Source of the DNA: a virus
IMG/VR virus record: IMGVR_UViG_3300027712_001108
Coordinates: 1 to 64,000 of that record
Reading direction: 5' to 3' (one strand)
Length of the DNA: 64,000 bases
The notes below the pieces were generated by a model, which was given only the letters and a program-made list of their open reading frames with translations, was not told where the DNA came from and searched no databases. The stretch's first letter is position 1; each line of letters begins with the position of its first letter. A program made the position numbers and the translations under genes. Of the stretch, positions 1-64,000 are shown in pieces.

Positions 1-1053
1 TATAACTCCTTTAACACCACCAGCAGCACTGGTAAATGTTAAATTATTAAAAGTATTTGTGCCGCTTATAGTTGGAAAATTGTTTGCACCGGTTGAGGTA
101 AAACTCACATTATAGAACGTTAATCCACCACCGTTGAATGTTGTGTTAGCAGTACTGCTAACCAACGTGCTGGTACCTGCGTTGAATGTCAATCCGGTTG
201 TAACAGTAAAATTAACAAACGTAGCAGTATTAGTAGATGTGATAGTAGACGACCCAAAATTTATAGTTCTTGTTGTGGTACTAGAACTATAAAGCGCACC
301 CTGTGTCAGCGTCATATTAAAGTTGCCGGTGTCAAAAGTACCCCTGACAACTCTGAATGAGTCAGTACTGTTTATAGCACTAGTCCATGCACTACCCAGC
401 GTCCATCCGCCGCCGGTACCATCTAATGCTATATAACTAGTGGTTGTACCTAAAATAGTCACACCATTTGTAGTAATGGTTTTACCAGTTGCAGTAGCAC
501 AGAATACTATTATTGGTGTTGCAGTCCACGTCAAGTTAGCGGCAGGCAGTGTCATACTACCGTAGATGCTCCAACAAGTCAATGCTGCGCCTGCTAATGT
601 AACTGCACCACTTGCTGGTCCAGCAATATTCACGTCAAGACAACTAGGTCCTGAATAAATCGTGATACTGGTAACTGTTTGTGATATGCTAAGGTTATAG
701 GTACCAAGTCCGCCAGACCCTGTACCAAAGCTAGTAATATACGTGCCGCCAGCCACGTAGGTTGTAGCAGTTGGTCCGGTAGCTGTGCCAGCATAAATGC
801 TGTTTCCAACTGCTAATGCGCCGCTGGTAACTACAGTAATGGTTAGCACTGTACCTGCAATAGTACCTGTACCAACAAAGCCGTTGGCCATTGTTACTGT
901 ATAAAGTGTTGCGTTGGATGCACTGTCAAATATCACACTGTCTGCATAGGTTGGTGCAGCAGCAAGTGTGGTTCTACCTGCATCGCTATACCAGTTTGTG
1001 GCAGTGTTAGAATCCCAGGTGCCTGATCCGCCGCCCCAATATCGTGTGGCCAT
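1..1053 (-). CDS. Partial virion appendage/fibre-like protein
   Basis: The frame is open from an ATG at 1053 to the window edge without a stop, so only the first 351 residues are visible. It begins MATRYWGGGSGTWDSNTA and continues as a Thr/Ser/Gly/Asn-rich chain of short alternating strands with almost no charged residues. That composition is typical of beta-rich phage tail or fibre proteins. The start is preceded by GGAG about 9 nt upstream, at the end of the preceding small gene, 6 nt away, so the two are probably co-transcribed from the late promoter at 1279-1286. The virion role is inferred from composition only; no specific family is recognised. Confidence 0.7.
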   Translation of the reverse strand, partial: MATRYWGGGSGTWDSNTATNWYSDAGRTTLAAAPTYADSVIFDSASNATLYTVTMANGFVGTGTIAGTVLTITVVTSGALAVGNSIYAGTATGPTATTYVAGGTYITSFGTGSGGLGTYNLSISQTVTSITIYSGPSCLDVNIAGPASGAVTLAGAALTCWSIYGSMTLPAANLTWTATPIIVFCATATGKTITTNGVTILGTTTSYIALDGTGGGWTLGSAWTSAINSTDSFRVVRGTFDTGNFNMTLTQGALYSSSTTTRTINFGSSTITSTNTATFVNFTVTTGLTFNAGTSTLVSSTANTTFNGGGLTFYNVSFTSTGANNFPTISGTNTFNNLTFTSAAGGVKGVI

Positions 1054-1059
1054 GAGTTG

Positions 1060-1254
1060 TTACTCCTCTACCGGAGTGATAGCAGCGATCCATGCTGCAA
1101 AACGCTGTTGCTGCATTTCAGTTATTGCAGCATCTGTGATGTTGATATAATCAATGGGACTTAGTACTATAGAGTCTTTGAATGACTGACCATTGTAGTC
1201 AAATTCAAAACCTATACTCCACCATCCGTCTGGTCGTTGTGTTGCCGAACCCAT
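1060..1254 (-). CDS. Small hypothetical protein (64 aa)
   Basis: A 64-residue protein starting MGSATQRPDGWWSIGFEFDY. It lies 6 nt upstream of the virion protein gene and 24 nt downstream of a late promoter box (1279-1286). It contains a mix of aromatic and acidic residues and a helical Ala/Gln-rich C-terminal half (AAITEMQQQRFAAWIAAI). I do not recognise a family. The position suggests a small late virion or chaperone-like protein co-expressed with the downstream structural gene, but that is inference from context. Confidence 0.6.
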   Translation of the reverse strand: MGSATQRPDGWWSIGFEFDYNGQSFKDSIVLSPIDYINITDAAITEMQQQRFAAWIAAITPVEE

Positions 1255-1278
1255 GTTTGTAGAATCCCAAATACAGGG

Positions 1279-1286
1279 TATTTATC
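1279..1286 (-). promoter_or_regulatory. Late promoter box GATAAATA
   Basis: Reads GATAAATA on the minus strand, one mismatch from the T4 late consensus TATAAATA. It lies 24 nt upstream of the small gene ending at 1060 and would drive that gene and the virion protein after it. Confidence 0.6.
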
Positions 1287-1304
1287 TGGAATTCTACTAG
1301 ATTT

Positions 1305-1763
1305 TTACACAATGATGATACGGTCGAAGCCTTCGTCCGCAGTGGGCATTTCCAACTGCGATACCATGCCCATGACAATGTTGGCAGGAATGGTTTTTCC
1401 AGGACGATTGGCCAGTCGTCGCTGCAATTCTGCTTCAGGCGGAGTATTAAAGTACACAGCAATTTTTTCGTAATGCGCAGGCACACGATTCAATTTCTTG
1501 CCACGAGTCTTGGCAGTTACATTGGTCTGATCCCAGATTACATCGTGTCCTGCTGCAAACGCAGCCACAGCATCTGCATGCATTTGCCGTTCAGCTTCAC
1601 CAATCACAGACTTGAACATGTCATTGTAGGTTTTGCCTGCGGCTTCCGCAGCAGCTTCGATTTTGTCATCTGTGCTGAGAATAACCGCATCGATGCCGCA
1701 ATTTTTGATCCACGTGCTTTTACCAGAACCGGGTACGCCAATCAAGATGTAAAGTTTTTGCAT
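1305..1763 (-). CDS. P-loop kinase, polynucleotide-kinase-like AAA protein
   Basis: A 152-residue single-domain P-loop NTPase. The Walker A motif GVPGSGKST is at residues 9-17, followed by the LSTDD and DQTNVTA stretches typical of polynucleotide-kinase-like/Zeta-type small kinases (compare the 5'-kinase domain of T4 Pnk). The lid region carries RRLANRPGKTIP. It lacks the C-terminal phosphatase domain of T4 Pnk, so it would be a kinase only. With the RNA ligase at 7645-8844 it could take part in RNA repair, but the actual substrate cannot be read. The start has a good ribosome site (GGAGATAGCAC-ATG). Confidence 0.8.
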   Translation of the reverse strand: MQKLYILIGVPGSGKSTWIKNCGIDAVILSTDDKIEAAAEAAGKTYNDMFKSVIGEAERQMHADAVAAFAAGHDVIWDQTNVTAKTRGKKLNRVPAHYEKIAVYFNTPPEAELQRRLANRPGKTIPANIVMGMVSQLEMPTADEGFDRIIIV

Positions 1764-1788
1764 GTGCTATCTCCTTGTTATGCGATGT

Positions 1789-2004
1789 TTATACGGTATC
1801 CACACTGTTGTCAACAGTGTCTGGACCTTTCATAAACTTGAGAAAGTGAAGATTGCCTTCCAGTTCTTCTTCACTGATACCACAACTCCACGCATGTAGG
1901 CAATGTTCACTGTTGACTTTGCAGATAGGACACTCCCAGCCGTGACTGTGTTTGAATTCATATAGTACCCAACACTTTTCACAAACGGGAGGTCCAAGGC
2001 CCAT
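1789..2004 (-). CDS. Small zinc-ribbon-like protein
   Basis: A 71-residue protein with two CxxC knuckles: CEKC near residue 8 and CPIC near residue 25, plus CLHAWSC. The spacing of CEKC and CPIC fits a four-cysteine zinc ribbon. The C-terminal third is acidic and ends VDNSVDTV. The gene starts 1 nt after the DUF59 gene stop, with AGGGATAGAG as ribosome site. The zinc-binding role is inferred from the cysteines; no function is known to me. Confidence 0.65.
   Translation of the reverse strand: MGLGPPVCEKCWVLYEFKHSHGWECPICKVNSEHCLHAWSCGISEEELEGNLHFLKFMKGPDTVDNSVDTV
1803..1819. repeat. 8-bp perfect inverted repeat around a TTGACA hexamer
   Basis: CACTGTTG-T-CAACAGTG is a perfect palindrome with a one-base centre, located at the 3' end of the small zinc-protein gene. 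On the minus strand it contains TTGACA (1809-1814), with TATAAA 15 nt downstream (1788-1793), before the P-loop kinase. It could be a promoter/operator or just the gene end. The 15-nt spacing is short for a sigma-70 promoter. Confidence 0.35.
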
Positions 2005-2005
2005 T

Positions 2006-2353
2006 TTACTCTATCCCTAATATAAGTTTTGCGTCATCGCTCATGAGTTCCGGACCCCATGTTGGATCAAATACCACATTAACGGTTACATTGTCGATGC
2101 CTTTAACTGCCAACGTTGCAAATCTAACATCGTTGACAATATCATCTGCACTAGGGCAAAATGCACTGGTTAGACTCATGATTATATCACATGTGTTATC
2201 TATAATGTTGACATTATATATAAGACCCAGATCATAGACATTGACGCTAATCTCTGGGTCATATACTTCTTTTAAATTTTCAACAATTAGATCATGACGG
2301 TTGTCTGGGTCAACAGTTTGATTGTTGGCATATATTACTGCCGTTGTATCCAT
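2006..2353 (-). CDS. DUF59/MIP18-family (SufT-like) Fe-S assembly protein
   Basis: A 115-residue protein matching the MIP18/PaaD/SufT (DUF59) fold: NLKEVYDPEISVNVYDLGLIYNV near residues 25-48, a central SLTSAFCPSADDI with the conserved cysteine (C68 region), and the terminal VFDPTWGPELM. The family helps maturation of Fe-S proteins, and single-domain versions occur in bacterial suf operons. The ATG at 2353 is preferred over an in-frame TTG upstream. In this genome it may support the many predicted Fe-S enzymes (eleven radical SAM proteins, ferredoxin). That link is inference, since the genes are 20 kb apart. Confidence 0.85.
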   Translation of the reverse strand: MDTTAVIYANNQTVDPDNRHDLIVENLKEVYDPEISVNVYDLGLIYNVNIIDNTCDIIMSLTSAFCPSADDIVNDVRFATLAVKGIDNVTVNVVFDPTWGPELMSDDAKLILGIE

Positions 2354-2376
2354 AATTTTACCCAATGTTTCTATAA

Positions 2377-2979
2377 TCAGTCAGACATCTTACGCTTGTC
2401 GATGACCACATCTGCCAGGCCATAGGCCACAGATTCAGCAGCAGTCATAAACGTATCGCGGTCCATGTCGCGCTCAAACTCTTCATAAGTCTTGCCCACG
2501 CTGTTGTGATCCACATAGATCTGTGTGAGTTCAACTTTCATGCGTTCAATCTCACGTAGTGTAATAGCCATGTCGCTGACCATACCCTGTGCCCCACCTG
2601 AGGGCTGATGGATCATATGACGTGCATGCTTCATAATATAGCGATGCCCAGGTGCACCTGCTTGTGCTAACAGTGACCCCATGCTTGCAGCTTGTCCCAT
2701 GACAAATGTGTACACAGGGCATTGAATAAATTGCATTGTATCGAAAATACTCATACCAGCAGTGACTGATCCGCCTGGTGAATTAATATAGAAATTGATT
2801 GGCGACTTGGCATTTTCGCTTTCAAGAAACAGCAATTGTGCAACCAACAAGCTGGCACTGTGATTGTTAACATCAGTATCGAGTATAATCACTCGGTCGC
2901 GAAGTAATCTGCTGTATATATCGTAGCTGCGTTCGCCATTGGCGCTTTTTTCTACAACGATTGGCACTAGATTGGGCAT
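2377..2979 (-). CDS. clpP: ATP-dependent Clp protease proteolytic subunit
   Basis: A 200-residue ClpP of normal mature length. The catalytic triad is visible: S99 in GQAASMGS, H124 in MIHQPSGG and D173 in the DMDRD motif, with spacing close to the cellular enzyme. The ATG at 2979 is chosen because AAAGGA precedes it and because the sequence from there matches the family; an in-frame ATG further upstream lies in the preceding gene. No Clp ATPase is present in the window, so the subunit would work with a host ClpX/ClpA or act in phage-specific proteolysis such as head maturation or host takeover. Phage-encoded ClpP-like proteases are known. Confidence 0.95.
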
Positions 2980-3013
2980 GGTATTTCCTTTGTATGTTAT
3001 ATTAAGTATAGTA

Positions 3014-3172
3014 TCAGTGACAGATTTTCTCAATCTCGTCAGCAGTGCGGTCGCTCATTGCAAAGCCGGCAATGCAATTGTTCCTGTTGTAATCATTGAC
3101 AGCTAACGAGCATGACATAGCAACAACTATACCCACTATCATAATTACAAACCATTTTAGTTCCATTTCCAT
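3014..3172 (-). CDS. Small membrane-anchored protein (52 aa)
   Basis: Starts [20 protein letters not shown], a single strongly hydrophobic segment at residues 7-22, followed by a polar tail with two cysteines and an acidic end ([12 protein letters not shown]). The ATG at 3172 is chosen because CGGAG lies 8 nt before it; longer readings would run back into the gene upstream. The tail would face the periplasm or cytoplasm depending on topology. No family recognised. Confidence 0.55.
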
Positions 3173-3203
3173 TTGCGTTGCTCCGTGTGTTACGCAGTTT
3201 ATG

Positions 3204-3617
3204 TTATAGCCAATGCATCTTAAACAGCACAGCATCTGCATCGTAAGCAAACCAAAATCTGCCAGCTGTAGTAACAAATGATCCTGGCTTCAAATTCTGC
3301 TCGCACCATGCAAACGCAGGCTTGTAACTGCTTCGGATTTTCACTGACTGATATCCAAAGTTATCTAATGTAGACGTTTTTTGAAAACGTCTACGATTGT
3401 ACAGACGTAGAAAATGTTGATAGTGTACTTTGTCCATTTTAAGATGCGCTCCGTCCTTTAACCAACCAGGTATAATATCGTCTGCCCAAATCACAGCATT
3501 CATATATGATTTTCCTGTCTGTCTAGCTTTTAAAAAAGTTATAGTTTGTGTTGCAGTTGCGGCAATGGCATCAGCTTTCTTACCCGCAGTTATAGCATCA
3601 TAAAATTTATAATGCAT
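3204..3617 (-). CDS. Hypothetical phage protein (137 aa)
   Basis: A basic 137-residue protein starting MHYKFYDAITAGKKADAIA. It has an Arg-rich middle (RLYNRRRF, residues 71-78) and an aromatic C-terminus. GGGAATAACTC before the ATG sits inside the end of the ATP-grasp gene, so translation is likely coupled to it. Basic, aromatic-rich composition would suit nucleic-acid binding, but I recognise no domain. Confidence 0.7.
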   Translation of the reverse strand: MHYKFYDAITAGKKADAIAATATQTITFLKARQTGKSYMNAVIWADDIIPGWLKDGAHLKMDKVHYQHFLRLYNRRRFQKTSTLDNFGYQSVKIRSSYKPAFAWCEQNLKPGSFVTTAGRFWFAYDADAVLFKMHWL

Positions 3618-3620
3618 GAG

Positions 3621-4445
3621 TTATTCCCATTCTTTCAAAGCACTGGCACTCACTGCTGCAACAATGGCATCCACATCTGACTGATACAAGCCACTGCTGG
3701 CAAAACTATTGAATTCTCCAATTCTAGCACCGCGTTCTTCGCAGAGGAAGATGTCCACAGTGTAACAGGTATCCAACTGCCAGTCTGCTGTGGCAACACG
3801 TTCTGCCATGGCAACACAGTCTGGATGCAAGTCGATGCGTGTCATCAACCTGTCATCCCAGCGGTATTGCGATCCAGTGACTATCTTGCGATCACATATC
3901 ACAAAACGATTCTCACACTTGATAGGACGAGCTCGGGCAATCAAACACTGTTCATGGTCAAAGGGTCTGCTGGTCTGTTTGAGTGCAGACAATTCATAGT
4001 CCAGCTTGTCCATGGTCACATCAAAGCCAGTGAAGCTTTTGAAGCCGCTGTCTGGCCGCATGAAGATGTGATCGCCAAACAGATCGCGAATCATAGACTT
4101 GCTGCGGGCAATCATGCCCACTGGCATGTAGACACAGTGTTCATTGAAGTACCAGTCACCGGGCAACTGCGTCATGTAAAAGCTGGTGTCAGTGTCTTTT
4201 TTGAAACCATATGCGCCGGGTGTATAGCCACGGTTTTTGGTGCGTATGAACTTGATAGGACCATACATGACCACGCATTCATCTTGTCCATAGGGAATGT
4301 CTGCATACTCGCGAGTATTGGGATCAAAGTCACTTTGAAAGTATTCGATGCCTGCACGTTGCAATGCAGAGTCAATCTGTGGCGATCCGGGCCTACGAAA
4401 GATTTCAGTACTGATTGCCCATTTAACTGTGGAAGGTGTGCGCAT
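3621..4445 (-). CDS. ATP-grasp protein, R2K-like clade
   Basis: A 274-residue protein. The C-terminal two thirds resemble the phage ATP-grasp 'R2K' clade: an RPIKCENRFVI strand, the CYTVDIFLCEERGARIGEFNSF segment in which Glu and Asn (IGEFNSF near residue 245) would bind Mg-ATP, and a family-like N-terminal domain that handles the substrate. ATP-grasp enzymes ligate a carboxylate to an amine or thiol through an acyl-phosphate. R2K members have been proposed to act in phage-host conflict or to modify peptides. The gene overlaps the exonuclease gene by one base, so the two form an operon. The substrate is unknown. Confidence 0.75.
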   Translation of the reverse strand: MRTPSTVKWAISTEIFRRPGSPQIDSALQRAGIEYFQSDFDPNTREYADIPYGQDECVVMYGPIKFIRTKNRGYTPGAYGFKKDTDTSFYMTQLPGDWYFNEHCVYMPVGMIARSKSMIRDLFGDHIFMRPDSGFKSFTGFDVTMDKLDYELSALKQTSRPFDHEQCLIARARPIKCENRFVICDRKIVTGSQYRWDDRLMTRIDLHPDCVAMAERVATADWQLDTCYTVDIFLCEERGARIGEFNSFASSGLYQSDVDAIVAAVSASALKEWE

Positions 4446-4996
4446 TATGGTCCTGCTTCAATCATGTCTTTTGCAAAGTTTAGTGCCACCATGCAGTGTT
4501 GTACACCTACAATCTGAGTGTGACAATCGATCAGAGCATTGTGTTGGCCTTCGGGATTGTTATCACGTAGATCATCCCATACTGCAAACAGTGTACGGCT
4601 ATCGAGAACTCTGCTATAACGCCACGGCGCACTCATGCCATACTGTTGATAGAGATTTTCAAGAATGACCAAATCAAACTGCGGCCCTTGCGCCCATACA
4701 CTTTTACTGCCTTTGACAAATGCACTGAGTTCTTTAAGAGCTGTGGCTATGTCAATGCGGTTGTCAGGATCAAATGCTTCTGTGCGTACTGCATCATCTT
4801 GTTTAAGCCACCAGTCTATGGTGTCAGCTTCACTGCAACGGTTGATCTTCTCTTGTTCATCAATGCTCAACCGCATATAGAAGTTGTCAATGGGCTCACT
4901 CAGCGTATTTGGATTAAATTTAGCTGCACCCACTGTGAGGACAATGCAGTTGGCAGATACGCCCAGCGTTTCGATATCAATCATTACATCATGCAT
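4445..4996 (-). CDS. DEDD-family 3'-5' exo(ribo)nuclease
   Basis: A 183-residue RNase H-fold exonuclease. Motif I is MIDIETLG near residues 5-12 (D7, E9), motif II lies around WAQGPQFDL near residue 100, and motif III is HNALIDCHTQI near residue 153 (catalytic His and Asp). Length and the 'D-x-E-T-L-G' start match the compact phage exoribonucleases related to the RNase AS/Rv2179c group. It would trim RNA or ssDNA 3' ends. Its ribosome site is CGGAG before ATG 4996, and a sigma-70-like promoter lies just upstream at 5023-5051. Confidence 0.85.
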   Translation of the reverse strand: MHDVMIDIETLGVSANCIVLTVGAAKFNPNTLSEPIDNFYMRLSIDEQEKINRCSEADTIDWWLKQDDAVRTEAFDPDNRIDIATALKELSAFVKGSKSVWAQGPQFDLVILENLYQQYGMSAPWRYSRVLDSRTLFAVWDDLRDNNPEGQHNALIDCHTQIVGVQHCMVALNFAKDMIEAGP

Positions 4997-5022
4997 TCGT
5001 CACTCCGTTGTCAATTGTAGAC

Positions 5023-5051
5023 ACACTAACAGTATATGGTAAAACAGTCAA
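5023..5051 (-). promoter_or_regulatory. Sigma-70-like promoter TTGACT-N17-TAGTGT
   Basis: On the minus strand TTGACT (5046-5051) is followed after exactly 17 nt by TAGTGT (5023-5028). It lies upstream of the exonuclease/ATP-grasp operon and matches the TTGAC(A/G/T)-N16/17-TAnnnT pattern seen elsewhere in the window. Confidence 0.5.
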
Positions 5052-5059
5052 TGACATTC

Positions 5060-5067
5060 GCTAAATA
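5060..5067 (+). promoter_or_regulatory. Late promoter box GCTAAATA, 5 nt before ATG
   Basis: GCTAAATA followed by TTCAC and then the ATG of the first kinase-like gene at 5073. There is no Shine-Dalgarno sequence and no room for one downstream of a normal start site, so the mRNA is predicted to be leaderless. Confidence 0.6.
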
Positions 5068-5072
5068 TTCAC

Positions 5073-5681
5073 ATGCGCATCAATGAACTCACTGGTTACC
5101 GTTCCCATCCTGCTTATAAACAAGCAAGATCCACGTTTGACGATACCACAGACAAATGGGCCATGCAGACTCGTCGCAAAGACAAACTGGAACAGTTTAG
5201 AACGTTTCTAGAAAAAAATGGCTTCAAGTTTATAGACAAGGGATCGTTTGGCGCAGTATTTGAACGTCCTGGATATCCATGGGTATTTAAAATATTCAAC
5301 AGGGATCCTGCATACTTACACTTCGTAAAGTATGCCATGGCACATCAGGATAATCCACACTTGCCACGGATCAAAGGCATCATAAAAATCAACGACGATA
5401 CCTATGCAGTGCGTATGGAACGCTTGAGTCCAATACCGCTTGGCACAGAGCCTGCAATGTCACTGATACGTAAAATAGTCGGCATTGACAGCTATGGCGA
5501 TCTCAGCGATGCAGATGTGGCATGGATAGACAAAAAGTTTCCAGGCATTTCTGCGTTTTTCAAAAGCTTTCCGTTGGGTGAGTTTGAATACGATCTACAC
5601 TTACAAAACTTCATGCAGCGTGGCAAGACCATGGTTATAGTAGACCCCATATATGATTATAGAGAAATGCAGGGCAACTGA
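5073..5681 (+). CDS. Protein-kinase-fold protein, paralogue 1
   Basis: A 202-residue compact kinase-like protein. The glycine-rich loop is KGSFGAVFE (56-64), the ATP-anchoring lysine is K73 in WVFKIF, the catalytic loop is YDLHLQNF (173-180; D174, N179) and the metal-binding DFG-like aspartate is D191 in VIVDP. These elements are in the order of the eukaryotic-type/aminoglycoside-phosphotransferase superfamily. The lobe between them is very short. The first of three tandem paralogues, it ends at the start of the next (TGATG overlap). Its target may be a protein or a small molecule. The late promoter box directly before the ATG suggests late expression. Confidence 0.75.
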   Translation: MRINELTGYRSHPAYKQARSTFDDTTDKWAMQTRRKDKLEQFRTFLEKNGFKFIDKGSFGAVFERPGYPWVFKIFNRDPAYLHFVKYAMAHQDNPHLPRIKGIIKINDDTYAVRMERLSPIPLGTEPAMSLIRKIVGIDSYGDLSDADVAWIDKKFPGISAFFKSFPLGEFEYDLHLQNFMQRGKTMVIVDPIYDYREMQGN

Positions 5682-6283
5682 TGCAGCTACGTGATTTATT
5701 CGAACGTCACTATAAAAGCTTGCCAGCGTATCAGCAGGCTCACAGTGATTTCTCTGACACCAGTACGCATGGTGCAGCCATGCACGGCATGCTGAAATTT
5801 GATAAATTCATGCGTGAAAATGGATTTGAACTGCTGGGATCGGGCGGATTTGCCAACGTTTATGAACGACCAGGATATCCTTGGGTATTCAAAATCTTCA
5901 CTGGTGATACAGCATACCTGTCATGGTTGGAATATGTCACTGCCAATCAAGGCAACGAACATGTGCCTAAACTACGAGGTAAACCATTTAAAATCAACAA
6001 CGGTACCTATGCCATACGCATGGAAAAATTAACACCATTGCCCGGCAATTTCACGGATGATCCATTGCTTGATGCTGTTATGTATGGCGGGCTTCCACTT
6101 ACACGCAAGTCTGAAAGCACTATTACAGATCTAGGGCATCCGGATTTATTGGCTGTTTTAAAAGCGATAATGAAAATTGCATATTCTAATAAAAATTACA
6201 ACACAGATTTACATAGATATAATCTAATGATGCGCGGTAACACACCTGTTATAACAGACCCGCTTGCAGATTCCAGGGTATAA
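5681..6283 (+). CDS. Protein-kinase-fold protein, paralogue 2
   Basis: 200 residues, clearly homologous to the genes on either side. The N-lobe shows a G-loop-like GSGGFANVYE with the sequence YPWVFKIF carrying the putative ATP lysine. The catalytic loop is NTDLHRYNLMMRG, and the final metal site VITDP matches VIVDP in its relatives. The shared block AIRMEKL is also present. The start codon overlaps the preceding stop (TGATG), so translation is coupled. The three copies differ in the central C-lobe insert, which suggests divergence of target rather than simple redundancy. Confidence 0.75.
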   Translation: MQLRDLFERHYKSLPAYQQAHSDFSDTSTHGAAMHGMLKFDKFMRENGFELLGSGGFANVYERPGYPWVFKIFTGDTAYLSWLEYVTANQGNEHVPKLRGKPFKINNGTYAIRMEKLTPLPGNFTDDPLLDAVMYGGLPLTRKSESTITDLGHPDLLAVLKAIMKIAYSNKNYNTDLHRYNLMMRGNTPVITDPLADSRV

Positions 6284-6286
6284 AAC

Positions 6287-7006
6287 ATGCGCTTACAACA
6301 ACTATTCCTCAACGAAAACACAGTGCTTGATGAACTCACACACTACAAAAACTTGCCTGCGTACAAAACTGCGCAAGATACATTTGCAGGTGTTGGACGT
6401 GGTGGTCATTACAGTGCCATGAAAAAGTTCAACGAGTTCATGAATGAACACGGCTTTAGGAAAATGGGCGAAGGTGCATTTGGTGCTGTGTATGAAAAGG
6501 AAGGATATCCATGGGTATTCAAAGTATTTCATGGAGATCCTGCATACTTGGATTTCTTACGCTATGCCATTGCACATCAAAATAACCCACATGTGCCAAA
6601 GTTCAAAGGCAAACCCTTCAAAATAGATGATAAAACCTATGCCATACGCATGGAAAAACTATATGAATGGACCAGTTACTTTGATCTTATGGGACATACC
6701 AAATCATTGATGTATGCTGTATCTTCGTGGAGACCGCCTGTGTCACCAGACCAAGAAGCAGTGTTTAAGTCACGCGGTGCCGCAGGATTAATACCAGTAC
6801 TCAACAATCTTGCTCAATTGTGTGGTAGTAAAAATTACAGACTAGACCTACACCATGGTAATATTATGAGACGTGGCAATACCATAGTAATAGTAGATCC
6901 TCTGGTAGACGATGCGAGTTTGCAAAGAAGTGAACCAAATATGGCGCCGCCTGATGAATCGCAACAGTCCACTCAACCGGGCAGATTTGAACCCAGTTCA
7001 AAGTGA
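6287..7006 (+). CDS. Protein-kinase-fold protein, paralogue 3
   Basis: 239 residues, the longest of the tandem trio. Motifs: GEGAFGAVYE glycine loop, YPWVFKVF lysine strand, YRLDLHHGNIMRRG catalytic loop and VIVDP metal site. A C-terminal extension of about 30 residues, rich in Ser, Gln and Pro (DESQQSTQPGRF), is absent from the other two and overlaps the convergent gene on the minus strand by 34 nt. The N-terminus MRLQQLFLNEN matches the opening style of its neighbours. Kinase activity is likely from the retained catalytic residues, but the substrate is unknown. Confidence 0.75.
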   Translation: MRLQQLFLNENTVLDELTHYKNLPAYKTAQDTFAGVGRGGHYSAMKKFNEFMNEHGFRKMGEGAFGAVYEKEGYPWVFKVFHGDPAYLDFLRYAIAHQNNPHVPKFKGKPFKIDDKTYAIRMEKLYEWTSYFDLMGHTKSLMYAVSSWRPPVSPDQEAVFKSRGAAGLIPVLNNLAQLCGSKNYRLDLHHGNIMRRGNTIVIVDPLVDDASLQRSEPNMAPPDESQQSTQPGRFEPSSK

Positions 7007-7221
7007 TCTTCAATAAAGCCGCCAACTGGACAAAATCCTTTGTTGTAATTGTTGTTTGCAATTTCTGCACATTCGCGAACAATCAGTTCAGCAAACTTTT
7101 CCAGTGATCCAGGGTTGTTCAGAGACTCTTGCCAAATGCGCACCCGTTCTGTGTCAGCATCTGCCCATTTGGTTTGTACAAGCCCTGCTTGTTTGGCCAG
7201 TTCTTTGATACGTGGATTCAT
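6973..7221 (-). CDS. Widespread small phage protein (82 aa)
   Basis: MNPRIKELAKQAGLVQTKWA followed by LEKFAELIVRECAEIANN. This MNxRIKELAxQAG...LEKFAELIVREC pattern is common among uncharacterised proteins of tailed phages. Probably a small helical protein. The start has GAGGACGCAGC-ATG and overlaps the preceding stop by ATGA, so it belongs to the minus-strand operon coming from the RNA ligase. Its 3' end overlaps the third kinase gene. No function is established. Confidence 0.75.
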   Translation of the reverse strand: MNPRIKELAKQAGLVQTKWADADTERVRIWQESLNNPGSLEKFAELIVRECAEIANNNYNKGFCPVGGFIEDHFELGSNLPG

Positions 7222-7418
7222 GCTGCGTCCTCATAAACTATGTTATAACCTGTGGGCATTTTTCTGCGCGGTATGTCACGGTTACGTTCCCGCTGCATCC
7301 AGTCCCACACTTGCTGTGCCAACGGATCCTTATATACTCGTCGTGTTACAGGACCAAATCGTTCACCTTTGGGACCTACTAACCACATATCTTTGCGATA
7401 CTCATATTCATAAGTCAT
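7218..7418 (-). CDS. Hypothetical protein (66 aa)
   Basis: Read from the ATG at 7418, which overlaps the preceding stop as ATGA; a longer in-frame start exists but would run into the upstream gene. Starts MTYEYEYRKDMWLVGPKGER; rich in aromatic and basic residues. The DIPRRKMPTGYN end suggests a small soluble protein. Middle gene of a tightly overlapped set (7645-8844, 7415-7645, 7218-7418, 6973-7221). No family recognised. Confidence 0.65.
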   Translation of the reverse strand: MTYEYEYRKDMWLVGPKGERFGPVTRRVYKDPLAQQVWDWMQRERNRDIPRRKMPTGYNIVYEDAA

Positions 7419-7645
7419 GGTTTCAATCCATATTTTCTGCACAGTGCAGCATGACCTGCCACTGCTTCATCCAGTGTTTGATAGCGATCAACGACTTCAC
7501 TGCCGTTTTCTGAGAACAAGCAAGACTCATACTTGTAACCAAAATCCATGCCCGGTATAGTGGGCATTTCCACAGTGCTCAAGCGGATTGTTTCAAGACT
7601 AAACAATCCGCCATCGCTTGATACCTTTTGCCAACGCGGCGCCAT
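7415..7645 (-). CDS. Hypothetical protein (76 aa)
   Basis: Starts MAPRWQKVSSDGGLFSLETI and ends with DEAVAGHAALCRKYGLKP, a helix resembling the C-termini of small proteins encoded next to phage RNA ligases and nucleases. Its start overlaps the RNA ligase stop (TGATG), implying translational coupling with the ligase. No catalytic motif seen. Confidence 0.65.
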   Translation of the reverse strand: MAPRWQKVSSDGGLFSLETIRLSTVEMPTIPGMDFGYKYESCLFSENGSEVVDRYQTLDEAVAGHAALCRKYGLKP

Positions 7646-8844
7646 CAGTTGTCTCCATCAAAGTGATAAGTCCATTTGATATCCTTCCACAGATGCCGCA
7701 CGGAATCAATGGTAGTCTGAGTGCCAGTGTGCTTGCGGATATGCGCAACCAGCATTGCACGAGTATCTTTGCCGTCAAATTTGCCAAACACAATCATGGG
7801 AGCCACAGGGTCGTTCTTCTTGATAGTGGGCATCCACTCAGTGGCATAACGCTTGCGGTCCAAGCCAGATGCCACCACACCGTTGTAATAACGGTCGTAG
7901 CTGTCAACACTTGCAGCAATGCCTTCCCAAAAGTCATTTTCAAACTGGTCAACTCGATGACGGTCATCATCCAACATAAACGCTTTGCTGTCATCCAGCT
8001 TGTCCGTGACAATCAACTTGATCAAGTTCTTTTCCAAGTTCAAGTTGTCTTTGGTCTTATGGATACGACAGTACCACTCGCCTTTGATTTTGTGCATTTC
8101 GCCATCGTCAAAACGAATGATCCAACCTTCCATGCCTTCAACATCATGGGTCTCAGACAACAGTCGTTCCATGTTGGCAGCAGTGCCGTCGTAAGCACGA
8201 ACAACATCAATATTGTAAGAACCTCCCCATTCTAGCAAGTCGGCATAGCCGACATATTCACCAGAGACATTGTGACGAATAGCCAGCAATACCAAACGGT
8301 CCTCTGGATAGTCAATGACAATGCGTTGCTTACGGCTGCACCATTCAAAGATGGGAGTCATACCGCGAGTGATGCATTCGCGTGCCATAGATTCATAACC
8401 ATGAGTACCAAGAGTAGCAATGAACAGTTCTGCACCCATGCCAACATCAGTGATACCCATCTTGGTACCCCAACGGATACCCGCATCAGTGATCACAGGC
8501 GTAATCATAGAACCATCCAGCTTTTCCAAGATCACATGCGGACGATTCAAATCAATGCAGTGCATTTGAGTTTCGTCACGTTCGTTGACGTTGAAGAACT
8601 TGTGCAAACGGCGTGCCATGATTTTACCGTCGTTATGGAAAAGTATACCACGGCATTCTCGACGAATGGCAGCATGCAGATCGTATTCATTGTTCAACAT
8701 CACAGGAGGGAACGTATCAATCATGTTGACCATGTAGTTGACAACGTAGCCCCAATCGCGTTCAACAATTTTAAATTCATCGCGACCTGCAATGGCAGCA
8801 CGAACATCGTCGATATGATTGATGTTAGGAAATTGGTAGCCCAT
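7645..8844 (-). CDS. RNA ligase, T4 Rnl1-type
   Basis: A 399-residue ATP-dependent RNA ligase. The nucleotidyl-lysine motif EKLDGS has K108. ECRGILF (63-69) is the upstream segment conserved in Rnl1, and the downstream motifs PIFEWCS, EGWIIRF and HKIKGEWYC follow in order (motifs III, IV and V). It would seal 5'-phosphate and 3'-hydroxyl RNA ends, for example tRNAs cut by host anticodon nucleases. The ATG at 8844 is preferred to the longer reading because the fold begins there. It is first in a minus-strand operon behind a TTGACA-N16-TATTGT promoter flanked by an inverted repeat. Confidence 0.9.
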   Translation of the reverse strand: MGYQFPNINHIDDVRAAIAGRDEFKIVERDWGYVVNYMVNMIDTFPPVMLNNEYDLHAAIRRECRGILFHNDGKIMARRLHKFFNVNERDETQMHCIDLNRPHVILEKLDGSMITPVITDAGIRWGTKMGITDVGMGAELFIATLGTHGYESMARECITRGMTPIFEWCSRKQRIVIDYPEDRLVLLAIRHNVSGEYVGYADLLEWGGSYNIDVVRAYDGTAANMERLLSETHDVEGMEGWIIRFDDGEMHKIKGEWYCRIHKTKDNLNLEKNLIKLIVTDKLDDSKAFMLDDDRHRVDQFENDFWEGIAASVDSYDRYYNGVVASGLDRKRYATEWMPTIKKNDPVAPMIVFGKFDGKDTRAMLVAHIRKHTGTQTTIDSVRHLWKDIKWTYHFDGDN

Positions 8845-8874
8845 GTCGTTCAACCCTGTATGAATAACTGTGTA

Positions 8875-8911
8875 TGGTTGACAATAACACATAGCAAATT
8901 ACTGTCAACCA
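8875..8911 (-). promoter_or_regulatory. Promoter TTGACA-N16-TATTGT inside a 9-bp inverted repeat
   Basis: Arms TGGTTGACA (8875-8883) and TGTCAACCA (8903-8911) are perfect complements. On the minus strand TTGACA (8903-8908) lies 16 nt before TATTGT (8881-8886). Because each arm carries a TTGACA, the site may be a promoter, an operator or both. It lies upstream of the RNA ligase operon. Confidence 0.55.
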
Positions 8912-8920
8912 TATTTTTAT

Positions 8921-9409
8921 TTAAAGATGTAAAAACGAACGTTTTTTGTCTGCAACGATTGCAGGGATCGCTGCCATAACTCGTCTACAATAGGCACTGG
9001 GTTTTTTGCCTAATTTTGCATATGTACCACGGTTATAGAGAGTAGCTGCTTTACACCAATCGCCCTTTGCACGATCTAGCGCCTCTTTGAGGTATAGCAT
9101 ACTCCAGGTCAGGTTCGTTTCTGGGTCAAACAACAACTTGCAGTTGCCTTTGAATCCCAGACCTTTGGCAGTGGCACATCTGATCTGACCTAGACCATAG
9201 TTGCCACTGTTATAAGCTCGCACATCGAAAGTACTTTCGACCTTTATGATAGCGTATGCCAGCGAGAATGGCACCTGTCGTTCTGCGGTCTTGTCAGCGA
9301 TTAACTGAACCAATGGAGGAAGGCTATCAACATTCACAACATCGGCACCCCATGCTTTGCAGCTAACGCATGCTAACACTAGGGCTACGACCATGATTTT
9401 TAACTTCAT
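8921..9409 (-). CDS. Exported lytic transglycosylase endolysin (SLT domain)
   Basis: 162 residues. Residues 1-22 form a signal sequence (basic start, hydrophobic core, AWGA end; the VLAC at 11-14 could alternatively be a lipobox). The soluble-lytic-transglycosylase domain follows: catalytic Glu E58 in IIKVEST, then NYGLGQI and the TLYNRGTYA motif. It would cleave peptidoglycan after export, so the phage may use a Sec/SAR-style lysis route. It is separate from the holin and spanin genes at 20.2-22.0 kb. A TTAAATAA box lies 6 nt before the ATG and there is no ribosome site. Confidence 0.9.
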   Translation of the reverse strand: MKLKIMVVALVLACVSCKAWGADVVNVDSLPPLVQLIADKTAERQVPFSLAYAIIKVESTFDVRAYNSGNYGLGQIRCATAKGLGFKGNCKLLFDPETNLTWSMLYLKEALDRAKGDWCKAATLYNRGTYAKLGKKPSAYCRRVMAAIPAIVADKKRSFLHL

Positions 9410-9415
9410 AGTAAT

Positions 9416-9423
9416 TTATTTAA
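9416..9423 (-). promoter_or_regulatory. Late promoter box TTAAATAA, 6 nt before ATG
   Basis: TTAAATAA on the minus strand, directly before the endolysin start with a 6-nt gap. Matches the leaderless pattern seen at other late genes. An upstream TTGACA exists but has no good partner. Confidence 0.45.
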
Positions 9424-9544
9424 CTACCAAAACCGCATAATTGTCAAGCCAGTTAACTGTTGACTGCGCCAAGTACCAGATAGTAAGCGGAATATTGCTT
9501 CTTTGCACCGTCAACACACTGTTAAAGTATGCTATAATATTGAA

Positions 9545-9577
9545 AAATACTGCGTTAACTCAGTCAACGCAGTATTT
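9545..9577 (-). terminator. Rho-independent terminator, 12-bp stem
   Basis: Arms AAATACTGCGTT (9545-9556) and AACGCAGTATTT (9566-9577) are perfectly complementary around a 9-nt loop. On the minus strand the stem ends in TTTTT, suiting the PTH2-like gene (stop at 9608). The plus-strand side also has a T-rich flank. Confidence 0.75.
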
Positions 9578-9607
9578 AATTTTAGATTATTACGTTGGTT
9601 TTGCAGT

Positions 9608-10075
9608 CTATGGATGTAGAGGGAACCTGCTAAGATAAGGTTGCAGTGCTTCTTTATATCCAAACACATAAGCAGCAGTGGCTTCGCGACGGAAGCACAT
9701 ATAGTTGCCATCTGACATTTCAACTGGAGGCAGTGTATGTGTTGCAGGAGCGATCAAACTTCGGATTTCACTGTTGACAATGTAAGGGTAAGTGGGATCA
9801 ATCACAATACCTGTAATAAAACCATCTGTGTCAGCTTCATCAACTGATTGCATGACTTCTTGCCATGAACCTTTCAAATTGATCTGTGTGCCAAAACCAT
9901 TGGCCTGTTTCATCCACAACTCAATGTCTGCCTTGCGTTCAACATCTTTAGAGTTGATGTAATGATTGTAAACAAAGTGATTGGCAGCATGCCCACTGTG
10001 GGCCTGTGCTTTTCCTGGGGCCATGCTCTGCAAATCCGTTCTAACGAACACATACAGTGCTAGATAATCTGCCAT
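9608..10075 (-). CDS. Peptidyl-tRNA hydrolase 2 (PTH2)-like protein
   Basis: 155 residues. The N-terminus LYVFVRTDLQSMAPGKAQAHSGHAANHF matches the PTH2 pattern, in which a strand is followed by a 'GK-xAxxxHA' helix carrying the catalytic His. The central NGFGTQINLKGSW segment fits the second motif. The C-terminal third (IVDPTYPYIVNSE) differs from cellular PTH2. PTH2 enzymes recycle peptidyl-tRNA. Phage versions of this length are known, but activity cannot be confirmed from the sequence. It has its own downstream terminator. Confidence 0.65.
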   Translation of the reverse strand: MADYLALYVFVRTDLQSMAPGKAQAHSGHAANHFVYNHYINSKDVERKADIELWMKQANGFGTQINLKGSWQEVMQSVDEADTDGFITGIVIDPTYPYIVNSEIRSLIAPATHTLPPVEMSDGNYMCFRREATAAYVFGYKEALQPYLSRFPLHP

Positions 10076-10102
10076 ATTGTTTCCTTACAAGTAGTGTGCG
10101 GA

Positions 10103-10486
10103 TTAAAAAACTCGCACAATGAGATGTCCATTTTCAACTTTAACCTCAACATTGCCCAGCGCCAACAACGGACCGTAGAGTTTGGCATTCTTTTCGGCAA
10201 GCTTGGCACGCTTGAGCGCAAAATGTGCGTCACAGACTTTGACAGCTTCAAACGGTTTTTTGCGATTCAAACCGCGCTTGGTGTAGTAGTCAGGTCGTTG
10301 TCCAAAGAAGTCTTTGATGATATCGCTTACAGCACACACACGATCCACATGAGTGTCAGTGTCGAAAAACTCCTTGTGTTGACCCGCTGCTTCATTGCCG
10401 CGGTAGATTGCATCAAGATATGCACCCAAGCTATTTTTCACTGTGTGAGTTGTATTCAGATCTTCTTGAACAAGCATTGCGGTCAT
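10103..10486 (-). CDS. Hypothetical phage protein (127 aa)
   Basis: Read from the ATG at 10486, which has AAAGGA 9 nt before it. The longer in-frame reading would span the promoter/palindrome at 10518-10554 and the next gene. Starts MTAMLVQEDLNTTHTVKNSL; highly charged, with an Arg/Lys-rich middle (TKRGLNRKKPFEAVK) and a short beta C-terminus (VEVKVENGHLIVRVF). No family recognised; the basic middle suits nucleic-acid binding. Confidence 0.7.
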   Translation of the reverse strand: MTAMLVQEDLNTTHTVKNSLGAYLDAIYRGNEAAGQHKEFFDTDTHVDRVCAVSDIIKDFFGQRPDYYTKRGLNRKKPFEAVKVCDAHFALKRAKLAEKNAKLYGPLLALGNVEVKVENGHLIVRVF

Positions 10487-10517
10487 CGTTTTGATCCTTT
10501 GGTTGTGTTGTGTCTCT

Positions 10518-10554
10518 GTGCTGCATACGTAACAGTTGTATGCAGCACTGTCAA
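10518..10554 (-). promoter_or_regulatory. TTGACA-N17-TACGTA promoter overlapped by an 11-bp palindrome
   Basis: Minus strand: TTGACA at 10549-10554 and TACGTA at 10526-10531, spacing 17. The spacer and -10 coincide exactly with an 11-bp perfect inverted repeat (10518-10528 with 10538-10548, 9-nt loop). This fits a repressor operator or a hairpin at the mRNA 5' end. No U-tract follows, so it is not a terminator. Confidence 0.55.
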
Positions 10555-10562
10555 GTGTAATT

Positions 10563-10850
10563 TTAGTTTGCCCAATAGCTTTCGCTAGCAACGCTGCAAT
10601 GCCAAGGAGTGTTAACGCTTTCGCGCACAATTTCACCCGTCATCATGTTGCAAACTTCGCGGGTACCTGCAATCAGCAAGTGATAAGCAGCACTGTCTTG
10701 CACTGCAAGCACTGTGTCTTCCACGTTCTTCTTACGGCAGATACGAGTCTTAGCAGCTTTGGCAGCAGCTTCGGTTTTGTAATACTGCGTACCATAGGCA
10801 CGCTCGGTAACAATTGCAGTAGTGTTGACGTTGTAAACTACGTAAGCCAT
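10563..10850 (-). CDS. Hypothetical phage protein (95 aa)
   Basis: Starts MAYVVYNVNTTAIVTERAYG, a two-strand opening followed by a basic helix KTEAAAKAAKTRICRKKN. The ATG at 10850 has AAGGA 8 nt upstream, which decides it over one 9 nt earlier. The AYVVYxVxTT...Y start and Ala/Lys helix resemble small T4-like phage proteins of unknown role. Expressed from its own TTGACG promoter just upstream. Confidence 0.7.
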   Translation of the reverse strand: MAYVVYNVNTTAIVTERAYGTQYYKTEAAAKAAKTRICRKKNVEDTVLAVQDSAAYHLLIAGTREVCNMMTGEIVRESVNTPWHCSVASESYWAN

Positions 10851-10883
10851 TGTGTGCATCCTTGTGCGCTGCGTTATATGTTA

Positions 10884-10911
10884 TACATAGCATCAACAGA
10901 TACTGCGTCAA
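10884..10911 (-). promoter_or_regulatory. Sigma-70-like promoter TTGACG-N16-TATGTA
   Basis: Minus strand TTGACG (10906-10911), spacer 16, TATGTA (10884-10889); an overlapping TATAAC is an alternative -10. It precedes the 95-residue gene. Confidence 0.45.
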
Positions 10912-10932
10912 CCAATTTTTAATATTTTTAAC

Positions 10933-10940
10933 AATAAATA
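10933..10940 (+). promoter_or_regulatory. Late promoter box AATAAATA
   Basis: AATAAATA on the plus strand. Unlike most late boxes here, it is followed by a 25-nt stretch with the ribosome site AAAGG before the nitroreductase ATG at 10966. Confidence 0.5.
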
Positions 10941-10965
10941 ATTTGTAATACAAAGGTTTTACTAC

Positions 10966-11691
10966 ATGATTGAAGAAATTAAAAAAGCTGCCGAGTTGTC
11001 AAACAGTTGTCAACGTAATTGGGATCACAGTGCGTTGATACCAGATGAACATGTTGAGATGTTAATACATAGCATTCGTCATGCACCAACTAAACAAAAT
11101 GAAACTCACTACAAAGTATTTTTTATTCGTAATCCAGAGCTTATATACCAGATATACAGAAAGACAAAACAATTTGCTGTTACGCCAGGAACTGGTGATA
11201 TCACACAGTTTACAGACAACGACGGTAAAACCAAACTTGAATACAATGTTCGCAACTCTCAAGTCAACGCAAACTTACTGATAGCATTTTGCGATGATTG
11301 GGATCAATCAAAATCTCGAACTATGATTCACAGAATTGTAGATGAACGTCCGAATGATGTTGCACCTGGCGCTATAACTGAAAAAGAGCGTCAGAAGGCT
11401 CTCAGTATAGGTGTTGCTACTGGTGAGTTAATATTAGCTGCAAACTTGCTCGGCTACAGAACAGGCATCTGTACTGCATTTTGGTCGCATGAGATGACGG
11501 ATTTTTTCGAGGGTGGGGAACTAAAACTATTAGTTGGTGTAGGCGTTCCGCATCCAGACAAGGATAGAAAAGAACACGAAGAAGTCGTCAACAAGGACAT
11601 TGTAGCAGTTGATCGTCGTAGCGGCGACGATGATGCCAAATGGATTTTTCCTACGTTTGAAAAAGACGTGATGATCAAAGAACTGCTTTAA
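10966..11691 (+). CDS. Nitroreductase-family flavoprotein
   Basis: A 241-residue protein of the FMN-dependent nitroreductase fold. The N-terminal RNWDHSALIPDEHVEMLIHSIRHAPTKQNE segment carries the Arg/Ser/Asn FMN contacts; the C-terminal half has ALSIGVATGELILAANLLGYRTGIC and LLVGVGVPHPDKDRKEH. Such enzymes reduce nitro compounds, quinones or enones with NAD(P)H. No neighbour gives a pathway. Lone plus-strand gene between minus-strand blocks, with a late-type promoter and AAAGG ribosome site. Possible roles are redox balance or supply of reduced flavin. Confidence 0.85.
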   Translation: MIEEIKKAAELSNSCQRNWDHSALIPDEHVEMLIHSIRHAPTKQNETHYKVFFIRNPELIYQIYRKTKQFAVTPGTGDITQFTDNDGKTKLEYNVRNSQVNANLLIAFCDDWDQSKSRTMIHRIVDERPNDVAPGAITEKERQKALSIGVATGELILAANLLGYRTGICTAFWSHEMTDFFEGGELKLLVGVGVPHPDKDRKEHEEVVNKDIVAVDRRSGDDDAKWIFPTFEKDVMIKELL

Positions 11692-11710
11692 ATGTTCAGA
11701 GCCTATAGTA

Positions 11711-12049
11711 TCACACATCTTCTGTACGAACAATGTCACTCTGATATTTGTCCATAAACGCATCAAAATCTTCAACGTTGTCAAAGTAGTAGACAACACG
11801 ATCATTGTAAGCTGCTTCACTGGCTACTCTCACTGCAACATCGCCCGTCAGTGTGCGTTCACACCATCGCCTTACAGCAAACATAGTCATTTGATCAAAG
11901 TGATCAGTCTGTGTACTCATCCATGCAGCCCACGGCCATAAGCTGTTAGGCCATGGCGGGTCCCGCTGGTCGAACTTCAAAAGTTCCTGCGGCATTATCC
12001 ACAACACGGTGTTGGGATCTAAGCTGTCAAGGTCAATCCAGCGAGACAT
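11711..12049 (-). CDS. Hypothetical protein (112 aa)
   Basis: Starts MSRWIDLDSLDPNTVLWIMP, Trp- and Asp-rich, with WPNSLWPWAAWM near the middle and an acidic C-terminus (NVEDFDAFMDKY). Probably an acidic globular protein. It follows the 107-residue gene after 2 nt, so the two are co-transcribed behind the DNA ligase. No family recognised. Confidence 0.65.
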   Translation of the reverse strand: MSRWIDLDSLDPNTVLWIMPQELLKFDQRDPPWPNSLWPWAAWMSTQTDHFDQMTMFAVRRWCERTLTGDVAVRVASEAAYNDRVVYYFDNVEDFDAFMDKYQSDIVRTEDV

Positions 12050-12051
12050 TT

Positions 12052-12375
12052 TTATTCATTCGTTAGTATGTAATGCATTGCAGCTTGCTCAAAATCATCC
12101 GAAGATTTAAAAAACACTTCTTTATCTTCGTAATTATGAATCCAGCATTTAGGTTGTGCATTTCTGCGTTCGAAACAGTACCATTCACTATTATTGCGAA
12201 TTTCACTACCATCACCTAATGTTGCAATGCAGGATTTTACAAAATTATTAAACATACTACCAAACGTGTTTGCACGATATAAGTATCCTCGTTCAAATGC
12301 TTGATTACGATCATCTATTTTACAAAAGTCGCCAAATTTATATCTAGTACGAGGGTATGGTGTATTACGTCCCAT
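12052..12375 (-). CDS. Hypothetical protein (107 aa)
   Basis: Read from ATG 12375, one base after the ligase stop, with AGGAG in the ligase 3' end as its ribosome site. Starts MGRNTPYPRTRYKFGDFCKI; basic, aromatic, with SEWYCFERRNAQPKCWIHNY in the middle. The proline/basic start and beta-like middle could bind nucleic acid, but no known domain is evident. Confidence 0.65.
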   Translation of the reverse strand: MGRNTPYPRTRYKFGDFCKIDDRNQAFERGYLYRANTFGSMFNNFVKSCIATLGDGSEIRNNSEWYCFERRNAQPKCWIHNYEDKEVFFKSSDDFEQAAMHYILTNE

Positions 12376-12376
12376 A

Positions 12377-13723
12377 TTAAACTCCTGTAACTTTGTCATT
12401 ACGAAACCCCATGAACACAGGGAACCTCACACTCCAAACGTCATCGCTGTCTTGATTCTTTGTTAGTACATCTCCTTTGATTTCAACTGTGCGACCAATT
12501 ACAGTATCGCGGCTTACCCAAATCTCATCACGTAGTTCTTCTGTATAGCCGCCGCCAACTGTGACTTCAATCAGCTTGCCTTGATCAACACCGCGACATA
12601 CCAATCCACCCATGGTGTTTTTGAATTTGCTGTCAGCTTTACCAGGTTCAACGTCAACAACTTCCAAGTCCACAGTGATAAAGGGTTTGATCTTCATCCA
12701 TGCATCGGTACGCTTGCAACGATAGCTGGCACCGGGATCTTTTACCATAATGCCTTCATAGCCAGCAGCCACAGTTTCGTTGTTGAACTGTTTGAATTCT
12801 TCCTGTCCTTCTGCTGTATCAAGATCGACAGCCTTCTTGGGAATCACATACACACTTTCGCCGCAGGTGTCTTGCAACATGGGTATAAATCCAACTAGCA
12901 CATCCTGTCGTTCTGTCTGTTTCACAGCATATTCACCTGCACGGAATTCGTCAAGCGGAATGATATCAAACAGTGCCAGTTTGGCATCGCTGGTATCCAC
13001 ATCACTTTTGCGATTCAACTGCTTCATCAGTTCTTGGAAGCTGCGGCTAACCATTTCGCCATCCAGCACAATGCTCTGTTTCAACTTGGGCAGCATTGCA
13101 GACATTTTGTCAGTGATGGCATCAAACCTATCGTTTTGCCGTCCGTCTCGGCTGTATTGTGTAACAGTCTGTGCGTCGATATCCAAGATAGTGAGAATGC
13201 GCACACCATCCAGTTTGGGATCCAGCAGCTTCCAACCCTTCATCTTCTTGGGATGGTCATCTGCGTTTTTTGCAAGCTGGCAGCTAAACACAGGGATAGT
13301 ATATTGCAGTGCATCACCGCCAATGGCTTCCAGCACTTTGTTGATAGTGCTTTCAGTTACACCGCACTTGAGATCTTTAAGCAGCAGTCTACGGTACCAA
13401 CCGTTCCAATCTGCGGTGCTTGATACATCTGCTGCTGCAAGCAGTGCATCACGTGCAGCATTGCCAGTTAGTTGGCGTTTGCGCAGTCGTTCTAGCAGTG
13501 TGTTGAATTTGATCCAGTCCATGCTGGGTACAAAGCCCGGCATATCACCATCTTCAATAATGGGTGCTTTTTTGACACCAAATGTAACAAGTGCATCATA
13601 TGCAAGCTTGGCACCTTGGAAGAATTCAACACAGCCTTGATCCCATGCGCGGCGCACGATGGCTTCTTTATCTAGTCTACCCGGTGTAGCTTCAAGCTGC
13701 GCAATGACGTCTGACGGTTTCAT
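12377..13723 (-). CDS. ATP-dependent DNA ligase, T4 gp30-like
   Basis: 448 residues. The N-terminal helical region (1-150) is like T4 gp30. The adenylation motif is DPKLDGVR with K170. Further nucleotidyltransferase motifs are SRDGR, VLDGEM, EGIMVKDP and WMKIKP, followed by an OB-fold. It joins nicked DNA during phage replication and repair. GAGG before ATG 13723 and a TTGACA-N17-TACATC promoter support the start and suggest early expression. Length and motif order match the phage ligase family well. Confidence 0.95.
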   Translation of the reverse strand: MKPSDVIAQLEATPGRLDKEAIVRRAWDQGCVEFFQGAKLAYDALVTFGVKKAPIIEDGDMPGFVPSMDWIKFNTLLERLRKRQLTGNAARDALLAAADVSSTADWNGWYRRLLLKDLKCGVTESTINKVLEAIGGDALQYTIPVFSCQLAKNADDHPKKMKGWKLLDPKLDGVRILTILDIDAQTVTQYSRDGRQNDRFDAITDKMSAMLPKLKQSIVLDGEMVSRSFQELMKQLNRKSDVDTSDAKLALFDIIPLDEFRAGEYAVKQTERQDVLVGFIPMLQDTCGESVYVIPKKAVDLDTAEGQEEFKQFNNETVAAGYEGIMVKDPGASYRCKRTDAWMKIKPFITVDLEVVDVEPGKADSKFKNTMGGLVCRGVDQGKLIEVTVGGGYTEELRDEIWVSRDTVIGRTVEIKGDVLTKNQDSDDVWSVRFPVFMGFRNDKVTGV

Positions 13724-13754
13724 CTGTGTACCTCTATGGAACGTTATACACTAT

Positions 13755-13783
13755 GATGTAGCAGATAAGCAGTGCGTTGTCAA
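13755..13783 (-). promoter_or_regulatory. Sigma-70-like promoter TTGACA-N17-TACATC
   Basis: Minus strand TTGACA (13778-13783), 17-nt spacer, TACATC (13755-13760), upstream of the DNA ligase. Good -35, moderate -10. Confidence 0.55.
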
Positions 13784-13788
13784 CCTGA

Positions 13789-15036
13789 TCAACTACCTGA
13801 ACCAATGCTTTGTTCAATTGTATCAAGTTCTGGCCAGTCTACATTGTGTTTGCGTAGGTAATCGACTACCTCTTTTGCAAGATCAAATTGGCTAGTATGC
13901 ATCCAATTTAAAACTGTTTTAATTATAGAACGCTTGACTTTGTGGTCAGCAAACAACGCCGGGCTGGGATTTTTGATGTATTTTATGTTAAGGCCATCTT
14001 CTTGTACCGCAGCCGATTGTGACGCCAGGCTGGGATTTTTAATATATTCGATTGCCCATGGTCTGTGTTGCACCGCAGCCAATTGCACAGCTGGTGTAGG
14101 ATTGTCAATTGATCTTATTGCCCAGCCAGATTGTTGTACCGCAGCCAATTGAATAGCTAGACTGGGATTAGAAATATATTGTATTCTACTACCGTCTTTT
14201 TTCACAGCAGTGAGTTGTCGCTTTTCGCTGGCAGTATTCAAGTCAGATAATTTTAACGATTCAGTTAGTTTGCCTGCATTCATGCTTTGTTCAATTGTAT
14301 CAAGTTCTGGCCAGTTTATGTTTAGAGTTCGCAGTTTATTCGCTATATTGACCACAGTTTCAGACTGCGGTCCTTTATGTTTTAATTCAGCTAGTAGAAA
14401 TTTTATTATAGTATGTTTATGCGGCAAAATGTCATTGGCTGAAAATTCAACATCAGTGGTTAAAACAGCAGGACCAAATTTAGATAATATCGCATTTGCA
14501 TCTTGATTTAAAACGAACCTGACTGCGTCTGCTATTTCTCTTGCGATTCCGCCTGCATAGTAATCAATTTGATCGTTGTTACTATAATCAATTTCAATAT
14601 CGGATGCTGCCGACTCACTGAATCCAATATCAGTTAACTTTTCAACTAGTTCACTGTCGTAATTACCTTCGTCGAACCAATTTTTTACCTCTTCATATGC
14701 TTCTTCGTCATCCGAGTTTGCCGAAAATTGTGGTTGAAAATTATATTGTAAAATAAGTTCGCCGTGATAAGGGTCTTCATCAACGTCCATTGGTACTGAT
14801 ACAGACATTTGTAGCGTAGTTACTCTAGCAGTTAACTTGACTGGTTCGTCGTCGATGCCAATATGACCATCGATAGTAACAACATCATTAATAGGAACTT
14901 TAAACAGTACCTCAATACCAGTGTCGTCATATACAGGATATAGTGTTATGTATTTTGCAATAAATTCCAAGTCTGCTGTAATAGACAACTCACTGTCTTC
15001 TAGTATTTTTCTATACTGTTGGATGTCGTCGGTCAT
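13789..15036 (-). CDS. DUF4116-repeat-like protein with paired C-terminal modules
   Basis: 415 residues in three parts. Residues 1-190 are an acidic beta-rich region (many Asp/Glu). Residues about 190-260 end NWPELDTIEQSM. Residues about 280-365 hold three to four copies of a 21-residue repeat NPSxAxQLAAVQxxxWAIxYI, the DUF4116 pattern. The end repeats the second module, closing with NVDWPELDTIEQSI. So the WPELDTIEQS module occurs twice in this protein and again, diverged, at 15040-15172 and 17452-17745. DUF4116 repeats form helical solenoids; their role is unknown. Confidence 0.75.
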   Translation of the reverse strand: MTDDIQQYRKILEDSELSITADLEFIAKYITLYPVYDDTGIEVLFKVPINDVVTIDGHIGIDDEPVKLTARVTTLQMSVSVPMDVDEDPYHGELILQYNFQPQFSANSDDEEAYEEVKNWFDEGNYDSELVEKLTDIGFSESAASDIEIDYSNNDQIDYYAGGIAREIADAVRFVLNQDANAILSKFGPAVLTTDVEFSANDILPHKHTIIKFLLAELKHKGPQSETVVNIANKLRTLNINWPELDTIEQSMNAGKLTESLKLSDLNTASEKRQLTAVKKDGSRIQYISNPSLAIQLAAVQQSGWAIRSIDNPTPAVQLAAVQHRPWAIEYIKNPSLASQSAAVQEDGLNIKYIKNPSPALFADHKVKRSIIKTVLNWMHTSQFDLAKEVVDYLRKHNVDWPELDTIEQSIGSGS

Positions 15037-15039
15037 CTG

Positions 15040-15172
15040 TTAATTTCCTATCGTTTTTGCATTCATACTGCGTTCTATCACCGCTAGATCTGACCATTGT
15101 ACACCATGCTTGCGCCGGTGTTTTGAGAAGTGTTTCTAATAGCTGTTTGTAATAACCAGGTTCGTGGGTCAT
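15040..15172 (-). pseudogene. Frameshifted remnant of a WPELD-module gene
   Basis: From ATG 15172 the frame reads MTHEPGYYKQLLETLLK. A one-step frame change near 15119 then lets it continue as HRRKHGVQWSDLAVIERS and MNAKTIGN to a TAA at 15040. The second half clearly matches the WPELDTIEQSMNAG module of the adjacent gene. Without the frame change the first frame yields an unrelated tail. It is most simply a decayed copy of the module, though a sequence error is possible. Confidence 0.6.
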
Positions 15173-15184
15173 GAGTATTCTTTA

Positions 15185-15768
15185 AAATTACTGATATACT
15201 TATCTTAGAGTATTCATCGAGATATCAAGTTCTGCTTCGCCGAACTGCGACTGTCGTTGCTGTCATTTCGCAGGCTCCATTCATCAACTCAATCGCTATA
15301 TCTTAATAATTGAATCTTAATTATTTCGATAGATTTGATGTCACAAGACGACTAGTGTGCCGCCTTGTGACCAAGAGCCAACATTTCGATGAGTTCTCTA
15401 GCCTGTCCATCAGTTCGCAACCTTATTCAGGCAAGGGGCTGTCATGATTTCCTCCCTTTTACGTTAATTTCTGCCTATCTCGTTCAATGGCCTATGGACC
15501 AACAATACCACTGAATGTCATGGATATGGGGTTACCGTCTACTACCCCAAGTATCATATAATATGATTTCGACCGCGGTTTGCTTATGCTGATACGCAGA
15601 GCTTTTTATTTTGAATTGTCACGGAACCGGATTGCCGGAAGCTTCGCATCCACCATCAGTGGGTAGTGCGTATCAGTCATGCTGTCGCCCATGTGCATCC
15701 CTTCCCGTCCGAAGGTGAGCAGTCCTATTCAAACGCCTGGACCGGCTATCGACAGTGTTTAATTAAAA
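15185..15768. ncRNA. Candidate large structured RNA (about 0.6 kb)
   Basis: The largest gap in the window has no credible protein frame on either strand but many complementary segments. CTGATACGCA (15589-15598) pairs perfectly with TGCGTATCAG (15667-15676), 68 nt apart. GTCACAAG (15340-15347) pairs with CTTGTGAC (15364-15371), with further inner pairs. Also seen: AGTTC/GAACT (15228/15242), CTGCGA/TCGCAG (15245/15268), GGGGT/ACCCC (15528/15544) and a CCGG-ATTG-CCGG hairpin near 15630. On the plus strand an extended -10 (TGATATACT, 15192-15200) could start it and the hairpin at 15770-15789 could end it. Strand and class are unproven; size and phage setting recall ROOL/GOLLD RNAs. Confidence 0.5.
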
Positions 15769-15790
15769 AGGGCAAGTGTTACCTTGCCCT
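15760..15790 (-). terminator. Rho-independent terminator
   Basis: GGGCAAG (15770-15776) and CTTGCCC (15783-15789) form a perfect 7-bp stem with a 6-nt loop. On the minus strand TTTTTAATT follows, so it ends the gene stopping at 15800. On the plus strand it could also end a transcript from the non-coding region, with a weaker tail. Confidence 0.8.
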
Positions 15791-15799
15791 AGTTTGCAG

Positions 15800-16543
15800 T
15801 TATGGTTGCCATCCCGGCGGCGGAGTTGCGCCACTGGTATAAGCAGGGAATGCTGTGTTAGATACATCTGTGCCATATCTAGTACGCAATACAATCCCTC
15901 GCTTCTGCAAGTTCTTACTACTGTCGTAGTATACTGCCATTATGGCATTAGGCACAGTGGAATTCTCTCTGGTAAACTGTGTATTAACAGTGTTCCATTG
16001 AGTGGCAGCACCAAATCCTGTGCCAACTGATTGACTAACAGAACTCAAACTGTCCGCAGATCCGCTGTGGTTGTATATACCTCTAGCTACACTGCTGCTG
16101 GGATTGGCAAACGTGAGTTTGTTGATACTTGACGCAGGAAAACTATTTTGCCATTGATACTCACGGAATACCATGGCACCAATAACTCCTGTGTTACCTA
16201 CGTTGCCGCCAATTTTAGCCACATAGCTTTTGCTGCTACGGCTGAAGAAGAACTCGGCAGCGGTTGCTGCATCCAGTTTCCACCCTGGTATTTCCAGTGT
16301 GCTGTTGCCATTTACCACATAGCCTTCGCTTAGATGCCCTGCGGGTTTACCCTTGAGGACATCTAGTCCGTCTACACTGAAGATTGCCAATACCCTATCT
16401 GGACTTCGATTGGTAAAGCGGAGAGTGTATGTGCTACCCTCTCTGCCTTCAATCCAAACCTGCCCTTGATGATAGTATTCATCGGCAGGTCTGCGTCCAA
16501 GTGGGCAGATCTCCAGCTGATATTGTGCGCTGGAATCAAACAT
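15800..16543 (-). CDS. Conserved hypothetical protein of bacterial/phage type (247 aa)
   Basis: Residues about 25-135 match a pattern found in uncharacterised proteobacterial proteins: VWIEGREGSTYTLRFTNRS, RVLAIFSVDGLDVLKG, EGYVV, LEIPGWK, AAEFFFS and KIGGNVGNTGVIGAMVFRE. The C-terminal 110 residues are Ser/Gly/Asn-rich. No catalytic motif is visible; it is probably a beta-sandwich domain. It lies 1 nt after the vWA gene, has AGGATC as ribosome site and ends at a terminator, so the vWA gene and this gene form a two-gene late operon from the promoter at 17405. Interaction between the two products is inference. Confidence 0.75.
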   Translation of the reverse strand: MFDSSAQYQLEICPLGRRPADEYYHQGQVWIEGREGSTYTLRFTNRSPDRVLAIFSVDGLDVLKGKPAGHLSEGYVVNGNSTLEIPGWKLDAATAAEFFFSRSSKSYVAKIGGNVGNTGVIGAMVFREYQWQNSFPASSINKLTFANPSSSVARGIYNHSGSADSLSSVSQSVGTGFGAATQWNTVNTQFTRENSTVPNAIMAVYYDSSKNLQKRGIVLRTRYGTDVSNTAFPAYTSGATPPPGWQP

Positions 16544-16544
16544 C

Positions 16545-17321
16545 TTACTTGATCCTGTCGCGTTCTTCGGCAGTCATACTAGTAGACGCATACACTGCAT
16601 GCGTATCCAACCCTGCTATCTTTGCACTGCGCATACGTACAGTGGTAGCACTGAGTGTACCCATAGTCTGCGCCATGTTGGTAGTGCTGTAGTTTACACT
16701 GTTCATAGTGTTCATACCAAAGCTTGCACCAACTGAGAACGCATCAATGTTTGCACCAAGGAACACAAAACTCCAGTCTGCCTTTTCAGCAGCAGCAACC
16801 ATTGCTTTGATTTGTGTACTGTTGAATTTGCTACTGGCGTTTTCTTCGCCGTCAGTCATAATAAGAACGATAACACCGGGGCGATCCTTCTTCTTATTCT
16901 TTTCCAGTGTGGCATTTACCTGCTCAATAGTATAGCCAATGCAGTCGAGCAAGTTGGTTCCACCATTGGGTCGGTAGTTCTTTTTATCAAGCGCAGGCGC
17001 TTCGCTAATTGCAAGATTTTCAAACACAGTTTTGATATGCGGTGCGTCGAACTTGTTCAGTGTAAGAGTTGCATCGCCTGCATTTTCAGCAGCACGTTGG
17101 CCTTGAACAAATTCGTTAAAACCAGAGATAGTGCTGTCGTAGCAGGAATTCATACTACCGCTTTCATCAAGTACAACCGCAATAAGGTTGCCTTTGGTGC
17201 CAGCTTTTTTAAACTTGTATGTGTTTGTGGGAGTTGTGGTTGTTGCTACTGTTACAGTAGTTTGCTGTGTCAAACCGAGACCTGGAAACGGGTTCGGCAG
17301 AGTGCCATTTGTAGTAGTCAT
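16545..17321 (-). CDS. von Willebrand factor A domain protein
   Basis: 258 residues. A Thr-rich N-terminus of about 35 residues precedes a vWA domain. The MIDAS is complete: DESGSM from D52, the Thr in NGGTNLLDC near residue 122 and the Asp in MTDGEEN near 158. The C-terminus ends in SMTAEERDRIK. vWA domains bind metal ions and partner proteins, and phage versions often occur with AAA ATPases, but none is adjacent here. The mRNA leader of about 80 nt from the late promoter contains a CCCAAA/TTTGGG hairpin (17348-17365) before the AAGGA ribosome site, which may control translation. Confidence 0.9.
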   Translation of the reverse strand: MTTTNGTLPNPFPGLGLTQQTTVTVATTTTPTNTYKFKKAGTKGNLIAVVLDESGSMNSCYDSTISGFNEFVQGQRAAENAGDATLTLNKFDAPHIKTVFENLAISEAPALDKKNYRPNGGTNLLDCIGYTIEQVNATLEKNKKKDRPGVIVLIMTDGEENASSKFNSTQIKAMVAAAEKADWSFVFLGANIDAFSVGASFGMNTMNSVNYSTTNMAQTMGTLSATTVRMRSAKIAGLDTHAVYASTSMTAEERDRIK

Positions 17322-17404
17322 ATCAATGTCCTTCGAGGTCTTTACTGCCCAAAATCACCTTTGGGTCTTATCTGCCTCATCCTGCACCCTGTGTGCATTA
17401 AACA

Positions 17405-17412
17405 TATTTATA
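17405..17412 (-). promoter_or_regulatory. Late promoter box TATAAATA (exact T4 consensus)
   Basis: Exact TATAAATA on the minus strand, about 85 nt before the vWA gene. The leader carries a small hairpin and a normal AAGGA ribosome site, so this late transcript is not leaderless. Confidence 0.75.
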
Positions 17413-17451
17413 ATGTCTGAATTGCTGATATCCAAATTATTTAGATAGAAC

Positions 17452-17745
17452 TCATTGATTGTCAGCAGCAGTTGCACTGTCTTTTATTATTTCCAAATCT
17501 GGCCATGTGACGCCTAGTTTGTTTAGTTGCCATATAAATGCTTTGGTATGTTTAAACATCTCTGCTTTGAGATATTCCAGCAACATTTTAATTAATCGGT
17601 GCCTGTATGGTTTAAGATCTTCTGCGTGATCGCCTTCGTAGCCCATGCGCAACAATTCTACCAATGCAAGTCTTACATTTGTCATATCATTGGCATTGAG
17701 AGCTTGCATTAAATTATCAAGTTGGTATTCGGCGTCATTGCTCAT
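17452..17745 (-). CDS. Small helical protein with the WPDLE module
   Basis: 97 residues, mainly helical. The second half, HRLIKMLLEYLKAEMFKHTK followed by LNKLGVTWPDLEIIKDS, is the same module seen twice at the C-terminus of the 415-residue protein (LLNWM...LRKHNVDWPELDTIEQS) and in the frameshifted remnant at 15040-15172. It is therefore a stand-alone member of a family that has duplicated locally. AAGGA precedes the ATG. It follows the bilin reductase by 11 nt, so it is probably the last gene of that operon. Function unknown. Confidence 0.7.
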   Translation of the reverse strand: MSNDAEYQLDNLMQALNANDMTNVRLALVELLRMGYEGDHAEDLKPYRHRLIKMLLEYLKAEMFKHTKAFIWQLNKLGVTWPDLEIIKDSATAADNQ

Positions 17746-17756
17746 GGTGTATCCTT

Positions 17757-18380
17757 TTACAGTTGTACTGTTGGAAACAATACAGTAGTCATAAATTCTG
17801 TAGCAAGTTCATCGCCTAACAGATTCTTAATGGCTTTTACAGTATGCTCATTTTTACGTTGCTGTATGCAATATCTATCCTGTGCGGCTATGATATTAGC
17901 AGACAGGTGTGTATCAGGCGTTAAGCTATCAAGGTATTGTGCTAATACCAACTTTGCATCGTCTGCAATTGCTATCAACTCATCGCCTGTTGGTCTGCAT
18001 GCAATCCAATTTTCGCCAAATATGTCGCCCCATTCTGGACGTTGTCTAGGACGTTCAATTGGCAATGTGGTAAAAGGCTGACTGGGTAATACAGTGGGAC
18101 TGAGATCCCAAAACAATCCAGTTACTTTGCTTTCGCCTGCTATAACATCAAATCCAAATATAGGAGCAGGATCGGTAACATGCGGAAATACACAGCAATG
18201 TACCACCATGAAACGATCCTGATTAAAAATTTCCACATGCGCTATGCGAAATTTCGGACTGGTCCAACGATGGTTTTCCCAACCGTAATCTTTTGTAGGT
18301 ACAGTTTCACTGTTTGGTTGTCCTGCGATTATTGTACAGAAGTCACGAGCAACTTCATCCAAATAGTTGATAAAGTTCAT
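17757..18380 (-). CDS. Ferredoxin-dependent bilin reductase (PcyA/PcyX/PebS family)
   Basis: 207 residues with clear family marks: the W-x-SPKFRIAHVEIF strand, H61 in MVVHCCVFP and D78 in PIFGFDVIAG. The 17-residue H-to-D spacing equals that of the catalytic His88 and Asp105 of cyanobacterial PcyA. Also seen are KVTGLFWDLSP, RPEWGDIF and the C-terminal QDRYCIQQRKNEHT helix. These enzymes reduce biliverdin with electrons from ferredoxin to phycobilins. The gene overlaps the heme oxygenase gene by 26 nt, so heme could be turned into a bilin in two coupled steps. Phage members include PebS and PcyX; the product cannot be assigned by eye. Confidence 0.9.
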   Translation of the reverse strand: MNFINYLDEVARDFCTIIAGQPNSETVPTKDYGWENHRWTSPKFRIAHVEIFNQDRFMVVHCCVFPHVTDPAPIFGFDVIAGESKVTGLFWDLSPTVLPSQPFTTLPIERPRQRPEWGDIFGENWIACRPTGDELIAIADDAKLVLAQYLDSLTPDTHLSANIIAAQDRYCIQQRKNEHTVKAIKNLLGDELATEFMTTVLFPTVQL

Positions 18381-18864
18381 CGTATATCCTCATGGTCCAA
18401 TCAAATGCCGCATTGGCTTCGTCGTAGTGTATATCAGTAAGATTTGCTCTCACGTAAGCAATACAGCCCTTGAGGTCTTCAAATTTTAAATGTGCATGCG
18501 GTCCAGGCAACTGTTTGCCTATCATCTGTCCGCCATACATGTTTCCTAGATAATGCACGTAGACATGCGCCCAACGGTCATTGGCAGATAACCCACTGAG
18601 ATACTTTACGTAATTTTTTACATTTGGTGCTATTACGCAAGGCTCGTAGTCCATATCTGCAATGTCTTGCAATATGATTTTGTTACGCAGCACTTCTGGT
18701 TTGATAATCATACCGTCCCGTTCTAGCTCTGCATAGATTGGTTGCATGTTTTCGATAAATGCAGCATAGGTGTCGGTTCGCATGCCACCTGTGATCATCA
18801 GTTTACTTAATTCAGTTTGCTCTGCACGTTTATGACTGTCGCGCACTGCTTCGCGTAGATCCAT
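18355..18864 (-). CDS. Heme oxygenase
   Basis: 169 residues, shorter than cellular enzymes (about 210-240) but with the key parts. The proximal heme ligand is H11 in RDSHKRAE. The TELSKLMITGGM segment follows, then the distal helix HYLGNMYGGQMIGKQL, whose glycines (G111, G112) allow the helix kink over the heme. It opens heme to biliverdin, CO and iron, supplying the substrate of the bilin reductase whose gene overlaps its end. AGAGG before ATG 18864. The pair matches the ho-pebS/pcyX modules described from marine phages. Confidence 0.9.
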   Translation of the reverse strand: MDLREAVRDSHKRAEQTELSKLMITGGMRTDTYAAFIENMQPIYAELERDGMIIKPEVLRNKIILQDIADMDYEPCVIAPNVKNYVKYLSGLSANDRWAHVYVHYLGNMYGGQMIGKQLPGPHAHLKFEDLKGCIAYVRANLTDIHYDEANAAFDWTMRIYDELYQLFG

Positions 18865-18868
18865 TTGT

Positions 18869-19444
18869 TTACCTCTGTGATATTTTGAGGTTCATACCCT
18901 CTAATACTTTAAGCAGTGTAGCAAATCTTTCGCGGTCTTGCACTCTAAATTCTTCAGAAAGATTATCCCAAGGCTGAAGCATAGGATGTTTACGATTTTT
19001 TGGATCCATTTTGTGACCAAATGTCCAACCTTCGTCCATCTTGCGTTGGTGCCATTGGTTGTGATAGGTTTTAGCAGCAGACTCTGCAATACCTGCAAGC
19101 ATATCCTGTTGTACCTGTTGCAGTTTTGTTTCTCTGCCATCACGCTGGCTCCAGTTGATAACAAAGTCGCCGTCTGGATACTCTGCATTCCATGCTTCTG
19201 CAATAGCATCAGCTTCGGCTTCTTCCAAATCTCTACTGATAGGCACCACATAGTGATAACCATTCTCACCTTTTATACAGTAGAGTTTGGTGTTGACTAA
19301 TTCTCGGCCTTGTAACAGTCCTGTTTCGGCAATGATGCCATTAGGACCGCGGTCTCTAACTGTGCTAAACCATTTCGCAGGAATACCCTTGGGCAATGGT
19401 TTGGCAGTTTTAATTTCAATGTTGTGTTGTGATCTGTGCTGCAT
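18869..19444 (-). CDS. RyR-domain protein
   Basis: 191 residues. The C-terminal third, about residues 125-185, matches the ryanodine-receptor (RyR) repeat: AAKTYHNQWHQRKMDEGWTF, GHKMDPKNRKHPMLQPWDNL, SEEFRVQDRERF, TLLKVLEGM. Prokaryotic RyR domains are thought to bind nucleotides or nucleotide-like ligands. Residues 1-120 are a separate alpha/beta region (SRDLEEAEADAIAEAWNAEYP) not recognised. The gene is 4 nt upstream of heme oxygenase, so the three may be one transcript. A late box lies 4 nt before the ATG and there is no ribosome site. Confidence 0.8.
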   Translation of the reverse strand: MQHRSQHNIEIKTAKPLPKGIPAKWFSTVRDRGPNGIIAETGLLQGRELVNTKLYCIKGENGYHYVVPISRDLEEAEADAIAEAWNAEYPDGDFVINWSQRDGRETKLQQVQQDMLAGIAESAAKTYHNQWHQRKMDEGWTFGHKMDPKNRKHPMLQPWDNLSEEFRVQDRERFATLLKVLEGMNLKISQR

Positions 19445-19448
19445 CAGA

Positions 19449-19456
19449 TATTTAGC
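19449..19456 (-). promoter_or_regulatory. Late promoter box GCTAAATA, 4 nt before ATG
   Basis: Minus strand GCTAAATA, then four bases, then the ATG of the RyR gene at 19444. No Shine-Dalgarno sequence. It would also drive the heme oxygenase and bilin reductase genes. Confidence 0.55.
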
Positions 19457-19471
19457 ACTGTAATCACAATA

Positions 19472-20050
19472 TTACCATTCCCAAATCCATTGATACCCGC
19501 GATGCAGTTGACGTTTACCAACCATGCTCATCCATTGTGCTACAAATGTACCTTTGCCCACATGCGATCCGTCGGCGGCCATGAGGTTATCATCTACTGC
19601 AACCAGTGTACCAGGACGCAATACATTTTTAATAGCCAACAATTCGTAGATATGATGCTGTGCGCTGGGTTGCCAGTTGTTTAAGTCAAGGTCAAAACTA
19701 TCCAAGTACAGTACATCAATGTACCTGCCCATTTTACCAAAGTTGACTTCTGCTTCTTGCAACCATTTTACGCTGTCTCCGCAGAATACTTGATGACGTT
19801 GCCCTGTTAGGCTTTTTGCAAACTGACAGGCACGTGGATCGATGTCTACACTGTAAAGTGTACCTTCGTGCATGTCCGCCATGGTATTGAATACTTGACT
19901 GCTTTGTCCGTCGCCAAACCAATTGTCAGTTTGTCGTGTGCATCCAGTTTCTACAATAAGCGGGTATCGGCTATTTTGTACTTTGTTATACAGTATTTCA
20001 AACCCGCTGCGTCTTTTGTCTAGGCGGGCGAACATTTCATCTAATGTCAT
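19472..20050 (-). CDS. Class I SAM-dependent methyltransferase
   Basis: 192 residues from ATG 20050, chosen because GGGAG precedes it and the upstream in-frame extension is not protein-like. SAM-binding motif I is YPLIVETGCTR, followed by LYSVDIDPRAC (acidic residue for the SAM ribose), CGDSVKWL and IDVLYLDSFDLD. The strand GTLVAVDDN (metal/catalytic Asp region) resembles the O-methyltransferase/cephalosporin-hydroxylase-like branch (Methyltransf_24). The substrate is unknown. It stands alone between the RyR gene and the lysis genes. Confidence 0.8.
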   Translation of the reverse strand: MTLDEMFARLDKRRSGFEILYNKVQNSRYPLIVETGCTRQTDNWFGDGQSSQVFNTMADMHEGTLYSVDIDPRACQFAKSLTGQRHQVFCGDSVKWLQEAEVNFGKMGRYIDVLYLDSFDLDLNNWQPSAQHHIYELLAIKNVLRPGTLVAVDDNLMAADGSHVGKGTFVAQWMSMVGKRQLHRGYQWIWEW

Positions 20051-20099
20051 GTGTTTACTCCCAGACCATATTATATTGTCAACTGATGTGAAGAACACA

Positions 20100-20107
20100 A
20101 TTAAATA
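20100..20107 (+). promoter_or_regulatory. Late promoter box ATTAAATA, 4 nt before ATG
   Basis: ATTAAATA, then CAGT, then the ATG of the 36-residue gene at 20112; no ribosome site. Same leaderless arrangement as at other late genes. Confidence 0.5.
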
Positions 20108-20111
20108 CAGT

Positions 20112-20222
20112 ATGGAAGATAATGTAACAATCTTAGAATCCACTGTGGTGTTAGATGATGATACCGCAGCACGGGAAGAACAACAACGCATACTGCTGTT
20201 GTTGCTGGATGTAATGGAGTAA
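20112..20222 (+). CDS. Very small acidic/leucine-rich protein (36 aa)
   Basis: Starts MEDNVTILESTVVLDDDTAA and ends QQRILLLLLDVME. The frame runs from an ATG 4 nt after a late box to a stop that overlaps the next late box, immediately before the i-spanin gene. The amphipathic Leu-rich end and its place at the head of the lysis genes suggest a lysis-related peptide, but this is inferred from position. Confidence 0.5.
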   Translation: MEDNVTILESTVVLDDDTAAREEQQRILLLLLDVME

Positions 20223-20225
20223 ATA
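20218..20225 (+). promoter_or_regulatory. Late promoter box AGTAAATA, 5 nt before ATG
   Basis: AGTAAATA overlaps the stop of the 36-residue gene and is followed by TCAAC and the i-spanin ATG at 20231. TGGAG lies just upstream inside the box region, so a read-through mRNA could use it as a ribosome site. Confidence 0.5.
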
Positions 20226-20230
20226 TCAAC

Positions 20231-20704
20231 ATGAATATAACTGGAATCTTTGCAGTGGTATTGATAGTAGTAGGTGGTATGTTCTACTGGTACTTTGACC
20301 ACAGCCAAAAAATCATACATCAACTGGAAGCCGATCGTGCCAAGTTGGAAATATCGGTACAATCACAACGAGATGCTATATCTGCATTGCAAATGCATGC
20401 AAAAGATCAAGCAGTGCAAGTAACGGAACTGCAAACCAATTTAAATACTGCTAACAGCTATAGAGATACACTAGAAAAGAAACTACGTGATCACGATTTA
20501 ACAATGTTGGCTCGTGCTAAACCCAAGCTGATAGAAGATCGTATGAATGCTGCTACCGCAGCAGTATGGAATGACCTTGAAACTATTACAGGTGGTAAAC
20601 CCGCCAATACTGCTGTGCCTGCTGCAAAAACAACTGCACCATCAACAAGCAGCACCGGCCATTATAAGAGTTTAAATGATGTCAATGCACAACCCTTACA
20701 GTAA
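20231..20704 (+). CDS. i-spanin (Rz-like inner-membrane lysis protein)
   Basis: 157 residues. One N-terminal membrane anchor (ITGIFAVVLIVVGGMFYWYF, residues 3-22) is followed by a long periplasmic coiled coil (about 28-95, rich in Gln, Leu, Ala and charged residues) and a Pro/Thr/Ala tail. An o-spanin lipoprotein gene overlaps its end in another frame. Together they would bridge inner and outer membranes and fuse them in the last step of lysis, which implies a Gram-negative host. Architecture rather than sequence identity supports the call. Confidence 0.8.
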   Translation: MNITGIFAVVLIVVGGMFYWYFDHSQKIIHQLEADRAKLEISVQSQRDAISALQMHAKDQAVQVTELQTNLNTANSYRDTLEKKLRDHDLTMLARAKPKLIEDRMNAATAAVWNDLETITGGKPANTAVPAAKTTAPSTSSTGHYKSLNDVNAQPLQ

Positions 20705-21056
20705 CACATACCCAACCGTTGCATTGCTTGCTGCAACATTATCAATCGCAGGCTGTGCAAGTACTACTCAGCCTATTCAAATAGATACAAAACCAGTTCA
20801 ACTAGAAATTATACAGCCTGCACCTCCTGCACCTGTATCGCTGTCAGAAGTGAACGTATCTGTTGTAACAGCAGCGACACTTGATGCATTCATAAAACAA
20901 GCCAAAACAGAACAAGGTACTGATAATCCTGTATTTGTTGTATTAAGTGTAAAAGGTTATGAAAATCTCAGCTTGAATATTGCAGAACTCAAACGTTACA
21001 TACTACAACAACAGCAAATTATAGCATATTACCGCAAAGCTACTTCACAAAAATAA
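20676..21056 (+). CDS. o-spanin lipoprotein (Rz1-like)
   Basis: 126 residues with a type II signal sequence: hydrophobic VALLAATLSIAGC with the lipobox LSIAGC and lipid-acceptor Cys C27. The mature part begins ASTTQPIQ and is Pro-rich (QPAPPAPVS), typical of Rz1 proteins, then has a helical C-terminus (YILQQQQIIAYYRKA). The gene starts inside the i-spanin gene in a different frame, the usual Rz/Rz1 overlap. It is anchored in the outer membrane and pairs with the i-spanin. Confidence 0.8.
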   Translation: MMSMHNPYSNTYPTVALLAATLSIAGCASTTQPIQIDTKPVQLEIIQPAPPAPVSLSEVNVSVVTAATLDAFIKQAKTEQGTDNPVFVVLSVKGYENLSLNIAELKRYILQQQQIIAYYRKATSQK

Positions 21057-21066
21057 AGAAATTAAA

Positions 21067-21204
21067 ATGAACAGATTAAAGAAAATACTTCAATCAAAAT
21101 GGTTTAAACGAGGCGGCTTGGCAGTTTTGTGTTTTTACCTGCTCAAAAGCACATTATGGACCATACTGTTTGTTGCCATGTACATGGGGTGGGTACACTT
21201 GTAA
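21067..21204 (+). CDS. Small single-pass membrane protein (45 aa)
   Basis: Starts MNRLKKILQSKWFKRGG, a strongly basic N-terminus, then one hydrophobic segment (LAVLCFYLLKSTLWTILFVAM, about 18-38) and a short tail. The form matches a small pinholin, antiholin or lysis accessory protein. It lies between the spanin and holin genes, 10 nt after the o-spanin stop, with a weak AAAGAAA ribosome site. Confidence 0.55.
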   Translation: MNRLKKILQSKWFKRGGLAVLCFYLLKSTLWTILFVAMYMGWVHL

Positions 21205-21229
21205 CACCGCACTGAAAACACTGTGTTAA

Positions 21230-21237
21230 ACTAAATA
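21230..21237 (+). promoter_or_regulatory. Late promoter box ACTAAATA
   Basis: ACTAAATA on the plus strand, about 29 nt before the holin ATG, with AAGG in between as ribosome site. Confidence 0.55.
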
Positions 21238-21266
21238 TTGCTACTCAGCAATAAGGCAGTGTTGTT

Positions 21267-21998
21267 ATGATAAAACGATTAAACCCCGCAACCGAACCCA
21301 GCGATAAACCAAAAGTTATAAAGACACTAGATGGTGTTTCTAGTTCAGACGATGATACATTTTATCAAGGTACCGGACAAAGCGTGGCACCTGCAACACC
21401 AACACCACCGGCACCTGCTGTTACTACACCTGCTGTAGCAACTACAATGACCAGTGCGCCGCCGCCGGTTGTGCAGCAAAATACCACCGCCTCTGTAGTT
21501 ACAACACCTAGTACACAGTATGCCAGTACCATTACAGCGGGTAATATTACCAGTAATGTAGATGCAGTTCCCAATTCAGACGCAGCAATTGTACATCGTA
21601 AAATGAGTCTTGAAGAAGCCAAGTTTAGACTTGAAGAAGAAAAGACTCGTCATGCAATATACATGGAAATACGCAAAGAGGATTTTAGACAGTCTGAATT
21701 AAAAGTAGAACAAGATATCAACAGTAAAAAAGAGCACGAACATTGGATGAAGTCCTATTGGCGTCCTGCAATGGGATGGCTCTATATGATAATTTGTGCG
21801 TTTGATTTTATTGTAGGACCTATGTTAACTATGGCCATGCCTATATTTCTCAAAGGTCTTGGTGCAGCCAGTGTTACCTACACACAATGGTCAAGTTTAA
21901 CATTGAGTAACGGCGGGTTAATACATTTGGCATTTGGCGCAATACTGGGTATTACTGCTTGGACTAGAGGACAAGAAAAAATCAGCAAGATGGGTTAA
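21267..21998 (+). CDS. Holin (3-TM, GTA-holin-like) with long N-terminal extension
   Basis: 243 residues. The last 85 match the holin family of gene-transfer agents and many phages: EHEHWMKSYWRPAMGWLYM, then membrane segments and the closing ILGITAWTRGQEKISK, close to the family's 'LG-x-SAYTRGIEK' ending. Before it come a Pro/Thr/Ala/Val-rich low-complexity linker (about 35-100) and a charged helix (SLEEAKFRLEEEKTRH). It would form membrane lesions that trigger lysis with the endolysin at 8.9-9.4 kb. The long cytoplasmic extension is unusual and might regulate timing. Confidence 0.8.
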   Translation: MIKRLNPATEPSDKPKVIKTLDGVSSSDDDTFYQGTGQSVAPATPTPPAPAVTTPAVATTMTSAPPPVVQQNTTASVVTTPSTQYASTITAGNITSNVDAVPNSDAAIVHRKMSLEEAKFRLEEEKTRHAIYMEIRKEDFRQSELKVEQDINSKKEHEHWMKSYWRPAMGWLYMIICAFDFIVGPMLTMAMPIFLKGLGAASVTYTQWSSLTLSNGGLIHLAFGAILGITAWTRGQEKISKMG

Positions 21999-22004
21999 TA
22001 CAAT

Positions 22005-22916
22005 TTACTTCAAAATTGATTTCCAGTGATATATGGTTCTATCTATACCTTCGCTGTATGAAATTGCAGGCTTCCATCCGGTTAGTTTCGTAAGTTTTTC
22101 ATTTCCGCTGTTTAACCACCATATTTCGCCATGACGTGGATCTTTTGTATTCCAATTTATAGTGCCATTCCAGTTAAGCTGCTCTGCTATATAATTTGCG
22201 CAGTCTTTTATTTTTCTTGGATCATTAGGACCTATTGTGAATATATTTTTTGCACATTTTTCTCTGTTTTCAATAACAGTCATCCATGCGTCTAACAAGT
22301 CATCTATGTAGATAAAATTTCTATAAGGTTCTGCATATCCTAAATTACACACATTACCAGTTATCATCTGGCTTATAATATGCTCTGTAACAAAAAAGTC
22401 ATTGTCTTTTCTTCCGTATGCATTTGTCTGCCTAATAGCAGCCCATTCTAATCCATATGCTCGTCCAGCATATTCAAGATATTTTTCGCAACCATATTTT
22501 GCAACTGCATACGGCGCATTTGGGTTAGGTTGTGTTTCTTCAGTGAAAATAACAGGTATTTTAAATGTGTTGGTTTGTTCAATTTCGTCTGATATTGGTT
22601 GCCATCCATACACTTCCATAGTGGATGCAAAAACAAAATATGGCATATTCTGTAATTTACTACATGCTTCAATTAGATTTACAGTTCCTATATAATTTAC
22701 TTCGCTGAAGCTTACTTGTTCATAGAAACTTTTTTGAACTTCTGTTCTTGCTGCCAAATGTATAACAATATCTGGTGCTGTTTCTTTTATTTCGATGTTA
22801 ACAGCTTTGTGATCTGTTAAATCACTTTTGAGAGATACAACTGATCCAATTTTTTGTAATCTGGCTATAAGATGTTGTCCTATAAATCCGCTGGAACCTG
22901 TTAATAAAATTTTCAT
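22005..22916 (-). CDS. NAD-dependent epimerase/dehydratase (extended SDR)
   Basis: 303 residues. The Rossmann motif is GSSGFIG (7-13) and LAARTEV follows near residue 54. The catalytic YxxxK is Y136-K140 in PYAVAKYG, with ASTMEVYG supplying the Ser/Thr of the triad. The enzyme type is that of GDP-mannose 4,6-dehydratase/UDP-glucose 4-epimerase relatives acting on nucleotide sugars. It opens the minus-strand modification cluster next to a carbamoyltransferase, supporting a role in making or altering a surface or virion glycan. The exact reaction is not assignable. Confidence 0.88.
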   Translation of the reverse strand: MKILLTGSSGFIGQHLIARLQKIGSVVSLKSDLTDHKAVNIEIKETAPDIVIHLAARTEVQKSFYEQVSFSEVNYIGTVNLIEACSKLQNMPYFVFASTMEVYGWQPISDEIEQTNTFKIPVIFTEETQPNPNAPYAVAKYGCEKYLEYAGRAYGLEWAAIRQTNAYGRKDNDFFVTEHIISQMITGNVCNLGYAEPYRNFIYIDDLLDAWMTVIENREKCAKNIFTIGPNDPRKIKDCANYIAEQLNWNGTINWNTKDPRHGEIWWLNSGNEKLTKLTGWKPAISYSEGIDRTIYHWKSILK

Positions 22917-22943
22917 TGCTAATTTCTTACTGCTAATATTGTG

Positions 22944-24428
22944 TTATGATCTAGTATATATTTTAATATTGTATTCGTTTTCAAATGCAGCAGCATCAGC
23001 TTCGTTGTTTACCATAGGTTGTCCTTTGATGTTGAGACTTGTGTTAACTAACATAGGGCATCCGGTCTCGCTATACCATCTGCGCAGTGTTTGATATAAT
23101 CCCATGTGCTGTTTGACATTTACAGTCTGTACCCTACTGGTACCATCTATATGTACTATACCGGGAAACCGAGTAGGTTCGCGACATTTGACAGTATATT
23201 GCATGTATGCATGATTATAATCTGTCATATCGAAGTATTGATTTGCATGTTCTTCTAGTATTACAGGTGCAAATGGTCTAAATGCATCTCGTCTTTTAAC
23301 AACATTTAAACGTTCTTGAATATTAGCTATGCGAGGATCTGCTAGCAAGCTGCGATTACCCAATGCTCGCGGCCCAAACTCTGCACAGCCATTGGCAACA
23401 CCTACAACTCCGCTCTTGTGTAATTCGCTTATCAGTTTACCTAATGGATATAACCCATCTATACAATGTCCCAAGTATGGGCCTTCCCAGTTGACATGTT
23501 GTTTTAGATATGCCAGTGCAGCACCAAGACTGTTGCCTGCATCTCCTGGATTTGGCATTATCCAAATGTTTTCCCATATACCTTGTGCTGCAATTGCGGC
23601 ATTTGCTACACAGTTCAATGCACAACCACCACTTAGTACAAGATTATCTGAGTTTGCTGTGGACTTTAAACATGTACTGATGCGTAATACAATATCCGTG
23701 AATATTGCTTGAGCACCAGCAGCTAAATTATGTACATCGGTAATATAAGGTTGCCAATTTAAAATACCTCTATGCATGTTGACTTTACAACGATAAAACG
23801 GCCAGCGGTTGGTTATTTCTATCAGTTCATCTAATATTACTTGCTTATATTTGTCGGGGTCGCCAAATGCAGCCATACCCATTACAATGTATTCTTCTTC
23901 GTTGGGTTTGAATCCACAGCGTTGCGTAATTGCTGTATAAAATAAACCAAGACTGTTTGGGTAGTGTGCAGCAGCAATCTTTTTAAGACTTATACCATGG
24001 CCATACCATGCAGTTGTGGTATCCCATTCTCCAATGGCGTCTATTACCAATATAGCAGCAGTATCAAACCCACTGGTATAGTAGCCACCTGCTGCATGAC
24101 TACGATGATGACTGACAGTATGCATTATTGTGTCTGACATCTGTAGTCTGTTTAAATTAGTACGTGGACCAGTCAAGGTGATATCTGACCATTGACCCGC
24201 CCATATTTCACGTGTTAATTTCAACAAGGGTTTTTCGTGCCATATCAATGCACTGGGTGTACCATAAACCAGTGCAGCATTTATCAAATCTTCAGTTATT
24301 CTGTCGTCGTTTTTTATTTTACTGTATCGTTCACTATGTGCAGCCCATACAATTTTATTGTCGTTGATTATTGAAATTGCTGCATCGTGTCCACCGCCAG
24401 ATATACCCCAAACATTGATATTTTTCAT
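22944..24428 (-). CDS. Carbamoyltransferase (NodU/CmcH/HypF-like)
   Basis: 494 residues from ATG 24428 (AAAGG upstream). The N-terminal TsaD/ASKHA-like domain has GISGGGHDAAISI and the metal-binding HHRSHAAGGYY, followed by the nucleotide region SGGCALNCVAN. The C-terminal domain shows NGCAEFGPRALGNRSLLADPR, a hallmark of the family. These enzymes carbamoylate a hydroxyl, for example on sugars of Nod factors or antibiotics, using carbamoyl phosphate and ATP. Together with the epimerase and sugar dehydrogenase it points to decoration of a glycan. It diverges from the glycosyltransferase-like gene at 24509. Confidence 0.93.
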   Translation of the reverse strand: MKNINVWGISGGGHDAAISIINDNKIVWAAHSERYSKIKNDDRITEDLINAALVYGTPSALIWHEKPLLKLTREIWAGQWSDITLTGPRTNLNRLQMSDTIMHTVSHHRSHAAGGYYTSGFDTAAILVIDAIGEWDTTTAWYGHGISLKKIAAAHYPNSLGLFYTAITQRCGFKPNEEEYIVMGMAAFGDPDKYKQVILDELIEITNRWPFYRCKVNMHRGILNWQPYITDVHNLAAGAQAIFTDIVLRISTCLKSTANSDNLVLSGGCALNCVANAAIAAQGIWENIWIMPNPGDAGNSLGAALAYLKQHVNWEGPYLGHCIDGLYPLGKLISELHKSGVVGVANGCAEFGPRALGNRSLLADPRIANIQERLNVVKRRDAFRPFAPVILEEHANQYFDMTDYNHAYMQYTVKCREPTRFPGIVHIDGTSRVQTVNVKQHMGLYQTLRRWYSETGCPMLVNTSLNIKGQPMVNNEADAAAFENEYNIKIYTRS

Positions 24429-24508
24429 AAGTGCACCTTTTAAATTTCTGGAATAACACAGCTTTACTATACATATATAGTATAATAACAGTAAGATAAG
24501 AATTAAAA

Positions 24509-25741
24509 ATGACAATTTATATATTGTACCACAATGTTAGATCTGACACAATACCGCAATGGAATTATATACCAGATGTCTCAGTACTGTTAAAAAACTG
24601 GCCAACCAATGTAGAACAGTTTGATTTGCGATTAGACAGCATGCCCAATACAGATGTTGCATATGCAAAAATAGAAGATGTGCCTGAGCGTAGCAATTGG
24701 TTATATTCATTGAACAATCTGTATAATCATGATTTATATAGACGCTCAGATTTAACCATACTTGATTATTTTAAGTCTGTGCCTCGTCTTATGTCAGATC
24801 TTATAGCAGGGTATGGTAGAATAATGTATGACGATAGACGCGAAGGATATCTATATCCCAACTATGTAAAGGCGGAAATAGAGGGATTTTTCAAACTATA
24901 CGGTATACCACTAGACAGAGTGGTATTTGCAACTGGTACTGCTAACAGTGCCGACATATTCAGTCGTAATGGTTATACTATGCAGCCATTATACCTACAA
25001 CAATTTGAATTGGAATCAAGTTGTGCTGTACAAAATTGGCCAACTACACCACCGCAACGTCACATAGACCGGCGATTTTTATGCTTTAACCGTTCATATC
25101 AATATAGAGTACATCGATTACAATTGCTAGCTAAAATGTATAGAAGGAATTTATTAGATCAATTCTATTACAGTATGTTAGATGGTGTGGACAGGACAGA
25201 CGTAGTAACATCTGCTATGCGAGTTATGGGAGTAGAACCTAACAGTTATGATACAGCGGGTGCTATGCGTGAACTAAAGTCGCGCATGCCAATGTTATTA
25301 GACACAGATGATTTACAAACCAATCTGGCATGGGTTCACACAGAGTCTGTGGAATCATACTACAATCGCACGGGTATTAGCGTAGTAACAGAAACACTGT
25401 TTCATGACAATGAAATATTTTTCAGTGAAAAGACATGGCATCCAATGCGTATGCAGCAACCATTTATATTGGTAAATGGACCTGGGTCGCTACAGCATTT
25501 GCGAGATCTGGGGTACATGACATTTGACCATTGGTGGGACGAAAGTTATGATACAATAGTCAATTCCTATGAGCGACTGGATGCCATAGAACAATTGATA
25601 ACGGATATTGCAGCATGGCCAGACAGTAAATTTATACAGTTTGTAAAGGAATCTCAAATTGTTTGTCAACATAACTTGGCTCATTTGGCAACCGCACACA
25701 CTCGCATCGATTATAACCAACGACTTATTGCACTGTTTTAG
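24509..25741 (+). CDS. Glycosyltransferase-like protein with FxSEKxW motif, paralogue 1
   Basis: 410 residues. Residues about 285-345 contain TETLFHDNEIFFSEKTWHPM followed by QQPFILVNGPGSLQHLRDLG and DHWWDESYD. The same block is present in the protein at 42121-43380 (TETHAFDEPHNLFISEKLWKP, then QQPFMLL). The 'EK-x-W/F-x-P' block resembles the nucleotide-sugar-binding part of GT-B glycosyltransferases such as the fucosyltransferase/exostosin group. The only plus-strand gene in this part of the cluster; its end overlaps the convergent sulfotransferase-like gene by 17 nt. The sugar donor and acceptor are unknown. Confidence 0.65.
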   Translation: MTIYILYHNVRSDTIPQWNYIPDVSVLLKNWPTNVEQFDLRLDSMPNTDVAYAKIEDVPERSNWLYSLNNLYNHDLYRRSDLTILDYFKSVPRLMSDLIAGYGRIMYDDRREGYLYPNYVKAEIEGFFKLYGIPLDRVVFATGTANSADIFSRNGYTMQPLYLQQFELESSCAVQNWPTTPPQRHIDRRFLCFNRSYQYRVHRLQLLAKMYRRNLLDQFYYSMLDGVDRTDVVTSAMRVMGVEPNSYDTAGAMRELKSRMPMLLDTDDLQTNLAWVHTESVESYYNRTGISVVTETLFHDNEIFFSEKTWHPMRMQQPFILVNGPGSLQHLRDLGYMTFDHWWDESYDTIVNSYERLDAIEQLITDIAAWPDSKFIQFVKESQIVCQHNLAHLATAHTRIDYNQRLIALF

Positions 25742-26375
25742 CAGCTCGTTTGGCCTCGGGTGTTAATATGCTTTTAACATGATCATCTAACCAATATGGA
25801 TCAGCTGCATGTATATATTTTGTATTGGCATCTAGTTTGAGTATATCGTCTATTTGCGGATCATCCCAGCTTAATGGGAAGTTCAACCAATGTGACAGAC
25901 TTTTGATGTATTGTCTACGATACAAGTACAACAATTCCTGGCCAATGTAAAATGGCGGCACAGACATCCATTGCAACAGTTGCGGCATATTACCCCATGT
26001 TGGCCCGCCGCGCAAACGAGTCTGTTGGTATGTGAGTATGTTTTGATCTCGGCCTATGACCACAGGCTGTACATCAATGCCAAGACTTTCTACTTTTGAC
26101 ATAAAATCAAAAATAGGAGGCACTTTAGGCAACCAATTTTCTATGTAGGGATTTGATATACTGGTCACTGCATACTTTTTACCACCCATTATATCAAGAT
26201 CGATCTTGTCTATGTTGTTCCAATAGTAGTTGAACGGTTCTTGATAATGTGGAATAAAATATCCATCTGGCCTGAGAGCATCTTTCCATCCATGCACATC
26301 TGTATGCATGCTGAATATTTTGCCAAACAAATGATTACCAGACCCTTGCGGACCGAATAGAACAATCATTTTCAT
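25725..26375 (-). CDS. P-loop sulfotransferase-like protein A
   Basis: 216 residues starting MKMIVLFGPQGSGNHLFGKI. The GPQGSGNHL loop resembles the PAPS-binding or P-loop of the sulfotransferase superfamily rather than a Walker A with GKS/T. A second element, VVIGRDQNILTYQQ, fits the 3'-phosphate-binding strand with its Arg. Its start overlaps the stop of the second sulfotransferase-like gene (TGAAAATG). If active it would move a sulfo group to a sugar or protein hydroxyl; a GDP- or ATP-dependent kinase role cannot be excluded. Confidence 0.6.
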   Translation of the reverse strand: MKMIVLFGPQGSGNHLFGKIFSMHTDVHGWKDALRPDGYFIPHYQEPFNYYWNNIDKIDLDIMGGKKYAVTSISNPYIENWLPKVPPIFDFMSKVESLGIDVQPVVIGRDQNILTYQQTRLRGGPTWGNMPQLLQWMSVPPFYIGQELLYLYRRQYIKSLSHWLNFPLSWDDPQIDDILKLDANTKYIHAADPYWLDDHVKSILTPEAKRAAKTVQ

Positions 26376-27001
26376 ACAGTCATTACCTTTATGCCGCTGG
26401 TCTTATAATCTTGCAAATATTCTCGTGGCGGCAATGCAATATGCAATGCATTGGCCAATTGGTGATTGTTGGTAATATCCAATCTTGCACTATGTCGTGC
26501 GGCAAAATCTATAATATCTGCATTTTGTTGATCTATATGCATGGCCATCATTTCTAAATTGCTGTAGTATTGATAGTTGGGATAGGTTATGTTGAACTGC
26601 CCACAGCGTACCCACCATCCAAGGCATGCGTCATTGGGACGATGTACAAGAACTATCGTACAGTCCGGCCACGTTTCTCGTATATAATCTAGATGATGGC
26701 AAAATACATGACTTTTGATAATGCGTACACCCTCTCCTGAGAATGGTCTATCGAATTCTGCTTCTGCTGTGTGCTTGGCCAGTTGTGGTAACTGCATAAA
26801 CTGTTTGCCGAACTCCATACCAGGATCGAAGTATGCACCAAGATGCATGAGATCTGGCTGTCCCCATGCAGAATGATAATATGTTCTATTGCTGCTGTAG
26901 TCAGACCTGTCAATGTCTATACTGTAGTAAATGTTTTTGCACACCGAGCTCCATTTGGAACCCGGTGCACCTGCCATAAAAATATATTTTGGCAATGTCA
27001 T
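26372..27001 (-). CDS. P-loop sulfotransferase-like protein B
   Basis: 209 residues. It begins with YIFMAGAPGSKWSSVCKNIY, where GAPGSKWS takes the place of the PAPS-loop. The IIKSHVFCHHLDYI stretch fits the family's 'KSH' strand, and CTIVLVHRPNDACLGWW the 3'-phosphate site. Very similar short proteins occur in marine T4-like phages. It lies between the symporter and the other sulfotransferase-like gene in one overlapping minus-strand set. The acceptor is unknown. Confidence 0.65.
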   Translation of the reverse strand: MTLPKYIFMAGAPGSKWSSVCKNIYYSIDIDRSDYSSNRTYYHSAWGQPDLMHLGAYFDPGMEFGKQFMQLPQLAKHTAEAEFDRPFSGEGVRIIKSHVFCHHLDYIRETWPDCTIVLVHRPNDACLGWWVRCGQFNITYPNYQYYSNLEMMAMHIDQQNADIIDFAARHSARLDITNNHQLANALHIALPPREYLQDYKTSGIKVMTV

Positions 27002-27004
27002 TGT

Positions 27005-28462
27005 CTAGTCTTTGACTGCGGTCAATTTGGTAATGCCCAATGCAAGTGCACCAGATCCAAACACAGCAAGACAAGTGCCAAGCACTGCAATGTTAGGGCC
27101 GCCGCCGAAGTTTTGACCGTATACATAAGTCGAGAACCCAACTAGGTACGCAATCAAAACACCCCAGAACATACCAGCTTCGTTGACTAACTTTTGATTT
27201 AGTAGACTAAACATCAGTGGGAACCAAACTGTTGCACGCAAAATACCAAAGAACAGGAAGATGGTAATCAATGTCATACCCGGCCAGTTGGCAAGTGTAA
27301 GACCTGCTGCAATCAACAGAACCATGCCTATACGACCATATGCAATGCTGGACTCGTCGCCTGCATCTGGCTTGGCCATGTTTTTGACATCATGCCCAAA
27401 TATATTGGACACAGAGCTAAGTTGCGAATCCAGCACAGACACCAGTCCTGCGAACAACATAAACAGATACATTATAGCAGCCCATGCAGGCAGCAAACTG
27501 CCAACTGTGATGATGTTCACATACCCCAACAGTTCTTTTGGAATCTCATAATGCATGCCAGCAGCAGTGAATCCCAGTAGACCAGTCAGCAAGGGTGTGA
27601 TGACAAAGATAAATGCACCGCCTACAAATGACTTGATAACTGCACCTTTGCGCACTGCAAATGCACGTTGATAGAACGCATTATCGCCCCATGGTGCACC
27701 CATGTGGCCTATGGCAGTTGAGAAGCCAAATCCCATGAACACGCCCAGTGCAAAATCAGTGCCAATGATACTGCGACCATTGCCAGTGATGCCGCCCAGT
27801 CCTAGATCTACTATATCCCAGCCGCCTGCTGTGCCAATTGCCCATGGAACAATTACAGCCAGGCCCAATACCAACACGGTCAATTTGAAAATTTCAGTGA
27901 CAACTGATGCTTTCAATCCGCCACGTATGGTATAAGTCAATGCAATTGCTGCAAGTATAAAGCTAACAGTATGATAGCTCATGCCTGTCAGCACTTCAAC
28001 AGACTTGGATCCTGCCAGTACGTTGATGGCAAAAGAACAGATTGCCAACATGCCAAGTTCTATCATAAACAGACCTTGTACTCGTTTGCCGAACTGTTCT
28101 TTGAGATAACCTGAAATGGTAAATCCATCTGGCTTCTTGTTGCGCAGTCTATTGGCAAACCAAGAAAAGAATATCAGCGACAAAAAGTTGCCTATACAAA
28201 ACCAAAACAGTCCCACAAGGCCATTTTGGTAAGCTTGCTGTGCTGATATGAACATACCAGGTGCCCACATCCATGCTGCACCTGTGCTCATTGCACCTTG
28301 TAAAGGACTGAGTTTGCGTTTTGCAACAAAGAATCCTTCCTTGCTAGTGGCGTATCCGCTAGCAAATACCCATGTCAATCCAAACACAATTGCAGCATAC
28401 ATTGCAAGAACAATGCCACCTGTGCCGGGAGTAAACAAGGGGAATAATGTAGTAAAATCCAT
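27005..28462 (-). CDS. Sodium:solute symporter family (SSS) transporter
   Basis: 485 residues from ATG 28462 (GGAG 7 nt upstream), the normal length of the family. There are about 12-13 hydrophobic segments. GAMSTGAAWMWAPGMFISAQ and the long unwound helix region match the LeuT-fold SSS proteins, and AGLVSVLDSQLSSVSNIFGHD is the family signature near the sodium-binding helix 8. It is an inner-membrane sodium-driven uptake system for a small solute such as urea, an amino acid or a sugar acid. A complete secondary transporter in a phage genome is rare; it sits inside the modification operon, with its start region overlapping the gene upstream. Confidence 0.92.
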   Translation of the reverse strand: MDFTTLFPLFTPGTGGIVLAMYAAIVFGLTWVFASGYATSKEGFFVAKRKLSPLQGAMSTGAAWMWAPGMFISAQQAYQNGLVGLFWFCIGNFLSLIFFSWFANRLRNKKPDGFTISGYLKEQFGKRVQGLFMIELGMLAICSFAINVLAGSKSVEVLTGMSYHTVSFILAAIALTYTIRGGLKASVVTEIFKLTVLVLGLAVIVPWAIGTAGGWDIVDLGLGGITGNGRSIIGTDFALGVFMGFGFSTAIGHMGAPWGDNAFYQRAFAVRKGAVIKSFVGGAFIFVITPLLTGLLGFTAAGMHYEIPKELLGYVNIITVGSLLPAWAAIMYLFMLFAGLVSVLDSQLSSVSNIFGHDVKNMAKPDAGDESSIAYGRIGMVLLIAAGLTLANWPGMTLITIFLFFGILRATVWFPLMFSLLNQKLVNEAGMFWGVLIAYLVGFSTYVYGQNFGGGPNIAVLGTCLAVFGSGALALGITKLTAVKD

Positions 28463-28463
28463 C

Positions 28464-29195
28464 TTATTCTCCATGTAGATGTTTGTGAATCGCCAGTTCA
28501 ACAGGACTCGGTTCTGTCTTACTGGATAGTGTGAGTAATGCATCTGTATAAGGCTGCTGTAACAGTTGCATCTGTTGTAGTGTAGATGTAAACAACTGGC
28601 TGTCAATCATTGCCCATCCAAGATGCGCTGCAATTTTTGTATATAGCACAGTGGGATCTGCTGTTAATATTTCTGTCATGCCCAAGCGCATAAAGCGTGT
28701 ATCTTCGATTGTGCGCACGGTTGTGTTAGCCATGTCAAATTGCAAACGATCATATAGTTGAGAGTCGTTGCTGATCTCCATCATACCGTACCAACGGTCT
28801 TTGTCCATTTGACGTTCATTGCGCAAGTATCTAACATAGTGTTCGCTGTCATCCACACATTCTATCAGTATCGCACGATCTGTGGGTCTCATCCATTCTA
28901 CGGTCTTTGCCACCGCAACATTGATATCTTCGCCTACACCTGCGGGCCAACCTGCATATATTGAATAGCCCCATGGGTTATCGTGGTCGCGAGAATCCGC
29001 CAATGCTTGCATAAAATCTGTGTTGCGTTTGATTTTACAAAAGCTGGCATATGCATGACTGGACCCATTGGGTTTCAATGGATTGTCAAGTATTGCAGGT
29101 TCGTGCTTGCTGCGTTCTAGAGAAAATCTGTCAACCATCCAACTGACAAAGCTGCCAAATGATCCGGGCTGATACAGTATGCAAACAGTGGTCAC
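28464..29195 (-). CDS. P-loop-like hypothetical protein (243 aa), GTG start
   Basis: Read from GTG 29195, which overlaps the preceding stop (GTGA). The first residues are VTTVCILYQPGSFGSFVSWM. The YQPGSFGSF loop parallels the ILYSSGTGGEFL start of the gene at 37633-38484 and the nucleotide loops of the neighbouring sulfotransferase-like genes, so it may be a distant member of that superfamily. RAILIECVDDSEHYVRYL lies near the middle. No ATG fits the conserved start. Function uncertain. Confidence 0.6.
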   Translation of the reverse strand: MTTVCILYQPGSFGSFVSWMVDRFSLERSKHEPAILDNPLKPNGSSHAYASFCKIKRNTDFMQALADSRDHDNPWGYSIYAGWPAGVGEDINVAVAKTVEWMRPTDRAILIECVDDSEHYVRYLRNERQMDKDRWYGMMEISNDSQLYDRLQFDMANTTVRTIEDTRFMRLGMTEILTADPTVLYTKIAAHLGWAMIDSQLFTSTLQQMQLLQQPYTDALLTLSSKTEPSPVELAIHKHLHGE

Positions 29196-29938
29196 AGCTT
29201 GACCACTCGCATTGGCAGATGCACAGCAGCCTGTGCTGCTGCTACAATCTCTAAAGTCCTTGCAGTTTGTTTGCCAGTGATTTGGAGTAGTGGACGAGAT
29301 TTCCAACCTGCATTGACAGTGGCATGCGGCATGTCCTGCCATTCCCATGTAATACAAGTGCCTGCGGTCCATTGATGGTATAGGGCATTGCCAAACATCC
29401 ACGCTTGGCCCATTTCCCAATCGGCTAGCATTACTGCGAATCTGCGCATGATAGCAGGATTTTTATCCATGTCAGTTACTTTGAAACTGTTCTCACGCTC
29501 AGGTCGTGCTGCAAAATTGTCAATGTGAAAATGCAGCATTTGACCAGTGGTTTGATTATGAAATTTAATCATGGGATCTTCTAGTCCAAGATAATCTGCA
29601 ATTTGGTGAAATACTGCAATATCTTCTGCGGCAGTTCTTGAAAACACTTCTGCATGCGGACTTGCGCCCGCATTGATAAGGTCTTGTTCTTCTGCGTTGG
29701 CAGTGTACAATCCTTGTTCTGCAATGGTTTTATTGAAATTGTTTCTTGTGCCCCAGGTGCTGACCTGTGTGCGTGGCATACATTCTGATATGGCATCTGT
29801 AAAATCTGTATCGAAAATGCAAACAGGGGTGTAACTGTCTTTGCCCAACTGTGGTGCACGAGTGTTATCAAAATGCCAACTGCTCTTAGATGTGGTATAT
29901 TCCCATCTACTACCGTTCCAATCTTCGTATTCTGACAT
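29192..29938 (-). CDS. 2OG-Fe(II) oxygenase-like protein A
   Basis: 248 residues, start MSEYEDWNGSRWEYTT (an ATG 12 nt earlier is also possible). The candidate iron site is HFHIDNF (H-x-D) in the middle and a distal His in MPHATVN about 75 residues later. The Arg in KSRPLLQITG would bind 2-oxoglutarate. Spacing fits the double-stranded beta-helix dioxygenases. Such enzymes hydroxylate amino-acid side chains, sugars or nucleobases. It heads an overlapping minus-strand set with the GTG gene, symporter and sulfotransferase-like genes. Confidence 0.65.
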   Translation of the reverse strand: MSEYEDWNGSRWEYTTSKSSWHFDNTRAPQLGKDSYTPVCIFDTDFTDAISECMPRTQVSTWGTRNNFNKTIAEQGLYTANAEEQDLINAGASPHAEVFSRTAAEDIAVFHQIADYLGLEDPMIKFHNQTTGQMLHFHIDNFAARPERENSFKVTDMDKNPAIMRRFAVMLADWEMGQAWMFGNALYHQWTAGTCITWEWQDMPHATVNAGWKSRPLLQITGKQTARTLEIVAAAQAAVHLPMRVVKL

Positions 29939-30067
29939 TTTTATACCCATTCTTTCAAATATATTACAGTATATATCATTTTTATTGGTTCTATAAAAAA
30001 AATGTGTAAAATTTAGAATAAATTATACGATGCGTATTTTACAATCTGCCATACATGGAAAATTGCA

Positions 30068-30802
30068 ATGAATAAACGAATACTGACATATCTGCTAGAA
30101 AATCTAGCTGACAGTTTTAAATTGGAAAGATGGTCTGATATTAGAGCAGCGTTAAATGCCAATACAATCATTGATCAGTTGCCATGGACACCCAAGCGAC
30201 TAGAAAAATTTGTAGAAGATATAGATAACACATTTGATGTTGTCATAGAACCAGTGGGTACTGTTGCTGTATTGGCAGACAAGATTGATTATGCATATGC
30301 CAGTAAGTTTTGGGGTGGCGGCATATGGAAACCTAAAACAGATGGATACCAATACACAGGTTGGGGCATTGTTGAGGAGATCAACAAACGTAATCCGCGA
30401 GCAGTGTTGGATGTGGGATGTGGTTACAATCAATTCAAGCCCCGCATACCCAACCTTGTTGGCATTGACAAGTTCAACAACAGTGCAGACTTTATGGTAG
30501 ACATACTAGAGTACAATGTGGAACCAGAAACCTATGATGCAGTCATTGTATTTGGCAGTATTAATTTTGGTGATTACAGCGAAGTATCTGCCAAATTCAA
30601 AAAAGTATTTGAACTTACTGCACCCGGTGGTAGAATTTATGTAAGAGCTAACCCGGGCGAAATTCATAAAAATGGACCATGGATTGAAATATTTCCGTGG
30701 ACATTCGAAGCTGCTCATAAAATTGCAAAAGAGCACGATGTTGAATTAGTTACATTTAAACAAGACAACAGTAATAGATTGTTCTTTATGTACGAAAAAT
30801 AA
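30068..30802 (+). CDS. Class I SAM-dependent methyltransferase
   Basis: 244 residues. Residues 1-95 are a helical N-terminal region. The methyltransferase core follows: motif I AVLDVGCGYNQF near residue 115, LVGIDKFN, the strand YDAVIVFGSINFGD and the late TAPGGRIYVRAN loop. Substrate unknown. It is a single plus-strand gene between two minus-strand blocks and shares a bidirectional terminator with the radical SAM gene that follows. The weak ribosome site GGAAAA precedes the ATG. Confidence 0.82.
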   Translation: MNKRILTYLLENLADSFKLERWSDIRAALNANTIIDQLPWTPKRLEKFVEDIDNTFDVVIEPVGTVAVLADKIDYAYASKFWGGGIWKPKTDGYQYTGWGIVEEINKRNPRAVLDVGCGYNQFKPRIPNLVGIDKFNNSADFMVDILEYNVEPETYDAVIVFGSINFGDYSEVSAKFKKVFELTAPGGRIYVRANPGEIHKNGPWIEIFPWTFEAAHKIAKEHDVELVTFKQDNSNRLFFMYEK

Positions 30803-30827
30803 TGAACCGATATTTTATTGGTTCATT
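30801..30827. terminator. Bidirectional terminator between convergent genes
   Basis: AATGAACC (30801-30808) pairs with GGTTCATT (30820-30827) across an 11-nt loop. T-rich tails occur on both sides. It overlaps both stop codons, of the methyltransferase and of the radical SAM gene. Confidence 0.75.
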
Positions 30828-31891
30828 TTACCTATAGTATTAATTATGTTGTATTTGTTGTTACACTTACCGCACAATTCATAACAACATACATTAGGTG
30901 AACTTGTTAAACTATTCATAAGATTTGATTTGTAAAAATCATGTTCTAAAATTTCAGCTAATGTATGTTGATTTATATCATTCCATCCTGTGTTAATATC
31001 AGGTGTATATAATATATTTGCACTAAGGTATTCGGGTGATGGGCTATACTGTAGCCCACCATACCAACAACATGGCCAGATGTGACCGTTCCAGTCAATG
31101 TGTATACTGCGTTCATTCTTTGTATAGCAATCTATACTGTCTATTTTTGCCAGTCTATCTATTATTGTATTTCTTGACGTTACAGGATCTAACGTTTGAT
31201 AATCTAATTTTGTAATAACTGTATCTCGCCAATGTGCTACATTATCCCACTCTGTTTTGTGATTATTGTATGCATTCCAAAACTTGTCGCTGCTACGTAA
31301 ATCATTGTTGGGCGTAACTATAAAACTTTTAAACCCAACCATATTACTAATTGCTCTAGCTGCTTCTATCTGATGTTTGTTCCATGAAAATTCTATAAAT
31401 TTCCATTCGGCATTTGCACCAGCTTTAATTACAGTGTTAACATTTTCCCAAACTTTATTCCATTTTACAAATCTTCTATAGATATGATTGGTATCTGACA
31501 ACCCATCTATACTACATTGTATTAACACATTGTTTGGTCTAATAGTTGCAACTTTTTTCCAAAAGTCAATACTGTTAATACCCATATTACTTACAACAAT
31601 AATTTTTGCGTCGGGGTTTACAGATGCTGCATAGTCTATAAAATCAGGCAATTCTTTTGTTGCACCCGCGTCGCCGTAATTACCACAAAATGTTATTTGT
31701 TTCAGACGGTTACCAAGTTCGTTGATTATTTTTTTCCAAACATCAAAACTCATATGTTTGTTAAATGGTACAGTTTGATTTTTAAACAAATTGTCAATTT
31801 GTCTAGCACAGCCGGGGCATGCTGCATTACAGCTTGAATTGATATCTACATTTAACATTTCAATATCATTAACAGTTAAGTATCTATTCAT
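30815..31891 (-). CDS. Radical SAM protein, SPASM-type C-terminus
   Basis: 358 residues. The CX3CX2C cluster is C21-C25-C28 (CNAACPGC), followed by FCGNYGDAG in place of the usual GGEP strand and CSIDGLSDTNH. The C-terminal third has auxiliary cysteines: CYTKNERSIHIDWNGHIWPCCW and CCYELCGKC, consistent with a SPASM/twitch auxiliary Fe-S site. It would use SAM and a [4Fe-4S] cluster to make a 5'-deoxyadenosyl radical, probably on a peptide or carbohydrate. Last gene of the long minus-strand block, ending at a terminator. Confidence 0.9.
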   Translation of the reverse strand: MNRYLTVNDIEMLNVDINSSCNAACPGCARQIDNLFKNQTVPFNKHMSFDVWKKIINELGNRLKQITFCGNYGDAGATKELPDFIDYAASVNPDAKIIVVSNMGINSIDFWKKVATIRPNNVLIQCSIDGLSDTNHIYRRFVKWNKVWENVNTVIKAGANAEWKFIEFSWNKHQIEAARAISNMVGFKSFIVTPNNDLRSSDKFWNAYNNHKTEWDNVAHWRDTVITKLDYQTLDPVTSRNTIIDRLAKIDSIDCYTKNERSIHIDWNGHIWPCCWYGGLQYSPSPEYLSANILYTPDINTGWNDINQHTLAEILEHDFYKSNLMNSLTSSPNVCCYELCGKCNNKYNIINTIGKMNQ

Positions 31892-31894
31892 TGA

Positions 31895-32647
31895 TTAATC
31901 AATACTTGTCCATACTATTATTGCTTTTTTACTTGTTATACCGTGATTTAAATAGTTGTCGCTGCAATGATAACGATATCTATCTGCTGAAAAACAACTG
32001 CCTTTTTTCCATTTATACACACTTTCTACGGTGAGATACTGGAATACTTCGTATCCGGTTAATGGATAAAAATCTCTTTTATAAGTGTCGTCGTCTATTG
32101 AATACAATTCATTTGGTTTAATATCATTCGCACGTATCCAACTCCACGGATCTTTATGCCCACTGCGTTCATTAAATACATAAGTTTGGCTGTCGTAATC
32201 TTCGAACGGAATTATGAGTGTCCACGCAGGATTAGGTGCTATTACCATGTTAGGTTGTTCGGCGTCATTATGTAAACCATATGGAAATCTGCTATCTAAC
32301 ACATGTATATGACTTGCTTTTACACCGCTGCCAAATGTAGCTTCTAGTTTTGGTTGCAGAATATCAACCAATGGTTTCCACTCTGGTTTGTTGTAAAAGT
32401 TATCAAATACATAATAATGTGCAGTAGTATGATTGGTGTCTCCCATAAATTTTAATGCAAGAGGTGCCATACATGTGTCATGTCCATACAAGACTTTATC
32501 AGATGCAGCAGCTTTTTCAAACTCATGTAATTCTGAATCCGACAAAAAATTATCAATTATCTTACTATCAAATATAGAATTTTTATAATAATCTGAATAG
32601 ATATATTTTTCTAAATACTCTTTATCTTCTAATCTTTCAAATGACAT
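31895..32647 (-). CDS. 2OG-Fe(II) oxygenase-like protein B
   Basis: 250 residues. NFLSDSELHEFEKAA is the usual N-terminal helix of phage prolyl-hydroxylase-like proteins. The iron site is likely H and D of GLHNDAEQP, with the distal His in LNHGITSKKAIIVWT; a Lys instead of the common Arg may bind 2-oxoglutarate. It may hydroxylate a protein or sugar. AAGGAAT is the ribosome site, and an exact late box TATAAATA lies about 21 nt upstream, inside the end of the B12 radical SAM gene. Confidence 0.75.
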   Translation of the reverse strand: MSFERLEDKEYLEKYIYSDYYKNSIFDSKIIDNFLSDSELHEFEKAAASDKVLYGHDTCMAPLALKFMGDTNHTTAHYYVFDNFYNKPEWKPLVDILQPKLEATFGSGVKASHIHVLDSRFPYGLHNDAEQPNMVIAPNPAWTLIIPFEDYDSQTYVFNERSGHKDPWSWIRANDIKPNELYSIDDDTYKRDFYPLTGYEVFQYLTVESVYKWKKGSCFSADRYRYHCSDNYLNHGITSKKAIIVWTSID

Positions 32648-32668
32648 AATTATTCCTTAAATTTTACG

Positions 32669-32676
32669 TATTTATA
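32669..32676 (-). promoter_or_regulatory. Late promoter box TATAAATA (exact)
   Basis: Exact TATAAATA on the minus strand overlapping the stop of the B12-type radical SAM gene. It would drive the oxygenase and the SPASM-type radical SAM gene, and is evidence that at least part of the cluster is expressed late. Confidence 0.65.
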
Positions 32677-34765
32677 TTGTTTTATTACCATCAAATTTAT
32701 TTATATTGCACTCTAGATTGAATTCCTCCCAGTCAAAGCTCATGTTTTGTTTAACACATTCTTGATATTTAACTCGGTCGTCACTTCTTGTAGTTTCGTG
32801 TGTAAATTTATGCTTTAGTTTGAAACTTAAATTGCCAATATTATCAACACTGCAATTGAATTCGCTATGGTATGGACTTGCAATAAATCCACCAAATTCT
32901 GGCACATCTAGCTCTGGGTTACTAATCATATTAAAATCAAACGCACCGTATATTTTATAAAATATCCACGGTATTACTAGATATTCATTTGCTATGCTTG
33001 TGCTTAGTTTATTTTTATCAGTATTGAGTTTAGAATATTCATCATAATATGGTGTAAAATAATCAAAGTTTTGATTGGATTCTTGCGGTATATACTCAAC
33101 AGGTTGAATTGTGGTGTTGTAATTAAATTTATAAAAATCGTTTATGTTTTTACGATTCTGACCATTCATTAATGTAGCACCTGCATGATCTTGCATTATT
33201 CTTAGCCATATATTCATAAACTTCAATCTTATAAATCTATGAATAATGGTGTTTTTGTAATCAGCAGTATACCAATTGCTCATAAATGTATTATCCCATG
33301 GAGTGTCAATCCATTGTAAATTATATTTTTTCCAATTGACATTCAAATCACTGAATGCTGCATCTCCGCAAGTCATTCCAGGGCTAATAGCATATATCCA
33401 TTTACGAGTATTATGTAATACATGCAAACTGTGTAACCACTCACTAGGACCTTCGCTTGGAAATCCAACCACCCAATTCACATGACTACTTACTCCTGCG
33501 GCCGCAGCATCTCGCAGATTATTTTCAATTTCCCATACTTTGATATTTTTCTTCATATCATTTAGAACTTTTTCGCTGCCACTTTCTACACCAAAGCTTA
33601 GACTAATGCAACCACTTTTTACAATATCATTGAACATTACGGCGTCCATACGACCGTCGCAGCGTGCATAGCTATTCCATCTGACATCTAACTTACGTGC
33701 GATTATTTCTGCAATCAAATTCTTGAATTCTTTTAAATTACCATTTGCAAGGCTATCAACAAACCAAAATCTGTTAATTCCGTATTTTTTAACTTGATAT
33801 TCCATTTCGTCTGCTACGCGATTGCTTTCACGCCATCTGTATCTCCAAAAATGTGTTTCTGCACAAAATGTACACTTAGCAACACATCCTCTACTGGTTT
33901 CTATACTTACACCGTCGGAGTGTTGGTAGTCATTTAGTGTATAATCATCATAATCAGGAAACGGAAGCGTGTTCAAATCTAAACTGCTTTTTAATCCGCC
34001 TAATACTATCATATCGTCCGATTTTGGCAACACATTGTAATTTTCAAGTAATGTAAGTAATTCTTGTTCGCCTTCGCCTTTTATACAAAAATTAATCAAT
34101 CCGCGTGGAAACTTATGTGTTTCATATATTAAACTTTCGAACCAGGTATTAAAAGCCTCGGGACCGCCAACCATAATGACTTTTTCGGGCGATAATTCTT
34201 TAATACGTCTAATCATATATAAACTTGGCAATAAATTTGTCAAGTAAAGACTAAATCCAATAAAATTACTGTTGTCTGCCAGTATTTTGTGTATATATTC
34301 ATCTAATAGAGATTTGAGGATAGGATGTACTTCTTGATCATATACAGGTTGTTCCCATTTATAATAATTTTTACTTTCCCAATAATCTACTTTATATTCT
34401 TCTATTAGATACTTGTATGCATTTACATTAATGTCATGTACGGTTACATTATAGCCATAATATCGTAATAGTCCCGTTAATCTTGCAATGTTATACGGTG
34501 GAAAAATAACACCCCATGCAGGTGCCATAACCAAGCTAACAGTATCATTATTCAAGAGACTTGCTTTATACTCTGACCAATATGTATAACCTCTCTTATT
34601 TTTTTTACGATTATCAGACCAATAATTTACTAATCTGGGTTTAACAGCTAAATCGCCAAGATGACTATTAGCATGATTAATAGCCTTTCTGTCTTTTTCT
34701 ATGATATGAAGTAAAACTTGATCTCTGTCTTCACTTTGCAATTCGTTGTTGTCAGTTATTGCCAT
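32672..34765 (-). CDS. B12-binding-domain radical SAM protein
   Basis: 697 residues. About residues 70-240 form a Rossmann-like B12-binding domain (PPYNIARLTGLLRYYGYNVT, then VIMVGGPEA), but the DxHxxG base-off motif is absent (DINVNA instead), as in many members. The radical SAM core starts SRGCVAKCTFCAE (C294, C298, C301), followed by SFGVESGSE. A long C-terminal region of about 250 residues is unassigned. Relatives are methylases, methylthiotransferases and ring-forming enzymes. It could add methyl groups at unreactive carbons of the product. Its start overlaps the upstream radical SAM gene. Confidence 0.92.
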   Translation of the reverse strand: MAITDNNELQSEDRDQVLLHIIEKDRKAINHANSHLGDLAVKPRLVNYWSDNRKKNKRGYTYWSEYKASLLNNDTVSLVMAPAWGVIFPPYNIARLTGLLRYYGYNVTVHDINVNAYKYLIEEYKVDYWESKNYYKWEQPVYDQEVHPILKSLLDEYIHKILADNSNFIGFSLYLTNLLPSLYMIRRIKELSPEKVIMVGGPEAFNTWFESLIYETHKFPRGLINFCIKGEGEQELLTLLENYNVLPKSDDMIVLGGLKSSLDLNTLPFPDYDDYTLNDYQHSDGVSIETSRGCVAKCTFCAETHFWRYRWRESNRVADEMEYQVKKYGINRFWFVDSLANGNLKEFKNLIAEIIARKLDVRWNSYARCDGRMDAVMFNDIVKSGCISLSFGVESGSEKVLNDMKKNIKVWEIENNLRDAAAAGVSSHVNWVVGFPSEGPSEWLHSLHVLHNTRKWIYAISPGMTCGDAAFSDLNVNWKKYNLQWIDTPWDNTFMSNWYTADYKNTIIHRFIRLKFMNIWLRIMQDHAGATLMNGQNRKNINDFYKFNYNTTIQPVEYIPQESNQNFDYFTPYYDEYSKLNTDKNKLSTSIANEYLVIPWIFYKIYGAFDFNMISNPELDVPEFGGFIASPYHSEFNCSVDNIGNLSFKLKHKFTHETTRSDDRVKYQECVKQNMSFDWEEFNLECNINKFDGNKTI

Positions 34766-35985
34766 TCTGTTACCAATTGTGCCAAAGTTGGATGTACATC
34801 GTTGATACTCTGATTTCGTAGTTTATCATATGCAACGGTTCTAATTGCAAACTTTTTTTGTAACTCTTTAATATTAGATAACGTATTAGTATTGCGTAAT
34901 CTGTGAATAGTAGCGTTTATTCTAAAAGCATCGAGCTGGTCTGGTGTAAAATCAGCTGATGCGAGTTCTATTTTATTAGCTATATTCAACCGCTCTTCTA
35001 ATGGCAATATATCAATTTGCAGATCAGCAGGACTGTCTACAAAGTTAAAAATTAAATTACCGTTTTTACCGTTGTCTTTCCAATAATTTATAATGTTAAC
35101 TAAGTCATATGCATTATACGCTTGCACAGTTGCTAATAAATGAGTCTTAACTGACATACCCAGATACTTTTTGTATGCAGCAGAAAGTTTTGTCCAGTCT
35201 GCGCCATATCTAATGTAGTCATTAGTATATCCGACACCATCTATACTAAATTGAATGTCTACATTTTTAAACTGCTCTAACCATTTTAATACCTTGCCTT
35301 GCATTCTGGTGCCATTTGTAGTGATATCTAAATGCAAATGCGTATTGTTGGTATCTATGCAATATTTTAATAACTTGATAACACCTGTCATAAAGAACGG
35401 TTCACCGCCTGCTAATTTAAGTGTTTTTAAATGTGGTAACCATTCTGTTATTTCACTAAACAGTTTGTCATTTTCAATCCAGTCGTTGACTTCGAACCAA
35501 GTTTCGCCTGTGATATTTTTTAAAAATGGGTTATCTTTATGTTCGTTTGCAATAGTACTGCTGACACCAACAAAACACATCCTGCAACCAAGATTACAGA
35601 ACCTGCCTGGGCGCCAGTCTACCCAATGAGGAGTCTTGTTGCTATTGCCGTATTTTACATCAATATCCCAATCTGCTGCGGCATTAAACCATCCATTATG
35701 TATCATCCTATCGCTACCGCCGCCCGAGTCTTCCTCTAATTGGTAGCACTTATTACATTGTTTAACAGGTTTACCATCCAACATATCTTTACGAATTTGT
35801 TGGTATACATCTCCGGTCCATACCGCATTCATACTGGTTTTAGTAATATCCTCTGACACAGGATATTTCCAGTCTCCGACGCAGCATACATTTGCATGAC
35901 CGTTAGTTGATATGTGCATGTGATTAAATGGTAGTATGCAAAAATACTTGTTGTTTTTAATATGATCTTTCCAACTATCTGTCAT
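34756..35985 (-). CDS. N-terminal-twitch radical SAM protein 1
   Basis: 409 residues of the 'twitch domain-containing radical SAM' type. The N-terminal cysteine module is FCILPFNHMHISTNG, CC at 34-35 and the CNKC pair at 77-80 after MLDGKPVK. The radical SAM core follows at C130-C134-C137 (CNLGCRMC), then the LAGGEPF strand and FSIDGVG. Unlike classical SPASM enzymes the auxiliary module precedes the core. Start and stop overlap its neighbours, so it is translated with them. Substrate unknown. Confidence 0.92.
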   Translation of the reverse strand: MTDSWKDHIKNNKYFCILPFNHMHISTNGHANVCCVGDWKYPVSEDITKTSMNAVWTGDVYQQIRKDMLDGKPVKQCNKCYQLEEDSGGGSDRMIHNGWFNAAADWDIDVKYGNSNKTPHWVDWRPGRFCNLGCRMCFVGVSSTIANEHKDNPFLKNITGETWFEVNDWIENDKLFSEITEWLPHLKTLKLAGGEPFFMTGVIKLLKYCIDTNNTHLHLDITTNGTRMQGKVLKWLEQFKNVDIQFSIDGVGYTNDYIRYGADWTKLSAAYKKYLGMSVKTHLLATVQAYNAYDLVNIINYWKDNGKNGNLIFNFVDSPADLQIDILPLEERLNIANKIELASADFTPDQLDAFRINATIHRLRNTNTLSNIKELQKKFAIRTVAYDKLRNQSINDVHPTLAQLVTEWQ

Positions 35986-37646
35986 TTTTGTTTACCTGTT
36001 TTATCTAGTTTGACTTTTTTACTTCTTGCAGAAACATCTAAGTGATATTGAATTATATCGCTTATACCAGACAAACTTTGTCTCCAGTTTTCATTTCTAA
36101 TTTTATCAAGTGCATCTTGTCTGGTAAAATATCCTTTGAACTGTGTGTCATCTGGACTTACTTCATTCATGTGTGTTAGTACACTACGTAAAGTTTTTTC
36201 TGTTTTTGTACACCACGCAATATCATTGTTCCATCTGCGATATATTTCATCTATGAAATTCTCATATAAATTGTCAATCATAACTTTAATACCGACTGGC
36301 AAATTTTGAATATTGTAAAATTTTGGCCAATATAAATTGTGTACTACAACATTAGGATTAATACGGTTAAATTTCTGTTCTTTAATCCACCATATCATAT
36401 CTAATAAATGTACTACATTCATTACACTTAATGTAAGCGTGAAACTAGCAGTTGTGTTTTTTAAACGAGTATCTGTGTCAACTTTTCTAATATTGCGTTC
36501 AACAGTGTCCCATTTTGCAGGATGCCTTATATACTCGAAGTGCTCAAATATGCCATCTATACTCATACCCAAATGTACTTCTTTGAAAACATGCCATTTT
36601 TCAAAAATATTGTTGGGAATTCCTGCCATGTTTGTATTGTATTCAACTGTTACATTAGCAGCAACTTGCTTCTCAATCATAAAATCTAATAATTCTCTGT
36701 GTTTTATGTTAACGGTTGGCTCTCCACCTGTAAAATAAAACCGATCGATTGTGTCAATGTTACGTTGTATTTCCTCAAATAGTGGACTGCTGTCTACCCA
36801 ATCGAATATTTTTGCAACTTTGGGCCTGCCATTTATTACATCTATAGTAATAGGATTGCCGCTCTTAGTAGGGAATGTATTACCGAGTCCTAGTGCGATC
36901 CAGTCGCTATACCACTGATCGCTGTCTGATGGGCCGCATGTTCTACATTTTATGTTGCATTTATTACCAAATCTCAAATCCCAATATTTGATTGGCATCG
37001 TAGTATTGTTTATAGTACCATCTAACGATGTATCATTTATTATAGTTTCAATATTAGAATTGAATATTGCATTATGTTGTTGTCTTTTACTTTCTATACC
37101 ATTTTGTTCTTCATCCCAACACAGTTTACATACATTATGACGTTTACCTTCTAACATTCGCTGCCTAATAATTTTCCAATTTGGTGCATTGCGATTTGCA
37201 CCTATATCGTCTGCCATTGTTAGTAGTTCGCCGTCATCTTTTCGTATCTCACCAAACGGTAATTCAGAATCATCATATATCATTTGACAACACATACGTA
37301 CACTACCATCACTATTAGTAGCAGCATGTACCCAAGGCAATACACAAAAACTATCTTTGAATTTAGGGTCTGTTTGAATAGACCATGATTTTCTTGCTTT
37401 TATTAATTCGTCTCGTGTTCTACCTAATCGTCTCATGACAATTTCAAACACATCATCTGTTGCAACTTTATTAAATATGCATGCCTCTATCACTGCATCG
37501 TCTGTGTCGTACATTGCAATTATTTTTAGATTTTCGACTGGACATTCGGGATCTGTGACCATTTGAATACGTTCTTGCATACTTCTAAAAATACTAGGAT
37601 CCAAATTGAACCTATCCTGTTTATGTTCTACATCATTTGTATTCAT
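35982..37646 (-). CDS. N-terminal-twitch radical SAM protein 2
   Basis: 554 residues, the longest of the twitch set because of about 95 extra N-terminal residues. The twitch module is SFCVLPWVHAATNSDGS, CC at 119-120 and the CKLC pair after MLEGKRHNV. The radical SAM site is C230-C234-C237 (CNIKCRTC), then FTGGEPT and GMSIDGI. It overlaps the sulfotransferase-like gene upstream by 14 nt and the next radical SAM gene by 4 nt. The extra N-terminus (MQERIQMVTDPECPVENLKI) resembles a recognition segment. Confidence 0.92.
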   Translation of the reverse strand: MNTNDVEHKQDRFNLDPSIFRSMQERIQMVTDPECPVENLKIIAMYDTDDAVIEACIFNKVATDDVFEIVMRRLGRTRDELIKARKSWSIQTDPKFKDSFCVLPWVHAATNSDGSVRMCCQMIYDDSELPFGEIRKDDGELLTMADDIGANRNAPNWKIIRQRMLEGKRHNVCKLCWDEEQNGIESKRQQHNAIFNSNIETIINDTSLDGTINNTTMPIKYWDLRFGNKCNIKCRTCGPSDSDQWYSDWIALGLGNTFPTKSGNPITIDVINGRPKVAKIFDWVDSSPLFEEIQRNIDTIDRFYFTGGEPTVNIKHRELLDFMIEKQVAANVTVEYNTNMAGIPNNIFEKWHVFKEVHLGMSIDGIFEHFEYIRHPAKWDTVERNIRKVDTDTRLKNTTASFTLTLSVMNVVHLLDMIWWIKEQKFNRINPNVVVHNLYWPKFYNIQNLPVGIKVMIDNLYENFIDEIYRRWNNDIAWCTKTEKTLRSVLTHMNEVSPDDTQFKGYFTRQDALDKIRNENWRQSLSGISDIIQYHLDVSARSKKVKLDKTGKQK

Positions 37647-38484
37647 TTAAAAACCGTCTTTCCATAATAGAAGTGTTATTTTCTATCCATTTATTAGTAT
37701 TGCGTATGCAGTGTTTAATGTCTAAATTATTAATATATGGCAATATTGTATTCCAAAATTCTGTACTATCTGTTACAAGACAGTCTACTGGTATAGTTTG
37801 GTAATTGTCGTATATCATAGAAAGATATTTAGGTAGCACATTACTTTCGTAAGCAATTGCATCACCTTGTGTGGTTACATAATGATATATGTCGTCATTA
37901 TGCGTAATTGTTACAGGTTGGCGTGATTTGTATTGTGTATTAACAATATGTAACTCGTGTTCCCATATCCACGTATATTTTTCAGCCCAGTTTTTAATAG
38001 TATTAAGTGTATTTGAATCATTTGTGTTGTTTACTGTGCGTTTTATGTACTCAAATGTTACATCTTGTACGTTAACACGGTTTAATAGTTTTGCAAATGT
38101 TAATTTTGCAAAATACGAATACTCTTGCTTAACAACTAAATGTAGCACTTTGAGATTGGGTAAGAATTTCCAATAGTATTTTGCAAAATATAAACTTGGG
38201 TGATCTTTGATAATGTAACTACCATTGCCTATTAATTGTGTATATTGATCTGACATTAATTTACATTGCCATGTTGATGAATTGTCTGGATCGCTCCACA
38301 TAGTTGCATAGTCTATTATACATGTAGTATTGGTTAGGTTTCTTTCTGTATTAGTTTCGCTTAATACTGGATTAATACTATTGCTATTAGCAGCAATGAT
38401 GTTTGTTAAAAACTCGCCGCCTGTACCGCTACTGTACAAAATTAAAATAGGATTGGATTCATTTATATCAGAAATAGTTAACAT
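37633..38484 (-). CDS. P-loop/sulfotransferase-like hypothetical protein (283 aa)
   Basis: Starts MLTISDINESNPILILYSSG; the ILYSSGTGGEFL loop is similar in place and form to ILYQPGSFGSFV in the gene at 28464-29195 and to the loops of the two sulfotransferase-like proteins. LKVLHLVVKQEYSYFAKL could be the second phosphate-binding strand. The rest is Asn/Thr-rich without known motifs. It sits between two radical SAM genes and overlaps one, so it is part of the pathway. Confidence 0.55.
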   Translation of the reverse strand: MLTISDINESNPILILYSSGTGGEFLTNIIAANSNSINPVLSETNTERNLTNTTCIIDYATMWSDPDNSSTWQCKLMSDQYTQLIGNGSYIIKDHPSLYFAKYYWKFLPNLKVLHLVVKQEYSYFAKLTFAKLLNRVNVQDVTFEYIKRTVNNTNDSNTLNTIKNWAEKYTWIWEHELHIVNTQYKSRQPVTITHNDDIYHYVTTQGDAIAYESNVLPKYLSMIYDNYQTIPVDCLVTDSTEFWNTILPYINNLDIKHCIRNTNKWIENNTSIMERRFLNEYK

Positions 38485-38502
38485 GCAAAATTAATCCTAA
38501 CT

Positions 38503-39762
38503 TTATTGATTTCTGAAAAATTCTATTTCGTTATCGCTATATTTAACCAGTGAACTGCTGTCTTTGATATCGCGTATGGGCACAAGACTCAGCATGCCTT
38601 TCATACGATTATTAGCACCCGGTTTGTGCAGTAGATCCAGTGCTAGAATTTTATCACGCAGTTGTTGCGCACGATCTAGATAACCAGGAGGTGTCATTAA
38701 TTTGATTTCAAGCCAATGGTCGCCGTCTACACGATCTTGATGCTGCATCATTATTTTGCAGTTCTCAATAAACCTGTCCTCGTTGCCCTTGTACAAATCC
38801 ATACTGGCAAAATGTGCGCTCATATTGATGCTGTTTACATACTGTACAGCTTCTGTCCAAAATTTAGTACTTCTGCTGCCGTTTGTAGTGATTAATACCC
38901 ATTGGTTACGGCTTTTCAAATGTCGAAGTATATCTACAAAACGTGGATGCATTGTGGGTTCACCGCCACCAAAGTTCCAACGTATGGATGCACCTTTGCT
39001 CCATTGGTCTATAGTCATATCTATAGTACGTATAATAACTTCATAGCTGGGAAACTCTTCTTTGTTGTTATGTACACTGGGCCAGCAATATGCACAATCA
39101 TAATTACAACGTCTGCTTATGTCCCATAACACCTGATATGGTATTTCAAAATTCATTTCTACAGCAGAAATGTTGTCGCCGATGGTATTGACAAAGTTAC
39201 CTACCCTGCTAGTACCAGCATAGCCGTTTTGTGTGACATCTAGGTATTTTAGATAGTCGTCGGATTTGGCTTTGCTGAGAATAACATCTGCACCACAGCC
39301 GCAGTGGTCAAATTTACAAGTAGCATATTCTTTAGGTACTTCGAACCCTTCAAATATATTGCCTATATAGCCCCATTGCTTGCCAATGCCTTCTTCCAAT
39401 GTCAAGTGACTACGGAAACCGTTGCCGCTCATAGCAAACTCTTTTTTAAGCTGCTCTTCCTTTTCAATAAACAGCTCAGGGCTTAAATCACCATGGTCGA
39501 AGTGAAACTTCTTATTGAATTCTTTCCATCCTGGCCTATTAAAACGATCCAATTTGGTACTGGCACAATTTGCAATCCAAATATTGCCATCGTAGTCAAA
39601 ATACAATCCGCGAACACCTGCACTGCATTTCCACCCGTTCCAACTGTTGTAGCCTCGTGCAATAGCTTCATCTACACTTACTCGTAGAAATTTGCCATGC
39701 TCGTCATACATACGAAGCTGCTTGTTATCTAGCGGAATATCTGGATTATTGGTAATTGGCAT
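38503..39762 (-). CDS. Radical SAM protein with unusual N-terminal cysteine domain
   Basis: 419 residues. The first 200 hold a module with GWKCSAGVRGLYFDYDGNIW, then CASTK and ATCKFDHCGCGADV, a layout that resembles the C-terminal auxiliary domain of the proteins at 39762-40766 and 44618-45601 but placed in front. The core is C219-C223-C226 (CNYDCAYC), followed by GGGEPTMHP. It therefore looks like a circularly rearranged relative of its immediate neighbour. GAGGACGAATA precedes the ATG, which overlaps the neighbour's stop. Confidence 0.9.
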   Translation of the reverse strand: MPITNNPDIPLDNKQLRMYDEHGKFLRVSVDEAIARGYNSWNGWKCSAGVRGLYFDYDGNIWIANCASTKLDRFNRPGWKEFNKKFHFDHGDLSPELFIEKEEQLKKEFAMSGNGFRSHLTLEEGIGKQWGYIGNIFEGFEVPKEYATCKFDHCGCGADVILSKAKSDDYLKYLDVTQNGYAGTSRVGNFVNTIGDNISAVEMNFEIPYQVLWDISRRCNYDCAYCWPSVHNNKEEFPSYEVIIRTIDMTIDQWSKGASIRWNFGGGEPTMHPRFVDILRHLKSRNQWVLITTNGSRSTKFWTEAVQYVNSINMSAHFASMDLYKGNEDRFIENCKIMMQHQDRVDGDHWLEIKLMTPPGYLDRAQQLRDKILALDLLHKPGANNRMKGMLSLVPIRDIKDSSSLVKYSDNEIEFFRNQ

Positions 39763-40766
39763 TATTCGTCCTCTACAACTGCATAACTATCTGTCGGTAA
39801 TATTTTCTTGCACATTATATCAAAATTGCAATGACACATGTTTTTGTTACATCTAATAGGACCAGTTGGCCAGCGTATACTATCCGGTGTTTTAATATTG
39901 CCAAACACTCCGCCTACTCTACACCAACCTCGCATAATAGAGCCGTCAAAGTCTACGACAAACTGTTCTACCCCTGCCCAGCAATCCCAGCCTTCCCAAT
40001 TATTAGATTTGTCATTGATAAATCTGTGCGCACTGCGATTTTGCACAAGTTCGTTGATATCATCTATCATATCCATGCTGCCGCGATAGACTTTCCAGTG
40101 CTTGTCGTATTGAATCTTGCTGCTTAAATTATCCCATTGACGATCTATATATGCAGTTTGTTCATCTGTATATGTGTATAGTGTATCGCCGAAATCTATT
40201 ATTAATGGTTGCAGTGCAAGACTTATATTGCTAACATTAACAAGTTCTTCTGCTACAGCTACACATTTTTTCCATATCTCGGGATCCCAGTGCATCATAA
40301 TATTACAGTGTGTTCTGCAATATTGACTCATAAGTTTAACCACTTCGACAAAATGCACAGCATCTCCCTGTTCAGGATGAAAACTCAAACATATATGATC
40401 AAACAGTGTTTTGTTTTTCTCCCACCATCTGATAGTTCTACTGCTGTTACTGATAAAACCTATGTCGTGTCCTATGTGCTTTATATACTCTGCACACTTT
40501 ACAAAGTCCTTCCATAACGTAACTTCGCCGCCGGTGAATTCAAAATATATTTTACGAGGTGTATAATGTTCTACTACATTGTCAATGAATCGTTTTACAA
40601 CGTCGTAGTCGTTCCAACCAAAACTACCGTCATTTAAGCTGCTGGGACAATAGCTGCATTTGAAATTGCACATATTGCCAAGATTCCAGTTAACTACTAC
40701 CCAGTCTTCACAGCCATCGTGATGGTGAGCTAATCTATTGTAAAAATTTTGTGGACCAAGTGGCAT
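39762..40766 (-). CDS. Radical SAM protein with C-terminal twitch module 1
   Basis: 334 residues from ATG 40766. The core comes first: C33-C37-C40 (CNFKCSYC), then FEFTGGEVTLW and a C-terminal module GWDCWAGVEQFVVDFDGSIM, RGWCRVGG and CNKNMCHCNFDIMC that probably holds an auxiliary Fe-S cluster. The last gene-to-gene junction is a one-base overlap. The module matches that of 44618-45601, so the two are paralogues. A peptide- or sugar-modifying radical reaction is likely; the substrate is unknown. Confidence 0.9.
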   Translation of the reverse strand: MPLGPQNFYNRLAHHHDGCEDWVVVNWNLGNMCNFKCSYCPSSLNDGSFGWNDYDVVKRFIDNVVEHYTPRKIYFEFTGGEVTLWKDFVKCAEYIKHIGHDIGFISNSSRTIRWWEKNKTLFDHICLSFHPEQGDAVHFVEVVKLMSQYCRTHCNIMMHWDPEIWKKCVAVAEELVNVSNISLALQPLIIDFGDTLYTYTDEQTAYIDRQWDNLSSKIQYDKHWKVYRGSMDMIDDINELVQNRSAHRFINDKSNNWEGWDCWAGVEQFVVDFDGSIMRGWCRVGGVFGNIKTPDSIRWPTGPIRCNKNMCHCNFDIMCKKILPTDSYAVVEDE

Positions 40767-40788
40767 GATAATCTTTCTGTTTAAATTA

Positions 40789-41970
40789 TTATATATCGAG
40801 TACAGTTCTGTTTCTCGTATCACCATAATGTACAACAGTTATACCATTCTGTGCATTCGCTGTTCGCCAAGGATCTATTACAACACTACCTGGTGCCATC
40901 ATGTTTAGTATGTTGGTATAATCTCTCTGGTGTCCCAACAAGTATGTAGACGGGTTTTCTCTATCTACATTGTCATAGCTAATATCAGCACCTAACTGAA
41001 CACAGTAGTGTCCCACCAACATGCCATAACTACCATCTGTGTAAGGCACACCGGGTTTAAAGCTTTTGCCTAGTATGTGTACAGGTAATCCGTACTTGAC
41101 CAATGCGTGTGCTAGATTTTCTGCCTGTACTTCCCTTGCACGCATAATAGAATCGAACAGATCGTAACCAAGATTTAATTCTTCTGCAAGCCATCGCAGT
41201 GCAATATTATCACGAGGATGACAGGGTCCGCCATCACCCATACCGGGTTTCATATATGCAGGGCCCATGATACGATATGTGCTGTCTGCCAATGCTTTTG
41301 CAACTACATCTACATTCATATGCCCTATGCGTTCTGCTACATCTTGTATCATGTTTACTAGACTAAGTTTGGCAGAAATAAAAGTATTGTAGAATATTTT
41401 AGTGCTTTCCATTTCTTCCCACGTACCTGTCACAGTTCGTGCAGTTCTACCTGATACGTGTTCGTAGAATGTTAGCAGCGAGTTTACAGTATCGGTATAT
41501 TCACCATCTGCTGTGCCAACCATAATCATTTCGGGATCGCAGAAATCTTCTGCTACTGTACCCATTGCTATAAGATAAGGATTGTATATCAACTGTGCAT
41601 TGGGTATAACAGGTGCCAATAGTCTTCGTACTGTACCAGGCAACACTGTGCTGATTAATACAACTGTATTGTTTGAATCCACATACTGATTAATTTCGGT
41701 CAATACTGAAATTACATACGAGTAATCAAAGTCTTTGTTTTCAAGATGGCTGGTTGGTTTGCTGCCATCGTAATTGGGATCATGGGGTGTTGGCACAGCA
41801 ATAAAAATCAATTTACTATTTGATACTAGGTATTTGAGATCATTTGTTATATTGACAACATTGCTTGTAAACGGTTGGATATCATATCCAATAACAGAAT
41901 GTTTGGATGCCATTGCTTCTGCAACAGGCATGCCTAGCTTGCCTAAACCTATAAATCCAACAGTTGCCAT
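40789..41970 (-). CDS. UDP-glucose/GDP-mannose-type nucleotide-sugar dehydrogenase
   Basis: 393 residues. The Rossmann motif is GFIGLGKLGMP (5-15). The central helix is TKIFYNTFISAK. The catalytic cysteine is C250 in GMGDGGPCHPRDN, and the C-terminal NAD/UDP-binding domain includes ILGKSFKPGVPYTDGS. It would oxidise a UDP-hexose or related sugar to the uronic acid with two NAD+. With the epimerase, carbamoyltransferase and glycosyltransferases it is the best evidence that the cluster handles sugars. GGGG precedes the ATG. Confidence 0.92.
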   Translation of the reverse strand: MATVGFIGLGKLGMPVAEAMASKHSVIGYDIQPFTSNVVNITNDLKYLVSNSKLIFIAVPTPHDPNYDGSKPTSHLENKDFDYSYVISVLTEINQYVDSNNTVVLISTVLPGTVRRLLAPVIPNAQLIYNPYLIAMGTVAEDFCDPEMIMVGTADGEYTDTVNSLLTFYEHVSGRTARTVTGTWEEMESTKIFYNTFISAKLSLVNMIQDVAERIGHMNVDVVAKALADSTYRIMGPAYMKPGMGDGGPCHPRDNIALRWLAEELNLGYDLFDSIMRAREVQAENLAHALVKYGLPVHILGKSFKPGVPYTDGSYGMLVGHYCVQLGADISYDNVDRENPSTYLLGHQRDYTNILNMMAPGSVVIDPWRTANAQNGITVVHYGDTRNRTVLDI

Positions 41971-42014
41971 TATATTACCCCGTGTACAGTACTACAGTAT
42001 AATGCAATAACTCG

Positions 42015-42119
42015 TTATCTGTATATAAATGGATCGCGTTTACGCAATTCTTCTATGCGTTTTTTAAAGGCTTTTTTATCTTTGTAACGTTTAATAAGAC
42101 GTTTAATCCAGTTGAACAT
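42015..42119 (-). CDS. Tiny basic phage protein (34 aa)
   Basis: Starts MFNWIKRLIKRYKDKKAFKK and ends RKRDPFIYR. Very short proteins of exactly this form (MFxWxKRL...ELRKRDPFIYK) are common in T4-like cyanophages and relatives. AAAGGA before the ATG lies in the end of the glycosyltransferase-like gene. Amphipathic and basic; function unknown. It is the only small gene inside the modification cluster, but it does not look like a peptide precursor (no leader/core division, no Cys/Ser/Thr core). Confidence 0.75.
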   Translation of the reverse strand: MFNWIKRLIKRYKDKKAFKKRIEELRKRDPFIYR

Positions 42120-42120
42120 G

Positions 42121-43380
42121 TTATAATCCTTTGTTGTAAATTGACATAAATTTATCGTATGCAGGCGTAGTAAACCAGTTCCTGCTAAGGAACCATTGCT
42201 GATTGTGATGACAGATTTCTTTCACTTGCTCTAGCCAACTCCATTTGTCTTTCACATAACTGATGTTTTGTAAATTGCGTACAATAGCAGAAACTCTATC
42301 TGCAAATGGTGCATCGTCGTAGCTTTCATCCCATAGTGTGTCAAATGTTTCAAACCCCCACGACTTTAATTTAGCCAAAGTTCCAGGGTGTGCCAACAAC
42401 ATAAATGGTTGCTGCGCCCATAACGGCTTCCATAATTTTTCACTAATAAACAAGTTATGCGGTTCATCAAATGCATGTGTTTCTGTTACCACACTTGCCC
42501 AACTGTTGAGATAGATACTGGGATTAATCTGCATGGCTTTGTTGTTGTCAAAATCTGCATCATCCACTACCAAAGGCAGCACAGCATTGGCTTTGTCTAT
42601 TACACTTTGTGGCACATCATGCCGTGTCCAAAAATCATATACCAGCTTGTTGTGGCTTATCATTCCCTGTAAATGCAAATCCTGCTCTATTAAACGCATT
42701 GCCATAACTTCTCTGTGATTGCGACTAACACGATTCAAACAGTTAAACAGTTTTACTGTATGTGGCCGTTGTTTGGCTTGTCTGTGATCATCCCATGTCA
42801 CTGCTGTGCTACGACGCAAATTCAATTGCTGCATATACATCAAATGTGGAAACCCAATGACGCCAATGCGTTCTCGTATACTGTGACTATCGCACCACTC
42901 TGCATAGCCGCGTTCTTCTAAATCATTGCCACTTAAAAACAGCATACTTGCGGCGGGTATTGCATTATCGTTACATAGTTTATGTAGGTATGCATATAGT
43001 TTGGTATCATAGAACCCTTCGTTTAGATTGTCTACAACCAACAATGCACGACCTGCACGAGCATCGTCTAACACCACACTTGGTACAAAATTAATAAATG
43101 GTTCGTATCCAAATTCATTACCAGGCCACCCTGTCCAGTAACCAGCATCGTTCCATGTGCCTATATTATATGCATATCTCTCGGGTCTGTTATCCAATCC
43201 ACTATGATGCCAATGATGATCGGGTCTATCCCACCAGTTTAATCGCCAATAGTGAAACATATTAGCTACAGGAAAACGACCCGACTTTAATTCCCATCTG
43301 GGCCCGTGTGTGGTATGCGGGCATGCTGTCATAGTCCTAAAGCGTGCAGGGTCGTCAAATACCCAATGTACTGCTGTCAT
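42121..43380 (-). CDS. Glycosyltransferase-like protein with FISEKLW motif, paralogue 2
   Basis: 419 residues. The block TETHAFDEPHNLFISEKLWK, QQPFMLLAHPGTLAKLKSWG, DTLWDESYDD near residues 300-365 is homologous to that in the gene at 24509-25741. The N-terminus is different (Trp/His-rich, FRTMTACPHTTHGPRW). The middle has KLFNCLNRVSRNHREVMAMR, similar to FLCFNRSYQYRVHRL of the paralogue. It is likely a GT-B-type transferase. Its start overlaps the next radical SAM gene by 4 nt, so sugar transfer and radical chemistry are produced from one transcript. Confidence 0.65.
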   Translation of the reverse strand: MTAVHWVFDDPARFRTMTACPHTTHGPRWELKSGRFPVANMFHYWRLNWWDRPDHHWHHSGLDNRPERYAYNIGTWNDAGYWTGWPGNEFGYEPFINFVPSVVLDDARAGRALLVVDNLNEGFYDTKLYAYLHKLCNDNAIPAASMLFLSGNDLEERGYAEWCDSHSIRERIGVIGFPHLMYMQQLNLRRSTAVTWDDHRQAKQRPHTVKLFNCLNRVSRNHREVMAMRLIEQDLHLQGMISHNKLVYDFWTRHDVPQSVIDKANAVLPLVVDDADFDNNKAMQINPSIYLNSWASVVTETHAFDEPHNLFISEKLWKPLWAQQPFMLLAHPGTLAKLKSWGFETFDTLWDESYDDAPFADRVSAIVRNLQNISYVKDKWSWLEQVKEICHHNQQWFLSRNWFTTPAYDKFMSIYNKGL

Positions 43381-44621
43381 GGTCTTAACTGTGCCAATCT
43401 AGGCAAATAATCCTGCATTTTACGTGATTTTAATTGGTCAAGTAGATCAGCATCGTGCCAAAACTGCTCCCATGAATCTTCAGGCCAGTCTTTGAAATTG
43501 TATATTACCATGTCTGTTGCAGCCGTATCCATGTAATTGAGCGCACCTTGCCAACTGCTATAGTTACGTTGAGTTTCGTGTCCCAACAGCGACTGTTCTA
43601 CTTCTGCACGTATTTCCCGTTTGGCATGTCTGGGTAATAATCGTACATCTTGATATGTGGGTTGATAGACAATGTTCACAAACGGCAAGCCTGCAAAACA
43701 CTGTTGCTGGGTAGTCCATTCAATAAGTTCTGCAACGTTGAAACAATTGTAAATTCCAAACGTGGTATGCAGTTCCAACTTGATATTAGGTGCTTGCAAT
43801 TCTGCAATCCGCTGTAGGTTATGACTGATAATACGCCAATCGCTGTTCTGTCGTATATAATCATTGGCAATACCCACAGCTTCTACGCTGACATTGATGT
43901 TTACCCATTGGAATGATTGCCACATTTTTAACAGCTTTGCAGGTACATGTGTGAGATTGGTATTGTAACTGATCTGTTGAAACTGTGCCAATCCCTGATC
44001 GATGCAGGACTGTAATATATCCATATGCTGTTTGACAATCAGTGGTTCGCCACCTAAGAAATTCATATGCGTAACAGAAGGTAAACTGCGATTTATCAAC
44101 TCTATTGCACCTGGGTCTTCGAACCATATTTGATGCGCACTGCGAGGATCTGCTTCAACTGATTCCCACCTGCCCAGTTTGGCCAGATCATTTTGCCACA
44201 AATGACTGTTCATCCAGTTACACATCCTGCAAACCAAATTGCATTTATTACCAAATGTAATATCCAAATATTGTATTTCGGCACCTGTTAGCAGTGTGCC
44301 ATCTGCTGCAATTGGTTTGGCCGTAGGCAGTATTCCATCTTTGGTATATACATCGTTCCATATTTGCCTAAAGCTAACACCGCCGTTATCTTCTATTTTC
44401 CAACATTTGCTGCAAGTTGGATGACGTTCACCTGCTTGTATAGACAATCTAACTGCTTTGTGTAGTTGACTGTTTAGTACATCCAATGGATCTGCACAAT
44501 CGTTGACAAATGGTTGACTGTAATCTTCCCAATGTCCGTGATTGTTGCAGCAGAGTCTAGGACGGCCAGGGCCATCCAAACTCAAACTGTTGTAAGGTAA
44601 TACACAAAATACATCTGTCAT
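43377..44621 (-). CDS. N-terminal-twitch radical SAM protein 3
   Basis: 414 residues. The N-terminal module FCVLPYNSLSLDGPG, CC at 24-25 and CSKC at 70-73 precedes the core C127-C131-C134 (CNLVCRMC), then NFLGGEPL and VSVEAVG. Overlaps at both ends (ATGA-type) tie it to the glycosyltransferase-like gene downstream and the radical SAM gene upstream. The module and core order match the proteins at 34756, 45598 and 46856. Confidence 0.92.
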   Translation of the reverse strand: MTDVFCVLPYNSLSLDGPGRPRLCCNNHGHWEDYSQPFVNDCADPLDVLNSQLHKAVRLSIQAGERHPTCSKCWKIEDNGGVSFRQIWNDVYTKDGILPTAKPIAADGTLLTGAEIQYLDITFGNKCNLVCRMCNWMNSHLWQNDLAKLGRWESVEADPRSAHQIWFEDPGAIELINRSLPSVTHMNFLGGEPLIVKQHMDILQSCIDQGLAQFQQISYNTNLTHVPAKLLKMWQSFQWVNINVSVEAVGIANDYIRQNSDWRIISHNLQRIAELQAPNIKLELHTTFGIYNCFNVAELIEWTTQQQCFAGLPFVNIVYQPTYQDVRLLPRHAKREIRAEVEQSLLGHETQRNYSSWQGALNYMDTAATDMVIYNFKDWPEDSWEQFWHDADLLDQLKSRKMQDYLPRLAQLRP

Positions 44622-45601
44622 GCTCGCTGCCTTTTGGGTATACTCATGTCAGTTCCGCAATGACAATGTGTACGTGGACAAACAACTGTACTGTATAAAT
44701 GATTCAAATTCAATGGTGTGTTCATATTGCCAATAACACCCGATACTCCGCAACTACCCATTGTAATATCACCATTTATTGCTATGTTAATGCTAGTACC
44801 AATATCACATTGCCAACCCAAAAAGAAATTGCGTCGTTCGGCAGTAAGACGATTGCTGTTCACAGGCCGTACCGTGCCGTCTGCATAGTGTTCTACTACT
44901 AAACTGTGTCCTGCACGGTTATCTGGTGTAGGCAATGACTGCTTGCTACGGTTGCTGTTCTTCATTAACCATTCGACTTTTGCAGGATCGTCATATGCAT
45001 ATGGATCGGCAGCAGTACTCATTTCATCTAGTATAGGTACATATTCCATTGTGACATTTTGCATAGTTGCCCATATCTCATCTGCACGTTCCAACATGTG
45101 ATCCCAATGTGATTCTGCCATCATCATACGAACAGCAAGATAGTTTACTTTGTCTTGTAGAAACTGTGCAGTTTCCAAAAATCTATCATGCTTTACCCAG
45201 CCAGGGTGGTAACTGGCAACCACATCATCGAACCTATGATAGTTACGTTCCCACCATACCAGAGGCTTTGACAAATTGGTATTGATTGCCAATGTGACTT
45301 TGTCTGGCAATATATTAGACAAATAATCGCATATAGGTAATAGAGCAGGCCAGTGGGTGGGTTCGCCGCCGCTAAAGAATACTTTTACTTTGCTGTATTG
45401 TTTGCCTGCTAATCCGTGAATCAGTGTATCCAAATTGCTAAGGTAAACTTCAACATTTAAGTTGGGTGTGTCTCCGCCCCAATTACCAGGATTGCAATAA
45501 CCACATCGAAAATTGCAAGTGTTACTGGTTTGCCATGTAATATTGAGTGTGAGTCCGTCTTGTGCTTCTATGGCAACTAATGCATTGTTTTCTAATATCA
45601 T
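44618..45601 (-). CDS. Radical SAM protein with C-terminal twitch module 2
   Basis: 327 residues. The core begins almost at once: C29-C33-C36 (CNFRCGYC), then FFSGGEPTHWP. The C-terminal module has GWQCDIGTSINIAINGDITM, GSCGVSG and CPRTHCHCGTD, the same pattern as 39762-40766. It overlaps its neighbours by 4 nt on both sides. In this operon N-twitch and C-twitch radical SAM genes alternate, suggesting that their products act in sequence or in pairs. Confidence 0.9.
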   Translation of the reverse strand: MILENNALVAIEAQDGLTLNITWQTSNTCNFRCGYCNPGNWGGDTPNLNVEVYLSNLDTLIHGLAGKQYSKVKVFFSGGEPTHWPALLPICDYLSNILPDKVTLAINTNLSKPLVWWERNYHRFDDVVASYHPGWVKHDRFLETAQFLQDKVNYLAVRMMMAESHWDHMLERADEIWATMQNVTMEYVPILDEMSTAADPYAYDDPAKVEWLMKNSNRSKQSLPTPDNRAGHSLVVEHYADGTVRPVNSNRLTAERRNFFLGWQCDIGTSINIAINGDITMGSCGVSGVIGNMNTPLNLNHLYSTVVCPRTHCHCGTDMSIPKRQRA

Positions 45602-46866
45602 TTGTTAGTATTAATACCATTTTTTAATTGATCAATCAAGTCTGGCCACAATACAGAATGGTCCATACTGTGCATGCTGTCGTTAACCGCCAACCAGTCA
45701 ATCAGCCGTTGTTGTGCTACGGTAGTAGCAGTTGTTTGTGACAACAACGTGGTACTCATATAATCTAAACCGTCGTGAAAATTACAATGACCGCCTCTGA
45801 CTATGGGTCGCAATGCAGTACGTAATTTGGTAATCGCTGCTGTACGATACTCTATTGGTATAACTTTGGCACTGAGATGATGCGGAAAGTCCAACATAAT
45901 AGGATACCATATGATATTTTTATCGTAGTCTTCTGCCATGTATATCAGCCACTGAATCAATGGTTCTATACTGTTGTAATTAAGGGCACCTACTACTGTG
46001 TACACTTTGAGTGTTTTTGCCACGTCATGCTTTAGATATTTTTCAAAATTACGAACTTTTTCTGTCCATACTGTGGGATAACGTATGTATTCGTCTATTT
46101 TATTCAAACCGTCTATGCTGATTTGAACTTCTGTGTTTTCGAATTTTGCAAGCCTGTCTAACAGTTTGTAATTCCACACTGTGCAATTGGTAGTAAAGCT
46201 GATATGGCATGTGGTATTGCCTGCATCCAACAGTATATCAAGGTACTGATAGATATTTGCATCCATAGTTGGTTCGCCGCCTGTTATATACAGACGTTTA
46301 AGAGTGGGTGCCATTTTGCGAAAATTTAGTTTGCTTTGTTCTGTGTTTATATAGCCATTATCTGCATACTCCACAGTTGTTTCACTGCGCCATTGGTTGT
46401 CTAACCATTCCGGCAATGCTGTATTTTCTATGGCATGTTTACGTTCTTCAGCTATTTTGCTACTGCTTCCACTCCAGCATGTAACGCATTGCAAATTACA
46501 AACAGTACCCAAACGTAATTCCAAACTGTCTGGCATGTCTGTGGCAACTGTGCGCAAGTCTTGCGCCAGTGTTGCAGCATAGTCACGGTTGGCGTGTGTA
46601 CGAGGACTGGGATTGCCAGCTGCTTCTATATTGTTACAGACTTTACAGTCTTTAACTCGTTCTCCTGCTAACATGCGTTCTCGTACTGCCTGCATATATG
46701 CGCCGTTCCATATATCATCCAGTGACTGGGTATTCCATTTTGCAGTGGTATAATCCTGATTGCGAATAACAATGTTGTCACTGATGTTGCAACAGAGTTT
46801 GCATTCTCCCTGAGGGGTCGTGTTGATATTACGCCACGCCAATGCACACAGGCTATCAGATTGCAT
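45598..46866 (-). CDS. N-terminal-twitch radical SAM protein 4
   Basis: 422 residues from ATG 46866 (AAGGGG upstream; an in-frame TTG two codons earlier is less likely). The module LCALAWRNINTTPQGECKLC is followed by MLAGERVKDCKVC. The core is C123-C127-C130 (CNLQCVTC), then YITGGEPT and ISIDGLN. It overlaps the preceding and following radical SAM genes. No partner peptide gene is visible nearby. Confidence 0.92.
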   Translation of the reverse strand: MQSDSLCALAWRNINTTPQGECKLCCNISDNIVIRNQDYTTAKWNTQSLDDIWNGAYMQAVRERMLAGERVKDCKVCNNIEAAGNPSPRTHANRDYAATLAQDLRTVATDMPDSLELRLGTVCNLQCVTCWSGSSSKIAEERKHAIENTALPEWLDNQWRSETTVEYADNGYINTEQSKLNFRKMAPTLKRLYITGGEPTMDANIYQYLDILLDAGNTTCHISFTTNCTVWNYKLLDRLAKFENTEVQISIDGLNKIDEYIRYPTVWTEKVRNFEKYLKHDVAKTLKVYTVVGALNYNSIEPLIQWLIYMAEDYDKNIIWYPIMLDFPHHLSAKVIPIEYRTAAITKLRTALRPIVRGGHCNFHDGLDYMSTTLLSQTTATTVAQQRLIDWLAVNDSMHSMDHSVLWPDLIDQLKNGINTNK

Positions 46867-48064
46867 GGTCAATGCCCCTTAATTCTGGAAAGATATCTCG
46901 CCAACTTTCGTGACGAATTTTGTCTAATTTTGCAGTTTGATGTGCCCACAGATGCAGCAATTCGCTGTCATCTTGCTCATTCATAAATGATATTATACCA
47001 GTGAACGCAGCTATGGTTTTATCTGCTGCTCCATTAGTTGACAACCAATCACAATGTCGATTTATTTTATCAGTTACACGTTGCTTTATCTGTTCGGGTA
47101 GTACTCGTGTGCTAAAATATCGCGGACTTGTCAGTTGATTAATGCGTATATTATCAATGCCAACCAGTTCATGCTGCACCCAATCTTTGTGAAAATCACT
47201 AAGGTGTTTGACATTTAACAAACTAACAGTGGGAGTTATTTCAAAATATACATGGGGTAATTCTTGTAACATGCGTTTGCGATTGGCAACAACATCTTTC
47301 CATATCATGTTCTTACGTATATACTCGCCGCGTTCTCCACTACCATCAAGACTTGCAGCCACTTGTAAATTAGGGAATTGTCTCCATAATTCAAACAAGT
47401 CGCGTTGTTTGTAATCCAGTTTGGTGAAATTGGTAGTATAGTTGAGTTTTACATCTGTTTTACCTATGCTGATCCAATGATCCAGTATACGATAGTGTTC
47501 TTCAGTCATAAGACTTTCACCACCTGCAAAGTACACTTCTTCAGTTGTAGACAAATGTGGTAACAGTTGCTCCCAAAAATCATCGCCTTGGTTTATATTC
47601 AATATTCGCGGTGCGGTATGGGTATGATCCAGTGTAACTGCATCGTCGTACCATGCACTACTCAACTGCGGGCCGCATGTTCTACAACGTAGATTACATA
47701 TATTGCTAAATCGCACATCAAAGTATGCAAGATTTACTTTTTCAACAGAGCCATCTTCTGCTGTGCTGTCTACCACAGGTTGATGATGTGCATATGCTTG
47801 ATTGCTGTTGTTACGCAGTGTAAATGTGCCGTGACGTTCCACATCATAACAACGATTACATGATGCAGATTCTTTACCTGCCAACATGTTTAATCGCAGT
47901 TCTCGCATGCGTTCACTATTCCATATGTCTTTGATAGTAGAGTCATTGGTATTGCCAATGGTCCAGTTTGTATCGCTCATGCAGCAGGGGAATACATCTC
48001 CATTAGGCCACATATGCATATGCACCCAGGGCATCATACAAAACACCTTATTGTCGGTAGTCAT
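46856..48064 (-). CDS. N-terminal-twitch radical SAM protein 5
   Basis: 402 residues. FCMMPWVHMHMWPNGDVFPC opens the twitch module, closed by MLAGKESASCNRC. The core is C123-C127-C130 (CNLRCRTC), then YFAGGESL (Ser in place of Pro in the GGEP motif) and ASLDGSG. It is the closest in pattern to the protein at 34756-35985, but the GGES change suggests a different SAM-amino-group contact. Overlap of both ends with neighbours. Confidence 0.92.
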   Translation of the reverse strand: MTTDNKVFCMMPWVHMHMWPNGDVFPCCMSDTNWTIGNTNDSTIKDIWNSERMRELRLNMLAGKESASCNRCYDVERHGTFTLRNNSNQAYAHHQPVVDSTAEDGSVEKVNLAYFDVRFSNICNLRCRTCGPQLSSAWYDDAVTLDHTHTAPRILNINQGDDFWEQLLPHLSTTEEVYFAGGESLMTEEHYRILDHWISIGKTDVKLNYTTNFTKLDYKQRDLFELWRQFPNLQVAASLDGSGERGEYIRKNMIWKDVVANRKRMLQELPHVYFEITPTVSLLNVKHLSDFHKDWVQHELVGIDNIRINQLTSPRYFSTRVLPEQIKQRVTDKINRHCDWLSTNGAADKTIAAFTGIISFMNEQDDSELLHLWAHQTAKLDKIRHESWRDIFPELRGIDHAI

Positions 48065-49440
48065 TCAATTTTTCCACATTCGTTATAGAAATCAACCAGT
48101 TCCGGAAATGTATCTACAAACTTGGTATTTCTGCGTTTATCATGCTCAGTGAACCATGCATAAAAATCTCTGCGACCTGTATACAGTTTGTCACTGCTAT
48201 AATTAGTCGTCTCCATATACCGTACCACACGACGAAATTTATCTACTTCTAAACTGCCAAATAGATTCTTATCCATGTCATCTTCGTTGGCTTCCATAAA
48301 TGCAAGACATTCATGCAAGTATGGCAAGAATTCTGCTTTGGGTAGCAGGTTGATATCGTACTGCAACGGTTCTCTTAGATATGGAGTATCAAAGCGTACA
48401 TTGCGCATGGTTCTACGCTGTTCTGTCGGCGGCGGCGCATACTGCGTTCTCCATTCCAACATTTTAGACAACAGCAATTTAAAACGCGGTACACTGAGTA
48501 TATTGTAAGTCATCATCATACTAACTGCTTGACCAGACAGTGTCATGTATGTGTTTAAGTTCTGTTCCCACTGTGTTATATCAAGTCCTGTGCGTATATA
48601 CTCTGCTTGCGTTCCCCATGTATCAATACTGGTAAACAGTGTAAAGTCTTTGATACACTTGCGGTCTATTAGATCTTTGATTTTGTTAGCAAGACGTGTA
48701 ACCAGTATGGGTTTTACACCCAGGTTGCTGTTTATGTTGAGTTCTAACTTGGGCATTGGGTTGTTAGACAAATCCTCTAGCAGTGTCCATGTGCTTTTGT
48801 GCAGCAAGGGTTCACCGCCTGTTATACGCAGAATATTAACACTGTTGCGCACACTGGGCCACCACTTCCACCATGCATCTACAAACGGATTAGATTCCTC
48901 TTCGAAGATGGTCATCCAATCTATATCGCAGCGATGATTGGTTACCATGTCGTATGGACCGTGATCGCGTATCTCATTATAGAACTTGCTGGATGCCTTG
49001 GGATGGCAGTAACCGCATTTGAAATTGCATTCGTTGCCAAAGCTGACTTCTATGTATTCTGGTGCAACAGGAAAGTCGGCACCTTTGGCTTTGATCTCGT
49101 CGTAGCGGTCCTGCCTAAAGATACTGCTGTTGCGTATGTGTCTATCGCTGATCAAATCCTTGTCAAGATTTTCAATGTTCCAGCAGTATTGGCATCCGGC
49201 TGGCTTGCGCCCGTTCAACAATGCTCTACGTTCTGCTTTCTTTTCTTCTGTATTGTGTAATGCACTGGGATCCCACCCTATTCTTTTCTCATCTATCTTG
49301 TGAGGTGCAGGATGATAGCAACTGTGTGTTTCACCTGTCTGCAAGTATATAGTGGTATGATGCCATTTGGCCATGCAGAATGTTGGACTGATGGCATCCA
49401 TCAGAGGTCTGAGTTCATCTATTCGTTTTCTATCTACCAT
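48061..49440 (-). CDS. N-terminal-twitch radical SAM protein 6
   Basis: 459 residues from ATG 49440, preceded by AAGG; the in-frame upstream start would add a hydrophobic stretch inside the promoter region. The module has FCMAKWHHTTIYLQTGETHS and CQYC after LLNGRKPAG. The core is C138-C142-C145 (CNFKCGYC), then RITGGEPLL and TSIDTWG. It is the first gene of the 19-kb minus-strand block, so any promoter for the block should lie at about 49.45-49.55 kb; TATACT-like elements are there, but none is convincing. Confidence 0.92.
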   Translation of the reverse strand: MVDRKRIDELRPLMDAISPTFCMAKWHHTTIYLQTGETHSCYHPAPHKIDEKRIGWDPSALHNTEEKKAERRALLNGRKPAGCQYCWNIENLDKDLISDRHIRNSSIFRQDRYDEIKAKGADFPVAPEYIEVSFGNECNFKCGYCHPKASSKFYNEIRDHGPYDMVTNHRCDIDWMTIFEEESNPFVDAWWKWWPSVRNSVNILRITGGEPLLHKSTWTLLEDLSNNPMPKLELNINSNLGVKPILVTRLANKIKDLIDRKCIKDFTLFTSIDTWGTQAEYIRTGLDITQWEQNLNTYMTLSGQAVSMMMTYNILSVPRFKLLLSKMLEWRTQYAPPPTEQRRTMRNVRFDTPYLREPLQYDINLLPKAEFLPYLHECLAFMEANEDDMDKNLFGSLEVDKFRRVVRYMETTNYSSDKLYTGRRDFYAWFTEHDKRRNTKFVDTFPELVDFYNECGKIE

Positions 49441-49575
49441 AACCTTAGTATATAGGTTGGACCACAGATATGCTACCAACCCAACAATAATTTTTGTCAG
49501 CTCTTGTAAATATACCACTTATGTATATATATAATGTATTCAAATAAAGTTTATGTAACAAGATGACAAAATCAC

Positions 49576-49604
49576 TTGACAATTTTCATACAAACTGCTA
49601 CTGT
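49576..49604 (+). promoter_or_regulatory. Sigma-70-like promoter TTGACA-N17-TACTGT
   Basis: Perfect TTGACA (49576-49581), exact 17-nt spacer, TACTGT (49599-49604). It drives the phage sigma factor gene, with CGGAGC as a later ribosome site. Best-scoring early-type promoter in the window. Confidence 0.7.
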
Positions 49605-49655
49605 GACATCGGCTAACCGACACAATAAACATCAAAGCAACGGAGCAAAGTTCAT

Positions 49656-51119
49656 ATGGTAAAACCAAACAAATCTGCATCGACTAGTACTGCAAATGGC
49701 CCGCAGTTCAAAGAATTAGATCCAGTACGCATTTATTTGAAAGATGTAGGTAAAACTCCACTGCTGAATCATGCTAAAGAAATTGAACTTAGCAAAACTA
49801 TTGAAAGCAGCAAGCAGACTATTATGGATACGCTGTTTGCAATTCCCATGACTGTGCGCACTATTGATATATGGATTCAGGAAATACTAAACGGTGAACG
49901 ACCAGCAGACGAGATTTTTGATGTAGAACTGCAAGCGGACGGCACATTGTCACAAGAGCTAGTAGACAAGTTGACAGAAGTCAGAACAATGTGTGCAGAA
50001 TATCTCAGCAACACTGCTGGTAAAATTACCAAAGTTCAACTGCTTGACACGTTTAATGAATTGCATTTATTGCCATCCAGTATGACTACAATGATGACAA
50101 GTTTGCAAGACATCAACAAGAAATTACTCGAAGGCGACGGCGCAATTATGCGTATGGCAATTGACTGCGGAATTGATCGCACAGAGTTTATCAATTGCTA
50201 TGTGGGGCATGAAGACCTGCTGTGGTTAAGCGGCAAGCAAGGCAAAGGTTGGGATCGGCTTCATCGCAAACACAATGAATTAATGAACTATGTTGGCATG
50301 ATGCAAGAGCAAGCTGCTAATGCAGGGCTATCTGTGAATGAACTGCGCACCGCAGTGAGAGTACTGCGTAGTCAAGCCAAAATCAAAGATGAAGCAATCA
50401 GTCATATGGTAAATGCCAATTTGCGTTTAGTTGTAAGTGTTGCTAAAAAATACAATCAACAGGGCAATAGCCAACTGTTGGATCTGATTCAAGAAGGCAA
50501 TATTGGCCTAATCAAAGCAGTTGAAAAATTTAAATGGCAATTGGGTTATCGTTTCAGCACTTATGCAACTTGGTGGATCAGGCAGGCAATTATTAAAACT
50601 GCAACTGAAAGCAATCGTACTATTCGTATTCCCAGTCATGTTCTTGATACTATCAAAAAAATAAACTCTGCTACTAAGGAATATTTCTACAGCAATGGAC
50701 GCGATCCCAGTAATGCGGAGTTGGCAAAAATCCTCAACTGTGATGAGGACAAAATTGCACGTACCATGCGTGTTGCCAAAGATCCAATCAGTTTGGAAAC
50801 TCCAGTGGGCAATGAGGATGAAGGCAAGCTAGGCAATCTTATTGAAGATACTGAATCTGAAAATGCATTTGAACAAATTGCAAGAGCAGATTTCAATAAA
50901 GTAATTGGCGATGCACTGGAAGGTCTTAGTAGTAGAGAAGAACGTGTGCTGCGTATGCGATTTGGCATAGGTACAATGCGTGAATACACACTGGAAGAAA
51001 TTGGATTAAAGTTCAATGTTACACGTGAACGTGTGCGACAAATTGAAAACAAAGCACTAAGCAGACTTAAACATCCGCAGCGTGCCAAAGACTTACAAAA
51101 CGCAATTACAAATCAATAA
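49656..51119 (+). CDS. rpoD: RpoD-like (group 1 type) RNA polymerase sigma factor
   Basis: 487 residues, far longer than phage late sigma factors (T4 gp55 is about 185). Region 1.2 starts DPVRIYLKDVGKTPLLNHAK, a non-conserved region follows, region 2 runs from NLRLVVSVAKKYNQQGNSQL (about 254) to GYRFSTYATWWIRQAI, region 3 has GRDPSNAELAKIL, and region 4 is EEIGLKFNVTRERVRQIENK (about 445-465), almost identical to cellular RpoD. It should direct RNA polymerase to -10/-35 promoters, possibly the TTGAC-N17-TAnnnT class in this window. It lacks the acidic region 1.1. Single-gene unit ending at a strong terminator. Confidence 0.95.
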   Translation: MVKPNKSASTSTANGPQFKELDPVRIYLKDVGKTPLLNHAKEIELSKTIESSKQTIMDTLFAIPMTVRTIDIWIQEILNGERPADEIFDVELQADGTLSQELVDKLTEVRTMCAEYLSNTAGKITKVQLLDTFNELHLLPSSMTTMMTSLQDINKKLLEGDGAIMRMAIDCGIDRTEFINCYVGHEDLLWLSGKQGKGWDRLHRKHNELMNYVGMMQEQAANAGLSVNELRTAVRVLRSQAKIKDEAISHMVNANLRLVVSVAKKYNQQGNSQLLDLIQEGNIGLIKAVEKFKWQLGYRFSTYATWWIRQAIIKTATESNRTIRIPSHVLDTIKKINSATKEYFYSNGRDPSNAELAKILNCDEDKIARTMRVAKDPISLETPVGNEDEGKLGNLIEDTESENAFEQIARADFNKVIGDALEGLSSREERVLRMRFGIGTMREYTLEEIGLKFNVTRERVRQIENKALSRLKHPQRAKDLQNAITNQ

Positions 51120-51127
51120 TAATAAAA

Positions 51128-51165
51128 ACACCCTATGCATTGCTGCGTAGGGTGTTATTTTATTG
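51128..51165. terminator. Strong terminator, 12-bp stem
   Basis: Arms 51128-51139 and 51144-51155 pair fully (one G-T wobble) around loop TTGC, followed by TTATTTTATT on the plus strand. A-rich upstream sequence makes it functional for the convergent HNH gene as well. Confidence 0.85.
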
Positions 51166-51810
51166 TCCTGACAGTCTCGGCCATCTGCATGCTTTACCAT
51201 TATTAACAAGTTTGGTAAGGGCAGCTTTTTGGTTTTTTGCGTTAATTTGTTCAGATGTCAATGCAAATATACCAGATTTATTTTCTTTAGCCCACTGCCC
51301 ACCTTTTTTGCCACCGATTTTACCTGCAAGCGCAGCATTGCCTGATTTAAATCCTGCGCCACGCTCTGCGGTTTTCTTACCACCTTGCGATGCTATCTTA
51401 ATTTTATCTTCTTTAGACAATCCATGTATACCAGACTTGGTGTTAACGGCATTACGACCGCTAATTTTTCCAGCAGCTGATCTGTGTAGTGCAGCCAATT
51501 CAGGATTGTTTTTAATCCAATTTAGTAGTCCGATGCCATTGTTTATGTTATTGATAGCAGATTTGCGGCCATTTTCTTTAGCCATCTGTATCCAGTCATC
51601 TGGCGGTATTTTCATTCTAGCTGCAATCATAACACATGCATAATAATCACATTGTAATTTATGTATGTCATAATGTTCTTGCAAGGTTACAGCTTGCAAG
51701 TTAGCAGGGTTGTTATTATGATGGTTGCCGTCTATGTGATGAATATCAATACCAGCTAGCAGTGAAACGCTATGAAAGTCTTCGTATATTTTTCTATAGT
51801 TTTTTGACAT
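51160..51810 (-). CDS. HNH homing endonuclease with NUMOD3/KGG-type repeats
   Basis: 216 residues. The HNH core IDIHHIDGNHHNNNPANLQA is at about residues 19-38, followed by VTLQEHYDIH. The C-terminal half has repeated DNA-binding units: AAGKISGRNA, ASQGGKKTAERGAGF and AGKIGGKKGGQWAKENKSGI, the NUMOD3-like pattern. It makes a double-strand break to spread itself, as a free-standing endonuclease between sigma factor and SOD. ATG 51810 is used because the upstream start would be a TTG inside a hairpin. A late box and a short palindrome precede it. Confidence 0.85.
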   Translation of the reverse strand: MSKNYRKIYEDFHSVSLLAGIDIHHIDGNHHNNNPANLQAVTLQEHYDIHKLQCDYYACVMIAARMKIPPDDWIQMAKENGRKSAINNINNGIGLLNWIKNNPELAALHRSAAGKISGRNAVNTKSGIHGLSKEDKIKIASQGGKKTAERGAGFKSGNAALAGKIGGKKGGQWAKENKSGIFALTSEQINAKNQKAALTKLVNNGKACRWPRLSGQ

Positions 51811-51816
51811 AGTACT

Positions 51817-51840
51817 TGTGTGTTCCCACAAGTATTTATG
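51817..51840 (-). promoter_or_regulatory. Late box CATAAATA followed by a 7-bp hairpin
   Basis: CATAAATA (51833-51840) overlaps the SOD stop. The transcript would begin with ACTTGTG-GGAACA-CACAAGT, a perfect 7-bp hairpin (51815-51834 region) just before the HNH start. T4 homing endonuclease genes use similar late promoters and hairpins to limit expression; the parallel is inference. Confidence 0.45.
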
Positions 51841-52369
51841 CTCCTAATCTATGATTAATAACATCCCAATCAATTATTTGCCAAATCTTTTTAAGATAAT
51901 CATCTTTATCCCATTTATAATCGTAGAATGCGTGTTCCCACATGTCTATGGGCAGCAACACATCTTTTACTATTTTATGATTCTTAATGGTTTTTATAGT
52001 ACCGTTTTTAGCCAAGTATACCCAGCCAGATCCCTGTATGGTTTTGGCTGCGGCAGTCATAGCACGTTTGAAATCTGGAAAATCGTTGTGTACACTTTCT
52101 ATCAATTCCAAACTAGCACCACGTGGCTTGTTGTTGCTTCGGGGTGCAGCGAATTGTGACCAATATATACCGTGTAAGAACGCACCTGCTTCGTTAAACG
52201 CAGGATCTCCTTCACTTTTGTTAAATCTATCAACATACCCTTTGGTAAGATGATCGTAATGATAGATTACAGCTTCTTTACTTAGAACGGGTTCTAATGC
52301 ATCGCGTGCATACGGCAACGGTTCCAGTGTTAGCTTTTTAGCAGCTTCTGATAATTGTGCAAGTTTCAT
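51836..52369 (-). CDS. sodB: Fe/Mn superoxide dismutase
   Basis: 177 residues. The four metal ligands are present by alignment with bacterial SodB: H37 (IYHYDHL), H66 (FLHGIYWSQ), D142 and H146 (IDMWEHAFYDY). GSGWVYLA near 113-120 is also conserved. It is slightly shorter than the usual 190-200 residues. It converts superoxide to peroxide and oxygen and might protect Fe-S enzymes, of which this phage has many. An exact TATAAATA box lies 5 nt before the ATG with no ribosome site, so expression is late and the mRNA leaderless. Confidence 0.92.
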   Translation of the reverse strand: MKLAQLSEAAKKLTLEPLPYARDALEPVLSKEAVIYHYDHLTKGYVDRFNKSEGDPAFNEAGAFLHGIYWSQFAAPRSNNKPRGASLELIESVHNDFPDFKRAMTAAAKTIQGSGWVYLAKNGTIKTIKNHKIVKDVLLPIDMWEHAFYDYKWDKDDYLKKIWQIIDWDVINHRLGA

Positions 52370-52374
52370 GCTGA

Positions 52375-52382
52375 TATTTATA
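52375..52382 (-). promoter_or_regulatory. Late promoter box TATAAATA (exact), 5 nt before ATG
   Basis: Exact consensus on the minus strand, then five bases and the SOD ATG at 52369. The clearest example of the leaderless late arrangement. Confidence 0.7.
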
Positions 52383-52460
52383 ACAATTGTGCATTGTAAT
52401 TTGGCATTATATTATAATGTGTAACATAATGATTTTAATATAACAATTTGGAGCAACGTT

Positions 52461-52676
52461 GTGACGAAGCCAACTACTAAAAATCGTGTCTACATTGAAT
52501 GCAGTGAGACTGAAAAGAAAGTTAAAGGTCGCATTATTAGAAAAGAAGATGCTGTTATGGAAGTGGAATCTCCAACAGGTCATATATTGTTAATGCATCG
52601 TAAAAACAAACGCAGTCCATTTATCACACGCATGGGACAATTGGAATTTTACAGCGACGGTAAAGAAATCAACTAG
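52461..52676 (+). CDS. Hypothetical protein (71 aa), GTG start
   Basis: Begins at GTG with GGAG 8-9 nt before it. Sequence starts MTKPTTKNRVYIECSETEKK; basic, with RKEDAVMEVESPTGHILLMH and HRKNKRSPFITRMG, and likely a small beta barrel. The alternating basic strands would suit RNA or DNA binding. Convergent 8-nt overlap with the next gene. No family recognised. Confidence 0.6.
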   Translation: MTKPTTKNRVYIECSETEKKVKGRIIRKEDAVMEVESPTGHILLMHRKNKRSPFITRMGQLEFYSDGKEIN

Positions 52677-53034
52677 CGTCGTAGGTTGTACCAGTGAATA
52701 TAAAACTGCACTGACCTTTTAGGCTTTCTACGATTACAGTTTCGCCAGCTGATATACACAGTTCTTGCCATTGCGCCATATGGTTCGGTGGCATCACTGT
52801 GTCAAACGACACATAACTGGCGATACCGGAACCGCCCACTTGACCAAGCGCAATTTTTACAAAATCACAATCTCTACCGTAATCTGCTGTAAGGTCGCCG
52901 GCATTTACCATAGCATTGCCCTGATTAACAACCAACAATTGTCCACGCACACCCAGGTTAGATACAGAGCCCGTATACATCACAGTAGGCGATCTTGCGG
53001 TTGGTTTGTTTTCTGCTACGATTTGCTGTGTCAT
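52669..53034 (-). CDS. Hypothetical beta-rich protein (121 aa)
   Basis: Starts MTQQIVAENKPTARSPTVMY and consists mostly of short strands rich in Gly, Val and Thr (GQLLVVNQGNAMVNAGDLTA, SCSFIFTGTTYDAS-like end). The size and composition fit a small virion decoration or head-tail protein, in keeping with its neighbours 53061-54457. No specific family recognised. Confidence 0.6.
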   Translation of the reverse strand: MTQQIVAENKPTARSPTVMYTGSVSNLGVRGQLLVVNQGNAMVNAGDLTADYGRDCDFVKIALGQVGGSGIASYVSFDTVMPPNHMAQWQELCISAGETVIVESLKGQCSFIFTGTTYDAS

Positions 53035-53060
53035 GTGTACCTCTCTAGTATTTAATCCAG

Positions 53061-53726
53061 TTAGACGAGGCCTGGGCGCACCAAGTTGTGTGTAAATGCA
53101 AATGTACCAAGATGTACCAATTTGTCGCTAAACGTTTGATCAATCCATACAGTATGGCCCAATGCACGAGCCTGTTGACAAAAGTAAAAATCTTCACCCA
53201 TGTGATCATTGGATTTTTCAACCCAAACAGTTTGAAATCGAGGCAATGTCATCTGCTTAACAACGTCAGTTTTAACCAGCATACACCCCATACCCACTGC
53301 ATCAACTGCAACTAGCTCATCGTTGGCAGGATCATTGATCAAATAGCTGTGCCAATTATGCATTTCTGTATAAGCAACTGTTTTGTGTGGGTATTGCCGT
53401 GTAACGTAATTGCCTGCGACAATGTCTACATCATGTGATAACAGACGTTCTACTGTATCTGGTGGGAACATCATATCACTGTCAAGCCACAGTATATGAG
53501 TACTACCTGCATCTAGTGCCATATTGACCAGTTGATCACGCTGATTGACAATCAGTGTACCCATGCAAAAATGATGCAGCACATCTATACCAGTTGCTTG
53601 GCAATACTGAATCATTTTTGCTAGATCAAATGCAAATGCACTGTGCAACATATCTCTACAAGGTACGCAGATACTGACTTGTGCTGGTTTGGTTTTGGCT
53701 GTAGCCTGTCGTAACATGCTGCTCAT
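53061..53726 (-). CDS. GT-A-fold glycosyltransferase-like protein
   Basis: 221 residues. VSICVPCRDMLHSAFAFDLA opens a GT-A nucleotide-sugar domain, and TLIVNQRDQLVNMAL and ILWLDSDMMFPPD give the DxD motif (DSD near 83-85). AVDAVGMGCMLVKTDVVKQM and the GEDFYFCQQARALGHTVW acceptor helix follow. It is like the phage family that occurs next to virion genes and may glycosylate a structural protein or the host surface. Donor and acceptor unknown. Confidence 0.8.
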   Translation of the reverse strand: MSSMLRQATAKTKPAQVSICVPCRDMLHSAFAFDLAKMIQYCQATGIDVLHHFCMGTLIVNQRDQLVNMALDAGSTHILWLDSDMMFPPDTVERLLSHDVDIVAGNYVTRQYPHKTVAYTEMHNWHSYLINDPANDELVAVDAVGMGCMLVKTDVVKQMTLPRFQTVWVEKSNDHMGEDFYFCQQARALGHTVWIDQTFSDKLVHLGTFAFTHNLVRPGLV

Positions 53727-53782
53727 ATATTGCCTCGTTGCAGATATGTTAAATTATAATGGCATATTGTACTACGTCAATG

Positions 53783-53992
53783 TTATACGTAGTTGAACGG
53801 ACCCTGACGTCCACCAAAAGTGGCACTGAGCGGGGTTATTTGTCCAGCTGTTCTCAATCCGCTTTTAGTAACACCCAATACACTATTCAAGCTGACACCT
53901 GTAGCCGCAGCAGGTAATACGCCCGCTGTATAAGCTGCCCAGACACCGCCCATGTTAATAATAGTGCCTGTTGCTGGTATAGCTGTTACCAT
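53783..53992 (-). CDS. Small Gly/Ala/Thr-rich protein (69 aa)
   Basis: Starts MVTAIPATGTIINMGGVWAA and has almost no charged residues until GRQGPFNYV. Probably a small virion protein. GAGGTCGCA-ATG supports the start. Neighbours are virion-like genes. Confidence 0.55.
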   Translation of the reverse strand: MVTAIPATGTIINMGGVWAAYTAGVLPAAATGVSLNSVLGVTKSGLRTAGQITPLSATFGGRQGPFNYV

Positions 53993-54055
53993 TGCGACCT
54001 CATGTCATACTATGCTTAGCATACTTATTTGCACAGCATTTGTCTATATCTGCTA

Positions 54056-54457
54056 TTACCAAGTAGATAGCGGTGCTCGTTTCCATGTATTTGCACTTAT
54101 GCATACGTATACATAGTTGCTGTCGTATCCAATCTGTCCAGGTGTTCCTGCACTAGATGCAGTTAACGGTGCGTTGCCTACTGCAACACCCGTTGGACCA
54201 GTTGCACCTCTGGATCCGGTTGCACCAGTATTGGTTGCTGTGCCAGCTACACCAGTTGAACCTCTTGCACCCGTGGGTCCAGTTGCACCAGTATTAGCTG
54301 CTGTACCTGCTGCACCGGTTAATCCTGCGGGGCCAGTGGGTCCAGTTATCGTACTATTTGCACCTGTTGCTCCCGTTGGTCCACCAGCTGGGCCAGTAGG
54401 CCCGCTTGGTCCAGTTGCACCTTGCACATCTATCAAAGGATAGGTATATACACTCAT
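54056..54457 (-). CDS. Short collagen-like virion protein
   Basis: 133 residues from ATG 54457, the first start downstream of the late box. [12 protein letters not shown] is followed by about 85 residues of Gly-X-Y triplets ([18 protein letters not shown]) with occasional breaks, then [20 protein letters not shown] and [10 protein letters not shown], a capping segment common at the ends of phage fibre proteins. Trimeric fibre or tip protein is likely. The repeats contain many prolines at X or Y, possible sites for prolyl hydroxylation. Confidence 0.8.
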
Positions 54458-54486
54458 TAGTTGCCTGCCAGTTCTTAATGTATGGA

Positions 54487-54494
54487 TATTTATC
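54487..54494 (-). promoter_or_regulatory. Late promoter box GATAAATA, divergent pair (left)
   Basis: Minus strand GATAAATA directly abuts the plus-strand box at 54495-54502. It drives the short collagen-like gene, 29 nt away. Confidence 0.55.
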
Positions 54495-54502
54495 AATAAA
54501 TA
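54495..54502 (+). promoter_or_regulatory. Late promoter box AATAAATA, divergent pair (right)
   Basis: Plus strand AATAAATA, then TGGT and the ATG at 54507. Back to back with the minus-strand box, so one 16-bp segment serves both directions. Confidence 0.55.
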
Positions 54503-54506
54503 TGGT

Positions 54507-54995
54507 ATGGCACTTTACAACAATCTCATCACTCCACCTGGTGTAAACATACGTACTGATTACAGTACCACCTTTAACTATGCAATTCCGCTAATGCAGA
54601 CGGATTGCTGGCCTGTTCAACTGACACCTCCGCACATACAACCGTGGCAACAGGTGGTGATAATCAGTCAACAAAATACATTTTGGTCACAACAGCAGGG
54701 CACGATGCGTGCATGGCTAAGTTTAAATCCCAACGGTATCAATGTAATACCCAGTGTTATACGAAATCGTACAGTACACTTGCAAGGCATAGGATCCAGT
54801 TGGTGTTTCTATGCAGATACATTGCCCGTGGATCAAGTAAATACTGCACAAATACAATTTGCAGTGCCGCCAAATCCGCAAGGCGATGGTGGCAATATGG
54901 GATATTTCTTCAACATTCAAAACTTAGACGGACAAGAAAACGCCTACTATCTACGTTTTGAATTTTCAGGACACGGCGGCACATATCTAACTTAA
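54507..54995 (+). CDS. Hypothetical virion-associated protein (162 aa)
   Basis: Starts [20 protein letters not shown]. Beta-rich, Gln/Asn/Pro-rich, few Lys; ends [17 protein letters not shown]. The composition is that of a beta-sandwich virion protein such as a fibre tip, and it shares a divergent late promoter with the collagen-like gene. There is no ribosome site; the late box lies 4 nt before the ATG. No family recognised. Confidence 0.65.
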
Positions 54996-55001
54996 TTGTG
55001 C

Positions 55002-55030
55002 TTGACGCAGCAACGACGTTACGCTACAGT
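55002..55030 (+). promoter_or_regulatory. Sigma-70-like promoter TTGACG-N17-TACAGT, 5 nt before ATG
   Basis: TTGACG (55002-55007), exact 17-nt spacer, TACAGT (55025-55030), then CATGT and the exonuclease ATG at 55036. A start site at the usual 6-7 nt after the -10 would give a leaderless transcript for this early-type promoter. Confidence 0.6.
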
Positions 55031-55035
55031 CATGT

Positions 55036-55851
55036 ATGAGCAACATTTCGAACTTCCTCCAATCTGTTACTGTGCTTGACACAGAAACCACACATCTTTT
55101 GCCCGAACAGGCAGAAGTTGTAGAAGTAGCAGGTGCCGTGTTTGATGGACAGTCTTGGGCTGCAACAAACCTCCTGCTCAACGCAAAAAACGGTATCCCG
55201 CCTGAAGCCAGTGCCAAGAACAACATTGGGCCGCGGGATATCAAAGATCAGCCGTATTGGGATCAAAGCGAAAGCAAAATCAAAGACTTGCTACACTGGG
55301 ATCATAGTACGTACTTCGTAGCACACAATGCTGCATATGACCGTACTGTTATCAAAACAGCATGGGCAGCTATGGGTAATGCTCAAGATGTGGCAGTATG
55401 CGAGGATCAATCTCGTTGGATCTGTACGCTGCGACTGAGCAAGCAAATATTGGACCATAATTTTCCCAACATACAATACAGTCTCAACTATTTGAGATTC
55501 TTGTTGGATCTTGATCTGCCGCAGTTCCATAATGTACACCGTGCAGATGCAGATGCAGTTACCTGTGCAATGCTGTTACAGGCCTTGGTTGGGTATGCAA
55601 TCGAATTGGGATTGGTCACTGATGCGCCGGATCTAGGCGAACAGCTTGCCAAACTGTGTTGGGGACCTATTGCTGTTAAGACATGGCCGTTTGGTAAACA
55701 TCGTGGTGCATTGCTAGCAGACATTCCCAATGACTACTATGTGTGGGCGTTGAAAAATGTCAACAGTCTGCAAGCCGGGAACAGTGATTACGACCCCGAT
55801 CTTGCAGAAAGTGTCAAGCAATTGCTAGAGCAGAGACGCCGAAAGTCTTGA
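55036..55851 (+). CDS. DnaQ-like 3'-5' exonuclease with DUF3820-type tail
   Basis: 271 residues. The DEDDh exonuclease sites are DTETT (15-19), HNAAYDRT near 97 and HRADADAVT near 172 (catalytic His and Asp). The C-terminal part, KTWPFGKHRGALLADIPNDY followed by YVWALKNV, matches the small DUF3820 domain (PFGKxxGxxLxDxPxDYLxWL), which is often fused to exonucleases or helicases. It could proofread or degrade DNA or RNA. Its end overlaps the GNAT gene by 38 nt. Promoter and ATG are almost contiguous. Confidence 0.88.
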   Translation: MSNISNFLQSVTVLDTETTHLLPEQAEVVEVAGAVFDGQSWAATNLLLNAKNGIPPEASAKNNIGPRDIKDQPYWDQSESKIKDLLHWDHSTYFVAHNAAYDRTVIKTAWAAMGNAQDVAVCEDQSRWICTLRLSKQILDHNFPNIQYSLNYLRFLLDLDLPQFHNVHRADADAVTCAMLLQALVGYAIELGLVTDAPDLGEQLAKLCWGPIAVKTWPFGKHRGALLADIPNDYYVWALKNVNSLQAGNSDYDPDLAESVKQLLEQRRRKS

Positions 55852-56323
55852 TTGGTATGGGGCGACGTGACAATGTTTTACACATGTGTACTCGTTCGCC
55901 CCATCCATATTCTTCACGATGGGTTTCTTTAAATCCCCATTCACTGTATATTTTTAGATTGCGTGTCATCAAGCTGTTGGTGTAGAGCTTTATGCGATAA
56001 AGTTTTAACAGCTTTGCATAATGTTCTGCAAACTTCAATGTCTTACGTCCAAGACCCTGTCCTTGCTGACCGGGATCTACACACAATGCCTGTATCATAA
56101 CGTGATCGGCACAGGGTGTTAGAACTACCATTGCAGGTGGTTCATCACCATCATCCAATAGCCAAAGATTACCTTTGGCAACATGACTATCAAAATCTTC
56201 TAAAAATGTAGGCGGTGTTCTACCTAGCAGCGGAATGTATGCGCTGTAGGCATGGTAGACAATTCGCCATATGTGTGGCATATCGTCGAAGGTTGCTTGG
56301 CGAAATAAAGGCGAGTTGTACAC
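55814..56323 (-). CDS. GNAT-family acetyltransferase
   Basis: 169 residues from a GTG start. The N-terminus LFRQATFDDMPHIWRIVYHA is the usual first strand/helix of the fold, and ALCVDPGQQGQGLGRKTLKF is motif A with the acetyl-CoA loop QGQGLG. NLKIYSEWGFKETHREEYGW completes motif B. It transfers an acetyl group to an amine of an unknown protein or small molecule. A late box lies upstream at 56381-56388. Confidence 0.85.
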   Translation of the reverse strand: MYNSPLFRQATFDDMPHIWRIVYHAYSAYIPLLGRTPPTFLEDFDSHVAKGNLWLLDDGDEPPAMVVLTPCADHVMIQALCVDPGQQGQGLGRKTLKFAEHYAKLLKLYRIKLYTNSLMTRNLKIYSEWGFKETHREEYGWGERVHMCKTLSRRPIPIKTFGVSALAIA

Positions 56324-56380
56324 GGCATGCTTAACCCCTTTTCCTGAATCACTTGTATACCCAGGTCCTATAAAGTGATG

Positions 56381-56388
56381 TATTTATT
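56381..56388 (-). promoter_or_regulatory. Late promoter box AATAAATA
   Basis: Minus strand AATAAATA, about 57 nt before the GTG start of the GNAT gene. Confidence 0.4.
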
Positions 56389-56407
56389 ATTTTTATCACT
56401 GTGACGT

Positions 56408-56413
56408 TATAAT
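56408..56413 (+). promoter_or_regulatory. TATAAT -10 element
   Basis: Perfect TATAAT, 25 nt before the ATG at 56439 with GGGAG in between. No clear -35 at the right spacing. Confidence 0.4.
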
Positions 56414-56438
56414 ACATACTACCTGGGAGATAATCAAG

Positions 56439-57104
56439 ATGTCTGAAAGAAAAGTCAAAGTTGCTGTGTTGTTCAGAGGACCTGTGCGTCCTGATATTGC
56501 AAGTGTGTCATCGCGTTGCAATGAATTTATGTCACAGTTTGCCAATGTGCAAAATGTAGAGTTTGTCACATATCTTGCAACATGGCGCCAATGGCGAGAT
56601 CATCGTGCAAGTGACTTGATACATCTTGATCAATTTGACAACGTAATCATGCAGACCGAACCCACAGATGCACAAATTGCTCGTGCAACTGGTATTAAAA
56701 ACTTGCCCAATGGTGCAGAGATACGTCCAGTGTTCAACATGTATTATCAAAGTAAAACAGCATTAGATGTTATACATGCAGCAGATGATTATGATTACAT
56801 TGTCCACAGCCGTACAGACATGCGAATGGTAATGGGCGAAACAATGGCAGAATGGTTTGATAATGCTGCATATACTGCACCACATGTGCATCCTCATCCT
56901 TGGATGTGCGATCAGTTTGGCGTTGCTCCTGCTGCTATGATGTATGCAGCATGGAATTATGGTAGTATTGCACAGTTGGGCAAAGACATAGAAGCTGCTG
57001 ATATTCCCGAACGAGTCTTACAAAATAGAATAGATGCGCTGGGTATACCTGTTAAAGCACCCAAGTATCTGCTGTGGGATCTGGATCCGCGCCGCAATCA
57101 GTAA
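56439..57104 (+). CDS. WavE-like/GT-fold protein
   Basis: 221 residues. KVKVAVLFRGPVRPDIASVS is the opening seen in WavE-type LPS proteins. The later parts YYQSKTALDVIHAADDYDYI and VHSRTDMRM (an R-T-D motif in place of DxD) and DQFGVAPAAMMYAAW fit the same family. It may be a glycosyltransferase acting on surface polysaccharide. GGGAG precedes the ATG. The product is not assignable. Confidence 0.65.
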   Translation: MSERKVKVAVLFRGPVRPDIASVSSRCNEFMSQFANVQNVEFVTYLATWRQWRDHRASDLIHLDQFDNVIMQTEPTDAQIARATGIKNLPNGAEIRPVFNMYYQSKTALDVIHAADDYDYIVHSRTDMRMVMGETMAEWFDNAAYTAPHVHPHPWMCDQFGVAPAAMMYAAWNYGSIAQLGKDIEAADIPERVLQNRIDALGIPVKAPKYLLWDLDPRRNQ

Positions 57105-57202
57105 CTGTGCTTCTTTGTATTTTCATCTGTATGATAATCATAGTCTGGCCTAAACTTGCTCATTTCAGTTACAACTAAATTGGGTTTGATAAGTTTAAAC
57201 AT
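57098..57202 (-). CDS. Possible very small protein (34 aa)
   Basis: MFKLIKPNLVVTEMSKFRPD, then YDYHTDENTKKHSY and a stop overlapping the plus-strand gene end. The sequence is protein-like (amphipathic N-terminus, charged end), and an ATG two codons earlier is possible, but there is no good ribosome site. Tentative. Confidence 0.35.
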   Translation of the reverse strand: MFKLIKPNLVVTEMSKFRPDYDYHTDENTKKHSY

Positions 57203-57223
57203 GGTCATATTCGTTTATAGTAG

Positions 57224-57252
57224 TTGACTCAATACTTACAACGTATTACAAT
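57224..57252 (+). promoter_or_regulatory. Sigma-70-like promoter TTGACT-N17-TACAAT
   Basis: TTGACT (57224-57229), exact 17-nt spacer, TACAAT (57247-57252). The strongest -10 of the early-type promoters. It precedes the small TTG-start gene and the ferredoxin gene. Confidence 0.65.
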
Positions 57253-57276
57253 GCATGGTACGAGGAACAACGCATA

Positions 57277-57393
57277 TTGAAAGAATATGCAAATTTCAAG
57301 TATAAGCCTACAAAACGATTCGGTGGATGGGGAGAGTGCTTGCGATATCCTGTGAACATCCGTAACAGCAAGATACAAAAGCCTTTGGAATAA
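57277..57393 (+). CDS. Possible small protein with TTG start (38 aa)
   Basis: From TTG 57277 the frame reads (M)KEYANFKYKPTKRFGGWGEC, then LRYPVNIRNSKIQKPLE and a stop. GAGGAA lies 11 nt before the TTG, and a good promoter lies 25 nt upstream. The frame is open further upstream without any ATG or GTG. Protein-like composition; it would be co-transcribed with the ferredoxin gene, 26 nt away. Tentative. Confidence 0.4.
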   Translation: MKEYANFKYKPTKRFGGWGECLRYPVNIRNSKIQKPLE

Positions 57394-57418
57394 GGTATCA
57401 AGGAGGAAATAGCAGACG

Positions 57419-57768
57419 ATGGCATACGTAGTTACTGATAATTGTATTAAATGCAAATATACAGATTGTGTCGCAGTCTGCCCGTAGCGGTAGATTGTTT
57501 TTACGAAGGCGAAAACATGCTGGTAATCAATCCCATTGAATGCATAGATTGCGGTGTTTGTGAACCTGAATGCCCTGCCGGTGCAATTAAAATGTATACA
57601 GAAGCCACACCAGAACTTAAACCGTGGTTGAATCTCAATACCAAATACAGTGCATTATGGCCTAATATTGCAACTATGCGCAGACATGAAGAAGGTGCCG
57701 AAGATTATGACGGTGAGCCGGGTAAACTCAACAAATACTTTTCGCCCAAGCCGGGAACTGGAGTTTAA
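57419..57768 (+). pseudogene. fdxA: 7Fe ferredoxin gene (FdxA-like) interrupted by a 5-nt insertion
   Basis: From ATG 57419 (strong AAGGAGG site) the frame reads [20 protein letters not shown] and then CP before TAG at 57485. After removing five bases (57485-57489, TAGCG) the reading continues [20 protein letters not shown] and [16 protein letters not shown], a normal FdxA 7Fe ferredoxin of about 114 residues. The first-cluster cysteines are C9, C12, C17 and C21, and the second CxxCxxCxxxCP is complete. As written, the product is cut after 22 residues. It may be a decayed gene, a sequence error, or a site of translational bypassing or frameshifting. Electron donor for bilin reductase or radical SAM enzymes is the obvious role if it is made. 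Confidence 0.8.
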
Positions 57769-57776
57769 CTCCAGTT
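57756..57776. repeat. 9-bp palindrome over two convergent stop codons
   Basis: AACTGGAGT and ACTCCAGTT around TTA. It overlaps the ends of the ferredoxin gene and the 1307-residue fibre gene. No T-tract follows, so it is not a classical terminator. Confidence 0.5.
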
Positions 57777-60700
57777 ACCGATAGTTACGTTGCTGCCCAG
57801 TGTACTAGTATTGCCAACTGGGTAAATTCGCATCCATGAGCCGGGTGCTACTGCATAAGCAGTAGGTGTGCCGCTGTCCAATGTAATTTGTGGAGTTAGC
57901 GTACCGCCAGTACCTATGCCCACCATACCGGTGATCTGTATCAAGAAGTTTTGGCTACCATTGGCAGGCGCAGCCGTGATTGTAGTCATAGTGCTGAAGT
58001 TGGTTCTAAGGTTTGAATTCATCATACTGCTTGCAGCAATAGTTACGTTGCTAGCACCAAGCTTACTGATAACAGCATAATCGTGCTCTACTGGCACGGC
58101 AGTACCACCCAAACTGTATTGCAATACAGAACCGTTTGCACCCGCTTTACCGATGCTGGCCACAATCTCATACCAGTAACGAGTACCGCCAGTTACTGCA
58201 ACACTTTGTCCAAACAAGCTATTAGTTACAGGCTGTGCTGCCAGTGGTAATGCACGTAATGCACCAAGTTGGAAATACTGTGCAGTAGTTATAACACCTC
58301 GCTGTGTACCACTGGGTGTTGCATACATGCTGTAGCCATCGTATTCAATCGCACCTGCTACAGCAGCAGCCTTAACAGGGCCGCTGTTTAGATTAATAGG
58401 TGCAGCCGCGGTAGATCCGGCCGACACTGTTAGATTGCCCACATAGACATTGCCAGCTATGCCAGCACCGCCGTTCACTACCAACGCACCTGTGCCAGTG
58501 CTGGTGCTGGGTGTGGCATTGCCCACAGTTAAATTACCAACCAGTACAGGGCCAGTTAGATAACTGGCCACATTGGTATTACTGTATGGTGCTGCTAAAC
58601 CTGTCAAGCTGCTACCATCTCCGTAAAACTTAGTAGCATATACACTGGTGTTGGCATTGACACTGCCAATAACCAAATTGCCAGCGCCTTGTATAGCAGC
58701 ATTGCTGACAATGCTTGCAGCTTGTAATGTGCTTGAAAGATTAAGCGTTTGAGCTGCTATGGCAGTGTTGCTGACCAGTGCATTGACAGTTGCAGTGCCA
58801 ACGCTTTGTATTGTAGTGTTACTGCTGATGCTAGCAACTTGTGCTGCACCTGACAAGTTAAACGTTTGTCCTGCTATAGCACTGTTGCTGACAATGCTCT
58901 GTGCTGTCATTATTGTAGCAGCAGTTATAGTAGTATTGCTGAGTATCTGTTGTCCACGTAATACAGTGCTTGCATTTATATTAGGCGATGTTACTGATGT
59001 GTTACCAGTTATTGCTGGTGCGCTGACACTTGTACCTGCTTGTATAGTTGTGTTGCTATAGATAGCTGCAAGCTGTGCCAAGCCCGATGTGTTTAGTGTG
59101 CTGCTGAAGATATTGGTATTGCTGATTAAACTGCTAACCTGTGCAACACTGGTGCTATTAAATGTAGCAGTGGTCATGTTAACATTGTTGATCAAGCTAT
59201 TGGTTACAGCAGTACCAACAACGTTGAAGGTGTTGGTAATAGTCTGTAGATTGACTGTTAAACTGTTGACCTGCGCTGCTGCTATCACGTTGAGAGTGTT
59301 GGTCTGTATGCCAGTGTTATTGACCAAGCTGTTGGTTATTACTGTATCACCCACGTTCAGCGTGTTGGTAGTAGTCAATAAATTGGTAGTAAGACTATTA
59401 ACCTGTGCAGCACCTGTTACATTAAGTGTGGCACTTTGTATACCAGTGTTGTTGACTATGGACTGGGATGTTAATGTGCCAATGCTTTGTATAGCAGTGT
59501 TGGCTATCAAACGATCTACTCTAACAGTACCAGTGCTTGTAATTGTACCTGTAGTCACTGATAAGTTGCTAATAAACTGATTTACCTGCGCTGCGCCTGC
59601 CACTGTTAGTGTTTGTGCAAATGCACTGGCATTGGTCACAGTGTTTTGAATATAAGCAGTACCGCCTATATTCAAACTATCCGCAAAACCTGCGCCGCCT
59701 AGCACACTGAGATTGCTAAGCACACCAACCTGTGTGATACCCAGTTGTGATGCTTGTATGACCTGCCCTACTATGGTATTGGCAGTGATGCTGCCAGTGG
59801 CTGAAATATTGCCTACACTTATATTACCTATGAATGCGCTGGTGCCGGATACTTGCAGTTTGTTTATACCATCGTCTACTGAGCCAAGTACCCAACGGCC
59901 GTTGCTGATCAATCCAGCTACGTTGGCAGATTGTATACCGCCAGTGGTGAATACAATTTGCTTGCCAGGCTTGGCAGTGCTTATTACCAAATTGCTGTCA
60001 CTGCTGTAAAGATAACCATCCAGTGCCTTTTGTGCGCTGTATTGTACAGAATTATAGGTACTGTTGTTGATACCCAGGTCCACATAGTTGATGCTATCTG
60101 TGCCAGTATCTGCTGTAGCTATAAAATCGCTGCTGGCAGCAGGATCTGCCAATATGTTTTGCACAGTTACTTGAACTGTGCCTGCTGACGTACCAGTTAC
60201 CTGTAAGTTGGCATTGGCAAAGTCTGCCAAGGGTTCTATACCAATCTGTAAATTGCCAGTGATATACGCTGTGTTGGCATGCAGATCACCGCCGACACCA
60301 TCACCTATATAGACATTGCCCTGTGCATAGAGATCAGTGTTGAAGTTCCAGCCGGGAGGGCTAGCACTATACAGCATGCTCACAGCAATTTGACTGTTGC
60401 CTAACACAAATCCGCCTTGATCAATCAAGTTGGTAGTTGTGGCACCATTGCCTGCATAGATAACTCTGTTGGTAACCTGTAGATCTGTAGACTGTGTTGC
60501 GCTGATGTTGCCAGTGACAGTGAGGTTGCCCACAGTGAGGTCATTGAAGAATGGATTGCTGTTGGTATTGAGATTCTGTGGCAAGCTCAGCGTGACGTTG
60601 CCGCCTAGTCTATTAACATATACTTGATCTTCTGTGCCTGCTATGTCCAGTACGGCGCTGGTAGTGAGGTTAATACCGTTGTTGACTGCTGCGGTGACTG

Positions 60701-61688
60701 ACAGACCAGTGCCGGGATTTACATAGCTGACACCTGCCGTGGTGACATTGCTGCCATCACTGAACACGATGCCTTTGAGTGCAGTGACATTGCCTGCAAA
60801 TGTAGTGCTGCCGTTTATCTGACTGCTGCCACCGCTGATGCTGAGACCGTTGCTGGTTATGCTACCATAGCTGACGACATTGCCGTAGGTGACCACATTG
60901 CCATATGTGGTGTTAGTACCGTAACTGATGCTGTTGCCTGTGACAGTGAGATCTGTACCAACCAGCACGTTGCTAACAAGTTGGATACCAGCACTGTCAA
61001 ATGTGGCTATTTTAGCAATGACGTTGCTGCCCACTGCTGTGGTCCAGATTTGAACATTGGTGCCTTTGGCCAATTCAGTTTGAGCTTCGGTCGCAACCAA
61101 GTCAACACGAGCAGTGCTGATACTGGCAAATCCGTTGCTACTGTAAGGGTTGGCACCCAATCGTGATATGATATCACCGGCTAGAGTTTGTAATGGTACC
61201 GCAGCGGTACCGCGTGCTCGTCGTCCTATAAATGCTGAATAGGCATTACTACCATATGAATCATTGTATACTCGTGACGGGCTCGTATCCAATCCTGTCA
61301 ATTGCAGCATTACACCAGTATTTCGAGGTTGGCTCTGGTCGCCGGTAATGTTGCCTATGATCTGCACAGCAGCAGTCAGTGGGTTTATGCTAACGTTGCT
61401 GCGCACAGTCATGACGCCTGTTGGGTCCACGTACAGTGTGTTGTAAAGCTGGCTTTCGTTCTGTATCTTTAATCCGCCACGACTGAATGTAATCGCATTG
61501 CCTGTATTTTCAATTCGTATTGGTGGTACAGATGGATCCGGGTCGCTTACTACTATGCTGCTAGCACCAACATATAGATTGCCAAATGTCTGGACAGGCG
61601 AGCCCAGCGATAACACGTTGCTGCTAGATGGCAACAAACTGCCAGTTATAGAAGTATTACCGATCAGCTTATTAGTGATATAGCTCAT
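57765..61688 (-). CDS. Large tail-fibre/virion repeat protein (1307 aa)
   Basis: 1307 residues, almost free of Lys and Cys and very rich in Thr, Asn, Ser, Val and Gly. Residues about 1-110 and 300-430 have strand repeats such as [13 protein letters not shown] and [14 protein letters not shown]. Residues about 680-1010 are about fifteen degenerate 22-residue repeats of the type SxVSNTxIxxxTLNxxGxAQ, probably a beta-helix or stacked trimeric spiral. [20 protein letters not shown] and YVGNLTV near 1090-1120 are common in marine phage fibres. The C-terminal 190 residues ([20 protein letters not shown]) are a likely globular tip. Its start is 2 nt from the next gene, so the two are co-transcribed. 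Confidence 0.85.
58660..59640 (-). repeat. About fifteen degenerate 66-bp coding repeats
   Basis: Within the fibre gene, units of about 66 bp encode SxxSNTxIxxxTLNxxGAAQ-like segments (residues about 683-1009). The motif 'aacactggcat / gacctgtgcagc' recurs throughout. The repeats are imperfect and stay in frame, so copy number can change without breaking the gene. Confidence 0.6.
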
Positions 61689-61689
61689 G

Positions 61690-63756
<2,067 letters not shown>

Positions 63757-63783
63757 TTATATATAACTACCTGTATAAACACT

Positions 63784-63791
63784 GATAAATA
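63784..63791 (+). promoter_or_regulatory. Late promoter box GATAAATA, 5 nt before ATG
   Basis: Plus strand GATAAATA, then TCCAC and the ATG at 63797. Divergent from the fibre-gene promoter 40 bp away. Confidence 0.6.
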
Positions 63792-63796
63792 TCCAC

Positions 63797-64000
63797 ATGC
63801 TATTGATAACAAGTGGATGTAGTTTCAGCGAATGCCTAAGTGATTATATCGACACTTGGCCTCGGCATCTCGCTAAAGCATTGAGGTCTATACATATATC
63901 ATGTGGATTAGGATCACAAGGTAACGGGCTTATCAGCAGGAAATTACTGTACCAAGTATATACTGCATTGAAATCACACAGTGCTGACGATATTTTAGTA
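63797..64000 (+). CDS. SGNH/GDSL hydrolase-like protein (partial)
   Basis: Open from ATG 63797 to the window end (68 residues seen). MLLITSGCSFSECLSDYIDT contains GCSFSE, the place of the nucleophile-serine block I of SGNH hydrolases, followed by WPRHLAKALRSI and GLGSQGNGLISRKLLYQVYT, which carries the Gly/Asn oxyanion-hole block. Family members cleave acyl esters of sugars or lipids. Similar genes occur in T4-like phages next to fibre genes. The end and the catalytic Asp-His lie outside the window. Confidence 0.7.
   Translation, partial: MLLITSGCSFSECLSDYIDTWPRHLAKALRSIHISCGLGSQGNGLISRKLLYQVYTALKSHSADDILV

Follow-up and report, generated by a model that had tools for sequence, protein, structure and literature searches.

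The 64,000-nt window analysed here (positions 1 to 64,000 of the IMG/VR virus record IMGVR_UViG_3300027712_001108) contains a 27-kb island, at positions 22005–49440, in which eleven radical SAM (rSAM) proteins are encoded together with a glycosyltransferase family, nucleotide-sugar enzymes and a carbamoyltransferase. Judged by gene content in relatives, the island is composed of a conserved core (40.8–49.5 kb) and an exchangeable, partly low-GC cassette (25.7–40.8 kb) and is not the single unit described in the initial annotation; cassette contents differ between relatives, whereas core order is conserved. We consider it fairly probable that the island serves, within the host-recognition region of a large T4-like phage, as a module that builds a glycan and tailors it by radical chemistry. 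The building or decoration of a glycan is the best-supported reading because a GT-B fold, nucleotide-sugar enzymes, linkage to a carbamoyltransferase and the interleaving of rSAM, GT8 and GT4 genes in Vibrio phage K566 point in this direction. A complete pathway that builds or decorates a glycan, a peptide or a virion component had been proposed initially; the glycan part of that proposal gains support, but a single, uniform, complete pathway does not.

Related rSAM arrays were found at 29 viral loci in the suggested search for synteny in viral metagenomes. One relative, the 518-kb contig G001 from another metagenome, carries a T4-type Gp23 capsid protein and a terminase, and is collinear with the window across the ends at 22 and 49.5 kb and through the core. 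The shared gene order supports a phage origin and the integrity of the island, and makes a large T4-like phage the probable source. A bacterial or misassembled segment might have been suspected from the drop in GC content to 0.34 at 30–38.5 kb (0.43–0.44 in the flanks), and from the lack of a match to Gp23 capsid or terminase on the 157.9-kb contig to which the window belongs, itself a fragment. This was rejected because the order of genes in G001 agrees to the left and right of both 22 and 49.5 kb, the very comparison that the initial annotation had called for; the related arrays argue against it as well. For the island as a whole such an origin is already refuted, and the chance that it applies is negligible. 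The genes of the core, referred to by their first coordinate, are as follows.

48061–49518, minus strand: N-twitch rSAM, core array gene 1 (NF033640 303 bits; CX3CX2C at 164; G001 orthologue 87% identical).
46856–48064, minus strand: N-twitch rSAM, core array gene 2 (NF033640 412 bits; SPASM at 9–73, then Radical_SAM at 118–275, by Pfam; 29 viral relatives; structure model pLDDT 82).
45598–46872, minus strand: N-twitch rSAM, core array gene 3 (NF033640 276 bits; in one clade of the tree with orthologues from the L007–L017 group).
44618–45601, minus strand: C-twitch-like rSAM, core array gene 4 (PF04055 29.7 bits; barrel, then CX18C...CX4CXC, by Cys positions; the L007–L016 group has a related gene at the corresponding place in the array).
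43377–44621, minus strand: N-twitch rSAM, core array gene 5 (NF033640 311 bits; clade in the tree).
42121–43380, minus strand: GT-B-fold glycosyltransferase-like protein (predicted structure, pLDDT 78).
40789–41970, minus strand: UDP-glucose/GDP-mannose dehydrogenase family (PF03721 2e-18, PF00984 6e-17; PDB matches to UGDH and GMD; Cys motif GGPCHPRD).

At each of the eleven starts given in the initial annotation there is a real ORF with the CX3CX2C motif, and all eleven products are rSAM proteins by profile. PF04055 matches ten of them, the exception being 30815, which does match models for SPASM and for rSAM subfamilies (NF033640, E 2.6e-11; TIGR04317, E 2.4e-10). The proposed comparison with rSAM subgroup HMMs assigned six proteins (34756, 35982, 43377, 45598, 46856 and 48061, at 276–412 bits against a curated threshold of 170) to N_Twi_rSAM (NF033640), a family that carries no named reaction and whose members occur here in ordered multi-gene arrays. 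The remaining five comprise three with a CX4CXC twitch-like domain, one B12-rSAM and one with a C-terminal SPASM domain. In all six N_Twi_rSAM proteins the Cys positions place a four-Cys twitch domain at the N-terminus, ahead of the barrel, and the Cys of this domain are invariant across 18 orthologues of 46856. Along 43.4–49.5 kb the types follow each other as N, C, N, N, N, so the alternation in pairs that had been described for 43.4–49.4 kb is not present. Scans for promoters and terminators gave a signal at chance level. Outside the window, the same contig encodes four more rSAM proteins, at 73.6, 77.1, 89.1 and 95.9 kb.

A profile of the N-terminal domain matches, weakly and over about 80 residues, the twitch domain of BtrN (E 0.001), a twitch rSAM cyclitol dehydrogenase in which this domain follows the barrel, whereas in the N-twitch rSAMs it precedes it. 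The core genes are under purifying selection. Both observations were counted in favour of a glycan product, and the fact that N-twitch rSAMs have no known substrate was counted against it.

The PDB was searched by sequence with the glycosyltransferase profile of the 42121 family and no match was found, and for this reason a fold search was used, in which all 28 PDB matches of the predicted 42121 structure at E<=0.001 were GT-B glycosyltransferases. The family is present in 27 loci; tblastn of 44618 and 42121 against phages returned no match. A second member lies among the sugar genes at the left-hand end of the island.

24509–25741, plus strand: GT-B-family paralogue of 42121 (family profile 294 bits; G001 orthologue at the same place, 55% identical).
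22944–24515, minus strand: O-carbamoyltransferase of the NodU/TobZ/NovN type (PF16861 3e-50, PF02543 4e-42; PDB match 8e-58; G001 orthologue 72% identical).
22005–22916, minus strand: NAD-dependent sugar epimerase/dehydratase (PF01370 1e-39; no counterpart at this place in G001, by the L036 gene order).

The two glycosyltransferase-like proteins noted initially are accordingly one family, with the GT-B fold predicted for 42121, and they share one cluster with the nucleotide-sugar dehydrogenase and epimerase genes. The carbamoyltransferase gene is single-copy, and in 11 of the 11 records that have one an N-twitch gene lies no more than 11 kb away; in five of six long records the distance is <=5 kb (expected 1.25; p ~0.001, or 0.005 after a near-duplicate was removed). 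The linkage of GT-B genes is modest, with 11 of 31 within 5 kb (expected 5.8, p 0.017) for a profile that was itself built from neighbours.

5-Hydroxymethylcytosine is the substrate of a phage carbamoyltransferase that shares its Pfam families with 22944; in that system the enzyme is paired with a dCMP-hydroxymethylase-like thymidylate synthase (PMC8670742). The carbamoyltransferase and rSAMs of the island might by analogy build a modified DNA base, but this partner was not found on the present contig, which is a fragment, the thymidylate synthase of the relatives G001 and G009 has the canonical LPFN/VPFN Asn, and the best PDB matches of 22944 are antibiotic-type carbamoyltransferases. DNA hypermodification is thus highly improbable, and was rejected for want of the hydroxymethylase. 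The exchangeable cassette lies between these left-hand genes and the core.

39762–40835, minus strand: C-twitch-like rSAM (PF04055 1e-9; CX4CXC set after the barrel).
38503–39762, minus strand: permuted rSAM, CX4CXC set before the barrel (PF04055 1e-13, residues 215–333; Cys 46, 66, 149, 154 and 156 precede the rSAM motif at 219).
37633–38484, minus strand: family-less protein with a sulfotransferase-like P-loop motif, read by eye (no match in Pfam and PHROG searches).
35982–37646, minus strand: N-twitch rSAM with an N-terminal extension (NF033640 338 bits).
34756–35985, minus strand: N-twitch rSAM (NF033640 306 bits).
32672–34765, minus strand: B12-binding rSAM (PF04055 5e-15, PF02310 8e-6; TIGR03975 118 bits and PhpK 114 bits, both below cut-off).
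31895–32647, minus strand: 2OG-oxygenase-like protein (motif by eye; no match in Pfam and PHROG searches).
30815–31891, minus strand: rSAM with C-terminal SPASM (SPASM 2e-4).
30068–30802, plus strand: methyltransferase-like protein (PF13649 0.003, PHROG tRNA methyltransferase 0.0025; weak).
29192–29950, minus strand: 2OG-oxygenase-like protein (motif by eye; relatives in L018/L019 immediately follow the carbamoyltransferase).
27005–28606, minus strand: sodium:solute symporter family (SSF) protein (PF00474 5e-22).
25725–26375 and 26372–27001, minus strand: two sulfotransferase-like proteins (PF13469 0.0024, weak, for the second only; P-loop-like motif by eye for 25725).

The auxiliary Cys set of 38503 is N-terminal, yet the protein clusters with the C-terminal types 39762 and 44618. 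Among the companion enzymes named in the initial annotation, the epimerase, carbamoyltransferase, symporter and dehydrogenase are borne out by Pfam and the GT-B fold of 42121 by structure prediction; the methyltransferase and sulfotransferase matches are weak, and 37633, 25725 and the 2OG-oxygenases 29192 and 31895 are motif readings. The several weak decorator assignments were weighed against a glycan, as was the fact that the subfamily which the B12-rSAM matches best, below cut-off, is a peptide C-methyltransferase.

Bacterial neighbourhoods are mixed, with a mild glycan signal, and a Paenibacillus copy adjoins ketoacyl synthases; these contexts and the modest GT-B linkage were also placed on the negative side. 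The ketoacyl synthases, the SSF transporter within the cassette and matches of lipid-type B12-rSAM models, below cut-off, would fit a pathway for a small molecule or lipid, for example a metabolite that is secreted or a membrane lipid that is modified, but a polyketide, peptide-synthetase or lipid-synthesis core was not detected in the island by Pfam, and we regard such a product as very unlikely.

The island lies 8 kb from tail-fibre genes.

57765–63729, minus strand: tail-fibre genes, comprising the collagen-like tail fibre 61690 (PHROG tail fibre 3e-26; collagen repeat) and the large, family-less 57765 (no PHROG match).

In the L018–L034 group the arrays are adjacent to and directly downstream of tail-fibre-like genes, a placement counted towards a glycan. 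The proteins of clusters 3 and 6, which adjoin tail-fibre genes, resembled glycosyltransferases by eye and were not counted as such because GT8 profile comparison and PDB searches gave no support.

With tail-fibre genes as neighbours, the N-twitch and SPASM rSAMs could instead modify a phage protein (a tail fibre, for example) or a ribosomal peptide, with the glycosyltransferases glycosylating the same product. Peptide maturation is the best-known role of SPASM/twitch rSAMs, and sactipeptide and other maturases are among the nearest folds and subfamily models; the folds CteB, anSME and EpeE, all weak matches, were held against a glycan. The cluster has no small precursor gene and intergenic room is almost nil, although a precursor could be encoded at a distance. 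For six of the eleven rSAMs the family has no named reaction, and the sugar-nucleotide enzymes would be left unexplained. We therefore judge peptide or protein maturation to be unlikely.

Comparable sets exist in other phages, contrary to the initial annotation. A near-DNA search among known phages gave no match, but the isolated Vibrio phage K566 carries four N-twitch rSAMs interleaved with two GT8 genes and one GT4-like gene, in a neighbourhood that also includes PagP and LpxC, and KVP40 has distant homologues. K566 resembles the island in combining N-twitch rSAMs with glycosyltransferases; the arrays of K566/KVP40-like phages differ in being smaller, in sharing 25–27% identity, and in having neither carbamoyltransferase nor B12-rSAM in the stretch examined. 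The T4-like marine genome TARA_ERS488813_N000010 has 12 rSAM genes and an Fe-S A-type carrier gene, interpreted as Fe-S metabolism (Nishimura et al. 2017, PMC5332604). Compared by description, it shares with the present phage the T4-like type, many rSAMs and the A-type carrier, which here is encoded, with IscU, in relatives; the passages found in that account describe neither the order of an array nor a cassette structure or a link to glycan genes. In pelagimyophages the hypervariable host-recognition cluster combines tail fibres and glycosyltransferases with rSAM cassettes, and closely related genomes differ in these cassettes (PMC7029224; 2020); this cluster was counted in favour of a glycan; the present island, from a large T4-like group, has more rSAMs and a separable fixed core and cassette.

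For a module acting on a glycan, we infer the sugar substrate, reaction types and target as follows. The dehydrogenase and epimerase would shape nucleotide sugars, which the GT-B enzymes would transfer; the N-twitch/C-twitch array would act on sugar residues by radical chemistry, dehydrogenating, epimerising or deoxygenating them, methylation would be the task of the B12-rSAM, and the product would be finished by the carbamoyltransferase and the remaining decorators. The fixed core may supply the common steps and the cassette the strain-specific ones. The product would most likely alter the envelope glycan of the infected host and, less likely, decorate tail fibres or the capsid.

The multiplicity of rSAM genes in a T4-like genome (2017, PMC5332604) and rSAM cassettes in pelagimyophage host-recognition regions (2020, PMC7029224) were already known; in the literature found, the presence of several rSAM genes in T4-like phages from the sea is noted, and no account of their function was found. 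What is new is an array whose order is kept across phage groups, which is linked both to a GT-B family and to a carbamoyltransferase, and which is represented in isolated Vibrio phages. One large T4-like phage genome holds about 20 rSAM genes, and it is conceivable, as a more tentative proposal, that these form an ancient, order-conserved assembly line whose product is diversified by exchangeable cassettes, with a glycan chemistry new to phage or bacterial surface sugars. The ordered array and its glycan linkage make a pathway open to testing out of what was a curiosity of annotation. Should the product indeed be a glycan, radical chemistry would join the tools with which phages remodel or disguise surfaces, and the N-twitch rSAMs would gain a substrate class.

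The source virus record (157,923 bases, of which the window is bases 1-64000) is classed as linear and is probably a fragment. All eleven of the radical SAM (rSAM) proteins listed in the initial annotation are present, each with the CX3CX2C motif, and 10 of 11 match the radical SAM Pfam model; the eleventh, 30815 (genes are named by ORF start), matches SPASM and rSAM subfamily models instead. Four additional rSAM genes lie outside the window at 73.6, 77.1, 89.1 and 95.9 kb, so that the contig carries at least fifteen.

Six of the proteins (34756, 35982, 43377, 45598, 46856 and 48061) score above the curated NCBIfam cut-off for N_Twi_rSAM (N-twitch), and in all six the cysteine positions place a four-cysteine auxiliary domain N-terminal to the barrel. 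A profile of 46856 orthologues weakly matches the BtrN twitch domain at this region (E 0.001). The proteins 38503, 39762 and 44618 form a single BLAST cluster with the cysteine set C-X18-19-C ... CX4CXC, which is C-terminal to the barrel in 39762 and 44618 and N-terminal to it in 38503, an apparent domain permutation inside one family (38503-39762 versus 39762-40835 and 44618-45601). Of the remaining two, 32672 is of the B12-binding type and 30815 of the C-terminal SPASM type. Across 43.4-49.5 kb the types run N, C, N, N, N, and the proposed pairwise alternation of N- and C-twitch types is therefore unsupported.

With 46856 as query, 29 viral loci were retrieved, the closest of which sits in G001, a 518,643-base contig with T4-type Gp23 and terminase. 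G001 is collinear with the window from position 9.6 kb or so through the carbamoyltransferase gene and 24509, and again from 40789 via the core rSAM genes, a sigma factor and a superoxide dismutase to about 57.8 kb. The segment between, 25.7-40.8 kb, differs: in the window it is 15 kb long and low in GC (0.34 at 30-38.5 kb), versus about 7.5 kb in G001, where the N-twitch and B12-rSAM genes are different ones; the epimerase is missing at the corresponding place. Because shared order flanks the differing segment on both sides, the island (22-49.5 kb) is made up of a conserved core and an exchangeable cassette rather than being, as had been considered, a misassembled bacterial segment. Compared between records G000 and G001, the core genes show strong purifying selection, with synonymous sites saturated or nearly so. 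The sigma-70 factor (49656-51119) is full-length, with regions 1.2 to 4, and 78% identical in G001; the Fe/Mn superoxide dismutase (51836-52369) is 84% identical there and is possibly tied to oxygen-sensitive Fe-S enzymes.

Among the companions originally proposed, the epimerase (22005), carbamoyltransferase (22944), symporter (27005) and UDPG/MGDP dehydrogenase (40789, with its catalytic Cys motif) are secure, and the sulfotransferase, 2OG and methyltransferase assignments are weak. Neither 42121 nor its paralogue 24509 has a Pfam match, or a PDB match at the sequence level; the predicted structure of 42121 (pLDDT 78) matches, at E below 0.001, GT-B glycosyltransferases only. The stretch 28607-29191, passed over by the greedy gene caller, falls within a 318-aa ORF (28464-29420) that is probably one additional cassette gene.

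The 19 related records hold 5-22 rSAM matches each, with 21 N_Twi matches in G001. In a FastTree tree of 157 N-twitch proteins, whose long branches call for caution on deep joins, 48061, 46856, 45598 and 43377 fall in four separate supported clades, each containing genes of other phages, and the order 46856, 45598, 44618, 43377 is found again in the group of loci L007-L016. Two arrangements recur: a GT-B-family gene ahead of the array, usually with a B12-rSAM gene within it; and an array directly downstream of tail-fibre-like genes, followed by SGNH-type proteins and a carbamoyltransferase. Of 20 records, 11 have a carbamoyltransferase gene; an N-twitch gene lies no more than 11 kb from it in every one of these and no more than 5 kb from it in 10. 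Over six long records the 5-kb linkage was observed 5 times against 1.25 expected (p ~0.001; ~0.005 once one near-duplicate is removed). Linkage of GT-B to the array is weaker and is biased by how the GT-B profile was built.

Elsewhere on the contig are a PstS-like periplasmic binding protein (stretch L001, 18146-19135) and a nicotinamide phosphoribosyltransferase (L003, 14779-16161), both of which marine T4-like phages typically carry. At 5073-7006 there are three paralogues in tandem, each about 200-240 aa long, with a fourth copy at L003, 16205-16777. Large paralogues almost devoid of cysteine, possibly virion proteins, make up a family found at 13789-15036 and at the far end of the contig (L004, 16121-19593; L005, 48-2413).

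An A-type carrier gene in 6 of 10 relatives and IscU in 3 of 10 fit a heavy Fe-S demand, and parallel the demand remarked on in 2017 for a T4-like genome with 12 rSAMs (PMC5332604). In bacterial genome records the N-twitch family is often single-copy with mixed neighbourhoods: one Bacillota operon has GT2, methyltransferase and ABC-2 genes alongside three N-twitch genes, and in Paenibacillus one copy adjoins ketoacyl synthases. Phage-type arrays also occur on contigs binned into MAGs of Verrucomicrobia, Pelagibacter, Betaproteobacteria, Rickettsiales and Rhodobacteraceae (loci L045, L047, L048, L053 and L079); these are probable binning errors or host hints. Among isolated phages, Vibrio phage K566 interleaves four N-twitch rSAM genes with two GT8 genes and one GT4-like gene (161.5-168.3 kb), near PagP and LpxC, and has one more N-twitch match; in KVP40 there are related rSAMs as well, and one of them has a PF00534 gene nearby.

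Pelagimyophages have a hypervariable host-recognition cluster holding tail fibres, glycosyltransferases and rSAM cassettes, for which O-chain change against co-infection was proposed (PMC7029224). The island is best interpreted as a glycan-tailoring part of the host-recognition region, which we consider slightly more likely than not; maturation of a peptide or protein, its main rival, seems rather improbable. In other phages, 5-hydroxymethylcytosine is the substrate of a carbamoyltransferase that has a thymidylate-synthase-like partner (PMC8670742). No such partner is present on this contig, itself probably a fragment, and the thymidylate synthases of the two relatives read, G001 and G009, are of the canonical Asn type. 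If glycans are tailored, the host envelope is favoured over the virion as the putative target because of literature analogy and the lipid A genes of K566, and on those grounds only. The island is of a kind already known from phages, with a large body of unexplained chemistry at the centre of this variant.
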